A stretch of DNA of 64,000 nt from Alviniconcha marisindica (taxonomy: Eukaryota; Mollusca; Gastropoda; Provannidae): assembly GCA_018857735.1 (NCBI GenBank), contig JABMCL010000194.1, forward strand, positions 806,501 through 870,500, given 5' to 3'. Position 1 is the stretch's first letter; each line of letters begins with the position of its first letter. This document shows, one piece after another, positions 1-64,000 of this stretch. The notes under the pieces are model-generated. The model was not told the DNA's origin. It was given only the letters and a program-made list of their open reading frames with translations, and searched no databases. The position numbers and the translations under genes are program-made.

Positions 1-732
1 TAAACAGTAACATAATACATGCACAATTTTGATTACGTTTATAACACATCTGCACACACGCACATGCATGCGCTTGTGTGCCTGCATGTGTCTAGAAAAT
101 CAAAAAGCAATCCACTTCCAGCTGGCATTTATTGCTGGAATTCAATGCTGTTCAGAACCACCATAGCCATCAGGAAGGTAGAAGTACTAACACTGGCATT
201 TCTCACCTAGCAAACTGAGTAATGGTGCCTTGAATTTGTAGGCAGTGCAAAACTGCATTACCAAACAAAATAATGTCCAATGTTAGACCCGCCCCCGTTA
301 CCCCAAAATCACTTTTGCAGTTTACACTCACTTCAAAATGGTGGAGACAGACTCAACACTTTCCCCATCAAACTCACACAAAACCAGCTGATTTCTGAAA
401 GTGCTCCCTGCATAAAACCAAAAAATGTAACTGTGGTCCAGTTTGCGGCACAAGACTCCCAGTTCTAACATTTCAGGTCACGTTCTGACGGTTCACATTT
501 TCCACAGGTCATAATACCCCAGCTGGTACATCTCCATGTAGTAAAACCAGTTTTGTACTTTAGTCAAAAAGTAAAGACTGAAGAGACACAGTGACAGAAG
601 TGACAGTCTTCGATTTCATATTAATGCAATGCTACTGCCGCTCATGGTCCTGGGGAACAGTTCTCCGGGTGACCCAGCACCCACACCTGACCCCAAGTCC
701 ACTACAGACACCACTCATGACCTCATGCCTGG
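1..732. other. No gene recognised
   Basis: Only short open frames without splice support or known motifs. It lies beyond the 3' end of the minus-strand locus. Confidence 0.5.
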
Positions 733-1848
733 GCAAGTCCACACACAACTGCTGACCGCGTGGGGATGCAAGTCCACTGCAGAGACACAACTGCTGATCG
801 CATGGGGATGCAAGTCCACTGCAGAGACACAACTGCTGACCGCATGGGGATGCAAGTCCACTGCAGAGACACAACTGCTGACCGCATGGGGATGCAAGTC
901 CACTGCAGAGACACAACTGCTGACCGCATGGGGATGCAAGTCCACTGCAGAGACACAATGTGACCATGGGGATGCAAGTCCACTGCAGAGACACAACTGC
1001 TGACCGCATGGGGATGCAAGTCCACTGCAGAGACACAACTGCTGATCGCATGGGGATGCAAGTCCACTGCAGAGACACAACTGCTGACCGCATGGGGATG
1101 CAAGTCCACTGCAGAGACACAATGGATGACCGCATGGGGATGCAAGTCCACTGCAGAGACACAATGGATGACCACATGGGGATGCAAGTCCACTGCAGAG
1201 ACACAATGGATGACCACTTGGGGATGCAAGTCCACTGCAGAGACACAATGGATGACCACTTGGGGATGCAAGTCCACTGCAGAGACACAATGGATGACCA
1301 CTTGGGATGCAAGTCCACTACAGAGACACAATGGATGACCACTTGGGTATGCAAGTCCACTGCAGAGACACAATGGATGACCACTTGGGGATGCAAGTCC
1401 ACTACAGAGACACAATGGATGACCACTTGGGGATGCAAGTCCACTGCAGAGACACAATGGATGACCACTTGGGGATGCAAGTCCACTGCAGAGACACAAT
1501 GGATGACCACATGGGGATGCAAGTCCACTGCAGAGACACAATGGATGACCACATGGGGATGCAAGTCCACTGCGAGACACAATGGATGACCGCATGGGGA
1601 TACAAGTCCACTGCAGAGACACAATGGATGACCGCATGGGGATACAAGTCCACTGCAGAGACACAATGGATGACCACATGAGGATGCAACTCCACTCGAG
1701 ACACAATGGCTGTCCGCATGGGGATGCAACTCTACTAAAGATACAATGGATGACCACATGGGGATGCAACTCCACTAAAGACACAATGGATGACCACTTG
1801 GGGATGCAAGTCCACTAGAGACACAATGGATGTCCGCATGGGGATGCA
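733..1848. repeat. 42-bp minisatellite, about 26 copies
   Basis: The core is GGGGATGCAAGTCCACTGCA, with the unit repeating every 42 bp. Sub-blocks differ in one segment: CAACTGCTGACCGCATGG on the left, then CAATGGATGACC with CGCATGG, CACATGG or CACTTGG. Because 42 is a multiple of three, long open frames arise on both strands; they are not genes. Confidence 0.95.
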
Positions 1849-3032
1849 GTGGGTGTGAAAAATCTTCTGCAACAGCAGAAGCAGGTGGGGATGGGGAAAA
1901 CCTTGTAAACTAGTTCTGCAGTGATCTGGATAAATCATGAGGTTTGTTCACTAGCCGTGACTAGGTCAAAAAACTAAGTGTACAAAGGTATAGATGTATA
2001 ATGAGTCTCAGGACAAAGTAATTCTCTAGGTTCTGACACTGTATTTTTGGCTGTGCTGCTGTTTTGCTTGCAAAGAACAGCTGCATTACGACACCACAGT
2101 GGTTCCCACTGAAGATGTACTAGACAATCGTACAGAGTGGATCCAGTGATGCTAAGCGGGGTATCTGTTCACCCACACAGTGAAGTACAATGAACACAAA
2201 CACTGGTAATGCAAAATAATTATGTCATCATGAAAACAGACCTAGGCAAGCATGTCAAACACATTTACACACATGCACACACACACACACAACACACCAA
2301 CAAAAACCTGCCCATAAAACAGGCAGGATTCACAGTTCCTTTGCAGGACCTTCAAAATATGTAAGAACCAATTTACACATTCTACCTCGCACACCTAACT
2401 AAACACACCGTATGACTTGCTCTGTGCAATACCCTGCAGCAAACTGCTATGCCTATGCACCTTTGTTCTCGCTTTCTTTCTTGAAGGAGCCCTCTCCCTT
2501 GCTGGTCCTCAATTCTGTCCATGTGGACATGCGTCCAACAGCACAAGCCATATTAAAATACTGAGACAAGTTCTGCCCTTTGGTTCTGCGTACACTGCAC
2601 TCCAAGTCTGCTTGGCAAGTCCCATGGACACTGAGACATATGACCCCCCTCTCCCCCCCCTCTCTTCCCCATCCCCACCCCATTATTATTGTTCTCTACT
2701 GCACAGCATTCCTCTGAAATGACCCGTTGCTCCAGTAACCCACCAGCCAAGGCGGTCAGTATAAAGTTCTGTATACTCCATACAGTTCTGAACTTTTCTG
2801 ATGCATTCACGCATCAAACTGCCATGCACTTCACCATTCTGATCATGCCAAAGCTATTATAATATGTGCACAGCACACAGAATACAATGAGAACAGCATT
2901 CATAAGCTAATGCAAAGCTTTTTCATGCTCTCATTCACTTTGTATCAAATTTTCCAATACGATATTCTTGCTTATTTCTAACTGACAAGATCCACTCTTC
3001 CCAAGTAAGCATCACACTCAACATGTTCTTTG
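1849..3032. other. 3' flank of cassette 1 terminal exon
   Basis: The part nearest 3032 is probably 3' UTR on the minus strand. A short CA run lies at 2272-2293 and C-rich runs near 2646-2680. No coding exon recognised. Confidence 0.4.
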
Positions 3033-3944
3033 TCAAAACACAGGATTCTGCTGCACGTTGATCTGCTGCACGAGCGTCCCATCACCCATGGAAATCTGCT
3101 GCACCATGCCTCCTTCCATGTGGATCTGATGCATGGAGCCATCATCCATGCGGATCTGCTGCGACGAGCCATCCTCCAGGCGTGCCTGGTCTATGTCCGA
3201 CTCCTCCACGCTGGTCTGCGGGGTGCCAGCGGGCGGGTGCTTCCTCATGACATGCACCACCAGGCTGCTCCGCTGAATGAAGTCGGCCTGGCAGTGGGGA
3301 CACTTGTAGGGCCTCTCCCCTGTGTGGATCCGCATGTGGGTCAGCAGGTTGGAGTTGCACGTGAAGTCTTTCTTGCACACTCTGCACATGTAGGGTTTCT
3401 CTCCCAGGTGGCGCTTGGTGTGGGTGATCCACAGGTGTCTCTTGAAAAACTTCTTGGGGCAGTACTCGCACTGGTATCCCCTGCCCACCACGTGGGTGTA
3501 CTTCCTGTGGCAGTACAGCGAGTTCATGGAAGTGAAGGACTCTCCGCAGTAGTCGCAGATGAAGGAGCTGGATTTTTCCCCTTCCGCATGCACCCTCATG
3601 TTGTGGATGTCCAGGCCGCTTTTGCGGGCAAACATTTTGTTGCACATGGCGCAGTGGTGTTTCCTGTGCCGCTCTGTCACCTGCCCATGCTCCTTCATCA
3701 TGTGCGAGTCCAGGTTGAGTCGTTCGGAGAACATAGCTCCACAAGTGGGACACAGCAAACAGCGCTTGTCAGCATTGAACAACAGACGCCTGTCGTTCTT
3801 TATCAGGGTCTTCCCTCTGGGACAGAGGCTGACACAGGTGACCTTGCCCTCTGGGTCGACACAGATGTGGCCGGTGATGTCTGGCCGGGACATGCCCTGC
3901 TCTCCACAGCACAGGCAGCCAAAGCGCTTTTTTCTCTCACCCCT
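3033..3944 (-). CDS. Cassette 1, terminal exon: header motif plus six zinc fingers
   Basis: The acceptor TTTCTGTTCTTGACAG gives phase 0; 303 residues to the stop. It opens RGERKKRFG, then the header CLCC-x12-HICVDPEGKVTC-x3-CPRG. The six fingers begin CPTC, CAMC, CDYC, CEYC, CRVC and CPHC. Fingers 5 and 6 are joined by HTGERPYKC; the last ends HVMRKH. The tail holds four imperfect repeats of about ten residues (EDGSSQQI, DDGSMHQI, EGGMVQQI, GDGTLVQQI). Third codon positions are visibly richer in G and C than in the other terminal exons. This is the last exon of the locus. The predicted joined protein is 782 residues. Confidence 0.87.
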   Translation of the reverse strand, partial: RGERKKRFGCLCCGEQGMSRPDITGHICVDPEGKVTCVSLCPRGKTLIKNDRRLLFNADKRCLLCPTCGAMFSERLNLDSHMMKEHGQVTERHRKHHCAMCNKMFARKSGLDIHNMRVHAEGEKSSSFICDYCGESFTSMNSLYCHRKYTHVVGRGYQCEYCPKKFFKRHLWITHTKRHLGEKPYMCRVCKKDFTCNSNLLTHMRIHTGERPYKCPHCQADFIQRSSLVVHVMRKHPPAGTPQTSVEESDIDQARLEDGSSQQIRMDDGSMHQIHMEGGMVQQISMGDGTLVQQINVQQNPVF

Positions 3945-4404
3945 CTGTCAAGAACAGAAACAAAAATCAGTTTAACAAATTATTCCCATATTATTTCTTC
4001 TGATTTCAAGTTCATCTTGTAGTAGGTAAGAGGAAGAAATGCAGGGCTTTAAAAAATAAATGCAAAACCATGGATTTTGTTTTAAATTGTAGGAAAATAT
4101 TCCACTTAATCAGGCTCTTCAACAGCTAAAGAGCTATCCATGAAATTTACTGCATGTAGACACATAGTTCCCACCTACATACATGTCAATGTGTCCAAAA
4201 TCCCTGTAGCACTGTTCCAATCATCCCTATCCATCCCCACACCAATTAAAGACAGACAGACAGACAGACTGACAGAGAAGCTGTAAGAGTCTGAGGGTGT
4301 TATACATGAACAATCAATTTAAAACAGTATTCAGATTAATCTGACTTTTGTCTCTACACTTCAGCTTTGATACGACAGAGGGAGACAGAGTGAGAGATAG
4401 TGAG

Positions 4405-4407
<3 letters not shown>

Positions 4408-4480
<73 letters not shown>

Positions 4481-4491
4481 AGAGAGAGAGC
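4408..4491. repeat. GA microsatellite
   Basis: About 40 AG dinucleotides with a few AAAG interruptions, just beyond the donor of the 53-nt exon. Confidence 0.95.
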
Positions 4492-4501
4492 ACAAACATA
4501 C

Positions 4502-4554
4502 TTTGGCAAATTTCTCCCTTATCACACCTTTCAATGGAATCCTTGCAAAGTTCT
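4502..4554 (-). CDS. Cassette 1, 53-nt linker exon
   Basis: The acceptor TATTTCTTTTTCAG and donor GTATGT flank 53 nt. The phase-1 frame gives ENFARIPLKGVIREKFAK, ending at phase 0. It matches the cassette 2 linker start (EN[FY], then VIR) and, more loosely, the PVKDAVAK core of cassettes 3 and 4. A GA microsatellite lies about 10 nt beyond the donor. Confidence 0.65.
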
Positions 4555-5019
4555 CTGAAAAAGAAATAAAAAATACCCATGTCTAACTGCAAGCAAATGA
4601 ACATCTTCTCAAAAAGACACGACAGAGGTTACAATAAAGTAATCACTACCCATCTGGTAGCAGAATGCTTCACATTAGACATGCATCTATTCAAAGATGA
4701 ATACTGAAAAACTTGGCAGTAACGAGCAATACAGACTACCACACTCAAATTTTAAGTGATTAAACTACAATTAACAAATCACACAACTGTCTCTACACCA
4801 ACCTGCCAAGCCATACAAACTACCAGGACAAAAACAAAGAGCAAAGAGACAGCAGCAACAACCACAAAACTACAACAAAACGGCATCTGGGTGACTAGAG
4901 CTCTGTCCAAAGCATCAAGCGGATTACCATCATCAGGACAGCGGGATAATTTTTGGCTGACCAACACAGTGAAAAGCCTGAAAACGTGTCTGCAGCAATC
5001 TGTCTACCCGCACACTAGA

Positions 5020-5050
5020 TTTTTTTTTTTTTAAAGGGGGGGGGGGGGGG
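5020..5050. repeat. T-run followed by G-run
   Basis: T13 then AAA then G15, in the intron between exon A and the linker exon of cassette 1. A G-rich structure is possible on this strand. Confidence 0.85.
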
Positions 5051-5352
5051 CACATCATATTAAAAAGCTGTCTAAAACAACAAGGCAACTTAGCCTCATG
5101 GGAATCAGGTAATCCTGTACCAGACTGATCCACTTATACATTCAATCCATCTCTTTACTTGCTTTAAGCAAGGTAACCATTCAGACCACTAAAACATAAC
5201 CTCCTTCAACAACTGTGATCATGCCAGATACTAAAAAACATAGTGATTACGCATAGTGATTACGCTGATCGAGACAGGGGTCTCGGACACCCAGACAAGC
5301 GCCAGACTTTCTACAGACTACTGCCATGCAACCTGAAGCAGAAAGAGCTTAC

Positions 5353-5493
5353 CTTTGGGCTTGATGCTGGGGGTCCAATGTTTAAACTCAATATGACTGA
5401 CAACACCGTGGTCACGGGCATACGGCTGATGACAGAAGTTGCAGACGAAGATGCAGATATCCAGATCAACATCTACCGGTTCAACACGCCGCT
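5353..5493 (-). CDS. Cassette 1, exon A: single C2H2 finger
   Basis: The acceptor GCTGTTTCCAG gives phase 1 and the donor GTAAGC follows AAAG at phase 1; 141 nt. It reads ERRVEPVDVDLDICIF, then CNFCHQPY to HIEFKH, ending HWTPSIKPKG. It is homologous to cassette 2 exon A in both the finger and the closing PKG. No plausible initiator lies in it, so it depends on an upstream exon. Confidence 0.75.
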
Positions 5494-5687
5494 CTGGAAA
5501 CAGCCAGCAGAATGAAAATCCACTGTATAAGAAGTGCCAAGTGGCAAGCCATGAGGCTAGCATCCACCTACACACCCATACGGCATGTGATGGTTTTGGA
5601 AGTTGATGAACACACTGATCACGACATACACAGCCTCATACTCAGTACATTTACCTACACCCTACATAACATCTGAACAATTTATTT

Positions 5688-5706
5688 CCCCCCCCCCCCC
5701 CCCCCC
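5688..5706. repeat. C homopolymer
   Basis: Nineteen consecutive C. Confidence 0.9.
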
Positions 5707-6226
5707 ATAACACAGTATTTGAACAAATATGCAACCTATTTCACTGCAAGGTGTGGTCACAGGGGTAGTGAGAGGAGACAGAAGTGTATAATTCATATCA
5801 CGTGTGTGTATACGTGACTGCTTGTGTACATCTGCATTTATGTGTGTGTATGCTGGTATGCATTAATCTGCTTGAATGCACGCGCACATGTCAGCACTGC
5901 AAGTGTGCATTATGGATTCAGCCACAAGAACCTGCATGCAGAGTACAACCCAAATCCAACGTTTGTCATGCAGCATGCCATCTGATTGTGGATACACAGT
6001 ACACACTTACAACTAGATGCAGCTAGTTGTACATTTACACCAAACACTGTACAGATACACAGAATCAAGTGATCATAATAACAGTATCAGTGTACTGTAT
6101 GGGACATATATATATATATGCACGTATTATTTGCCCTGAGAAAGAGAGTCAGAGGGAGGGAGGCAGAGATAGTGACAGATTTGACAGAGGAACACATTAA
6201 GACTGAAAAAATGTTTGCCTTCATGT

Positions 6227-6355
6227 ATGTGTGTGTGTGTGTGTGTGTGTGTGCATGCACACATGCAAGTGTGTACGTGCATGTCATTACTGATTAGGAA
6301 CAAGTGCACACATGCAAGTGTGCACGTGCATGTCATTACTGATTAGGAACAAGTG
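6227..6355. repeat. GT microsatellite and 49-bp tandem duplication
   Basis: A GT run at 6227-6253 is followed by two copies of a segment of about 49 bp containing CATGTCATTACTGATTAGGA. Confidence 0.85.
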
Positions 6356-7020
6356 CAACCACCTGCAGGAGAATTCACCTGTCGATCACATATATGCATG
6401 TTAAGCAGACACAAGTGAATGATGCCGGACTTGCCACACAAAAACAAATACCATCATGAATGTGTAAAAGCACGATGGGACAATGTGAGCTAACAGTTTT
6501 CTTGTAGTGAATACCTTATGGACAATTCTGACTAAAGAGTAACTCCAAATGTATTTTAACATTAATTACCAAACTCCAAGGTTTTCTTGGGCTTTTATAT
6601 GTGCATACAAATGTGCGCCAATGCAAACCTCATTTTTGTTGTTGTTTCCAAGATGTCACCTTAGTCTACGAACATTTTGCACAAAATGATTACTGTTGTC
6701 TTCACATGTATTCTTTATTATTATTTACTGATTAGCTTGTTCTTCTTTTTTCACATACAGAAATGCCCTTACAGGAAGACACATACATACAGACACATAA
6801 ACACCCACAACGCCATCCTGTTGATTTGTTTTATTATTTATTAAAATATTTACAACTATAATGAACAGATCAAAATGACACTTTTGCAATTACATTTACA
6901 GTACAAACAAAACTAACAAATCATCTGATGTAATTGATACCATCATCAGACTAATTATGCAGTCTTTCTTCTTATGATTATAATGAGAGGTGTTACCCTG
7001 TGGAAGTGATCACTGATAAA

Positions 7021-7256
7021 CTTTCATTGTCATGTGTGCGTGCATGTGTATGTTTCTGGGTGCACATACTGCACAGTCACTTTCACTGTCATGTGTGTGT
7101 GCATGTGTATGTTTCTGGGTGCACATACTGCACAGTCACTTTCACTGTCATGTGTGTGTGCATGTGCATGTTTCTGGGTGCACATACTGCACAGTCACTT
7201 TCACTGTCATGTGTGTGTGCATGTGCATGTTTCTGGGTGCACATACTGCACAGTCA
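7021..7256. repeat. 59-bp tandem repeat, four copies
   Basis: Each unit contains TTTCTGGGTGCACATACTGC and an ATGTGTGTGTGCATGTG segment. The period of 59 bp explains similar open frames in three frames. Confidence 0.9.
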
Positions 7257-7768
7257 ATCTTCTTGTCACGTCTTCAGTGACTACAACAGCCATGTTCATT
7301 AACAGATCCTGATCTATCATGGCATGGCCACCCAGTAGCAAGACCAGATAGTGCTAGTTCAAGGGCACTTGCTGGGATGGGGGGAAGCGGGGGGATGGAA
7401 AGACAGAATCCCTTTCTGGTGTCCTCCACATGTGGAGCAGAGAGAGGTAGGTACCAGCCACCAGGCTGAACATCAACAACGCACCTCTAGGCCCTACTGT
7501 TCTCAGTTTACAACCGCAAGATCCGACAAGCAGTTAATCAGCATGGAGGTGTGTTCAAAACCAATCTGGAAAGAAATCGGGACAATCCAGGAAAACAGGA
7601 AGACAATTCAAGCACATTGGTGCGCTGTCCTTACCACTTCCAAAGACTTGAAAAGAAGGACTATTCCAAGTGTTTCTCTACCGCCAAGAGCAGAAAAGCT
7701 ATCAGAATGCCTGAAATGTGTACAAAAAGGGACAAAGGGCAGCAGGCATTTAGCAAATCTCATCAAAT

Positions 7769-8458
7769 GCCACCAGTGTATCAACGACAGCAATAAAGCC
7801 ACCAGTGTATCAACGACAGCAATAAAGCCACCAGTGTATCAACGACAGCAATAAAGCCACCAGTGTATCAAAGGCAGCAATAAAGCCACCAGTGTATCAA
7901 AGGCAGCAATAAAGCCACCAGTGTATCAAAGGCAGCAATAAAGCCACCAGTGTATCAAAGGCAGCAATAAAGCCACCAGTGTATCAAAGTAAGCCACCAG
8001 TGTATCAAGCAGCAATAAAGCCACCAGTGTATCAAAGGCAGCAATAAAGCCACCAGTGTATCAAAGACAGCAATAAAGCCACCAGTGTATCAAAGGCAGC
8101 AATAAAGCCACCAGTGTATCAAAGGCAGCAATAAAGCCACCAGTGTATCAAAGGCAGCAATAAAGCCACCAGTGTATCAAAGGCAGCAATAAAGCCACCA
8201 GTGTATCAAGACAGCAATAAAGCCACCAGTGTATCAAAGGCAGCAATAAAGCCACCAGTGTATCAAAGCAGCAATAAAGCCACCAGTGTATCAAAGGCAG
8301 CAATAAAGCCACCAGTGTATCAAAGGCAGCAATAAAGCCACCAGTGTATCAAAGGCAGCAATAAAGCCACCAGTGTATCAAAGACAGCAATAAAGCCACC
8401 AGTGTATCAAAGGCAGCAATAAAGCCACCAGTGTATCCAACTCAAAGACAGCAATAAA
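7769..8458. repeat. 29-bp minisatellite, about 24 copies, each with AATAAA
   Basis: Each unit contains GCCACCAGTGTATCAA and GCAATAAA. A few units are shortened. There are no unique spacers, so it is not a CRISPR-like array. The plus strand carries an AATAAA hexamer in nearly every unit. Confidence 0.95.
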
Positions 8459-8649
8459 TTTGATGACGCTTAATGTTTGATGACAGTTGAGGGCAATGTT
8501 TACTGGATGCATGAGAATTAAAATTCTGGATACAAGGCGCACCTCCTGAAATCTGTTTCAAAGGTTAAGAATAATTAATCCACAGACACGGTGTTCCTGA
8601 CCATCATAAGCCTGACGGACAAATATATCAAAAACAGTTAAGCACCGTA

Positions 8650-9240
8650 AAATAGGATAAGCGGAAACATCTAGAGAATTTGCTGTTCACACACACGCAA
8701 AATCTGAATGATCTGAATGTCATATATGGCACCATTTTCCCCGGATGAAGAGTGCATCAGATGATATGTCAGCTCATCTATTCTGGTCTACCATGGGACT
8801 TTGTAACAAGATAAAAAATGAAATTGTCTCATTCTTATTCAGTGTCAACGCGTGTTACATCTTCAGTTTCATACTCTTCCATTTTCAAGTAAACACCGTT
8901 ATATTTTGAAGGTATGACTAAGAATACTGGGTCATTCCAAATCCCATTTCTGAGACTGTGCATCCTCTGTTGATGGCCTGGAAACTATCACTGATCAGTC
9001 TGGTAAATTATGTGATTTCTGTTTCAGTCTGATCCGTCAGGTTCAAAATAACCATGCTTTGGAAAAGTATGCATGCAAAATCTGATTCCCTGATAGTGCC
9101 GAGTGACACTGCAACCACCAGTCAGCTGTAAACTGATGTTCAGCATTCTGAGTACGGCTATGCAGCAATGTGGCTAAAATGCATACAGCACCCAAAAATA
9201 CAGCCTTTACACAAAATCTTGCAATGAGCGTATGACACCG
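8650..9240 (+). mobile_element. Partial copy of the dispersed AGGGGTCAC inverted-repeat element
   Basis: Colinear but diverged match to the second half of the elements at 13458 and 33431, including a CTACCATGGGACTTTGTAAC segment and the closing CTTGCAATGAGCG. The left end is missing. Confidence 0.55.
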
Positions 9241-9589
9241 GCAAACATTCAGTGGTCATACAGTCACTTGACTGACTAGTGACTAATGTATTACCTTACA
9301 CACAACACAAACAAATTGCACCACAGGTGCAAAAATGCACACGGTAAATGTCCACCATGCGTAAAATAGTTACTGAAAGAACACCTGCATTGTAGAAGCA
9401 CGTTATGCTTCTCAAATTCACTTCCAGTCCTCCCCCTGCCCTCATTCATGCAGAAGTGTTGTCTTTTTCACGTCATTCAATATCACCAAAATTTAACTAG
9501 CAAACCAGTCAACAAATCGCAACAACAAAATCTAAAAAGGAGACGACTGCTAGTGGGGGAAAAAACTAAAACAACTTCCTACTGAAGTG

Positions 9590-9715
9590 AGTGTTCTTTT
9601 TGACCTTTTGTGTGTTTTGATCTATTAGTGTTCTTTTGACCTTTTGTGTGTTTTGATCTATTAAAGTATTAGTGTTCTTTTTGACCTTTTGTGTGTTTTG
9701 GTCTATCTAATACCC
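9590..9715. repeat. Short tandem repeat, three copies
   Basis: Three copies of about 35-45 bp with GACCTTTTGTGTGTTTTG. Related to a dispersed sequence at 61190, 62460 and 63070. Confidence 0.7.
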
Positions 9716-9872
9716 AAACTCAGGACGAAAGCAAACATTTTCATGTCTCTGCCACCACGATTACCAATCTTGTACCACAAAATTATCACACTGTAGTCAC
9801 AGACATCTTGCACAAACACAACAATTGAGCCAAACAGTACAAGTAAAATGCTGCATCATCACACCACTGTTG

Positions 9873-9881
9873 CACACACAC

Positions 9882-9915
<34 letters not shown>

Positions 9916-9947
9916 ACACACACACACGCACACACACACACACACCA
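9873..9947. repeat. CA microsatellite
   Basis: CA dinucleotides with a few interruptions. Confidence 0.95.
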
Positions 9948-10338
9948 ATACACCATGAATCAGTCTTGCTTCCACATGCCTGAAGCATGCTGAATGCATT
10001 AGCACAAATATCTCCAATGAAAATGTCAAGCCTGTCTTACTGTTAGGGAACCACAATGTTCTACAGTGAAATTTCTGCTGTCACAAAATTTGTGTGTACA
10101 AAGGAAAAGTGTTACTTCATACTGATCTTGTTCATACAATGCTTCATAGACATCATCATCAAATGCAAACTGCACATACTGTGCCTGCAAGAACTACCCT
10201 TCAAGAACTGCTCCGGAGCCTTCCACTGTTCCCAGAAAGAATGTCTTCCCTGAATCATAGAATTGTTTTATCAAAGGCTGGGTCATTTCTGTTGGATTTT
10301 TTTTCTCCACTTGCAAAGCTGGAACAACACGAGGGCCT

Positions 10339-11460
10339 TTATCTGGGCTGAAAATGAGGTGGCAGTGGCAACCCATAGCCAGGCTCCGTGTAGTTATGCA
10401 ATTCAGGGAACTGAGGCATTCCTGAAAAAACAGGAGCTTTTACAGGGAAAACAACATCGCCAGTGTTTGGTCTGTACGGCACTGGCTGCCTCTGAGTTTG
10501 ATCCACACCATCTGCATCATTTGAACTATCCCTGAAATGGAGCGGGTGCTCTCGGGCCCTGTTGTCCACTTCATTCCCTCTGAAATTTGACACGTGTCGG
10601 CTCTCCGTACCACTGGCTTCACTTGAGCTGTCAGCAAATTGTGGTGCTTGTCTGCACATTAATAGTGGTGGTGGTGCCGGTGGCTGATGCGCTGACTGGC
10701 TCAAACCTCCTCGAGGCCGCGAGTTCTGACTGTACCTGCGCTCCACACCATAGTTCAGTTTCTGGTGTTTCTTCATGTGAACATCAAGGCTGTTTTTCTG
10801 TGCAAAGGCGGCATCACACTCTTTACATTTGTATGGTTTCTCGCCTGTGTGGATTCTCATATGCACAGTCAGGCAGTAGTTTGATGAAAAGCCCTGGTTG
10901 CAGACCTTGCAGTGGTACGGAGACTCTCCCAAATGCTGCTGCATGTGGGTCTTCCACATTGACTTGCCATAATACGTCTTGGAGCAATACTCGCAAGAGT
11001 ACCTCTTTGACTGCAGGTGCACGCGTCGACGGTGAACATAGAGAGTGTCACGTGTCTTGAAAGCTTTCCCACACATGTCGCAGATGTGAGATTTTGGCAG
11101 GTCTTTGACATGGGTGTTCTGGTGGTGACGCAGGGCAGAACCATCACCAAACGAGTGACCGCAGGTGGAACACTTGTACTTCTCTGACCTCTTGGTTGTC
11201 TGGCCATGGATGTTGAGCAGGTGCATGTCAAAGCTGGTCTTGTTGGAGAAGATGTCTCCACAGTGATGGCAGAGGTGGCCATGCTTGTTGGAGTAGAGCA
11301 GGCAGCGCTGCATGTGGGCCAGCTTGAGGCCATCAGGACACTTGGCCACACACGTCAGCTGACCTTGCGGGTCCACACAGATGTGTTTGGATGCCTTGTC
11401 CTGATCCATAGGGGTCTTGCCACAGCCCATGCATTCATGAGTCATTCCAAACCGCTCCCT
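10339..11460 (-). CDS. Cassette 2, terminal exon: header motif plus six zinc fingers and a long tail
   Basis: The acceptor GATTGTGTTACAG gives phase 0; 373 residues to the stop. It opens RERFG, then the header CMGC-x12-HICVDPQGQLTC-x3-CPDG. The six fingers begin CHHC, CSTC, CDMC, CEYC, CKVC and CKEC. The last pair is joined by HTGEKPYKC with the final helix FAQKNSLDVH. The tail of about 130 residues is low complexity, with Pro, Ser, Gln and Asn runs and a closing Pro-rich stretch; no domain is recognised in it. The paralogue is cassette 1, which shares ICVDP in the header and the helix order. The predicted joined protein is 852 residues, the longest of the four. Confidence 0.87.
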   Translation of the reverse strand, partial: RERFGMTHECMGCGKTPMDQDKASKHICVDPQGQLTCVAKCPDGLKLAHMQRCLLYSNKHGHLCHHCGDIFSNKTSFDMHLLNIHGQTTKRSEKYKCSTCGHSFGDGSALRHHQNTHVKDLPKSHICDMCGKAFKTRDTLYVHRRRVHLQSKRYSCEYCSKTYYGKSMWKTHMQQHLGESPYHCKVCNQGFSSNYCLTVHMRIHTGEKPYKCKECDAAFAQKNSLDVHMKKHQKLNYGVERRYSQNSRPRGGLSQSAHQPPAPPPLLMCRQAPQFADSSSEASGTESRHVSNFRGNEVDNRAREHPLHFRDSSNDADGVDQTQRQPVPYRPNTGDVVFPVKAPVFSGMPQFPELHNYTEPGYGLPLPPHFQPR

Positions 11461-11524
11461 CTGTAACACAATCATGAATTTGGTCAAAGTACAAGTCCAT
11501 GATAACTGGATAACTGGACCTAAG

Positions 11525-12603
11525 AGTCTTCAGGATCACAAGATGCTGGAATACATAGGACTCCATCCTCACAGTCTTCAGGATCATACTGATGGTAAAG
11601 TACATGGGTCTGGGGGTTCTAACAGTCTTCAGGATCATACTGATGGTAAAGTACATGGGTCTGGGGGTTCTAACAGTCTTCAGGATCATACTGATGGTAA
11701 AGTACATGGGTCTGGGGGTTCTAACAGTCTTGAGGATCATACTGATGGTAAAGTGCATGGGTCTGGGGGTTCTAACAGTCTTGAGGATCATACTGATGGT
11801 AAAGTACATGGGTCTGGGGGTTCTAACAGTCTTGAGGATCATACTGATAATAGAGTACATGGGACTGGAATCCCAACAGTCTAGTCTTCAGGATCATATG
11901 AGAATACATGGGAATGGAATCCTAAATCTTCAGGATCATAAGATGATGGAGTACATGGGACTGGGGGTCCTAACAGTCTTCAGGATCATACTGATGATGC
12001 AGTACATGGGACTGGAATCCCAAGTCATCAGGATCACACTGGTGATGGAGTATATGGGACTGGAATCTGAACAGTCTTCAGGATCACACTGGTGACAGAG
12101 TACATGGGACTGGGAATCTGAACAGTCTTCAGGATCACACTGGTGACAGAGTACATGGGACTGGGAATCTGAACAGTCTTCAGGATCACACTGGTGACAG
12201 AGTACATGGGACTGGGAATCTGAACAGTCTTCAGGATCACATTGGTGGACTGGGAATCTGAACAGTCTTCAGGATCACACTGGTGACAGAGTACATGGGA
12301 CTGGGAATCTGAACAGTCTTCAGGATCACACTGGTGACAGAGTACATGGGACTGGGAATCTGAACAGTCTTCAGGATCACACTGGTGACAGAGTACATGG
12401 GACTGGGAATCTGAACAGTCTTCAGGATCACATTGGTGGACTGGGAATCTGAACAGTCTTCAGGATCACACTGGTGACAGAGTACATGGGACTGGGAATC
12501 TGAACAGTCTTCAGGATCACACTGGTGACAGAGTACATGGGACTGGGAATCTGAACAGTCTTCAGGATCACATTGGTGGACTGGGAATCTGAACAGCCTT
12601 CAC
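11525..12603. repeat. 51-bp minisatellite filling a cassette 2 intron
   Basis: The unit begins CAGTCTTCAGGATCA and repeats every 51 bp. The left block has GGTAAAGTACATGGGTCTGG and the right block has GTGACAGAGTACATGGGACT. Shortened units of about 38 bp recur near 12237, 12428 and 12567. It occupies most of the 1.4-kb intron between the 77-nt exon and the terminal exon. The period is divisible by three, so its open frames are artefacts. Confidence 0.95.
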
Positions 12604-12839
12604 TGTGTTGTAGAACTGACAGAGCTCAGTGGCGTAACAGATGTTAAACCAAAAGTTCACTGAATCACCCCTCACCATCAACAGATTTTGACACTCGGGG
12701 CAACGTCTGGTTTGGTGGTGGAGGTGGGGGTTTGAGTGGACATGGACAGCAAGGCAGCGACAGCTAGGGGGCAGTGGGTACCACACAGGGCAATGGTCAT
12801 CACGGGGCTGAAACTGGCAGGATTTGCACACCCACTCAC

Positions 12840-12916
12840 CAAACGTCCATGTTGCACAGCAGACCCTCTGGGCACTCTCCTGATCACCTCCCTTACTAGG
12901 CTTGTGTGATAGTTTT
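12840..12916 (-). CDS. Cassette 2, 77-nt linker exon
   Basis: A strong polypyrimidine acceptor (TTTTTTTCTCTGTCAG) and donor GTGAGT flank 77 nt. In the frame from exon A it reads ENYHTSLVREVIRRVPRG and on to GRL, ending at phase 0. It aligns with the cassette 1 linker (ENFARIPLKGVIREKFAK). A second frame is also open through this exon and beyond (see findings), so the frame choice rests on phase agreement with both neighbours. Confidence 0.65.
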
Positions 12917-13457
12917 CTGACAGAGAAAAAAATGAAAATGTTAAACATTCTTGCAAGCAAGCCAACATTAAAACACCAAGGTTTGTGGCCTGTGCCCCAG
13001 AACCCAGCCTCCTCCTGACTTCAATGTGCTAGGGGCCATTACAATGACAAAACATTTACATTCCGTCTTAGCCTGCTGGTATTTTGCTCTTTATGTTCTT
13101 CTACTGCATGGCTGTTCATTGCTTGGAAGAAAGCACATCTGCTGGAAATGTACACAATCCTGAGATTAGTCTTGTGCTTCATATTATTAAAAGGCCTTTT
13201 TCTTAACCTTTCGGGCTTTTTAATTTTCAAGCTCAATGCAGCTGGCAGCTTGGGACCCACAAATGTGGGTGCACCCAGGGCCGCAATTAACGATGAAAAG
13301 TATTTAATTTCTCCTACGCTGTAGTAAAAGCTCTATGTTAAATGTCCAGCTATTCATGTAGTACTTGCATGTACATTTCCTGCATGTGCGTTAAAACTTG
13401 TGAACATTTCCAGAGTAACCAGCAAAAAGCGATGAAAAGTGACTGTTGTTTTTATCC

Positions 13458-14495
13458 AGGGGTCACACTGCCTTTTACAGTTTTAGTGATTTGTGTCAAC
13501 CGACATGAAACATTACATATTCTGCATCAGTAGTATGAAAAATGTGGACAGCATAACCTAGAATTAGCAAACAAACAGCTAAAAATGATGGAGTAACTTG
13601 ACTCTAGCTGTACTCAGAATTTAAAAGTGAGCAGACAAAACTAGTTAAAAAGTCTAACTACACAAAAAAGTGAAAATGTTCATCGAAATTGCCGTTCACA
13701 AGAAGTTTCAATTGTGCGCGGCATCATTTTCCAAAGATAAATCGTGCAGCAGAAATTATATTAGTAAACCCCAGCTCTCATCTACCATGGGACTTAGTAA
13801 CAAGATGAAGTTAAAATCAAGGCTGCCATCATTTTCTCTCATTTGTATTCAGTGTCTACGTGCGTTTTATTTTTGGTTTCGTAATCTTTAACCTTTTGAG
13901 TAAATGCTGATATACGCTGACACTATGCCTGGGCATACTGGCTCGTTCCAAATCCCGTTTCTTGGTTTCTGTCCTCTGTCGATTGACCAGAAAATATCAC
14001 TGATCAGTTTGGCAACTGATTCTTCTTCCTGATATGGCTTCGTTGGGATTTCGTTTCAAAATAACTACCATTCTTCAGAAAAGTATGCAAATTTTATTCA
14101 CAGACAGGGTGCTACTGACTATGGGTGCAGGGATAAGACTTGAGGGTGAAAAAGTCTCGCCTCATAGTCCAAAAAGTACACCAGCTTACAAGTTTATTTC
14201 AACATCATCCAGATTCCGCTCTTCACTGACTGGGCTTGTAGTGCGTGGTGGAGAGGAGTGCGGGGCCACGGCTGAGATAACACTGAAGATTGTCCGATGT
14301 GAAGCTGTAGTCTTTGATGACACTGAGTTTACAAGTAGATCTAGTGTTGAGTGATATGGCAGCCAAAGTAAGCCATAACTTGTTTAATCAATGTTAAGTC
14401 ATTTTGTGTACAGATACAGCAATTTGGCCAAAATGCATACGGCACCCCAAAAATGCAATACTTACACAAAATTCTGCAATGAGTGTGACACCTCT
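13458..14495 (+). mobile_element. Non-autonomous inverted-repeat DNA element, full-length copy
   Basis: Starts AGGGGTCACACTGCC and ends with the inverse of a related sequence (GAGTGTGACACCTCT), about 1.04 kb with no transposase frame. Three other copies (23464, 33431 and 58011 reversed) share the same start and internal order. MITE-like; the superfamily is not assigned because no clear target duplication was identified. Confidence 0.65.
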
Positions 14496-14754
14496 TATCC
14501 CAAGAAATACTAACAGTATTTACTAGCAACTGCTGGTGGTTGGTTTGGCAGAATTCTGCTGTTAACAGACTCTTTCTCTCCACACAATTTGTCACCTACT
14601 GACCATAGACCATAAAGGGGTTTGCTGAACAGTAACATAGGTACCACTGCAACAGACTAGCCCCGCAATTCACAATAATGCAAGGTGACCCCAACTTTGT
14701 ATAAAACCGGCAACTGCAAGCATTGTCAGAATGCTGACCTCAAATGCTTTAAAT

Positions 14755-14900
14755 CAATCCTTTCCTTACAGAGCAGAATACCCAAACTCCAAGCACTGGT
14801 TTACAACATCCTTCCTTCAACCACTGTCGTATTTAGTTATGCCATAGGTCCCGAAAACTGTCAGCTAACAAGCAGTTTTTTGATGGTGCTCAAACAGTAG
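14755..14900 (+). pseudogene. Decayed exon-like copy
   Basis: The segment after TTTCCTTACAG encodes PKLQALVYNILPSTT and aligns with the minus-strand exon-like segment at 42906-43060 (HKLQALVYDILPLTT). Small indels shift this copy out of frame, although it keeps a GTAAGT-like end. Source gene unknown. Confidence 0.45.
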
Positions 14901-15297
14901 TAAGTTTGTTACAAACAACTCAAATTCTATCAGCTGTTTGTTTTATATTGTCATGTTGTTTATGCCAGCTCAGACAAAACCAAAATCGTTTGAATCAAGA
15001 TGGACATTTTTTTTACCCAGGGTGAATGCGTCTCAGTATGCCCAAACCTTTCGGAGGGTGCTAACCATGTTGGTGGACAGCTGTGCAGAGATAGAGTGCC
15101 CCTTCAGTGGCATAACCAAATCTGGCCGAGTCTGGAGGAAGGTGACAAAAAGTGATGCTAGGAGTGTGCAGAATACCCAGTCTGAAAAGGCCCCCTTGAC
15201 ACCCTTAACCGATTTTTTTTTTTAAAGCAACAAAAAAAGAAAGAGACTTTTTGTGTGCTCTTAATACAATGGTGCCTTCTTTTCTTTTTACACCGCT

Positions 15298-15485
15298 GAA
15301 TTGTGTATATTTCAGTCAGCAAGATAACCTGTCATCATAACAGGGAATTGTGTATATTTCAGTCAGCAAGATAACCTGTCATCGTAACAGGGAACTGTGT
15401 ATATTTCAGTCAGAAAGATAACCTGTCATCATAACAGGGAATTGTGTATATTTCAGTCAGCAAGATAACCTTTCATCATAACAGG
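15298..15485. repeat. 47-bp tandem repeat, four copies
   Basis: Each unit contains GTGTATATTTCAGTCAGCAA and AACCTGTCATCATAACAGG. The first units are nearly identical. Confidence 0.9.
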
Positions 15486-16327
15486 TCCACACTAACTCAA
15501 TAACTGTTTAAGACAGATGGTTGCAAATGCAACATTTCCTGGCTGTTCACCTATACAGCACATCTTTTCTGGGAAACACAATCATGACAATGGTACAATC
15601 TGATAGTTCAAAGCTAGCATGTCTGGTCAAAACTGAATTAGCAAAGTGCCACTCCATTCAACAAATTAAATTTGTATCAGTTCCATTATTCTGTTACAGA
15701 CAGATCTACACAATTGCTTCAAACTGAAAATGGAGTGCACATTCTGCTGGCATCCAAGCCTGACAAAGAGTGGACTGGGAAAAGAGAAACCTTCAGTTGT
15801 TACACCATTTGTCAGACATATGAAAAAATGAAATGTACACTGCACAAAATGACCATACATTAATAGTCAACCCCTCTTTATGCTGTCTGTTTATCTGTTT
15901 ATCCATATTAATTTTTCCCTTTTTCATGACACCAGACAATTACTGGCCAGAGTACTATTAGTATAAGCAGAAGGTTCAGTGTTTTACTGACATTTACACC
16001 CAGCTAACAACCCTAAATCTGTATTGTATTCTGCTTTTCCTATTCAAATTGCCTCCCTTACTAAACATGAAAATACACATGCTGTGTCCTGTCAGTGACT
16101 CTCATAGAACTCACATGTGCCCTCTGTTGTTCTGTGATAGAAACATGTCCCACTCACCACTCACACATCAATCACCTTTAATTAGTATAAAGCTTTAAAA
16201 AAAAAAAAAAAGTCTTCTCTTGTTCACCCATGCATGCTAACACAACAGTCACTTGCTGGGCATGTACACACACACACGCACCACTTGCTCACCCGCACAA
16301 ACGCACATGCAGAGAGCAAGAACTCAC

Positions 16328-16444
16328 CTTTAGGCTCTAACGTGGGTGCCCAGTGTTTCTTCTCAATGTGGTTAAGAACACTGTAGTCCCTGGCAAAGGG
16401 TTGTTTACAAATGGAGCAGATGTAGACAATGGGGTCCACCTTCC
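16328..16444 (-). CDS. Cassette 2, exon A: single C2H2 finger
   Basis: The acceptor CCCTGATTGCAG gives phase 1 and the donor GTGAGTTC follows AAAG at phase 1; 117 nt. It reads GKVDPIVYICSICKQPF to HIEKKH and ends HWAPTLEPKG. Cassette 1 exon A (5353-5493) is a clear paralogue, sharing ARD, HIE-KHW-P and the closing PKG. The single finger has the same C-x2-C-x12-H-x4-H spacing as the other exon A fingers. Confidence 0.75.
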
Positions 16445-17508
16445 CTGCAATCAGGGATCAGAATGAACTGCTCTTTATTCCCTGTGCTCACTTTCTGGGA
16501 GGAGGGGACATCTATTAGTATTACACAGAACGTCATGCCCTTACAATCTATTGCTACACTGGCACGGAGGTGGACTGCAATGGGGCACTGAACTGCGGCA
16601 GGGGCAAACAATTTACAGCTCTGTATTTGCAGTACACTTCACTTCCCAGGTCACCTCTTTGTGTGTAGTTGCGTACATCATCAAGTTTTCTGGGGTATAC
16701 TGTTGCTGCAGTTAGAAGGCCCTGTTGCTTGTGCTTCCTCTGTACTGTATATTCAGGCATGGTTTTGTTTACCACAGTTAAGCCAAATCAGTCATAGTCT
16801 GAGGCTAAAAGCATTCTGCATATAATGGAAAGTTGCTAATCGGGTTTTCTTGTGCCCCCCTCCCCACCCCCCCTGTTAAAGTCACTGATCTGAATCAGGA
16901 AAACATTTATCTGACCAAATGTTACCAACTTACTGCACTGCAGGATTCAATCTCAACAAAAATTTACATGACTTTTACTTTAAAACTGATGTGGTGAGAG
17001 GTGGGGTCCACTGATTTTAGGGTCGTGTCTTTGTCTCTTGTTGAAACCAATGAAAGGGGCTAGCACTTGATCGCACAGACCGGCAAATCATTCTGATCCC
17101 TGCTCGCAGTTCCAGGCCTGCTGTGTAGAGTTCAGTAAGCACAAACATACCAGCCACTGACTGGTCAGCATGCCATCCACAAAACATACAGGTGAAGATG
17201 AAGCAGCTTTGAAAATGAACAGTGTTCAAAACACATAAAACACCAAACACAAAGGAATACACAACACCATGTGTTGAAACACAGATCTCTGAACACGGAC
17301 ATGTGTCAACTGTCAGTGAATGTATAATGTGTGCAATTAGCATCTATACAGATTCTGACACCAAATGAAGTTTTTTGTTGAATATGTTCTCTTGCAATAT
17401 AAAGCTTTATCATAAAATATGGAATCGATGAACTCATATTTTCATCAGCTGGAATACATGCAAGAGTTAAGCTTGGAAAGAGACGGACAGACAGGGGGCA
17501 TGTTGAGT

Positions 17509-17573
<65 letters not shown>

Positions 17574-19604
17574 AAGCTAGACAGAGTGTAGTAAATTCAG
17601 AGGTCAAAATCGTGTTGTAAAGTAGTATTTATTGCTGGTAAAGTATTTGCCTGTATTAATCACAAACATACTATTCATAATCAAACGACCCATGTGAACA
17701 ATTTACACAAATTTAATGGGTTTAAAAAAAAAAAAGCAAACAGTTAAACATAATATAGTCCTCAGACTACGCAAGAACTGAAAATGTGTCTACATTGTGT
17801 ACAAGTTTTACCTCATCAAATTTTCAAAGCAGGGATGTACAGGTCTACAAACTGACAATGATACCGATATGACAAATGTACATGCAATACACTTAAAACA
17901 TAATTAAAAGGACATTAATCCTCTCTTAACAATAGGAATGGGACATTTTCCAGCAGTCTATGCTGTAACCAGTGAACAAAATGTGACTGCAACAAGGACT
18001 CCAACACATGCGCATCTGTATGCAAAATAAACCCGTTTTCACATGATTATATTCACATACCCACAAAGGAAAATGTACACAAAATCATTGTAATTAGTTG
18101 TAATTATGTTCGACACCATGACTAACCATTGTTGGCCATCCTACACAACATTGTTCCTAGGATTATCTTGCACAACTCTTCCTTTTCCCTGTTATTTCTT
18201 GTGACATTCTCTCTCACGCACATAACATTTCACACTTTTCAGTCTCACCCAAATCATCACATCACTGCCATCAACAGCAGTTGTAAAACGTTTACCAAAT
18301 GACTATGACAGATTTGATTGCTTGTTCTCCAAATGTCAGCATTAGTGCAACACCACCTTCCACTTGTTCCCTTGGCTGCAGCAGCTGATCAATCCAGATT
18401 TGTAAAACCATCCATTTAAGTCACGCAAGTTAGATTTTAATGGCCTGGCACACCGCCACCTCGGAACGAATCGCACACAATTTAAAATTCTTTTCTCCCT
18501 GTTCCAAATGAAAAGTCATCAAATCACAACTAAAAAGCTGGCTCAAAGTTTTGAACACAACACAGAACCTAACCAAGTCAAAATAGTCAACAATAAACCA
18601 TATAGGTCACCATTCAGTATTACATTTCACCGCAACATATTGTGAACAAAATCAAATTAAAAGTCAACATCAACTTCACTCTTGTGATACACATTATAGA
18701 TCTACACAACTGTGCCCATTATTTGTATTTCTCCTTCCGCAGTCATAAACGTTTTTAAGCCTCCTCATAGTCCATGGACTCCCAACATGGGAACCTGCAC
18801 TGATCGCTCATGACAAGCAGGGTGGCCTATTTTATTTTGCAGGCCTTCATGGGAACTTGCAGTATCCATACCCAAGACAAAGGGAAAAGTGACAACATGA
18901 TCAGGGGGGGAGGGGGGGGGGGTGCTCAGTGGACCAGGAAGGTAATCGTGTGAAAGGAAGAAGTTGAGGGCAGTGGGCGAACCATGCATGGTAATAATAT
19001 TCTTAACTAGTTCCTCCAGGATTTCAAGGGAGAACCATGGACAGCTCTCAACAGTGGGGACCCAGTTTCCGCAGGCAAAAGTGGCACACAACAGAAGACA
19101 CACTGGCTTTTGTTTCATCCTAGTCATGGTGCTGCAGGTCAAATTAAATGGGACTCTTCAACTATGACCACCCTGATGCAGCAATTCCAATGAGCTCAAC
19201 AACAACCCATACATGTCTGTCTGATTGTAGAACTGCCATAATGCAACACTTCAGAGGTTTTGTATGGGAGGTACTGCAGCATATATATGCTGATGATGGA
19301 ATTACTGGTAATAAGTTTGATGAACCCTGACATGAACTGTACAGGATGTAAAAAACACACAGCAAACTTTCAACCAAGATGACCTTTTCAAAGCAACAAT
19401 CAATCATACTTGTATACTGCGTACCATAAACAATCAAACAAGAAGCAACTAAGCAGACAAGTCATTCTCCTTTTTCGTTGTTTTAATGTAAAACTACTGT
19501 TCATTGCTTTTGAGAACAAAAACAGGGGTGGGGTGCTTAACTGCATACATCAATATTCTGGCCAGCACTTCCATCAAAAAGCATCTTAGAAACTAAGTGC
19601 TTGT
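16445..19604. other. Interval between cassettes 3 and 2
   Basis: Contains a CA microsatellite and a G-rich run at 18905-18922. A 125-codon open frame on the minus strand (18765-19142) has no recognised domain. The part near 19604 is probably 3' UTR of cassette 3. No further finger exon seen. Confidence 0.4.
17511..17569. repeat. CA microsatellite
   Basis: About 29 uninterrupted CA dinucleotides. Confidence 0.95.
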
Positions 19605-20369
19605 TCATGAAACAGTACCATCAAAGTTTACTTGTTTTCTGGAACCTTTTATTTCAAATCCATGGTTCCTCATGTGAACATTAAGACTGTTTTTCTGAGC
19701 AAATGCAGCTTGACAGACTGAGCACTTGTATGGCTTTTCACCAGAATGGATACGTTGGTGAACTCGCAAGTTGTAAGCAGTGGTAAACACTCGTGAGCAT
19801 TGTGAACATGAGGAGTATGTAAATGCCCTGGAGTGGATCTTCACATGTTGATCACGCACATGCTTGACCAAAAATATTTTCCGACATATGTGGCAAGGGA
19901 ACTGTTTGGAGCGCAGATGCTGAGTGTTCCTGTGCTGTTTCAAGCCAGAGGAGTGCAGGTAAGCCTTTCCACACACCTCACACACGTGGGATCTCCTTCG
20001 GTTCACATCATGAACTTGCATGTGTGCTCTCAGACCGAAGATGGTGGCAAATGATGAATCACAAAACTGACATGCAAAAGGTTCCCCATCCTCTCTATGT
20101 ATGTGTTTCAGGTGAAGCTTCAAAACCGTTAAATAATCACATGTTATGCCACACCTGTTACACAGGTATCGCTCCGAATCTCGTTGACTACAGAGAACTA
20201 CTTCTGCAGTCTGACCCCTGATCTTTCTCCCATCTGGACAAAAGGTGCAACAGGAGAGTTGTCCCTTACTGGTGACACGCATGTGCGCTGCCATGCGGTC
20301 TACGGTAGTGTGCAGCTGGTAACATCTCAGGCACTGATAATACGTCATCACTGCCCCATTTTCAAATAC
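19605..20369 (-). CDS. Cassette 3, terminal exon: header motif plus six zinc fingers
   Basis: The acceptor GATCATGTTTCAG gives phase 0; 254 residues to the stop. It starts VFENG, then the header CLRC-x12-H-x10-C-x3-CPDG. The six fingers begin CNRC, CQFC, CEVC, CHIC, CSQC and CSVC. The last two are joined by HSGEKPYKC, and the last helix is FAQKNSLNVH. The tail after the last His is short and basic. It is closest to cassette 4 (VFENG/VYENG start, TTAYNLRVH against TTSYNLKVH in finger 5), which suggests these two cassettes duplicated from each other more recently than from cassettes 1 and 2. The predicted joined protein is 735 residues. Confidence 0.85.
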   Translation of the reverse strand, partial: VFENGAVMTYYQCLRCYQLHTTVDRMAAHMRVTSKGQLSCCTFCPDGRKIRGQTAEVVLCSQRDSERYLCNRCGITCDYLTVLKLHLKHIHREDGEPFACQFCDSSFATIFGLRAHMQVHDVNRRRSHVCEVCGKAYLHSSGLKQHRNTQHLRSKQFPCHICRKIFLVKHVRDQHVKIHSRAFTYSSCSQCSRVFTTAYNLRVHQRIHSGEKPYKCSVCQAAFAQKNSLNVHMRNHGFEIKGSRKQVNFDGTVS

Positions 20370-20824
20370 CTGAAACATGATCAAAGACACATCAGTCATA
20401 ACAGAAAATGGTAACAGTAGACAGGTTGCCAAGCCAGCTCCCTACTATGTTACAGTGAGTGTCAGAAGAAGCACAAAATTATTGTCACGTGGTATTTAAC
20501 TCTTAGAATCTTACAACTTTTCACCCTTTTTGTCCTGAAAGAAAATTTACCAAACTGACATTAAAAGTGAAGACAGGCAACTTTCAGTTTTGCAACAGTA
20601 AATGAATGAAGCACAAGTTACCATTTAATTAGTAATAATTATGGAACTGGTACAAAATCATACATGTCTAGAAGCTCATGCCATTCTGAGAACTACTCCT
20701 TATGGCAAATTCCTCTGCACCAGTCTTTATCTATCAAAAGGAGGAATCATACTGTACGGTTCAAAACAGCTCCAACCTGAATGGCAGTACAACTACCTCT
20801 CCATTTCTTCACCCCACATGTACA

Positions 20825-21960
20825 TTCTCCCTGCTGCTGAGTGTGGCACTATACAGTCTCCCTGCTGCTGAGTGTGGCACTACATTCTCCCTGCTGCTGA
20901 GTGTGGCACTACACAGTCTCCCTGCTGCTGAGTGTGGCACTACATTCTCCCTGCTGCTGAGTGTGGTACTACAGTCTCCCTGCTGCTGAGTGTGGTACTA
21001 CAGTCTCCCTGCTGCTGAGTGTGGCACTACAGTCTCCCTGCTGCTGAGTGTGGCACTACAGTCTCCCTGCTGCTGAGTGTGACACTACAGTCTCCCTGCT
21101 GCTGAGTGTGGCACTACAGTCTCCCTGCTGCTGAGTGTGGCACTACACAGTCTGCCTGCTGCTGAGTGTGGCACTACAGTCTCCCTGCTGCTGAGTGTGG
21201 CACTACAGTCTCCCTACTACTGAGTGTGGCACTACACAGTCTCCCGCTGCTGAGTGTGACACTACACAGTCTGCCTGCTGCTGAATGTGGCACTACACAG
21301 TCTCCCTGCTGCTGAGTGTGGCACTACACAGTGTCCCTGCTGCTGAGTGTGGCACTACACAGTGTCCCTGCTACTGAGTGTGGCACTACACAGTGTCCCT
21401 GCTACTGAGTGTGGCACTACACAGTGTCCCTGCTACTGAGTGTGGCACTACACAGTGTCCCTGCTACTGAGTGTGGCACTACAGTGTCCCTGCTACTGAG
21501 TGTGGCACTACAGTCTCCCTGCTGCTGAGTGTGGCACTACACAGTGTCCCTGCTGCTGAGTGTGGCACTACTCAGTCTCCCTGCTACTGAGTGTGGCACT
21601 ACACAGTCTCCCTGATACTGAGTGTGGCACTACAGTCTTCCTGCTGCTGAGTGTGACACTACAGTGTCCCTGCTGCTGATTGTGGCACTACAGTCTCCCT
21701 GCTGCTGAGTGTGGCACTACAGTCTCCCTGCTGCTGAGTGTGGCACTACAGTCTCTCTACTGCTGAGTCTGACACTACAGTGTCCCTACTGCTGTCTCCC
21801 TGCTGCTGAGTATGACATTACACAATCTCCCTACTGCTAAGTGTGGTACTACAAAGTCTCCCTACTGCTTAGTGTGGCACTAAACATTCTCCATACTTCT
21901 GAGTGTGGCACTAAACATTCTCCATACTGCTGAGTGTGGCACTAAACATTCTCCCTGCTG
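20825..21960. repeat. 29-31-bp minisatellite, about 38 copies
   Basis: The unit contains TCTCCCTGCTGCTGAGTGTG, followed by GCACTACAG or GCACTACACAG (29- and 31-bp variants). It lies in the cassette 3 intron between the linker and terminal exons. Variants TACTGAGTG and AGTGTCCC cluster in the middle. Confidence 0.95.
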
Positions 21961-22252
21961 CCATAAAAGCCTCCCATGTTCAGAACTGGGTGCAGTTAGA
22001 AAATAAAATTTGTTACCAACTGTGACTGACATGGTGAAAATCTTGAGGACTGGCAGAAGTAGTCCTGGCACCAATATAAAAAGAGACCTTCAACAACATC
22101 AAAAGTCTGCTGCACTTGCTTCTGGTGGCAATTTTTTGGCGTCTACTTATTGTGGTGAACATCAGTTTCAAAATAAGCCTTGTTAAGCAGGAAAATGAAA
22201 ACTGTCTAAATAAATCACCACAATGACCAACATGCTTTCACGAACAACTTAC

Positions 22253-22302
22253 CACTTTGCTCTTTGCCACAGCGTCTTTCACAGGGGCAGCAAATATCTT
22301 TT
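22253..22302 (-). CDS. Cassette 3, 50-nt linker exon
   Basis: The acceptor TGTTCATTTCAG and donor GTAAGT flank exactly 50 nt. In the phase-1 frame it encodes EKIFAAPVKDAVAKSKV and ends at phase 0, ready to join VFENG of the terminal exon. Length, phase and the PVKDAVAK core match the cassette 4 linker exon at 30299-30348. Confidence 0.7.
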
Positions 22303-22609
22303 CTGAAATGAACAGAGAAACAATCACTAAATCTTTAGTCAAGGACTTCAAGAACAAAAACGCCTCTTCTTTTTTTTACAATTAAAACAACATATATTAC
22401 ACTTATAAACTGTATTAACTAATTAAAGCACCAGATCATTCCCCTATTCCTGGCCCAGTACCAGCAGCTACATGTTTTTTAACCATGCACAGCAAATAGT
22501 AAGTCACAGTGTTATTTAAATCTATACCTGCTTTGTTTACACTAGGTCTGGTTATGAGTAGATCAGTGGTACAGAAAATATAGGACTGACATATAACAAA
22601 GGGTCACAG

Positions 22610-23370
22610 TCTGTTTATATGTGCCGAGCCCTCACTGTGACCCTGACCAAAAAGACAAAAAAGCTATTTTTGCAAAACAGTCTGGCTCATGATGATGCAT
22701 CACCATACCAAGTTTGGTTGGTTACAAAATGTTCAACAGTTCAGGATATATCATCTGGGCAAATAGACATTTTTAACCTTTTCTGTCACCTTTACCTTGA
22801 ATGGAGAAATCCAATCTTTTATACAGCTTAAGGTGATGTCTAATACAACTATGTTCAGTTGCAAAAAAAAGCAGTAGTTCAGAAGACTGAAGTAGACATA
22901 TTTCAATTATATGACCCTCACTGTGACCTTGACAAGAGCAAATCTTTTGTACAACACCCTGGATCATGATGACACATCACCATACCAAGTTCAGTTACAA
23001 TGGTTCAACTAGAAGATACCACCCTGGCAAATATTTATTCAAATTTTAACGTTTGCTGTGACACTGACTCTGAAACATAGCCACCTATCTTTTCACCAGA
23101 CATTCCATGACGGTGTAAGAGTCTACAGCCTAAGTAAGTTTGGTTGCAAAATGAGTAGTAGTTCAGAAGATACAGAAAAAGTAGTTCAGAAGATACAGAA
23201 AAAGTCCTATTTTAGTTTAGAAGTATTAGAAGACACAGAAACAGTCCTATTTTGATTGTGTCCTTAACCGTGAAGACAACAACCCAAATCTTTTTAGTAC
23301 CCAGGTGAAAAGTTATGCATCACCATACAAGTTTCGTTACAAATTGTTAACTCTTCTGAAGATACTGTTC
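22610..23370. repeat. Degenerate repeat with CTGTGACCTTGAC-type units
   Basis: Several diverged copies of a 130-170-bp unit containing CACTGTGACC, CATGATGATGCATCACCATA and AGTTCAGAAGATAC. Likely an old tandem family; no gene. Confidence 0.6.
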
Positions 23371-23463
23371 AAACAACAAAACTGAACAGGTAGTGGCAGC
23401 CAAGCCTGCACGTTACCATCGGCGTGTGTAAATACCGATGGTTTTGCCCATTTTCCATGCATC

Positions 23464-24405
23464 AGGGGTTGCGCTGCCTTTCAGAGATTTGCGTCAACCG
23501 ACGTATTTTGCATCAGTGATACAAAAAATGCGTATCCTACAGCATACACCTTGGAATTAGTGCACAAAGCAAAATTGATGGAGTTCACGATCTATAAAGT
23601 GAGCAGACGAAAATAGTAAAACAAAAGTCTATCCGTGCAAGAAAAAGTGGAAACGTTCAGTAAATATGCCGTTCATAAATAGTTTGAATAGATCGGAACA
23701 TAGTACGTGGCATGATGAGCAGACGATGTCGGCAAACCCAGTTCTTGTCTACCGCGGAATTTGGTAATGAGATGAAGTTGAAATCGAGGCTGCCGCCATT
23801 TTCCCTCATTATTACTGGACATCAACATGCGTTTTGTTTACGGCTTCGTAGTCGTCTACATTTGAGTAAATTCTGATACATGCAGACAGTTAAACTAGGC
23901 ACATTGGGTTGTTTCAGATTCCATGTTCGGGATTATGTCCTCTGTTGACTGACCGGAAATTATCACTGATAAGTCAGTTTAGCAGGATACATGATTTCTC
24001 GCTGGCCAGATTGATACAGAGACCGATTATTCTTCCGGATATGGGTTCGTAAGGATTCGGTTCAAATAAATCATTGTTATTCTTCGGAGAAGTATGCAAA
24101 TTTTATTCACAGACACAGAGTGCTACTAACTACAACGTGCATAGATCAGTGATTGGGGGGTGGGGGGGATCGCTATACAGACCAAAATAATGGCAGCTTG
24201 CACGTTTATTTCGTCGTCCAGATTCTGCCCTTCATTGACTGGACTTGTAATGCCAGGGAGGAGTGCAGAACTACGGCTGAGATCACACAGAGTTTGCAAA
24301 TCGATTTAGTGTTGAGTGACGCGGCAGCCACCAGTGAGCCATAACTTGCTGAATTGGCGTTCAGTCATTTTGCGTACGGTGACGCGGCAATGTGGCCAAA
24401 ATGCG
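23464..24405 (+). mobile_element. Copy of the AGGGGTCAC element, 3' truncated
   Basis: Starts AGGGGTTGCGCTGCC and is colinear with the copies at 13458 and 33431. The right end is lost in a GGGGGGG run near 24410, some 70 bp from the cassette 3 exon A. Confidence 0.65.
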
Positions 24406-24483
24406 TGGGGGGGTAATGTTGTTGTGTTGGAGGGAAGGATGCTCAGCAAGATCTACCATCAGGCCTGACTTCCTGTTCCTTAC

Positions 24484-24633
24484 CATGTACAGCTGATGCA
24501 GGATGGGCCTTGCGAGCATGGTAGAGGTATTGCTGTGGTTTTGCACAGACAGAGTGGCAAATGGGGCAGATGTACAACTCTGAGGTCAGCTCCTCTTTGA
24601 CCAGCCTCCATCTTCCCTGTGGTGCAGGTGGGT
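24484..24633 (-). CDS. Cassette 3, exon A: single C2H2 finger
   Basis: The acceptor CATATTTTAG gives phase 1 and the donor GTAAGG follows CATG at phase 1; 150 nt, 50 codons. It reads DPPAPQGRWRLVKEEL, then the finger CPICHSVC to HARKAH (C-x2-C-x12-H-x4-H). It is homologous to the cassette 4 exon A. It lies directly beside a truncated copy of a dispersed inverted-repeat element (23464-24405). Too short to be seen by simple open-frame length, it was found by splice sites and phase. Confidence 0.7.
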
Positions 24634-27552
24634 CTAAAATATGACCACAAAAGACAATGGAATTATCACAAAACCAGAAATGCTAACATTATATTACAAT
24701 TTATACACAAAAGATGCACACCTTAATTTCAAACCAATCTGTTTACTCTGAACATCATGTAAATAAATACACAACTTAATCAAAACATGTTACTTTTGTT
24801 AGTGATCAACAAAAGGAATAGGCAACTCAAGTTAGTAAAGAGGCAGTTGGGTGGATAAAGGTTACACGCTTGAATTAATGCAAGGATAGTCACAGCTGCT
24901 GAATCAGAAATGTGAACATTAAAAGGAATGATCAGCACATTTATCTCATCATTAACTGACCGTATATTCAGCATTTCCTGACCCTGGCATCAGCTTCAAG
25001 AGAAATTTTATCCAAATATTTTCAAATTCTCTCACACACACACACACACACACACAAGTTAAAACATACTAGCAAAGTGCATACATGTCCACAATACAGA
25101 TATAGCAACACACAGACGTTATAAACCACATACACACCTATAACTTACCTCTTTCTCCCCAGCCAATGATAATCCACATAATCTTCCTCAAATGGCCACT
25201 ATAACATGGCAATAAACTAAAACAGTAAAAGAAAAACATCAACAATCCTGTTACAAATATTTTGTCAACTTTATTGGCAAACTCACCAGTGTTATGTTTT
25301 TTTGTCAACAAAAGCATAAATAATAATACATGCATTCTGTTCCAGTGACATGCCTGTTTTAAATATTTCCACAGCACAATAATAATGATTGGTGTATGTG
25401 TGTGGTGGGGGGTGGGGGGACGGGACACAGATACAGAGAGTGAGGAAGGTGGAGAGAGAGGAGTCACAGAGAGCAAGGGAATTGGATTCAAATCCACTTT
25501 ACAAGTTTACTGACTCTACACAAGGCATCCCTTTGTGAAAAAACATTTCAGCCTAATGGCAATAGACTGTGCAGAGGCACAATAAACACAAACACAGTTA
25601 CAATAAAAACAACCCCAACAGCCCAGATAGTCATCTCCAGAATGGCAGGAAATTTAAACAAATTAAAAACACTCCAGTTTGTCTCTACAAAGTTAAATTA
25701 ATCTGCACAGCTTTCTGTTGTTTTGTTTTTGTTTTGCTTTTTTTGTTTGTTCATTTTACACTGGCATACCCTGCAGTTCAAGTACAACCTAGACTCATAT
25801 TTTCTGGCATGGCACATGTCAACCAGCGACTCAACACCCAATAGCATGACAAACAATGGCTCAATCAGAGCAATACATGACTTTCATCAAACCATAAAAA
25901 AGCCGGACTCACTATTAATTATCAAATGAGTTGCAGAATATTGGAAGGGAACTTGGAGGAAAAACATTATGTTGAATAACCAGAAAGGCAGAGTTTTTTA
26001 GAAGAAAATTCCTGGCAGCAGGTGAAACATACAAGGCTGTCTTCAGACCTACTCCAGGCTGTAAAGAGAGACTCCTTGACAACTCTAACAGTCTGGCAGA
26101 GAGGAACTTAATTTCTGCACCTGTAGTCATGACACACTATGGACATTCATTAACTGATGGCTCAACATATGTCTACATAACATGTCCATGCATCATCTAA
26201 TACCCAATGATATGACATATCCCTTTGTCTCTCAACACCTATGATGGCATGACATATAATATGTATAGCACTTGATATCTGAAGACATGAATGGCATCCA
26301 TGTATCATTCAACATCTGGTAACATGCCTGCACACCATTCAATACCGGATAACAAACCCAAGCATCACTCAACACTTCATGTCAGCAAAACACTCAACAT
26401 CTGATAACATGACCATGCATCACTAAACATCTTACAACAATCCACACATCACTCAACATCTGACAACATGTCCATACATCACTCAACACCTTACAACAGT
26501 CCATACATCACTCAACATCTGACACTGTAACAGCAGCTCCATGCATCACTGAACATCTTAGCACTATGCCTACACATCACTCAACCTATTACTTTGCTGT
26601 ATATAAGCATGTCCACTAATCGCTCAACACCTGATAACAGATCTACGGATGACTCTGATGACCAGACAGGTATGTAACATGCAACATACCTATGACATGA
26701 TGACCAATATCTAAGCTTCTCTGAACACATCACACATTTTCACACATCAGTGACATCACGAACGTTGAATACATCACTCAACACCTGATGATACAATATG
26801 TCCCCACCAACCCTCACCCGTGACATCATGCGCGTCCATAATAAATTACTTGGTATTCAGGACAACTTCACAAATATCCATGTATGTGAAACCAAAGTCA
26901 TAGTAATGCCTCGCAATTTGAAAACAGGTACTGGAGTAGCTCATATGTGCTCCTGAACACTCAAAGTCTTCCCAAGACAGTCAACACACATCAACAACAA
27001 ACACAATACAGGAACTATTCCAAACAAAAACAGATCAAGTCTATGTGTTGAAAAAACAAGTCTATGTGTTGAAAAAACAAATAATACACTGAGAGCAGCC
27101 AGACAAACAACTTGAGAAGAAGTTTGCATTAGTTTTTATGTATCATTTTTAGGTATTTCTATGCATCAGCAACACACACCTTGTGTGGATTTTGGATTGT
27201 ACAGTGAATGTGCACAATGGCTACATGTTCAGAATGTTCCCCCAATATTTACACTTGTACCAGCCTGCCTAGCAAGTAGCATAAAACTTAAACATGCCTG
27301 ACCAAAGAAAATCATCAAATGGGTGCATTGTATCTGTGAGCGTACAACACAGTACTTCTGATTTTTCCATAGTCTTGCTTACGCCACACCAACATTGTGG
27401 TTCAACTCCTTATTTTTTCTTATTCATCACAGCAATGGTGTGCAAAAGCACCATACTATGCCTTGAGTCAGAAGAGGTTAAAAACAAAAACAAAACAAAT
27501 CATCAGCCCAACGACATTTTGATCTTGGAATAAACATTCCATCATTTTCCCT
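24634..27552. other. Interval between cassettes 4 and 3
   Basis: CA run near 25030-25055. A degenerate 28-31-bp repeat (CATCACTCAACATCTGA type) spans about 26140-26800. 3' UTR of cassette 4 is likely just below 27553. No finger exon seen. Confidence 0.45.
26140..26800. repeat. Degenerate minisatellite
   Basis: Irregular units around CATCACTCAACATCTGACAA with drifted spacing. Confidence 0.65.
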
Positions 27553-28326
27553 TTAGAGAGAAAAGCTAAGCTCAACAGAACCAGTGTTCCCAGTTGCACT
27601 AGACTTGGCACAGCTTTTTATGTGGAAGTTCAAACTGTTTTTCTGAGCAAACTGTGTTTTGCAATGTGAACACATGTAAGGCTTTTCACCAGAATGGATC
27701 CGTTTATGCACTTTCAAGTTGTAGGAAGTAGTGAATGCTTTCCCGCAGACTCTGCAAGCATGGGAGTGCTCCCCGGTATGGGTTTTGATGTGTCTCCTCT
27801 GAGTCAATGTTGAATAAAACACTTTGGGGCATGTGGGACAGGGGAAAACCTCGGTGCGAAAGTGAACACTATTTCTGTGCAATCCTAGGCCTCTGAATGA
27901 AAAGTAAGCATTCCCGCAAATGTCACAGACAAAAGGCTTGGTTCTCTCGGGATTGTGAGTTTGTTTGTGCTTTAAGAAGTCCCGGCAACTGCCTGTGGAA
28001 TAGCCACAGACATCACATGTGAATTTGTTTACAGTCTTCTCATTACTGTTCTGATACTTGCACCGAGCAGCATGGTTACAGAGAGCTTGGCTGCTGGTGA
28101 AGCTCTTGCCACAAAGCTGGCAAAGTCTCACAAAGCAATGTTCCTCATCAAAAACAAAGCCACCAGTTTTTCGTTTTAGCTTCCTGCCACTAGGACAGAA
28201 GGCCTGACAGGAAAGTTGTCTTTCATTAGTGATGCGTATGTGATCAGAGATGAGGTAAGGGGATGTGTATACCTTGAAACATTTCTGGCATTGGTAGTGT
28301 GTTGCCGCTAATCCATTCTCGTACAC
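27553..28326 (-). CDS. Cassette 4, terminal exon: header motif plus six zinc fingers
   Basis: The acceptor TTCTGTTTGCAG gives phase 0 and the reading frame runs 257 residues to a stop. It opens VYENG, then the header CQKC-x12-H-x10-C-x3-CP shared by all four terminal exons. Six fingers follow: CQLC..C (C2HC type, ending HAARC), CDVC, CDIC, CPTC, CRVC and CSHC. The last finger also ends in Cys (HIKSC) where the other cassettes have His. Fingers 5 and 6 are joined by HSGEKPYMC. The final helix FAQKNSLN is nearly the same as in cassettes 2 and 3. Known: C2H2 arrays bind specific DNA. Inferred: this exon gives the isoform its target preference. The predicted joined protein is 759 residues. Confidence 0.85.
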   Translation of the reverse strand: MYENGLAATHYQCQKCFKVYTSPYLISDHIRITNERQLSCQAFCPSGRKLKRKTGGFVFDEEHCFVRLCQLCGKSFTSSQALCNHAARCKYQNSNEKTVNKFTCDVCGYSTGSCRDFLKHKQTHNPERTKPFVCDICGNAYFSFRGLGLHRNSVHFRTEVFPCPTCPKVFYSTLTQRRHIKTHTGEHSHACRVCGKAFTTSYNLKVHKRIHSGEKPYMCSHCKTQFAQKNSLNFHIKSCAKSSATGNTGSVELSFSL

Positions 28327-28529
28327 CTGCAAACAGAAAAAGCACACTCTGAGTCTGATATACACATGAACATTTTATACAGTCCAGTTTGTATAAACTT
28401 ACTGTTCCACCATACTGACACTGTGACAGGGGCTCACACACTTATGATCAGGCACACACAATATACAACTGAGTGCAGATACCATATGCAAAATGCAAAG
28501 ATCATTCATATGGTATGGCTCAGACAATG

Positions 28530-29300
28530 CAGCAAGGTTCAGACATCAGACAGTCTGGCACAGACACCATACAGTCAGGATAGGCACCACATAACACCAT
28601 ACCATCAAGCACAGACCTTCATACTGTCTGGCATAGCCCTTCACACCGTCAGGCATAGACCCTAATACTGTCAGGCGCAGACCTTCATACTGTCTGGCAC
28701 AGACACCATACAGTCAGGAGCAGGCACCAAATAACACCATACTGTCAAACATAGACCTTCATATTGACAGGTGTTGACCTTCATACTGTCCAGCATAGAC
28801 ATTCACAGTGTCTGGCACAGTCCTTCAGTCTGGCAAAGACACCATACAGTCAGGTGTAGGCACCAAATAACAACATACCGTCAAACAGCGACCTTCATAC
28901 TGTTGAGCACAGACACCAAACAGGTTTAGGCATCATATAACACTACATAGACCTTCATACTGTCAGGTGCAGACCTTCAGTTAGGCGTAGGCACCAAATA
29001 ACACAGACACCAAACAGGTTTAGACATCATATAACACTACACTGGCAGGCATAGACCTTCATGCTGTCAGGTGCAGACCTTCAGTCAGGCATAGGCACCA
29101 AATAACACCATACCGTCAAACTTAGACCTTCATATTGTGGGACACAGACACCAAACAGGTTAAGGCATCATGTAACACCATACTGGCAGACATAGACCTT
29201 CATACTGTCAGATGCAGACCTTCAGTCAGACACACTACATAAACACCATACTGCCAGGTTTAGACCTTCAAACAGTCAGGTGGACGCACCACATAACACT
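28530..29300. repeat. Degenerate tandem repeat
   Basis: Irregular units around GACCTTCATACTGTCAGGC and GGCACCAAATAACACCATAC in the cassette 4 intron. Confidence 0.7.
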
Positions 29301-29387
29301 GTGCGGTCAAACCATCACCACACAGATCAACCACTTGAACTTGCCAGCGCTACCATGCTTCCTAATCAAAAATGCACTGCAGTATGG

Positions 29388-29820
29388 GAGCACACCATCC
29401 CCATGAGACAAACTGTGGCCTGGGGGCAGGTTAATTACCACATGCGGTTGATGTCAGCACACCGTCCCCATGAGACAAACTGTGGCCTGGGGGCAGGTTA
29501 ATTACCACATGCGGCTTGATGTCAGCACACCGTCCCCATGAGACAAACTGTGGCCTGGGGGCAGGTTAATTACCACATGCGGTTGATGTCAGCACACCGT
29601 CCCCATGAGACAAACTGTGGCCTGGGGGCAGGTTAATTACCACATGCGGTTGATGTCAGCACACCGTCCCCATGAGACAAACTGTGGCCTGGGGGCAGGT
29701 TAATTACCACATGCGGCTGATGTCAGCACACCATCCCCAAACTGTGGCCTGGGGGCAGGTTAATTACCACATGCGGCTGATGTCAGCACACCATCCCCAA
29801 ACTGTGGCCTGGGGGCAAGG
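29388..29820. repeat. 67-bp tandem repeat, about seven copies
   Basis: The unit contains ACAAACTGTGGCCTGGGGGC and TTAATTACCACATGCGG. The last two copies lack CATGAGACA and are shorter. Confidence 0.92.
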
Positions 29821-30298
29821 CCATGGTTTTTTTAGTCTTTCTACACCCTGCAAGAACAGAGGCTGTGTGGAAGGAGGTAAGGCCAGCTGCCTTTGCACCA
29901 GAGACGGTACTGTCCACTGTCTCAGTTAGTCCAGTTATGTTCACAGCGTATTACTACAAATAAGCCACTGGAAGCAGAAAATAAAGGATGCATAGATAAT
30001 TGGTTAGAGTTATATCAGGGCAAAACACATTTGTCAGAACGCTATGCATGCTAAAAATATAGCCATATAAAAACTTGCACACTGTTAATTAAAAAAACTG
30101 TGGTAAAAAGTGGATCCATTTTTTTCTTAAATCAGACCCAACAAAATGTAACACTTTTTAATTTTCCAAAAATACTGATTACCTATTTTCTCCTTCAGAC
30201 CCCAAAGTGTTTTTGAAAAAACAAGAAAACATCTGAGCCAACGAAAGGATGTGGTTGGTGGACACGACTGGAAATTTACAGACTACATTTTCACTTAC

Positions 30299-30348
30299 CA
30301 CTGTAGTCTTTGAGACAGCATCTCGAACAGGCACTGTGCAGAGTGGGC
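30299..30348 (-). CDS. Cassette 4, 50-nt linker exon
   Basis: The acceptor GTGTGTTTCAG and donor GTAAGT flank exactly 50 nt. In the frame set by exon A it reads GPLCTVPVRDAVSKTTV and ends at phase 0. Cassette 3 has a homologous 50-nt exon (EKIFAAPVKDAVAKSKV), so the motif PV[KR]DAV[AS]K is conserved at the protein level. That supports the frame and argues against chance splice sites. No known domain is recognised; the peptide probably links the single finger to the six-finger array. Confidence 0.7.
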
Positions 30349-31323
30349 CTGAAACACACCAAAACAAAAGAGAATTCAGAAACTAAAAATGTAGCTGACA
30401 ATGAAAATCTGACGACAAATAACAACACAAACCCTGAGGTATATCAGCTTTAGCACCATAGTCATTTGATGGAGAAAATGTGTGAATTGAATTTTGTAGG
30501 ACCATGATTGAAGTCAAAAGCATGCATTTTCTGTCCCTCCCACAAAGTGATTTCTGTTCACTTTCAACACAGTTACTGCTGAAGGTGGCTCAACAGTGAC
30601 ACAAATATATGTGCACATCTACAATACTGGCAAACAAAAGTGGGACATAGACATCCAAAAATAATCTGTCACCAAATTGTCAGAAACCCACATTTTTCTT
30701 GAGATAAATCATTCTTCTTTAATTTTCTTTTAGTCTGGTTAAAATATCTTGCTTAATTTTTTCACAACATGAAAGAGAATCAATGTAGTTGTATTTCCTG
30801 ATGTAAGTTTTGTGGTTTCCACTTTGCATCTTTGTCTCCTTTGAAATTATGCTTTTTATTAGTTTATTATATGGACTTTGCAACATCCAAAGATAACTTG
30901 TAAAGAAAAAAGCAAAATTCTCAATGAAAACCACCAAAAAACAGTAATGAAGCAAAATGCACATAGGATAGGCAGCAAATGAAGAGAAGGTTCAAAAGCA
31001 TTTGGGAATGCAGAAAAGGGTGAAGCAGTCAAAAGTTCACAGAAGTACTCACAAGTAGTTGTTTTAAAGGAGCCTAGAGACATGAACTGATATGGCCAAT
31101 AGTCAATGATGAGAAAAGGAACAATGACATGCCCTGCGTTCAAAGATGCAGATGCTGAAAACACATTTGTTACTGGGTCTGTCAATTTCCCAAGGCTTCA
31201 ATAAGTTCAAGATCAACACAGCCCTGAACACCAGCACACCTGCCAAATATTGCAAGCTGAAAACTGATCTCTCCACAATTAGTGTTCCTTTTAAGAATTT
31301 AACCTTTGGTGTTTAGATCTTAC

Positions 31324-31536
31324 CTTCAAAAGCTATTTGATCAGCAGTGGGGTGTGAACGGCGGGCATGCTGAAGCAGTCGTCGGCGACTGGCAAAGGCA
31401 CTGGAGCACTTAGGGCACACAAACAGCTGGCTGTTCAACTGCTCCTTCACCTGTGTACAGCTCTTGTGTGGTGGTGAAGGTGGACTACTGTCCACCCAGA
31501 GTTCAGCACTTTCCTTTCTCCCTCCTTCAAAATTTG
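31324..31536 (-). CDS. Cassette 4, exon A: single C2H2 finger
   Basis: The acceptor CCCGTTTCAG gives phase 1 and the donor GTAAGA follows GAAG at phase 1; 213 nt. After a Gly/Glu-rich start and a Ser/Pro stretch (SSPPSPPHK), the finger is CPKCSSAF to HARRSH with spacing C-x2-C-x12-H-x4-H. It closely matches the equivalent exon of cassette 3 (VKEQLNSQLFVCPKC against VKEELTSELYICPIC). It has no start codon in a plausible context, so it needs an upstream coding exon, and exon 2 at 35175-36137 fits in phase. Symmetric phase allows it to be skipped or included without a frameshift. Confidence 0.75.
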
Positions 31537-34500
31537 CTGAAACGGGAAGCCCATTAACAGTGAAATCAACTCATCACCTAGTCAATAAACTGATTCGTTT
31601 ATTTTTATTTTTAATACAATGATTTTGTTTTGAGGGGATCCACTAATTCTTTTCTTGCATATAATGATATACTGCAACATTAACACTGTCACTGGTATCA
31701 ACTAAGATAAAGAGCTCATGAAAAACAAGTAAGGAAATCAGAAAGCCCTTAAACTTCAGGAACAAAGCCAAACAATTTAAACAATAACACAGATTGCTTC
31801 TTACTTTCTCTCCATTTATTATTGTTTAAAAAAAAAAAGTCAGAAACTTACCTCATTTTTTGGATTGGGTCTACAAACCCATGTCCTGATTCAAGTTTTG
31901 AACTTCCAAATTCTACTTCCAAGTACAAAATTGCAGGCAAACGATGCTACGGTCAAATCCCTGTTTAATCCACAACATCAAAACTGAAACATGCTTCATC
32001 CATTTACAGCATACAAAACTATCATGTTGTTGTTGTTGTTGTTGTTTAGTTTTTTAACTGACATTCTGCAATCAACACATGAATGTAAATTGTAATTATC
32101 AAGGCATATATCTGCAAAATCAACACCACTCTAGTAAAACACTAGATATATATTATATACAAAAACAATGACACATTCATTTTGTCCTTGTAAACATGCA
32201 CTGCACTGCTTTACATTCAATGCATATGTTACCCTGTATTACAAATGGGGAAAAAACAAAAAAACAATAAAAACCATACATTTAAATTATTCAAAAGCAT
32301 TTATAACACTGCAAAATACTGAAGATCCAGAAGCTGAAATGTTAAAGGTGCATTATAAATTCAGCACAACAGGAAAATAAAAACCAAAAATCTCAAACAT
32401 TTACTTTTATACCAGACAGGATGAGCCTAAGTAAACCATGTAACAAACAAGACATGGCAAGTCAATACAAATGCAATACCATTAAAAACATTAACAATAA
32501 TAATAAAGTACAAAGATTGTTTTTATCATTTTATTGCACTGCAACAACAGAAAATACAATGACAACTTCAATTGCAATCTTCTGTTTCCATTCAGTTTTT
32601 ATAATTCATTGACAACAAAGCTGCAACTGCACAGTATCTCTTACAGAGATGCAACTCAAACAAAACAAAATTTCCCATCCAATCTGTAGTGTAAAGTGTG
32701 TAAAATGTGTTTTAGACCATGCTTCTGTTGCATTGCACAGTGACTTGTTCAGTGTATCTGATGAATGGGAGCGTGTAGTGTGGACAGGACGCGTTACGTT
32801 ACAAACACCACAAAACATACAAGTGCAAACACTACAACAAAATACAATTCCGCACACACACACACACACTGAGTACTCACACACTACACCACAATGAAGA
32901 ATGAAAATGAGTTATGTTGATGAGTATAAACAAATTTTGGAAAAAATAACAGAAAATGACATATTAGATGAAACTGGGTGGTTGTACAAATCTACCCTGA
33001 ACATGAAAAGTCTGCATGCATGTACTGGTGCATTCCTACACTGAAAAATGATGAACAAACAAAAACAAGGTGCATGTGTCTGAAGTTAACTGTAATCCTT
33101 TGCCATCTCCAAACTTTAACAAAAATCCCTGCCTTTTCACCCTGAAGTAATAAACAGTGTCTTTTGAAGTATTTGCAGTTTTTGCGGAACTTTAACTTCA
33201 GCAAACAATCAATGCTGTTCAAAATTTAATGATCTACATCTCTTCAATTTATAAACAAATCATTAAATGCCTTTTGAATTAGACCTTCAGTACACTTTAG
33301 CAACCAATGCCTTTTGTCTTATCATCAACTTTATCAGAAGCACATCTCTTGAAAACTTCATTTCAAAAGACCAAGCCACTACTGGATTCTTTTTTAGAAA
33401 TAAAACTTTGAGATTTGTCATATATACATCAAGGGTCACGCTGCCTTTCAGAGATTTGTGTCAACCGACGCAAAACATTACGTATTTTGCACCAGTGATA
33501 CGAAAAATGCATAGCCTATGGCACACACCTTGGAATTAGCGCACAAAGCGAAATTGATGGAGTTCACGATCTATAAAGTGAGCAGACAAAAATAATAAAA
33601 CGAGTCTATCCGTGCACGAAAAAGTGGAAAAGTTCAGTAAATATGCCGTTCATAAAGAGTTTGAATAGATCAGAACATATATGCGGCATGATGAGCAGAT
33701 GATGTCAGTTCTTGTCTACCGCGGGATTTGGTAACGAGATCAAGTTGAAATCAAGGCTGCCGCCATTTTCTCTCATTCATATTTGACGTCAATGCGCGTT
33801 TTGTTTACGGCTTTGTAGTCGTCTACATCTGATAAAAATTCTGATACACATGGACAGTTAGACTAGGCACACTGGGATGTTTCAGATTCCATGTTTGGGA
33901 TCGTGTCCTCTGTCGACTAACCGGAAATTTTCACTGATAAGTTTAGCAGGATACGTGATTTCTCGCTGGCCAGACTGATACAGAGACTGATTATTCTTCC
34001 AGATATGGGTTTGTAAGGATTCGGTTCAAATAAATCATTGTCATTCTTTGGAAAAGTATGCAAATTTTATTCACAGACACAGGGCACTACTGACTATAAC
34101 GCGCATAGATCAGTGATTGGGGGGGGTATTGCCATACAGACCAAAATAACGGCAGCTTGCGCGTTTATTTCATCTTCCAGATTCCGCCCTTCATTGACTG
34201 GACTTGTGGTGGCGGGGAGGAGTGCGGAGCCACTGCTGAGATCACACGGAGTTTGCAAATCGATCTAGTGTTGAGTGACGCGGCAGCCACCAGTGAGCCG
34301 TAACATGCTGAATCGGTGTTCAGTCATTTTGCATACGGTGACGCAGAGATGTGGCCAAAAATGCAATATTTATGCAAAATCTTGCAATGAGCGCGACCCC
34401 TGATACATGTACAAAAACACTACCCAAATAAATACTTTGTCAACTGCACCAGCAGTGCAACAGTCAACAGACCAATCACCATGCCTCTCTGGGTTTCTCA

Positions 34501-35174
34501 TTTCAGTAATTAAAAAAAAAGTTAGCTTTGTTTAAGCTTTAAAGGATTACAGTTATTTTGTTATGAATGCATGTAGTGAGGGCACAACACACCAAGGGTA
34601 CAAAATAACTCTCACTTGATCACTCACCTTCTGTGCGGACAGTAGTACTACCAGCTAGGATTTACCCAAGTTGCTTTGAACACTAAGGAAACCAAAGCTT
34701 GTGTCCTGGATTTCAGTTTAATTCATGTCGTGCCCCTATCCATACAGATGCAAATCTGAACTCTAGTTTTCATTTTTCACCTCTAACCTTAAAAAAAGGG
34801 GGTTCTGAGACACCCGCCAGGTTATGATATATTCCAGCCCAATGTGCTTCAAATTTTAAACACTATTTGGCCTTCCAAGAAGCAGAAGCCAAATTATTTT
34901 GAAAAATCTAGTATGGTGCCTGAAACAAGTAAAGCCAAAGAAATCAGTTCTCTTCCTTATCCCTTTTTATCATCTTTTTAAACACTCAGAGACGAGGTCA
35001 TAAACAGAGTGAAAAAAATTCAACAAGACGCAGAACAAACCGTGCATAACAAATCCAAAATACAGTCTGAGCTGAACAGGTATTCAATTTTGTTTCTAGT
35101 GGGCAAAGCCATGATGGGCGGGCAGTGAGTCAGTTTGTACCCTTGGCTCAAAGTAAGAAGCTGAAAACGCCTAC
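31537..35174. other. Intron between common exon 2 and cassette 4
   Basis: AT-rich intron sequence with one inverted-repeat element (33431-34401). No coding exon recognised. Confidence 0.45.
33431..34401 (+). mobile_element. Copy of the AGGGGTCAC element, both ends present
   Basis: Left end AAGGGTCACGCTGCC, right end GAGCGCGACCCCT, which is the inverse pattern. About 0.97 kb with no transposase frame. Very similar internally to the copy at 23464. Confidence 0.68.
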
Positions 35175-36137
35175 CTTTCATCTCCTGGTTATGGACCCTC
35201 TTCATGTGGACGTTGTAGCCTTTAATGCTGGAAAAGTCCTTGGAGCATGCTGTGCACTTAGGAACATCTTTTGCTTCCCCCTGCACCCGACCTTTTTTAA
35301 CCTTTGCCACAGGCTCTTTTTTTGTTTTGTACCCAGATTTTCTTGCTCGCTTTGCCTTGTCTGGTGAACCCTTTGGGCGACCCCTCTTTCTCTTGGGTCT
35401 CTCTTCCTCCTCTTCTTTCACATCCTCCTCTTCCTCTTCATGCCACGAAGCATCACTGTCTTTAGCTCCAGCAGATTCAGTGTCTGACTCAGAAGATGAC
35501 CATTCCATGGGATTCACAAACTCCTTGCCACCACTCTCCACTTCTGCAACTTCGTCTGCAGCTTTCTTTGGGGTCTCCACTTTTTCCTTCTTGATCTTGA
35601 CCTTGATTCTGGCTTTGGTTGCTCTTTTCTGAGCTGCCAGCTTGGCTGCTTGTTTGGCTCTGGCACTTTTGGGACCACGAAGTAAAGATTTTCTCTTGGA
35701 CATCTGGGAGGGTTTAGACTGGACTTTGGAGGGAGGCACATACTCTTCGTCATCACCATCATCATTGTCATCATTTTGATTGTCATTCACTTCTTCTCCA
35801 TCTTCATTTTCTGCAATGTGCAAGGCATCTTCATTGTCATCATCATCTTCAGGGGGAGGGGGTTGAGGCACTGAACTAAAACCAGGGTCGGGTATAAAGG
35901 AGGAGGACGGCTGTGGTTTTTGGAATGGTGTTTGCTCTGGCAGCGTCAGATTGGGCTGTGCTGGTGATGTGGCAGTTGTAGTGGTTGTGGGCAGCACTGA
36001 CGAGGACGCACTCTGCATCTCTGCATCTTCAGTGACAGGCACAATGAGCGAAGTGTCATCAGGATGCGGCACAGGAATGTCTAGCAGAGCCAGGAAACTC
36101 AGAATACGCGAGGCACCTGCTCCATACATCAGCAGAT
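35175..36137 (-). CDS. Common exon 2: end of Mutator fragment, acidic/basic linker, AT-hook, C2H2 finger
   Basis: The acceptor ATATTTCAG gives phase 1 and the donor after AAAG gives phase 1; length 963 nt (321 codons). Joined to exon 1 it reads SIN-LLMYGAG, which continues the Mutator-like domain. The conserved segment DIPVPHPDDTSLIVPV follows (36033-36083). Next come a Ser/Thr/Pro-rich stretch, a run of Asp/Glu, a Lys/Arg/Ala-rich block, more acidic runs and an AT-hook KRKRGRPKG (about 35370-35396). A single C2H2 finger (CTACSKDF to HMKRVH) closes the exon. SUMO-type sites (IKKE, VKEE) are visible but untested. The composition fits a nuclear chromatin-associated factor. Exon 63614-64000 is the paralogue, with the same start and a diverged tail. 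Confidence 0.8.
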
Positions 36138-37206
36138 CTGAAATATATTGCAAATATGAAATAGCACAATAAGTACACGAAATAGCACATTAAGTACAGA
36201 ACTGTACAGTAGTTGGTACTTGGGCTAGTTTCCCTCATGTAACTGTAACTTGTGTAAGACTATAGCTAGTAAAACGGGCTCTTTCATGATAAATAACGAC
36301 AGCAGTGTGTGCCCAACTTGCAAGTTTTGCCTGCATGAGTCTTTCTTCTTTTGACTGTGATGAAAATAAAGCTGTTGATGTTCCAAAGTGCGTTGTTCAT
36401 AGATATAAAGAACACGATATATATACTGCATGTGATTGTGAATTTGAGGACAAAATTACTCAAACTGATTGTAAACATGCAGCTGATCAACCACCATAAA
36501 AATGATTAATCATAAAAATTGTCACCCAGCATCATGAGCACATAAAAATTAAGAAACTTTTTTCTTCCCCCCACCCCCCTTCCCTCTGTCTGTAAGTGAA
36601 TATGCCAAGTGATTTCACATGCAGTTGGAAGGTCTGATTTTTTTTATTTCAAAATAAAAAGTGCACTTTCAAGATCATGTAAACTGAAACTTTGATCAGG
36701 GTGAAAATTCATCAATTACTGCATCTTTTATTATTGTCCAGTTTTGGGTGATGATGGGGGACGAGTCAATTTGATGCATCAGAAGACAGAAGTAGCCAGC
36801 ATCTCCTTGATTTACTTGGTTTGAGGGCATCATAAATGCATGTATCGATGTGTGCATGCTGCACACATGCCTGTGTGTGTATGTGTGTGCTATGAAGTGA
36901 ATGTGTATTTTGTTAAATTTTATTTTATGCTGTCTCATGTTGTCACTATTCTTGGTTGTGTACGCACCTTGGGCTGTTAAAACATTTTGATAGGTAGGGC
37001 GCTTACAAATTTCCATTATTATTATAAAAAATTGTGAACGTGACTTCTCTTGGACAGATCCATTATTTTGTGAACATAACTTCATTGAATGCCTGGCTAA
37101 CATGCTACAAGTTAAGATTAGTTTTACTTCACCAGAATTTGCTAGCCAACTGTTCACACTGAATACATTATAGCAGTAATTACACTAAAGTATATCTGAG
37201 AGTGAA

Positions 37207-37795
37207 ACTGAATGTCATGTTCACATGTTGGTCCCAGCTCTTCTGTCACATCTTGTAAACAATGCAAACCCTATCCTAAGAATATGATTAGTTACTTTCT
37301 CATTTGTATTTCAAATCAAATCAAGATTAATCTGAATGTGACAGTGAGACATCAAATAATTCCACTTTGAAACATTAATTATGTTTCTAAACAGCAAATT
37401 TGATACTGATACTGATATTGAAAGTTGCATTCACATGTTGGTCCAGGTTCTGTGTTGCATTCACATGCTAAAAAGGTTTTGTAAAAAATAAAAACCCTAT
37501 GAAACCCTAAGAATATTTATTTTTATCTTCTAAGCAAGCTCAATTTTAAAGTGATACACGATCCACTTTGAAACAATCATGTTTATAAACTGCAAAGGTG
37601 ATAATGAAAGTCACATATTCATGATATTGGTTCATGTTCTTCTGTGTCATATTCACATATCAATAAAAAATGTCTTGTAAACAATACAAACCCTGTAAAT
37701 AGTTACTTTATTTTCTTTTGTACTTCAAAACAAGCTGAATCTTTTTTAAGTCAGACATCAAACAAAACAGTTAACCACTTTGAAGCTAACAGGTA
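37207..37795. repeat. About 190-bp tandem repeat, three diverged copies
   Basis: Each copy has CACATGTTGGTCC or a variant, then TTGTAAACAATGCAAACCCT, then CCACTTTGAAAC. Copies start near 37207, 37421 and 37609. Confidence 0.75.
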
Positions 37796-39130
37796 ACTTG
37801 AGATAAGTCACCTGCATCAAAGACAAATGGGAGGGGAAACAGAACTCATAGTACTACTGGACAGGTCAGATGTCAATTGTGAAAATAACATTTTGACATT
37901 ATAATAATTATAATAATGTACATTTATCATGCGCTCATCAATGCCCTGAGCGCTCACATGATACATTACAATAAAATTATTCAGCCAGATATGAATTTTT
38001 GACCAAGCCTGGACTGTTCAGTTTGTGTCATAAGGTATGAATCGTGGTGATTCTATGCACAATTTGTCACTATTCATTTTCTGCAACTGCAAGCAAATCC
38101 AAATCACTCTCTCTCTATATATATTATATATAATAGTTAATACATCAAAATTTGTCTAGATCTATACAATTTGTGAGATCATGTACAATTTGTCACACTG
38201 AGAAATGATTATTACAGCAATAAAATCTTACAAGGGAAATTTTATTCACTTTATTTTTTTTAAAGTTGATCAGGAGCTCATGTCACTATTTACTGTGAAA
38301 CAGCCCATATGCCTCTTGACTTGCTATGGACAGCGCAATATGAACAAAGCACTTGCTAACCCATCTTTCTGCCATTTTAAAGATGGGGAAAATGTACACT
38401 CACAAATGCTATGCCATTTTTAGAATTTTGTGTAAAATCTGTTTTGTTCTTTCAACTTTCATCATTGTAGGGGAACTGGACTGATTAAATTTGATTTCTT
38501 AACCCACATGGCCCCAGACCACCTGTCACCGCGAAACCCCAGACTGCCCGATAGGGGGGAATGCCCTACATTGTGAAAGATTTTGGTCTTCTGCTTCTGA
38601 AAAGCTTAATATGAAACAACCATGCAAAGAAACCGAGGATTACATAGAGATCTGTGTACACGCTTTTAATGTGAAGACTTCTAACATGACAATGATTTGT
38701 TGTGAATTTTCAGCTGTCAAAAAAAAGATCATTGGAGTTTCTACAGTAAATTTGTTCAAAGACAAAGTGGCACCACAGTTATCATTTTGAGTGATGTTAA
38801 TACAACACACTAATAATTACAGAATCAGCCTTAGCTATTTGTTTAACCCTGCTCTCCATTCACAATATGATTATGAATATGCAAAGATAATGAGCTTTCT
38901 GTCTACATTCTCTGTTTGGTTTTGACCTGTTACACAGATTCCAGAGCCTCCACTAGACTGTTGGACTATCATTGTATCAGCAGGCCCTACCACTGCTACC
39001 AGCAATAAAAAATAGTTGGGGACCAACCATCAGTCAGCCAGCACAGTCAACATTACCTAGGCCTAATATTACAAAGTGCCTGCAAGTTTTATCACATTTG
39101 TTTCTTTCAGTATGTGTATGCTCCACTGAT

Positions 39131-40062
39131 GTTTGATCTAGATCTAGTTTCCGAGTAACCACATGCACATTCGTCAGTGCTGATGTTGGCAAAACAATAA
39201 CTCACCTTTACAGACTGTAAAAAGTGTAATCAAACTCACTTTTGTTGCCAATTCTGGCTTTATTAGCTAGATATGAACTTGTGTTACCAGGTGTGGGAAT
39301 TGGTGAATTGTAAAAAAAAAAATGAAATCCTCGGTTAAAATCTGTGCCATCTGACATATTTTGGGGGCAAAAATAAGTCTCACTAATAGCACTTGCTGAG
39401 TATTTCCATTCATCTTTTCACACAAATACCTGCTCACAATCTTTCTACAAACCCTTTCCAAAATTGTGCGTCTCTGCTTTGTTGGAAGAAGCGAGATATG
39501 GAACTGTGCTTTGTTTTCTTTGCAGTAGGTTTGCTCTGAGTGTGCTCTTGTTTTTCACATCCTCACATGGTCTTCTAACACAACTTTCCCACAACTAGAG
39601 TAGCCTCGTGACTTCTTGGCGGCATAAAGTGCAATATGCTACACCCAGAGTGAGAATCTTCCTCATAAACAAAGAACGCTTCTTCCTGCCAACCACCTTC
39701 TCCGTCCATTCCCATCTCCAACTGTTTTTTATCCCAGTGTCATCAAATTTCTGCTTGTCTCATTCAACTATGTTCAACCGGACCACCACTTTTGCTCGAG
39801 ATATCCCACACTGCATCGCAACGCCGCTTAAAGCTTACTCGCTCCCTTTGCAAATGAAACCAAATGAGAAACACGGCTGCATTTAGATTGAGAAGTTTAC
39901 ATGACCGATTTTCCCCCCATGGAAAGGACGATTAAAATATGAAGAAACGCAATGTTCCATGAGAAGAAAGGATCCAAGGAGAATTTCCACGCCTATTATT
40001 TGTGACCCAAAATGGCATTTAAAATGTCCTGAGAAATTTTCCCTGCCTCCTTGGATATTACC
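39131..40062. repeat. Dispersed repeat pieces, interrupted copy
   Basis: 39131-39275 matches 43738-43893, and 39996-40062 matches 43918-43980 (both include GTGACCCAAAATGGC). In this copy the two pieces are about 720 bp apart. Confidence 0.6.
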
Positions 40063-40548
40063 CACTTCTTCCTCTTTTTAAAATACATTTTTTGTTCCCC
40101 ACTCCAGTCTCCACCGTGGCACAAGACTGTCTGCAAAACGAAGGTCACACTGAGACGCCAGACTTTCTAGTGACAGTGTCATCTTCATGGCTGTGCCACA
40201 AAAGATCTGTTATCCAAGCATTGTTGTAGGGCTCCTTTCTCTTGTCACTTAAAACCCAGTGGTTGTGATGGTTTTCTCAGCTGTTTCAATGGTTTCTTCA
40301 TTTGAAGCGGACAATGATACAGACGATTTGGTTGGGGCGGGTTAGAAAAACAAAATAAAAGCAAAACAAAACAAACAACTGTATGCTTCCTTGCACCATA
40401 CTGATGCAGTTTGATCTAGAATGAAAGCGGGGAAAATCACTCGGCACAGCTGCCTTATCCAAACAGAAATGAAATGGTCCGGTAACTATATCTTGTAGTC
40501 AGCACTCATACTTTGGGACCCACCCATTTGAGGAGGGGGCTAGCAGGA

Positions 40549-40578
40549 TGGGGGTGGGGGTGGGGGGCGGGGGGGGGG
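40549..40578 (+). other. G-rich tract, possible quadruplex
   Basis: GGGGGTGGGGGTGGGGGGCG followed by nine more G: several G-runs with one-base loops. Confidence 0.6.
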
Positions 40579-42269
40579 TCACTTCTAGCATGCTTCTCAA
40601 GCTCTGGTGTGACTGAGCGTTCATGGTTTTGCTTGCTGATGAACACCAGAAGCAACCTTGTTTAGCCAGCGCTTCCACTTGCTTCTGGATCCAGTATACA
40701 GACTATCTCCAGCAAGTCACACAAAGCGCTCAGTTTCAGCTGGTACTTGGTAACGGTGACTTCATTTTTCAAAGGTACTAGGGAAACACTGTTAAAAACC
40801 GGCATATGCTGGTCTAGCAGAGGCTCTGGATTCAGAGCATTACTCTAACTTGTTTCACTTTTACTTTTAGACAAATATTTATAATGGTCTTGTATTTGAA
40901 AATGCCACACATTTTGCTTTCTTACCCTACCTACTTAAAAATCCTTCCCATACTGACCAATGGATGCTACTAAAACACTTGACTTAACCACAAAAAAAAC
41001 TGCCCAAGGACCCTCTAAAAGTTGTAGCAGAGTCCCAGGGACCTCCTTAAAATATTTGCATGGGAGCCCCTTTAATGTTGCAACTATTTGTCAATTTGAC
41101 ACCATTTCTGACTTATGACCATATAGATGATATATATACTGATAGTGATACAGTATACTATTATTTGATTGTTGTGTGTCTGTCTAGTTTATTCTTAGGG
41201 TAGTCTGACAGGACTATGATTTAACAATAACACTTAACAGTCAGTGACTTAGCAGTTCTGGGTAGTTTTTTTAGTTTTAGTTTTTTTGACAAGTGTTCAC
41301 ATCAGTTTTGACCACTGTCCATTGACAGTTTTCTTTTTCAAATTAACTGTCCAAGAGGGAACACCTTCTGTGCCATTGTATTGGGAGAGGATACCATAAA
41401 AGAGTTTTGGTAAGTAAAACAGATTATACTTGTTGCATGCATGATGAGTAGAATGTTTGTGCTGATTATTATCAATGAATAACCTTATTAAATAACTGGA
41501 TGCATCAACTGATCAACAAATGTAATTGTGAGATTGGTGTAAGACTAGAATGACTGGTAAATTAGAATGGATGACCAGTTTTAACTGTAATAAATTGCTT
41601 AGTACTTATATAGTTATAAAGAAACATAAATTAGTATTAACTATTATGAACAGTACTACTGATGAGTATGTTCACTGTTTTCACTGAACATAATCATAAT
41701 TCTCCTTTGATTAATACTCACCACCTCACTGTCTAGTAGTACTAGTATTACTAACTATATTATTATCAGGTAGGTCCAGCCAAATTTTGAAACTGTGACA
41801 ATACAATACAAACATATATAAATCGTATCAAAGAGAACCACATGGCAAGCACACTTGCTAAATTTCGTGAATTTTTCTCTAATTAGTAATAGTTTCTCAG
41901 ATATTATCCCGCAAATATGAACACATTTACTGATTCAGGCATTTTATGCACATTTTACAAAACGCTGTTTTTGCATGCCTCCAGTCTAACACTAGTAATA
42001 CTAACAGACAAATTATCATTCACATATCCCCACAACTTCTGTTATTCAATATTTGCACTGCATAGAATACATATAATATTTTTAGTACTGCTCCTCACTC
42101 AAACATTGGAATTACATAGTGCCAAAGATGCTAAAAAGTAAAATGCATATTTTGCACGCTGTCCAATCTTGTCTTTGGTGGCAGCACCATAAGATCAATT
42201 ATAACTACAAAACAGAAAGAGTTGTAGTCATGATTTTGGTACCAGCATATTCGGCATTAATCAGAATAT

Positions 42270-42515
42270 GCATTATATTTATAGCCTGACAACATTTGAG
42301 GCAATGCCTAATATATCTCTGTAGAGAGGCTTAAAGGAGTGAGAAATGCCAGAAGTTACGCAGTCGGCAATAATATCATGTGCTCATCAATGCATTATAC
42401 ATTTATAGCCTGACAACATTTGAGGCAATGCATAATATATCTCTATAGAGAGGCTTAAAGGAGAGAGAAAAGCCAGCCAGAAGTTACACAGTCAGCAATA
42501 TCATGTGCTCATCAA
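42270..42515. repeat. About 120-bp tandem duplication
   Basis: Two copies with GCCTGACAACATTTGAGGCA and ATATCATGTGCTCATCAATG. The latter motif also recurs near 37925, 43290 and 57965. Confidence 0.8.
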
Positions 42516-42905
42516 TGCTCTGCGTGCTCATTCATTTCCACAAGACCTTAGACGCTGCTCAACCCACATTACAAGCACTGCTTTCAGGCACCTTTCTCCA
42601 AACTCTGCCAGATTTGGTTATACCACTGAAGGGACACTCTTTATGATTTATCTCTGCGCACCTGTCCACCTATGTGGTCAGCACCCTCTGAAATGTTTGG
42701 ATACTAATATGACTGTGGAACTGGAAGCAACCAAATGCCCAAGCACCCATGTAAACACGAGAACACACATCCACCCCAGGTAACCAAAGAAAACTTCTGC
42801 CTTGATTTAAACAATTTTGGTTTTATTTGAGCTGGTGTACGCAACACGGTCAGTTATAAAACGTCTGATATAATTAATTTTGAGTTTGTCTGTTAGCGTT
42901 ACAAA

Positions 42906-43060
42906 CTTACCGCCATTTGAGCATCATCAAAAAACTGTTCGTTAGCTGACAATTTTTCAAGACCTATGCCTCTGGCATAATCAACAATGGTAGTGGTTAA
43001 AGGAAGGATGTCATAAACCAGTGCTTGGAGTTTGTGCTCAATCCAGTCATCTTTTAAAGC
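42906..43060 (-). other. Exon-like segment with consensus donor
   Basis: The open frame DDWIEHKLQALVYDILPLTT and on to NEQFFDDAQMA ends at a perfect donor GTAAGT, with GGTTTTCAG as candidate acceptor. A decayed copy lies at 14755-14900. The phases (2 in, 0 out) do not fit the surrounding locus, so this is probably an exon of another duplicated gene or a mobile-element remnant. The protein is not recognised. Confidence 0.4.
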
Positions 43061-43145
43061 CAAACTGAAAACCTTCCTCTTCTCACAGTATTTCTGCCCC
43101 AACTAATAAGTAATATAAATACGCAGTTTCTACTACAGTCATTGT

Positions 43146-43195
43146 CTGTGTGTGTGTGTGTGTGCGCGCGTGCGTGCGTGTGTGCACGCGCATGT
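43146..43195. repeat. GT/GC alternating purine-pyrimidine tract
   Basis: TGTGTGTG merging into GCGCGCGTGCGTGCG; Z-DNA-prone composition. Confidence 0.7.
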
Positions 43196-43737
43196 GTGCC
43201 TTATGTAAATTGTTTTAGTAAGGCTGTCCTCTGTGTGTATAGAATATTGTATTTAGATTGATATGTATGCTGTGAACAATTAGGGCATTAATGAGCGCAT
43301 GATAAACATAATATTATTAATTTCCAACTCATTTTTTTCCGTACAGAAAGAAAGAACTTGAACCAATTTTGTGCCCAGTTATTAGTTAACCTACAGGAAT
43401 TTCTCTGTTTAAAAATATTAACACGACGTCCGTCCATTATTCTTGTTCCTGAGTGATTTCCAAACATAATTGTTTTCTGATAACGATTTCTGACTTCTGA
43501 CATAATCTGATGTGGCATTTAGTGGTTATAATTAACAAAAAAGAATATGCAAGGTGGTCAGAAATTCCTGGGACATTTTAAATACTATTAATATTATTGG
43601 TCACAAATATCATAGAATAAAATAAAATAAAAAAGGTCGCATCAAATGAATAAACCCCAAATTTGCAACAAAAGTGAGTTTTAACTTTTTATCTTTTTTA
43701 TCATATTTTGTTTTTCACTGTGGGTAGGCTCTTGTGA

Positions 43738-43980
43738 CGTTTGACCTAGATCTACTTTCTGGGTAACCATGCACGCTTCATCTGTGCCGATGTCGGCAAA
43801 ATGATCAACCGTTTACTGAGGACTCGCCCCTTTACAGACAAATCAACTCACTTTTGTTGCAAAACGCTGGCTTCACTCACTAGAGATGACCCCGTTTGAA
43901 TGATTCTGGTGATATTTGTGACCCAAAATGGCGTTTGAAGCTTCCCACGAATTTCCAACCGACTCCTTGGACATTACCGC
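43738..43980. repeat. Dispersed repeat, contiguous copy
   Basis: Matches the two pieces at 39131-39275 and 39996-40062, here nearly adjacent. Confidence 0.6.
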
Positions 43981-44287
43981 GTAAGTTTATTGAACTGACG
44001 ACTAGTTGTAGATGGCTATAACATAAAATAGTTAATGTGCACCACATGGGCTGATGGAGCGGAATCGAACTGAGAAGGCCGGAGAACTCTGTACAGTACC
44101 GTGTGTGCAGGATTACCGGAACTTGGGACTGTTCGGGGGAAAAGGCTCTGATTTTTGAACAGCCATAATTCAAAACTTACAATTTCCTTGTTTTCAAACA
44201 CTGAAATAAATGAGTGCAGTAACTCTAGTACTGAGTTATAATTCACCAACGGTCATTAACCCAAGAAATGACTTGCAAATAACTTAC

Positions 44288-44567
44288 TGATTGAGGCCTT
44301 TATGTTGACCTCATACATCGGATTTGGTGAATTCCCATGTCCTTGCTGCGTTCTTCCGGTGTGCACGTCATTTATGACACCACAGTTGCACAAAATATAC
44401 AGCACACTGGCAAGTCCATAACGCGCTTCTCTCTCAGTGCGCCGCAGGTCGAGCAGTGAGCTACACTGCTTACAGTGTAATTGCTTTGACAATTCGTACA
44501 AATCGACAATGCGGCGGCCATCACTCCAGGCAAAAAATTCGCTTTTTGTCCACGGCCTTTCCTCCAT
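44288..44567 (-). CDS. Common exon 1: Mutator-like transposase domain, N-terminal fragment
   Basis: This is the initiator exon, with the ATG in an A-rich Kozak context (AAAATGG) and a consensus donor GTAAGT after phase 1. It encodes 93 residues. Landmarks are GRRIVDL near residue 18, a CKQC knuckle, RYGLASVLYI, a second CNC knuckle, NDVHTGR and the closing VNIKASI. This order (GRRIV, CxxC, GLASVLY, CxC, FxVN-KA) matches the start of the Mutator-like transposase domain found in animal MULE elements, which I recognise from family knowledge. The paired knuckles probably bind zinc. The catalytic DDE part is absent here and downstream, so this is probably a domesticated fragment used for interaction or DNA contact. 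Its paralogue at 60668-60935 ends at the same phase. Confidence 0.8.
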
Positions 44568-44801
44568 TTTTCTGGAGATTTCGCAAATCGTCTTTCATGT
44601 AAAATGAAAGATGATGCTCAAAGGAAGAATATTCAGTGAGTGAAATAACAAATGCAACCCAACAGAAAGCTAATTTGGTGAAAAAATATTTGACCGCGTC
44701 TTTCCAGCTATCCGGGCGCCATCATCTGACGTCATCGAAGTGGACGCAACTTGCTTGAATTACTTCCCCTGCTGCTATCTCGCTTGTGTCCGCTGACTTA
44801 T
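44568..44801. promoter_or_regulatory. Putative divergent promoter with a CRE
   Basis: This short interval lies upstream of the minus-strand initiator exon and faces the plus-strand zinc-finger gene. It contains the full CRE palindrome TGACGTCA at 44727-44734 inside a locally GC-richer stretch (GGGCGCC at 44714-44720). No TATA box is obvious. The plus-strand transcript start is not known. Confidence 0.45.
44727..44734. promoter_or_regulatory. CRE palindrome TGACGTCA
   Basis: A perfect CREB/ATF consensus lies 160 bp upstream of the minus-strand start codon. Such full palindromes close to starts are typical of CpG-type promoters; function is inferred. Confidence 0.45.
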
Positions 44802-46563
44802 CATGAGTTCTCAAACTCAGCTTGACAAACTGTGTCAAATCTTATACAACAAGATTTAGTACTTCTCTATGGTGTGTATTGTAGCGAGCTGTGACTTTAT
44901 ACTATTTACACACTGTAAATATGGAAGCTTTGTCGTGTATTTTGGCAGAACAAGAGGGGGGAAAAATGCGAGAATTAACTCTTCTCACTTCAATTTCAAA
45001 CTCACTCATACTACTGTCATAGGTCTGTTGGGTAATATCTAATATGTTGTGTCCGAAATTATAATATTGCCGCATTGGACATCTACTTCTGCGCTACTGT
45101 TAAACTTCCATGCTGTTTTTATCCTGCCCAGCCTACGTACATGCCAACTCTATCAACTGGAGTATTCCTTTTCTGAAATCCAGCTTTAACATTATGAAGA
45201 CTTTGACACTTTTAGTGCATGCAGGGTTATTTTGTTTCCATAATCCACCAAACTCTGACATGGATAACATGATCTTTAATGTGTGCAATGTGATTATTTT
45301 GCATGTGCATGCACATGGGGAACCTCAGTTGTATCATTTGATTTTGAAGGACTTTTGTAGATTTTTTTTTATAGAGGGCAGGGCATTAAAGCCTAGCACA
45401 CAATGGTCACACATCCATTTGGTGACCATGCTCGATCACACTTACCTAACCAATCCAACCTGCATAATGATCATGTTAAATTAGGCTATGCAGTTCCAAA
45501 TTGGTCATGCTAATGTGTTTCAGAGGCTAATAATAATATGGCTGTAAATTTCTGTGAAGAAAATATTGTCAAAAACAAAAATGAAATTTCAGCAAAGCTG
45601 ATTAATAATTCATAGTATACATAATGTAAACAAGGCTAGCCTAATGATTGGATTCATAAAGAGGACACTGATTACATTCCACTTAAGCTTAAAGACATAT
45701 TTATTCCAGAGTAAAGTATGCACAATACTGATAAGATTGCACCATGAGTATGGCACTGTACCAATACCAGTGATTGAGTTACTGACACTCTTTACCCTCC
45801 CCCTCCCCCTCCCCCATGCACACATTACTCTCTCCCTCTTTCTCTCATCCACACACACGCACATGGATGCAAACACAATGGGAAAGCAGATAGAACTGAA
45901 CTGGGACTTACACAATCTGATTCTTTTTGTTGAAATATATATATATATGTAAATGTGGTTTTTGTTAAGAAGTTTGTACAGTGCAGTGAGTTTAACTTGT
46001 GTTAGAGAATGGTGCTTTATAAGAATTGTGTATTAATATTATATATATGTTTGTGCATATTGCTTAACACTGATCTTATTAAGTACTAAGTCTGCTGTTT
46101 GCAACTAATATGACATGTTTCAAAACCCTTCCAGAACGAAAATGCTGAAGTACATAATTTACAAACATAACACACACACACACTTTCATAAATGAACAAT
46201 AATATAAATTATAGAAGAAACCAAAACAGAAAGAATCATACTAATCAGACCATTACAATTTGTTTACAAAATGACAGGGCTATGTTAGTAGTAGTACACA
46301 TGTATGCATGCTAATTAATGATATTCAATAGCAGTATAATTGATATATATTATTACATTATCTGTAGTTATTCTATACTAGTTTTTGTATAGTAGTTGTG
46401 TTTGTTTTTTATTTCAAGTCTTAATAATTAATGTGTTGCAGCATTGGAACTGAGGCTACAATTTGCAAAACGTGCTTGCCACCCTGCTGTGAAATCGACA
46501 AGGACTTAATCCTCGTCACAACCACAGGCAGTAAATCAGTCGAGCCAAGCGCAACAAAGACCC
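44802..46563. other. 5' region of the plus-strand zinc-finger gene
   Basis: A small plus-strand ATG frame at 44802 (MSSQTQLDKLCQILYNKI) could be a first exon, but no donor of the right phase is clear. The rest is AT-rich without recognised genes. Confidence 0.35.
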
Positions 46564-47178
46564 ATGACGATGTCATCTATCTCTTCAGTGGAGTGGGGTG
46601 AAGTTCCAGCCAAGCCCCACAAATGTGGGCAGTGTGGACTTGCTTTTGCCTTGGACACAACACTCTCAGCCCACAGGACCATCGAGCACCAGGACGATCC
46701 CCCGCACAATTGCTCTGTCTGCAACATCGCTTTCTTTGATGCTAGCGCTTATGGTACTCACATTCTGAAGCACAGTTTGGAAAAGGTAACTTCATCAGAG
46801 TATTTCCAGTGCTCTGAGTGTTCTTTAGAGTACCCCACGGAGCACGGCCTTCGAGTTCACATCAGCAAGCACACAGGTGTTACATTGCAGAGCCGAGGGA
46901 AGTCAGTCGCAAAGAAGAAGAACCTGTTGGTCTGCCATTTCTGTCCAGCGATGATGAAAGGGGTGGACAGTTTACGGGAACATCTGAAGATTCACAATAC
47001 AGTCAGACCCTACGAATGTGAGCAGTGCCACGCATCTTTTCGGCTGGGGTACCAGTTTGAGATTCACAAGAGACGGCATCAGGAGCTGAAGGATTTGCCT
47101 CAGGAAGCAGTTGAGAAATACTTTTCTCAAGTCCCCTTTGGGCGCACAAGGCTTGCAAAGAAAGAAAAGAAATTTTGA
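46564..47178 (+). CDS. C2H2 zinc-finger gene, five fingers (terminal or only coding exon)
   Basis: The open frame from the ATG at 46564 gives 204 residues. Fingers begin CGQC, CSVC, CSECSLEY, CHFCPAMM and CEQC. The protein ends in a basic tail (RTRLAKKEKKF). A strong acceptor (CATCTATCTCTTCAG) at 46588 suggests the exon really starts at 46589 in phase 1, with the upstream ATG a chance in-frame codon. A second acceptor (GTGTTGCAG) ends near 46440. The order (finger, EHQ-x-P, finger, then KKK-x-CHxCPA, LR.H, RP[YF].C) matches the terminal exon at 53566-54984, so the two are probably paralogues. It lies divergent from the Mutator-fragment exon at 44288-44567. A first exon is not firmly identified. 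Confidence 0.75.
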   Translation: MTMSSISSVEWGEVPAKPHKCGQCGLAFALDTTLSAHRTIEHQDDPPHNCSVCNIAFFDASAYGTHILKHSLEKVTSSEYFQCSECSLEYPTEHGLRVHISKHTGVTLQSRGKSVAKKKNLLVCHFCPAMMKGVDSLREHLKIHNTVRPYECEQCHASFRLGYQFEIHKRRHQELKDLPQEAVEKYFSQVPFGRTRLAKKEKKF

Positions 47179-47965
47179 ATGTTAACTGATTGATTGGTGA
47201 TTTTGTGTTTAAAAAAAATAATTTAAGTGATTTAAAAGTTCGAAGGATGGTGTTTTTTCCAGCCTCACTGCACGCCAAATAACTATAATGGGCAACTGAT
47301 TGATGATCGTAAATTGGCAAAACGACTTTAATGATCAGGTTGTTCTCAGAAATATGTGACATAGAGCTCCAAAACTAAGGTTCTAAAATTGGCTACATAA
47401 CGACATTATAAGCCTAAGCGTTATAAGCCTTGACATGTCCACCAAAAAGAAAGATTTAATTTGCCTGTTTGTTTTTCTTATACAGTTATAGAGTTAGGTG
47501 ACTTGCGCAACCAGGATGGTTGTACAGTAGTGACATGGGAAACCAAATGGTGGCAAAACAGTTCATACGGCAGTATTAAAATTTGAATTATGACATCATT
47601 TAAGGTTAGAGTTACCTTTAATAGTTTAAAACGTGTGTTGATTATAAAACAGTAGATTGTTGCCTTTCTTTTTAGTGCACAACAGTATTTGTCCATAAGG
47701 TTGTGTTGATCATAAGAAAGTGATGTTTTACATCTTCATGGCAAGTCTCCAGTAGCAAGCTTATCCTTTAAGGTCAGTTCTATGATATAGCATTAATTGT
47801 AAGGTAGTTTTATCTTTCCTTCTTTATAATAAGTTTCAAGTCTTTGTGTTTGGTTAAACTACAAGTAACTTTATTACAGGAAACTGTACATTTGTGGCAT
47901 AGAAGCTAGGGTCATCAGCTTCTGAAAGCAGTATTTGCTTGAAATATGAAGCAGCAATTTCAAAC

Positions 47966-48300
47966 AGGGTGGCATAGCTTAGTCGGTAGGCCATCTGACA
48001 GAAAAGCCAGGGGCAATACTGATGGGTTTGAGTCCCCGGTGTCACAAGGGATATTTCTCCCATTGTCAACTTCAGGTGCAGATTCTCTTAATATCTTATG
48101 GCATCCATGCAGCCTTCGTGTGCAGTCGCATGCATCAACATCTGTGCGCACATTAAAAGTCTCGAACACTGGAAGCCATACTATTGTCTGGACACCCAAA
48201 AAATACTGCACTCACTGGTAGAAATGGGTCATGCTGCTCTTGCAGCTGCTGTGCCATACCCGGTAACGCAACCTGAATTTCCCTTAAAGTAACAAGGAAA
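47966..48300 (+). mobile_element. tRNA-derived SINE-like element
   Basis: The A-box-like TAGCTTAGTCGGTAGGC (about 47976) and B-box-like GGGTTTGAGTCCCC (about 48024) have tRNA-like spacing. They are followed by about 240 bp of non-tRNA body and an AT-rich tail (AAATATTAAAAATAATACAT). No intact tRNA fold, so it is not a tRNA gene. Confidence 0.6.
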
Positions 48301-49393
48301 TATTAAAAATAATACATATATAATATATAAAAAAATCAAACTATAAAATTAAAAGCCCCATTTATATGTACCAGATCAGTCTCAGTGAATCAGTCCAGTA
48401 AAGTATGTATTGTTGCAACAGCATATTCAAATGGAAGATGCATAGTTCATCAAGAGGTCATGATGCAACCTGTAATAATATATGTAATAAAATGGATGTA
48501 TAAATGCATCATGTAAAGTGATAAAGCTTGCTTTTGTTTTAATTCAGTGCTTTCTATGGATGTCATGTCATCTACAGGGTCTGTGTTCACGTCACAAATC
48601 AGCCTTGTTAATTGTGACTACACATTTGGGGATGTTGCAAGAAAATGAGACCATGCACATCAGTGACATTGCATTTTTTAAATTTATTTTTTGTTATTAT
48701 ATGTATCTCTTGAAAACAACACAAATTTGAAATTTACACAAAACCATAAGTCAAAGGACATTTTCAGTGGGTTGTAATTTCTGAGAACAACCTGGGTTCA
48801 AGTTGTAGTTGTAGTGTTGTGGAGTCTTCAGTGGATATTGAGCATGTGACTAGATTGACTGGTTCAGAAACATCTACTTTTGCTCACTCTGTCTCCATTT
48901 TCCCTGCAGCTGGTTTTGTGTTTGTATGTTCTACTTCTTTGTGCAGGCTGTGTTTGGTCCTGTGTGGGCAGTGTGCTTCTGGCTTTCTCCAAATGCACTG
49001 GCTGAACTCCCATTCCTGTCCCACTTCAGTCATCAGTAATTGCTCATACACTTGTGCTTTGAAAGTTCTAAGTCCTTTGATTTTTTTATTATTTTTTTAA
49101 TGATAGATTGGGATAAACTATACCCACTATAAAAAAAAAAACATGTGTTCAGACTTAAATGTTTTGCTTGACTGCATGATTCAAAAACCCATTGTATGCC
49201 AACTGGGCAGTCAAGCATGACATAGTATTGTGTTTTATTATTGTGAAATGTGTTACCTATTGTTTGTAGGTTTCAGCTTCATTTTCTGATGTTGAATGAA
49301 TATTTCTTTGTGTGTTTTACAGATAAACTGTATTGTGTTTAACATGTGTTTTCATTCTTTTCATTTCTAAACTGTATGTATACATGTGCACAT

Positions 49394-49404
49394 ACACACA
49401 CACA

Positions 49405-49455
<51 letters not shown>
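49394..49455. repeat. CA microsatellite
   Basis: CA dinucleotides with one GCACA interruption. Confidence 0.95.
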
Positions 49456-49456
<1 letters not shown>

Positions 49457-51179
49457 CACACACCCCACTACATGCACAGTTATGTGATGTCCTCATTTTA
49501 TTTCATCAACAGTAATTCAAATACAAGTACAAATAAAACCAACAACTCACTTCAACTTGTTAATAATAATTACTTGGCAAATCCTGTGTTGCAAACACAG
49601 AACCCATAAAATAAAAAGGGAGAAAACAACAACAGAATCTGCTGCCAAAAATGCACCATTTTTGATTGAGCAAAATGTGTAGCCATGTAACACTACTGAA
49701 TAAAATGAAATCAACTGACCACAGAGATGAATGAAACCATTTTTTCTAACTTCTAATTTCACCATTGTTTTGGAAATCCAACTTTCATAAACCTCTTCAT
49801 GCAGTCATCTGTTCCACAAAACAATTTTGCAATGATCTGCACAGTGACAATCTTGCAGCAGGATTCAGTGCATTTCACTCATTTTGCACACCCTGAGATT
49901 ACACTTGGCAAATTTTACACACACACACAATCATGCTTGGTCCGCACAGAAATGCTACACGTAACACAGCAAATACTAAGTTAATATTGTAATGGTTCTT
50001 TAATGCAGCATATATATGACTGGTCAAGAAATGAAAAATCCTGGCACTCTATCCAGTTGGAGAGCTATGTCTCTTTGGCTCAAGTCTTCAGAACTGAAAC
50101 TATGTGAACTGCTTAGCACTGGGATCTTGAGACAATATGATCTGTGTAAGTACTACAAATCAGTGACAGAAGGTGCCATCAACATGTAGAACAGACTGAA
50201 TTTGCCACTGACAGTGTTAGTTGCATTATAAACATAAGCAGGCTGTAAAGATGGTGGGAGGCAAATATATTATGACATGCTGATGGCTGAACACACAGCA
50301 TGTGGAAGTTATAGTTTAGCTGCAGTCTTTGGATTTTGATATGAAAATCAAACTTTCAGAAAAATTTAAAAAGCTCAATCTATTGTTTAATCAGAGGAAG
50401 GCTCTTTGAAATGGGCAGATTGTAAATGTTTCGTAGTGTTAGTGCCAACCCCAAAATGTGATCCTATGCACTCACAGTCATGTCTTTTTACTTTTAGTGC
50501 TGGACTGTAAAGTGCTTTGCACCAATGCAGCTGGGTAAGGCACTACGAAAATGTATTGTTATTAATTACTATGTGCTTGTTGCAAACTTACTCTCTTTTC
50601 TGCCACACCACACTGAACCCAAAACCACCAAGACATAGCCATTAAGTATTGTCAAACCTCTGATGACAAGGACTCACTGAAGTTTAGTGCTTTTCCAAGG
50701 ATTACCATTTTACCACATGAATGCAATTCTTTTCCAACAGTAGCAAGCAAGACATTTAAAAAAGCAGCTGTTTGTTAAAATCTCTCCTCTTCTAAGGGTG
50801 TCTGTTAGTATTATTCAAAGCAGAAATGTTGAACTTGAAGGACAGTAAGTCAGCATCATTCAGATCCAAACACATGAAAGGTTAAAAGAGTGCTTATTCA
50901 ATATGACAATAAACAGCATGCAAATTTTCAGGGTAATCCCCTTTTTTCAAGCTACAAAACAACACTTAAACAACAGTTAAACAGGGAAAAATCTTGTTTT
51001 AGAATGCTAGCAGTCGTCTTTGTTTCAGTTTTTTTGCATCATTCAGAGTTCAGTTCTGAGGACTGCTGTATTGTTCACACAGATCAAGCTGTTAATCTGA
51101 AAAGTTCAGTCTGCTTGCTTCATGTTCACCTTCTCGGGCAGCACACATGAAATCAACAGCTTTGACATAAATCTCTGTG

Positions 51180-51183
<4 letters not shown>

Positions 51184-51258
<75 letters not shown>

Positions 51259-51259
51259 G
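51184..51259. repeat. AT microsatellite
   Basis: More than 30 AT dinucleotides; cruciform-prone. Confidence 0.95.
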
Positions 51260-52460
51260 ATATGACATTTCCAGATTGAAGTTCCCAGACCAGCAAAGGA
51301 GTTAGTAAGTTCTGGATCAAACCTCCTGTCAACTGCACAGGGTCACCTCATGCTGACCAAACTCTATAACAACCTAAGCAAATGCACATTTCAAATCTCC
51401 TCTCATAATTTATGTAAACTCTTTCTGAAGTTTCTTGAGTCAAATCTACAAAATCAGTTTGTATGTATGTAAATATGAAACAGAAGACACATTTATGCAT
51501 GAACATCAAACATAAATATTTCAAACTGAACAGTTAGTCCCTTCAGATCACCCTGATATAACTGTCATCTCTTAGTTAATCGGGTATAAGAAAAAAAGGT
51601 TTCTAGTCCCTTTGATGTTGCCCTTGGCCTTGACCTTGTCAAAAACAAAAAAGACAAATAACAAATTATAAGGCTATAGGATATGCTGGTAACGTTGACC
51701 ATTCCATCTGATTTAGTAATGACTGGCATCAAAGACAAAAGAATTTGCTTGCTGCACATCTGCTGATTTAGCACTGTGTTTTTAACAAGCATTATCTTAG
51801 TTAACTACATCAGTACATGGTAACTTGATGCAGACATGAAAATGAAGTACTGATCATGTGAGCGTTCTCACTAAGATGAAGATTGTATCCTCCAGTGAGC
51901 ATTACATTAAATATTATACTAATTTAGTAATTACTATCAGCATAATGTCCTGAAAGACAACGCCGAAAACACTTGACTTCTTTTTTCGTAGTCATGGTGA
52001 TAGTTCTAAACCAGTTCCTTCCACTAGCTCTGAGCCGGCTGCCAATAGATCAACTACTCAAGAAGGTAAACGAACTAGTCAGGAAACAAAAGTCCAAGAT
52101 CTAACCAGGCACTGACGAAAAATGTTGATTGCCATGGCTCAAGGATACCAAAGGTGGTCACGTTATCCACTGGGCTTGCACAGAATTCTGAAGTAGGTGC
52201 AAGATGCCAAGGGGCAGAATTTCAACTAGATAAGTGCAGGATTAATCTTTAAAAAATCACTACAGTCAAGTGTGTTTAACATCATGCAAAGTCGTATGCA
52301 ATTTTTTCAAGATGCTGCATTTGCGGTACACAAGTTCTAAAAAAGTGTTTGCAACCCCTGATGTATGCAAGTTCTCAACAACAAAAATGTACGACCCTGG
52401 TATCATTTCCCCCTCTTTTATGACCATTAACAAAAAATCCAGGGAAGTGGTTTTTAACCA

Positions 52461-52822
52461 GAGGTGGTCACTGGTCAAACCAGAGAGAGGTGGTCACTGG
52501 TCAGACTAGAGAGTGGTGGTCACTGGTCAAACTAGAGAGAGGTGGTCACTGGTCAAACAAGAGAGAGGTGGTCACTGGTCAAACAAGACAGAGGTGGTCA
52601 CAGGTGTCTGGTCAAACAAGAGAGAGGTCGTCACCAGTCAAACTAGAGAGAGGTGGTCACTGGTCAAACAGAGAGGTGGTTACTGGTCAAACTACAGAGA
52701 GGCGGTCACGGGTCAAACTACAGAGAGGTGGTCACCGGTCAAACTACAGAGAGGCAGTCACTGGTCAAACTACAAAGAGGTGGTCACTGGTCAAACTAGA
52801 AGGAGGCGTTCACTGGTCACGA
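52461..52822. repeat. 26-bp minisatellite, about 14 copies
   Basis: The unit is GAGGTGGTCACTGGTCAAAC plus about six bases (TAGAGA, AAGAGA, TACAGA). The period is not divisible by three, so the reading frame rotates; the open frames here are artefacts. Confidence 0.92.
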
Positions 52823-53419
52823 GCACATTTGCAAGGTTTCCAAACAAACAAACGGGTCTTGGCCTGGGTTTTGATTTTGATTTACATCAGTGGGTACACA
52901 CAAGATCAGTACAATATGGAAGTACATTTTTTTCAGAAAAAGCGTCCTTAAAGAGGGGTGGTCTGTGATCAGGTTGCTTGGTTAAACGTCTTTATCACAA
53001 AGCTGCCTCTCAGTCGCAAGAGGTACTGGCAGGGACTGAGTTCCCAGGAGGTGGGGAACACCGAGACTATACCAGTTGCTAAACTGTGTTACTGTCAACA
53101 TCAGAATGATTTTTGCATTCAGATGGGCAGCAGTGTAAATGTAAGCCATTTCAATGTTCAATTGTGTGGGCACAGTCAGAAGGCAGTGTCCACAAACTAC
53201 AACTTTTGAAGAGAAAGGAGAGCCAAAGAGAAAGTGAACCAAGGTCTTTCTGCTTACCACTTGACTAAGACCAGCCTAACAACACTTACTACTACTAGTA
53301 CTAGGCCACCGTGATCAGGGTTCATTGACATGGACATTTATAAGCAGGGTACAGTTTCAGTAAAGGTGGTCATGGTCAAGAGTTCATTTTCATGGAAATA
53401 CGAAATCAAAGGATTTGTT

Positions 53420-53442
53420 GGGGGGGGGGGGGGGGGGGGGGG
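53420..53442. repeat. G homopolymer
   Basis: Twenty-three consecutive G just downstream of the eight-finger gene. Confidence 0.9.
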
Positions 53443-53565
53443 ACCTGTCCATAACAGAGGGTTGTCTCTCATTAGGATGGTGTCTCACTAGGTATTCCAC
53501 TGTGACTGTGCAGTAAACACTGTTAGTCTCTGGCATCACGTGGCAACCATCACCACAAGAATGAA

Positions 53566-54984
53566 TTAATACTTTGGAGGCTTCACAGGGTAGCCGTTGT
53601 ACGCCAAAGAACTGATGGAGGAAGAAGCGGGATACACACTTGGCACAGACTCTACCAATGTCTGTGACTGAGAGTTCTCTTGGCCAACACGTGCACTCCC
53701 TCCCAAAGATCTGTCATTGTTGCCTGTTATTTGAAACACTGGTGAATACGTCGGCAAGTTGGCTTCATAGAAAGTTACCTGATTCAACGTAACTGTTCTG
53801 ACATCAGGAAGCAATGGCTGCTCTGCTTTGGACCCAGGCTGTGGAGAGGTACAACCAATGCTAGAAAATGAATTTTGACACTGTCCACTCTCGCTGCTCC
53901 TGTTACTGAACAATGGCAGTGATGGGCTCAACTCATTGTTTGCAGAGTTAGCACTGTTACCTCCAGACTGGGAACAATCGCGATTCGATCCATTTTCCTC
54001 TTGGCAATCTCTGCTTCTCACTGCAAGTGACAGCTGCTTTTCAGCATCCTTCCTTTTTGGTCGTCCAATGAGAGGAATGCTGTTATCTCCAGGATCATCT
54101 TCCTGTCGCCTGAACATGTTTGTTTCCACGGTTACATTATGTTTAGACTTCAGGTGTGTTCGCAGGGAGACACGAACTGTGAAAGATTGTCCACACTGAT
54201 CACACACGTAGGGTTTTTCACCTGTGTGCTGGCGAATGTGGACATACATAGCACCCCTCTTACTAAATGCTCGAGAGCACACAGGACAAGAATAAGGTTT
54301 TTCACCTGAGTGCGTCCCAGAATGTTCCCTCAGAGTGCGTGGGTCTTTGAATTTCTTCCCACACAAATCACACAGATGCTTGCGGGCTCGGATGTGGGTG
54401 CGTCGGATATGGCCCAGTCGCTGGGAACTGGTCTGAAATGAGCTGGAACATTCACTACACTTGAACGGCCTTTCCCCCGTGTGCTTCCTCATGTGGTAGC
54501 GCAGCTTGCACATGTGGGGGTACTGAGCTGGGCAGAGATGACACTTGAACACCACCCCCTTCTTTCTTTTCACCTTTCCTTCCTCATCCACCTGCACAAC
54601 TTGCTGCTGCTCCTTGTGGCTTATGGCATGCACCATCAGGTCTGCCTTGGTCCCGTAAGAAGCGGAGCAACCGAGGAAGTCACAGGGGTACGGCTTGTGG
54701 CTCCTGACCATGTGGAGCTTGTAGGAGAGGCCTTGAAGAAACTGCATCCCACACTCATCACACTTCCAGGCAGGGCTGACCTGGTGTTCCAGCATCTTGT
54801 GCGTTTCCAGCACCCTGGCAATGGCAAAGGACATGTGGCACATGTCACACATGTGACGTTTGGCAACTCTGGTGTGGCCGGACTGCAGCAGGCCCTGGTC
54901 AGCCAGTGAGAGGAAGCCCTTGACCGCTGCCTGTAGGTATCTGTCCTTCTCCTGGGTCAAAGTGGCATGGGGGGGTACGTAATT
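53566..54984 (-). CDS. FLYWCH/C2H2 gene, terminal exon with eight zinc fingers
   Basis: The acceptor GTGTCTTTTTAG gives phase 0; it reads NYVPPHATLTQEKD and runs 472 residues to the stop. Fingers begin CDMC, CDEC, then an atypical CDFLGC (C-x4-C), then CHLC, CSEC, CDLC, CPVC and CDQC: eight in total. TGERPFKC, SGEKPYSC and TGEKPYVC linkers join the later fingers. An AT-hook-like GRPKRK follows the array, then a Ser/Asn/Gln-rich tail of about 170 residues. The canonical linkers indicate sequence-specific DNA binding by the second half of the array. Phase 0 fits the donor of the FLYWCH exon at 59023-59283. The intron between them carries a 2.8-kb transposon. Confidence 0.87.
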   Translation of the reverse strand, partial: NYVPPHATLTQEKDRYLQAAVKGFLSLADQGLLQSGHTRVAKRHMCDMCHMSFAIARVLETHKMLEHQVSPAWKCDECGMQFLQGLSYKLHMVRSHKPYPCDFLGCSASYGTKADLMVHAISHKEQQQVVQVDEEGKVKRKKGVVFKCHLCPAQYPHMCKLRYHMRKHTGERPFKCSECSSSFQTSSQRLGHIRRTHIRARKHLCDLCGKKFKDPRTLREHSGTHSGEKPYSCPVCSRAFSKRGAMYVHIRQHTGEKPYVCDQCGQSFTVRVSLRTHLKSKHNVTVETNMFRRQEDDPGDNSIPLIGRPKRKDAEKQLSLAVRSRDCQEENGSNRDCSQSGGNSANSANNELSPSLPLFSNRSSESGQCQNSFSSIGCTSPQPGSKAEQPLLPDVRTVTLNQVTFYEANLPTYSPVFQITGNNDRSLGGSARVGQENSQSQTLVESVPSVYPASSSISSLAYNGYPVKPPKY

Positions 54985-55148
54985 CTAAAAAGACACACAC
55001 AAAAATACAATGCTTTAACACTTTCCGTACCAAATAATTCTGAGTGAGTCACTACCCCGAGCCCACGTAACATTGGGACTACGAGGAGGAATGGTAGGGT
55101 GGTGCAGGAAAAAAAGAAGATAAAAATGCTCATATTCTAATAACAATA

Positions 55149-57683
55149 CAGGGTATGACAATAAGGACTGCCCGACTGCCCGGGGCAGGTAACTTATTCG
55201 GTCGGGCAGGTGAAGATCTCAGTGGCCTGCCCGACCGGGCAAGTCGCTGTCAATTTTTTTATTTTTTTATTGACACTATGACAGTATCATATTTCAATTC
55301 AAGCACTAGATTTTGAGTCACTGTGACAGTTTTTATTTTGCGGTTCCACAATCACAACATCAGTTTCCTTTTACATCATCAAACCGACCAACTTCAGTGT
55401 CGTAGCATGTGATTGGCTTGCCAGTGCAGTTAAGCCAATCAGAAGCTAGCTCTCTTTACTCGTGGCGAAGCATGGCTCGCACTCAGTTAGCTTTGGTGTG
55501 AGCTTTTTAAAAGGAGCAGCGGAGTAAAGAGGTGGGGGGGAACAAAAATAAGTTTCAAAAGCTAACAGATCCCAGTCAAAAGAGAGGGAGTTTGTTCCCA
55601 AGTGCAGACGAAAGAATTTGCTTGGGGTGTTTGCAATGACGACATGGGCCACAACTATGCCAGTACTAGTGAGAATTTTAATGCAATTTCTTCGTCTTCT
55701 CTTTCTTTTGGGGGAGGGATAGGGGGCAAGGGGAGAAGGGGGGTGTCAGATCCAAAGTGTAATCAATGAGCATTTTAAAAGACCTAATTGTGGCCGCTAA
55801 AATGTTCAAATTCATAATCATGATCTGACCAGGAATTTCCGTTCAGCAAAGGGACACTACTCCCGACTCGTGATCTTGTTTTATCGTGGAAATAGGGGAA
55901 ACAGTTGACCTTAAAAAACAAAACAAAAATTTTTCTCATTCTTAAATAACAGAAAACGAAGGCAGGAATAAACTAGCATAAATCTGAATCCTTTATTAAC
56001 ACAGAAAATAAAGAAATGTATCTGGTGCAGGTTTGGCACAGTTCCTTGTGTTAAAAAATACAACCACTGATCCAAGCTGCCCAGGCTATGTTGGGTCATG
56101 GCTTGGGGCATGCATGGCAGTTTGGGTCATTAATATTAACATTAATTACAATTCTGAAATTATAACTGTTACAGTGTTAGAATGAAATGAACAGTAACTG
56201 CCTGCTGGCTTTCACAAAAGTCATGGCACATGACAAAGGCAGAGTTATGCTCAGTCACATTCTGTACTGCAATGATTCATTGTTGATACCATTAATACTG
56301 AGACAGGTACCACTGTAGATTTTTTTAATTATAAGTGTAATGGAGTGGGGGTGGAGCGTAGAACAGGACAGGACACAGGCAGCAGAGTCGGTCAAAATGG
56401 AGACCACAGCTGGCGGCGACGGCAAACAGGCTTTTATTCTACAGCAACAGACAACTTTTCAGCACACCCAAAATCCTCACGCGCACGCATAGATAAGAGA
56501 CTGCGTGGGCCACAAGGAACACATGCTATCGCTACAATGAAATCGGCCCTCTGGACCACAAAATGGCTGACTATTGTGTTTCCTTGGCCCGCACAAATGC
56601 AGTTTCCTCAACAATAACTACACTAATTAAAACATGAAAACATCAAATAAAAGCTACAGTTACAACCTTTTAAACCGTATAAACAAAATGTACACACATG
56701 ACTTATTTAATTTACAACAAGAGTGGGAAGCGTGGCTTGCACCTGTCTATAAGCAGATTCGTACAACTAAATCACAACTAACACAATGTACGAAATATAA
56801 CTGTCAATAAAACTTACATCAGAATAAAATGCACGCTCTCACGGTTAAAATGGTACATAACAATTACAATACAACGCTCTGTAAGAGAAGCAAGACACAC
56901 TCAAAGACTAGCACTAAAACAATCGGTGCGAACTTTCGCCTGGGGCGCGTTATTTTAGTCGCAGCAGCGCTGATAGTGATACCAAGTAGTCTATGAATAC
57001 AACTTAGCTTCTACAGTACACAATACTTAATAAGTTAATTTCAACCCAAAATAAACACTAAACATGAAGTCAGCTAAGCAAAATACTATACGACAAAGCA
57101 CTGATCGACACAGAATTACTTTAATTGAGTCAAAACAACGATTCACTACTATTCACTAGTAGGCCTACTCATAAACAGAGAACACGCCATGCAGATGACG
57201 GCTATAAAAAGAATGGACCCAGAGAGGCATCGGCTACTGATTAAGCTCAATCCTGCATCTAAATAAGATTTAAATAAACATTCTAAGATGCCAAATTATA
57301 TTACACATGGCTTAGTGCATAAAAAGGACTAGGTAAACAAAGAGTAGGTAAACAAACAAGCGGTCAAAATATTAAGGGAGAAAACAGATTTGAAACTGGC
57401 GCACACCAGCGGCTATCGCCGGTCGGATGTGTGAAGGCCATGTGGCGTTACGCAACACGCAGCCGCGCTTCAAAACAAAAGCGTCGTCTGCTCCAGTTCC
57501 CGGGTTACTAACAGTACAATAATGAAATTGCATGGATCTGATAACCGGGGCGGGATTATTGTAAAAACGTACAAAGAGCACTTGCTCACATAAGCTTGAG
57601 TACTTTACAGAATTTTATCTCTTTCAAGCATGGACCTGGTGATTAACAATGCTACAAATTTATGTAACTTTGTGGGGAAGATG

Positions 57684-57749
<66 letters not shown>

Positions 57750-57943
57750 TGTGTGTGTGTATGTCTGCTTAGAACTTTTATCACACTTTCAACCCTTCAG
57801 AATCCATTTGACAAACATATCACATATTTTAAGCAAATTGGCTGATTTTAAGAATCTGGAATGGGCAACTGGTTTTGCCACTCGGGCAAGTAGAAAATTC
57901 ATCCACTTGCCCTAGTGGGGGAAAAAGTTATTGTCATACCCTG
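55149..57943. mobile_element. Putative hAT-like non-autonomous DNA transposon (2.8 kb)
   Basis: Perfect 16-bp terminal inverted repeats CAGGGTATGACAATAA lie at 55149 and, inverted, at 57928-57943. They are flanked by CAATA on both sides (55144-55148 and 57944-57948), or an imperfect 8-bp duplication. The CAGGG end and 8-bp-type duplication suggest hAT. Subterminal hairpins are present at the left end (stem CGGTCGGGCAGG, 55199-55237) and the right end (GGGCAAGT type). No transposase frame found. It lies in the FLYWCH gene intron. Confidence 0.6.
57686..57760. repeat. GT microsatellite
   Basis: About 30 GT dinucleotides with one AGT break, within the right part of the hAT-like element. Confidence 0.95.
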
Positions 57944-58010
57944 CAATAATAACATACATTTATCATGCACTCATCAATGCCCTGAGCACTCACATAATAC
58001 ATATTAACTC

Positions 58011-58690
58011 AGGGGTCACGCTCATTGCAAACGTTTGAGTAAATATTGCATATTTCGAGTGCCGTACGCATTTTAGCCACCATCATTGCATCACCGTATG
58101 CAAACTGACAACACCAATTAAACAAGTTACGGCTCACTGGTGGCCACCATGTCACTCCACACTAGATCTACTTGCAAACTCGGTGTCATCTCAGCCATGC
58201 AAGTCCAGTCAATGAAGGGCAGAATCTAAATGAAAAAAAAGGTGACAGTGATACTTTTCCCCCTAAAATCTCATCCCTGCGCCTTTATACAATTATAGTC
58301 AGTAGCACCCTGTCTGTGAATAAAAGTTGCATTTATACTTTTCCAAAAAAATTTTTTTTTTAAATTTGAAACTGAATCCAAACGCATACGTATCAGATCC
58401 AGAAGAAGATCGGTCTCCTTTTTAGACTGGCATGAAATCACATTTGTGAACAGCAAATTCACTAAACATTTCCACTTTTTGGGTGCATGGATAGATCTTT
58501 TTATTATTTTCATCTGCTCACTTTATAGACCCTGAACTATACAATCAGGTTACTCCATTATTTTGGCTTTGTATACGACACATGTGCATTAATTCTAGGT
58601 TATGCTGTACGCAATTTTCATGCCACTGATGCAAAATACGTAATGTTTCACACTGGTTGATGCAAATCTCTAAAAGGCAGCGCATTAACT
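58011..58690 (-). mobile_element. Copy of the AGGGGTCAC element, reversed and internally shortened
   Basis: Starts AGGGGTCACGCTCATTGCAA (the inverse of the right end of the other copies) and runs in reverse order to the GCAAATCTCTAAAAGGCAGCG end. About 0.68 kb. Confidence 0.6.
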
Positions 58691-59022
58691 TATATACGGT
58701 ATTCTATACACATTTTGAGCACAGTCCAAGCAAGTAATTCTAATAAAAGTCACACAACAAAGACCTGAGTTGCCTATTGTAACTCTCACTCTGTATTACT
58801 GTTAGAATCTAATTATGATGCACAAGAATCTTTTCCTCAAAATTTTGCTGTCAGAAGCAAGACCAATTTTTTAGGAAATCTGAAATCAAGCCTTCCACAT
58901 GCACCCATGGCTACTTCACACAGCTTTCGGTTGAATTTTGTGTCTAAAAATAGGCAACCAGTGCACCACACAACACAACATGCTTCTGCTATACCATTAC
59001 AATGCAGGTTCTGTAGACTTAC

Positions 59023-59283
59023 ACTTTGTGTTGAATCTGGTCCATGGCTGTGCTCCTCTCTAACCTCAACTTTTCCATTGATGACAGTAGCTCGCCCGAG
59101 GCAGGCCCTCTGTCCCCGCCGCTTGTTCCTGGCACAGCGCCACCAGGAGCGGGCACATGTCTTCCCCACTCCATCTTTACGGTAAACAAACCCTTCCCAT
59201 GTCATCAATGGCATGTGGTTCTCCTGCATATCTGCTGTCAATGAGATGTCATGTTGCTCCTCACCAGGCATTGCAGCATTTCG
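59023..59283 (-). CDS. FLYWCH-type zinc-finger exon
   Basis: A polypyrimidine acceptor (TTTTTTTTCCTTCCAG) and a perfect donor GTAAGT bound 261 nt, phase 0 at both ends. It reads RNAAMPGEEQHD, then EGFVYRKDG, SWWRCARNKRRG, ACLGRATVI, EEHSHGPD. The F/Y, W-x-C, C and H-x-H landmarks in this order are the FLYWCH zinc-finger signature (WRKY-GCM1 superfamily), known from animal regulators and from Mutator/Phantom-type transposases. It probably binds DNA or protein. It joins in frame to the eight-finger exon at 53566-54984. An internal ATG (59271) in the exon could be an alternative start. Confidence 0.8.
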
Positions 59284-59993
59284 CTGGAAGGAAAAAAAAA
59301 TGTTCAGTCAATAATAATTAATATTATTATTATTAATAACATTTCTTATGGTGCCTTTTAAAGTTCACTCACACAACAATGATGCTGTCATTTTAAATTA
59401 GAAATTACATTAATAATTAAGGATTGAATACTGTATACAAATTAAATCACATTACATTTAAAATAAAATTAAAAAGCAATGCCAAACTGGCCAAATTCAT
59501 CACTGAGGACCTGCTTGAGTTTATGAATCAGGATCTCTGCCAATCAGCTGTAAGTATAATTAATGTCTTCTCTGGGCTCCTTCAGGCCAGCGTCAACTCA
59601 CACTTCACAGTCATACCTGATGCATGTCAAAATATATATATTCTTTTAATGTCTCTCTGTCTCATGGGCAGTCCTATAAAATGCAAAACAATCTAGCACA
59701 GTAGCAGAACATGCTCAGATTTCATACTGAACTTTGACTCGCATTATACTTAATATACTTCATAGATTTGTGCACCACACCCACGAAAAGTTCCTGATTA
59801 AGAGCAGCCAAACTCCAACTGCATATTTTAACTTGGCAAAAGTCACAAAATTTAAAGTTTATTAACTCACTGTCACAGCGCCAGTCACTAGACTGTCAGT
59901 AAAAACTAAAAATTTAATAATAATAATAAATAAATAGGACTTTTTAGTTTTTAGAAAACGGAAACACAATCACTGTGCATGAGATAATATTAC

Positions 59994-60098
59994 ATCTGCG
60001 TCATGGTTCACATCATTCCAAATTGGCGAGTCTCCGACAAAGGCTGATTTAGATGTGCTTGGACTATTTTTCCATCGATGATTTTCGCCAGTGGCCAT
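59994..60098 (-). CDS. Candidate first coding exon of the FLYWCH gene
   Basis: The ATG sits in a good Kozak context (CCAAAATGG). It is followed by 35 codons (MATGENHRWKNSPSTSKSAF, then DSPIWNDVNHDAD) to a moderate donor GTAATA at phase 0, which would join in frame to the FLYWCH exon. An earlier donor GTGAAC at phase 0 also exists. No homologue is recognised. The position, about 570 bp from the divergent plus-strand gene start, supports it only indirectly. Confidence 0.3.
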
Positions 60099-60667
60099 TT
60101 TGGATCGAGTTAAAAGTAAACTGTACGTGCACTGAACAGTTTGAAAATTGCACTTTCTAAAATAATCGAAGTTATACACTGCATACTTAGAGAGATATCT
60201 CAATTACTGGTTATGTTATACATTCAGTGGTAAAAGAAAAGATTCTGAAGAGGCTGAAGTTGTAGTTGTTGCACTACTCTTAATTGGAGAGAGTTTCGAC
60301 CCAGATTGGGATAGGCTTTCTTCGGGATAACCTCCCTTTAGAAAGAGTCCTCAATATGGCTGAGGACGGGATGTTAATTTGGCATTCGGATTTTCGCATG
60401 GACGTACATATATAATGAATTTAATGAAAGTCTGTGGACTGTTCGGTATTGTTCTGTTTCAGTTACATAACCCTTTGATGAACCGGAAGCATAGACTGCT
60501 CACCGTTTAGACAGAGCCATCACAGTATCAAAAACCGCATGCACAGTGACAGTATCAGACTATCAGATCCCATTCACAGTGTCGGGGTCCAGTCAAGTTC
60601 ATAATCATAACAGAAGTCTCAACTTGCAATATATAATAAAGTGCAACGGTAAAAGTGAACACAAGCC
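60099..60667. promoter_or_regulatory. Putative second divergent promoter region
   Basis: This interval lies between the candidate FLYWCH gene start (minus) and the second Mutator-fragment gene start (plus), and is assigned by position only. It is mostly AT-rich with no CRE, no clear TATA box and no repeats that I can see. Confidence 0.3.
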
Positions 60668-60935
60668 ATGGACTTCACTATTGCGCAATCGCAGGGTTGG
60701 AAAGAGGGGCGCAGAATTGTTGATCTACAAGAGCTGGCAAGGCAGATGCGATGCAAGCATTGCAAAGCTCTTTTGGACCTGAACCTGACAATTAAAGAAA
60801 CACGGTTTGGTTTGGCGAGTGTGCTGTATATTATGTGCCAATGTGGGGTTTTGAATGATGTCCATACAGGAAGGAAACAGGAGAGTGAAGGAGGTGGCCG
60901 GCCGATGTATGAAGTCAACATAAAAGCCTCCATAA
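60668..60935 (+). CDS. Second Mutator-fragment gene, exon 1
   Basis: The ATG is in a strong Kozak context (AAGCCATGG); 89 codons plus one base to the donor GTATGT (phase 1). It encodes MDFTIAQSQGWKEGRRIVDL, then CKHCKALLDL, ETRFGLASVLYIMCQCG, NDVHTGRK and VNIKASI. It is colinear with 44288-44567, with an identical intron phase. The Cys knuckles and the GRRIV...GLASVLY core are conserved while linkers differ, as expected under protein-level constraint. Like its paralogue it is only the N-terminal part of a Mutator-like transposase domain. It joins exon 63614-64000 to give SIN-MLLYGMGAQ. Confidence 0.8.
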
Positions 60936-61391
60936 GTATGTATCATTTAACTTTTGGCAGCTATTAGTATTACTTATTACTATTATACTAATAGTAATAC
61001 TAGTAATTCCATGGGAGGAAAATTGAAACTTATTCAATCATGTAACTTTATGCATGGCAATTGGCAATGGCATCCATTAGCACCCCATCTCATTTTTCAT
61101 TGTATTTCACCATTTAATTGTTGTTTAAATGTCTTTTGTAGCTTGATAAAGGGGATTACCCCCAAAATTAGCGTTTTGTGTTTTGTCCTAATAATTTAAT
61201 AAATAGCATTCTTTTGAACGTTTTATGTGTTTGGATCTTTTTGTGCAGGGCACAATTTTTTTTTACAGCATTGTTGGGCCAAGAAAGAATCATGCATCAA
61301 GCCCACGTTGTCAAATGACGTTTGTGGAACAACACTGTTGACCACTTAATGCGACGATTTGTCAGGAGACACTTCATCAACATGGCACTCA

Positions 61392-61405
61392 GCTCTCTCT
61401 CTCTC

Positions 61406-61491
<86 letters not shown>

Positions 61492-61499
61492 ACACTCAC

Positions 61500-61569
<70 letters not shown>
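61392..61569. repeat. Compound CT and CA microsatellite
   Basis: CT run at 61392-61487, a short GTCACACTCACAGTA spacer, then CA run to 61569. The long Leu/Ser or Arg/Glu frames here are artefacts. Confidence 0.95.
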
Positions 61570-61570
<1 letters not shown>

Positions 61571-61857
61571 CCACACCACACACTACTGTACAGACTACAG
61601 GAAATTCTCCTTTTTTTCTCAACACAAGGATTGGAATGGCCTCACTGAGGATGTGGCTTCTGCACCCACTCTTGAGTCTTTCCATTTATGTCTCCTAAAG
61701 TCACTCCCCTCAGAGTAGGCCCTGCCCCATCAGTCAGTAGTGTTGGTGATGGCTAGGGCTGTGCGAGTCGGGGTTAGCCCCCAGTGACTGCTACAGTAGC
61801 CAGATTGGCCTAGTTGGAGATGAAAATCTAAAATAAGAACAATTGCTAGCATTCTAA

Positions 61858-62444
61858 AGCCCGTTCTTAACTGGGCGAATGTTTGTTCGCCTAACATACT
61901 TCAGACAGTTCGACGAACTATGATTCGTTTCTTAATTGAACTTTTAGTTCACCAAACATGGTTCGGACAGTTCGAAGAATTTACTTGTTCTCAACTGGCT
62001 TGTAATGAGATGCAAGCTTCTGCCCGAACTTGCGGCAGACACGCAGCAGACAGCATGATCGAAAATGTAGGCTAGTCAAGTCAAGTCAATATACTTTAAT
62101 CACCCCTCACAGGGTAATTCAACTAACTACTATCTCATTCTGGGTCTCCGAGACAACAAATTCCCTCCGAACCGAGTGAAGAACCTAGTGACACCATCAT
62201 CCATTTTTATTTTTATTTTTTCTTCATCCACAGGAGAGCTCTGCCAGTCAGAGGCAATGTTCGTCGAATAGGGCGAATGTTCCCAGAACATGTTGAGCGA
62301 AGCTTTTTGGACCCCGAATATAGCTTCGACGAAAATTCCAACTAGGTTTGCGAAGAAAAGTTTGCCCAATTAAGAACCAACTAGGTTCGCCGAATACTTC
62401 CAACTAGGTTCGCGAACAAACATTCGCCCAATTAAGAACGGGCT
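61858..62444. mobile_element. PIF/Harbinger-like MITE
   Basis: Terminal inverted repeats AGCCCGTTCTTAA(C/T)TGGGC continue with GAATGTTTGTTCG (about 33 bp, one mismatch). They are flanked by TAA at 61855-61857 and 62445-62447, the 3-bp target duplication typical of PIF/Harbinger. 587 bp, no coding capacity. Confidence 0.7.
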
Positions 62445-62449
62445 TAAAA

Positions 62450-63230
62450 CAAGATCCAAACACAAAAGATTCAAAAGAACACTTATTTATTATGACATTA
62501 CAGACATAGACACACAATCTGCAAATTTTCAGGGTAATCCCAAAACAAAATGACACATAAACAACAGTTAAATGATTAAAATTAAAAACAATGAAAAATG
62601 AGATGACTTTTCTTTTTGGTCGAGTTGTTGTAGTTCTTGTCCAGTGCTTTTATTCTGTAGAAAGACCTCCTTTGTCATATTGAAGATTATGTCACTGTTT
62701 AGGAAGTTCGCAGCAGCAGCACACAAAAAAAACAACCCAAAAAACAAACCTCTTGTAACCAACATTGAGTTTTGAGCATCCCACCAACAGCAGGGAGTGA
62801 TTTTAAGAGACATTCAGAGTGGAAAGTCTCAAAAGTGTGTGCAGAAGCCACATCCTCAGTGAGGCCATTCCAATTCTTGTGTTGAGAACAAAAATGAGAA
62901 AAAAAGAAACTCGACCAATTTTACTAAACAGAAGATAAGTCATCTAATTTGTTATCATTTTTAACCCTTTATCTGTTGTTTAAGTGTCATTTTGTCGCTT
63001 GACAGATGGATTATCCCCAAAATTTGCAAATGATGTGTCTTACAGTCTATGTCATAATATTAATAAATAAGTGTTCTTTTGAATCTTTTATGTGTTTGGA
63101 TCTAGTTGGAGATGTGAAATGCTGGTGGGGTGCTCAAAACTCAATGTTTGTTAGAGGTGTTTGCTGCTGCTGCGTAACCCCTAACAGTGACATAATCTTC
63201 AATATAGCAAAGGTCGCCCTACGGAAGAAG
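62450..63230. repeat. Inverted copies of a dispersed repeat
   Basis: 62455-62560 is the reverse of 63000-63110 (shared AAATTTGCA and GTGTTTGGATC); 62655-62800 is the reverse of about 63117-63230 (shared TTGAGCA/TGCTCAA). A further block at 62815-62905 is the reverse of 61606-61705. Related single copies lie at 50880-50985 and 61141-61250. Confidence 0.65.
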
Positions 63231-63613
63231 AAGACACACATATATACACACACAGGGATTGATAAATAGTATTAGTATAAGACAGAGAAAGAAAGCTGAC
63301 AAATTTTATTTCTTCATGCAAAGTTGAAAGTATAATAACTTGTAAACATAAATACTGAAAACTCAGTGAAAAGTGAAATGAAACTAAAAAATATTTTAAA
63401 TGCTGACCAAAGTTGAATTTGAAGACAACACTATTTGGACAAACCTTTTTTGCAGGGTCTTTCCTGCTTGCAAACTCACATTCTGAACTCTCTCCATCTC
63501 CCTTGTGAATACTGATCTCAGTCCAGGGGTCGCATATGTCATGAGCAGTATGTTGTGCCCTGATATGCATTTTGCTGTCAAAATCTAAAGGATGCTTGCA
63601 TTGCCTGTTACAG

Positions 63614-64000
63614 ACATGCTGTTGTACGGCATGGGGGCACAGAATGTTGTCAACTTCCTGCAGGCTGTACTGGACATCCCTGTGCCTCCCCCCGAGGACA
63701 ACTCCCTCATCATCCCTGTGCACTCATCCGCTGACATCCCTTCCTCCGTCCCCGTCGCCATGCCAACATACAACCCACCCATCAACACCCCGCTTCCGCC
63801 CCAACTGCAGGTGCCCCAACACCAGCACCAAATCAGCCACCACCCACAGCAGCAGCAGCAGCAGCAACAGCAACAACAACAGGTCCTCAACATCCCACAG
63901 CACAAAGAGGCCTGCAGACCAGCACAGACGGTTCACAGCAAAGGTGTGCTGAATGACTCGGACAAAGCAAGCGGGTTTAGATGCGCGTACTGCCAGCCTT
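63614..64000 (+). CDS. Second Mutator-fragment gene, exon 2 (runs off the window)
   Basis: The acceptor GCCTGTTACAG gives phase 1 and joins exon 1 to read N-MLLYGMGAQNVVNFLQ. The segment DIPVPPPEDNSLIIPV follows (63673-63720) and is nearly identical in pattern to the minus-strand exon 2 (DIPVPHPDDTSLIVPV). Next come a Pro-rich stretch, a His/Gln-rich run with about a dozen Gln encoded by mixed CAG/CAA codons (near 63840-63880), and the start of a C2H2 finger (GFRCAYCQP) cut by the window end. Unlike its paralogue, no acidic block or AT-hook is seen before the finger. A downstream zinc-finger array is expected outside the window. Confidence 0.78.

Follow-up and report, generated by a model that had tools for sequence, protein, structure and literature searches.

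The Drosophila gene lola encodes isoforms that differ at their C termini, with 17 of 20 carrying different C-terminal C2H2 zinc fingers according to PMC11426971. PMC4667647 describes mod(mdg4) as having 5′ exons in common and many 3′ variable regions. We analyzed a stretch of DNA from the snail Alviniconcha marisindica (64,000 nucleotides, positions 806501-870500 of contig JABMCL010000194.1; hereafter the window) in which, likewise, constant 5′ exons are located upstream of several 3′ cassettes of the same phase. No description of this snail locus was recognized in a literature search of open-licence papers, with subscription papers mostly outside its reach. The lola-like interpretation proposed in an initial annotation of this DNA is supported by the presence of one N-terminal unit upstream, by in-frame joins for 11 of 12 cassettes, and by snail proteins that contain the N terminus together with cassette sequence. 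We consider it probable (about 0.8) that this is one caenogastropod transcription-factor locus, in which a constant N terminus is spliced to around a dozen alternative C-terminal cassettes. From the sequence, we strongly infer that many cassettes in A. marisindica use one N terminus in common.

Within the window, exons 44567-44288 and 36137-35175 lie upstream of four three-exon cassettes, all on the minus strand. The features are as follows, in window coordinates.

44288..44567, minus strand: exon 1, with ATG at 44567 and its donor in phase 1; encodes the N-terminal part of the Mutator-type domain
35175..36137, minus strand: exon 2; remainder of the Mutator-type match, acidic linker, motifs, and one C2H2 finger
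35514-35485, minus strand: EWSS motif inside exon 2
35394-35365, minus strand: KRGRPKGS inside exon 2, which we take to be an AT-hook-like motif
35256-35191, minus strand: C2H2 finger of exon 2
35175, minus strand: donor of exon 2, phase 1
31324..31536, minus strand: cassette D (c01) exon A, phases 1-1, containing one C2H2 finger
30299..30348, minus strand: cassette D exon B, phases 1-0
27553..28326, minus strand: cassette D exon C, containing the signature module, six C2H2 fingers, and the stop
24484..24633, minus strand: cassette C (c02) exon A
22253..22302, minus strand: cassette C exon B
19605..20369, minus strand: cassette C exon C
16328..16444, minus strand: cassette B (c03) exon A
12840..12916, minus strand: cassette B exon B
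10339..11460, minus strand: cassette B exon C
5353..5493, minus strand: cassette A (c04) exon A
4502..4554, minus strand: cassette A exon B, identified by inspection of the sequence, weak donor
3033..3944, minus strand: cassette A exon C

AG/GT sites were present at every inner exon edge of this model, confirming the two common exons and the same-strand three-exon cassettes at the positions first proposed. The further proposal of equal phases and in-frame joins also held. All four cassettes have phases 1-1, 1-0, and 0-stop, and exons 1-2 spliced to any of the four give a frame without internal stops (759, 735, 852, and 782 amino acids). Because duplication of one three-exon unit accounts for the equal phases, these do not count as four independent observations, and we rejected them as independent evidence. 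In cassettes B, C, and D, exon B was the sole candidate above the splice-score cut; cassette A had no candidate above the cut, and the donor of its exon B is weak (2.35). PF00096 was detected by Pfam in all four exon C frames (E = 4e-23, 1e-12, 5.5e-23, and 1.3e-18). As a control, about 145 kb of the contig was scanned for C2H2 fingers in short frames with passing splice sites. Six were found on the minus strand with phases (1,1) and two with other phases, both of the latter repeating the same fingers through use of a different site; the plus strand gave none. Poly(A) signals along the cassettes are irregular, and the 3 kb that follow cassette B contain none. A similarity between intron sequences (23457-24401 versus 33424-34360, 86.6%) was rejected as a cassette unit because it is a dispersed repeat that also occurs near 58 kb.

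The array runs on past base 1 of the window, and the original count of four cassettes was an undercount. At least 12 cassette-type terminal exons, from a genome search in which 150 of 800 candidates were scored, lie on the same strand of a single contig, all no farther than about 124 kb from exon 1. The additional ones are located as follows.

Contig JABMCL010000194.1, 801076 down to about 727.4 kb, minus strand: terminal exons c05-c12 (eight), outside the window
Contig JABMCL010000194.1, 803352, 795565, 785722, 775528, 749963, and 731765, minus strand: predicted further acceptors for the exon 2 donor, outside the window

Among the 20 matches listed, 8 others align only from residue 63 of the query onward and have no signature. 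Exons 1-2 are joined in frame and in the same phases by 4/4 window cassettes and by 7/7 further combinations; no exon B was found for c12. Exons A and B of their own were not convincing for c09 and c10, and c08, c09, and c10 seem to have one exon A and one exon B in common.

The protein encoded by exons 1-2 matches the N-terminal part of the Mutator-like transposase family PF20700 (profile positions 1-103 of 357, E = 1.2e-11; the query differed from the final model in two residues at the exon join). The score of 44.6 bits is above the Pfam cut-off of 26.5. For the common region that the initial annotation described as Mutator-derived, the match is limited to this N-terminal part: the Pfam scan of exons 1-2 gave no match to positions 104-357 and no full-length family match. 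The region beyond position 103 presumably includes the catalytic core. Exon 1 has the pattern C-x2-C ... C-x-C and a weak donor (score 1.78). Scanning the exon 1-2 piece and the exon 2 frame against Pfam revealed no BTB domain. When whole snail proteins were scanned at 1e-3, PF20700 was listed for P0002 and P0005 and not for P0001, P0003, and P0004. A search of solved structures using the N-domain sequence as query listed one match (E = 0.87), and AlphaFold modeling of P0005 with four relatives gave a mean pLDDT of 54.2, with the N-domain blocks mostly below 56.

The six fingers of exon C differ in how well their base-contacting residues agree between cassettes (11 compared). Agreement is 0.13, 0.10, 0.10, and 0.14 for fingers 1-4 and rises to 0.55 for finger 5 and 0.81 for finger 6. 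This suggests that fingers 5-6 may form a common DNA anchor, with fingers 1-4 providing separate addresses. Recent copying between cassettes is unsupported as the origin of the conserved last fingers, since agreement at fourfold third bases is 0.43 and 0.39 for fingers 5-6, compared with 0.36, 0.34, and 0.37 for fingers 1-3. The exception is finger 4, at 0.65 (39/60).

The best surviving alternative is a birth-and-death array in which only a few intact cassettes supply the alternative C termini and the others are decaying copies. Two degenerate pieces containing stops do occur inside the array, one resembling exon C near contig 762.0 kb and one resembling exon A near 797.2 kb, and c12 lacks a detected exon B. 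However, exon C frames are open in 12/12 cases, and contact residues of c01, c03, c06, and c10 are kept at 71-100% in close relatives from other records; we regard extensive decay as unlikely, though a serious contender. It is compatible with the preferred interpretation, and the odds of the two overlap.

Annotated proteins of three other snails contain the N-domain, then the exon 2 finger, then cassette sequence. In Babylonia, the N terminus is joined to the cassette 6 ortholog in one annotated protein and to the cassette 10 ortholog in another. These assignments were supported by a tree in which c06 grouped with P0002 of Babylonia (100/99) and c10 fell into a clade with P0003 (96/95); the c12 row of this cassette tree was partial, with 37% of columns filled, as was the P0006 row of the N-domain tree (31%). 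The second cassette of Batillaria switched grouping between two trees, and its type was left out of use. A point against the preferred interpretation is that the N-terminal loci of Babylonia are two (LOC143277453 and LOC143291581), each on its own contig and each with one product, so that use of one N terminus by both cassette types is at most a possibility there.

The Babylonia arrangement, with orthologs of cassettes 6 and 10 in two separate genes, also speaks for a reading of the array as a cluster of separate zinc-finger genes, with exons 1-2 serving only the nearest cassette, D, and the others having their own promoters and short first coding exons. Against this, P0002 and P0003 both carry the same N terminus as exons 1-2 and not a new one, and one such unit lies upstream here. 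No second N-terminal exon inside the array was found among the genome-search matches listed or in the pieces searched locally. Exons A and B of the four window cassettes together contain no Met in 285 residues. The claim that the cassettes need an upstream coding exon holds at least for cassette D, because no in-frame Met precedes residue 306 of its 345 residues. First exons that are short or non-canonical may exist, and we searched the four gaps for phase-1 ATG exons of at least 20 amino acids. A strict donor cut-off gave 0, 1, 0, and 0 candidates, leaving three gaps empty; a laxer cut-off gave 0, 1, 3, and 1, with candidates in three gaps. The candidate at 25335-25149 encodes 62 amino acids and has a good donor (1 seen versus 0.2 expected). 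On balance, separate genes are improbable. One long gene, with RNA running through several cassettes to give one protein, is very improbable: the Batillaria P0001 model does unite parts of two cassettes, but it omits the final fingers of its first cassette and derives from automatic predictions that were merged (PMC10382545), and every window cassette has its own stop and an exon C beginning at a phase-0 acceptor.

The constant-N-terminus interpretation can be cast as a mechanism. The constant part would consist of a Mutator-transposase-type N-domain lacking the rest of the family model, an acidic linker, an AT-hook-like motif, and one C2H2 finger. In each RNA the phase-1 donor of exon 2 would be joined to one of about a dozen cassettes, either in cis or, like lola and mod(mdg4), in trans. 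The cassette would contribute exon A with one finger, a short exon B, and exon C, which holds six fingers besides the signature module. Whichever cassette is chosen, the protein would retain the same N-terminal part and change the DNA-reading part. Fingers 5-6 are predicted to recognize a half-site that the isoforms share, and fingers 1-4 an address specific to each isoform; the isoforms would bind DNA and have a regulatory function. Taken together, we favor, with moderate confidence, a combinatorial transcription-factor locus whose constant part is a domesticated Mutator-transposase N-domain, with about a dozen interchangeable finger ends over 124 kb and a shared half-site plus own address in every isoform. 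Such a locus would be old in caenogastropod snails, would have been split between two loci in neogastropods, and would have an origin separate from that of insect lola. If confirmed, the lola solution of one constant module and many DNA-reading ends would not be confined to insect BTB genes but would occur in molluscs as well, where the constant module is related to a transposase, and gene-by-gene annotation of snail genomes would miss or merge such isoforms. The anchor-plus-address pattern directly predicts which bases are common to all isoforms and which differ.

A gene outside the array has the same N-domain and is arranged head-to-head with it.

60668..60935, plus strand: paralog exon 1, same N-domain
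63614..64000, plus strand: start of paralog exon 2, which continues to contig 871261 and includes fingers; 471 amino acids in all

This paralog groups with Batillaria P0005 (100/99), and in both the N-domain is followed by C2H2 fingers, as in the array. Unlike the array, they have two exons and a single fixed finger end that lacks the cassette signature. Mutator-like transposases resemble exons 1-2 in the N-terminal part of the PF20700 profile, whereas the snail N-domain lacks the remainder and leads into zinc fingers. With mod(mdg4) the locus has in common constant 5′ exons upstream of several 3′ variable ends. The constant part of mod(mdg4) is BTB, however, its ends are mostly FLYWCH, and some of its 3′ regions are on the opposite strand, whereas 12/12 snail terminal exons are on one strand. 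The likeness to Drosophila lola lies in a constant N terminus with many alternative C-terminal zinc-finger ends. The constant part of lola is BTB and that of the snail locus a Mutator-type N-domain; lola isoforms arise via trans-splicing, and the snail locus is a mollusc array of three-exon cassettes.

The locus lies on the minus strand of the window and consists of two exons for a constant N-terminus (exons 1 and 2) followed by cassettes of three exons each (A, B, and C). All coordinates named in the initial annotation fall on exon edges of this gene model. The cassette layout proposed there was confirmed but the count of four was not, as the array extends to 12 terminal exons on the contig (C409), with cassettes D, C, B, and A (c01-c04) in the window.

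Features of the locus in the window
44567-44288, minus strand, exon 1
36137-35175, minus strand, exon 2
31536-31324, 30348-30299, and 28326-27553, minus strand, exons A, B, and C of cassette D
24633-24484, 22302-22253, and 20369-19605, minus strand, exons A, B, and C of cassette C
16444-16328, 12916-12840, and 11460-10339, minus strand, exons A, B, and C of cassette B
5493-5353, 4554-4502, and 3944-3033, minus strand, exons A, B, and C of cassette A
28553-29799, 20821-21961, 11520-12570, and 4377-4490, tandem repeats (with periods of 67-140, 29-31, and ∼50 in the first three, the fourth being a CT run)
23457-24401, 33424-34360, 13457-14436, and 58009-58684, dispersed repeat

Spliced to exons 1-2, cassettes D, C, B, and A give predicted products of 759, 735, 852, and 782 amino acids, all four free of internal stops. 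Exon B was the sole candidate above cut-off in three of the four cassettes; that of cassette A was identified by reading the sequence and has a weak donor. The exon B-exon C intron holds tandem repeats in all four. The dispersed repeat (∼0.95 kb) lies in introns of the locus and, inverted, near 58 kb.

A search of the 817.6-Mb genome (window, C409:806501-870500) with exon C of cassette D (E ≤ 1e-12; 150 of 800 candidates scored) matched at least 20 places. At least 12 are cassette exons C, every one on the C409 minus strand. The others, at least eight, lie elsewhere, begin at query residue 63 or later, and are fingers without the signature, the module preceding the six C2H2 fingers of exon C.

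Terminal exons on C409, moving away from exon 1
834826, 826869, 817960, and 810444, minus strand, exon C starts of cassettes D, C, B, and A
801076, 793824, 782372, 766825, 763932, 760160, and 746672, minus strand, exon C starts of c05-c11
731765-731631, minus strand, exon A of c12
about 727.4 kb, minus strand, exon C of c12

Exons A and B were identified for c05, c06, c07, c08, and c11. No convincing exon A or B of their own was found for c09 and c10, whose exons C would join in frame to exons A and B of c08, and c12 had no exon B candidate above cut-offs. All seven combinations of exons 1-2 with cassettes beyond the window are open (710 to 1013 amino acids). Two degenerate, stop-containing pieces lie near C409 797.2 and 762.0 kb. 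At G000:C2176:313365-340007, large C2H2 frames form a further cluster that involves both strands and lacks the cassette signature.

The typed exon 1-2 piece matched positions 1-103 of 357 of PF20700 (Pfam Mutator; E 1.2e-11; 44.6 bits versus a cut-off of 26.5), with the exon 1-2 join inside the match. The remainder of exon 2 encodes an acidic linker (motif EWSS), the AT-hook-like sequence KRGRPKGS, and a single C2H2 finger. Searching proteins with this N-domain returned six among 456 candidates, including two from Batillaria, two from Babylonia, and one from Nucella. In P0001-P0004 the order is N-domain, finger of the exon-2 type, and then cassette sequence. WSS and RGRP are also present in P0002 and P0003 (Babylonia), P0004, and P0006; P0001 and P0005 (Batillaria) have neither. 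The whole-protein scan placed PF20700 in P0002 and P0005 and, at 1e-3, listed no match for P0001, P0003, or P0004, despite N-domain identities of 78, 74, and 67%. "Mutator-related" is the safe wording for the N-domain, which may derive from an element or may itself have been captured by one. The D-signature search returned one protein among 81 candidates, and the starts of three cassettes, combined into a single query, returned four among 1345; these five look like read-through frames of genomic DNA.

The genome-wide N-domain search gave nine matches. Those on C409 are exon 1, exon 2, and both exons of a head-to-head plus-strand paralog starting at 60668 in the window; the remaining copies are on C2281, C2024, C192, and C2010, where the surrounding 20, 40, 30, and 20 kb contain finger matches and no signature. 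Local searches found no further N-terminal exon in the window or C409:746501-806500, and C409:732871-744602 was covered by the genome-wide search alone. Hidden first exons were screened for as phase-1 ATG exons of at least 20 amino acids. At a strict donor cut-off, met by 8 of 10 model donors, the four gaps held 0, 1, 0, and 0 candidates versus shuffle expectations of 0.16, 0.20, 0.27, and 0.37; a lax cut-off passed by all 10 gave raw counts of 0, 1, 3, and 1. No Met occurs among the 285 residues encoded by exons A and B of cassettes D, C, B, and A, but this is no general rule, because c05 and c07 contain Met there.

In a 22-row tree of exons C, c06 clusters with Babylonia P0002 (support 100/99), c10 with P0003, P0010, and P0011 (96/95), cassette D with P0007 (100/100), and cassette B with P0008 and P0009 (95/89). 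Babylonia therefore joins the same N-terminus to orthologs of the sixth and tenth terminal exons. Because one N-terminal unit precedes both c06 and c10 in Alviniconcha, the simplest reading would be that it serves both. Against a shared N-terminus, each of the two Babylonia proteins is the one product of its own locus, the loci being on separate contigs (25.2 and 25.8 Mb); the locus was probably duplicated there and its cassettes divided between the copies. The Nucella annotation retained longest isoforms only (PMC12506669), and the Batillaria gene set was built by merging with EVidenceModeler (PMC10382545), so missing isoforms in these snails say little. Judged from sequence, shared use of one N-terminus by the cassettes is strongly supported.

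The fingers of 11 exons C (55 pairs) were compared at four residues per finger that we take to be base-contacting. Agreement at these residues was 0.13, 0.10, 0.10, 0.14, 0.55, and 0.81 for fingers 1 to 6, versus 0.36, 0.34, 0.37, 0.65, 0.43, and 0.39 at fourfold third bases; fingers 5-6 therefore seem to be held by protein-level selection, not recent copying. Between c06 and P0002, 20 of 24 contact residues are kept (whole exon, variable tails included, 57%), and between c10 and P0003, 17 of 24 (63%, likewise). Paralogs (66 pairs, c12 row partial) are less alike at contact residues (32%) than overall (39%). The pattern fits a common anchor with separate addresses, and the finger family suggests that the cassette products would bind DNA and act in regulation.

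Upstream of exon 1 and on the same strand are a FLYWCH-like exon (window 59271-59032, minus; PF04500 21.5 bits, slightly short of its 23.6-bit cut-off) and, at 54984-53569 (minus), a 472-codon frame with at least eight C2H2 fingers; the two may form one FLYWCH-zinc-finger gene. Between the two head-to-head N-terminal genes, a frame of 222 codons (46510-47175, plus) encodes five C2H2 fingers. The plus-strand paralog has two exons, 471 amino acids, and a fixed finger end, which points to an origin of the array within a single branch of a small gene family. Because it has no BTB match, the snail locus is not a member of the lola/mod(mdg4) type, but its predicted way of working resembles that of lola (PMC11426971) and mod(mdg4) (PMC4667647).
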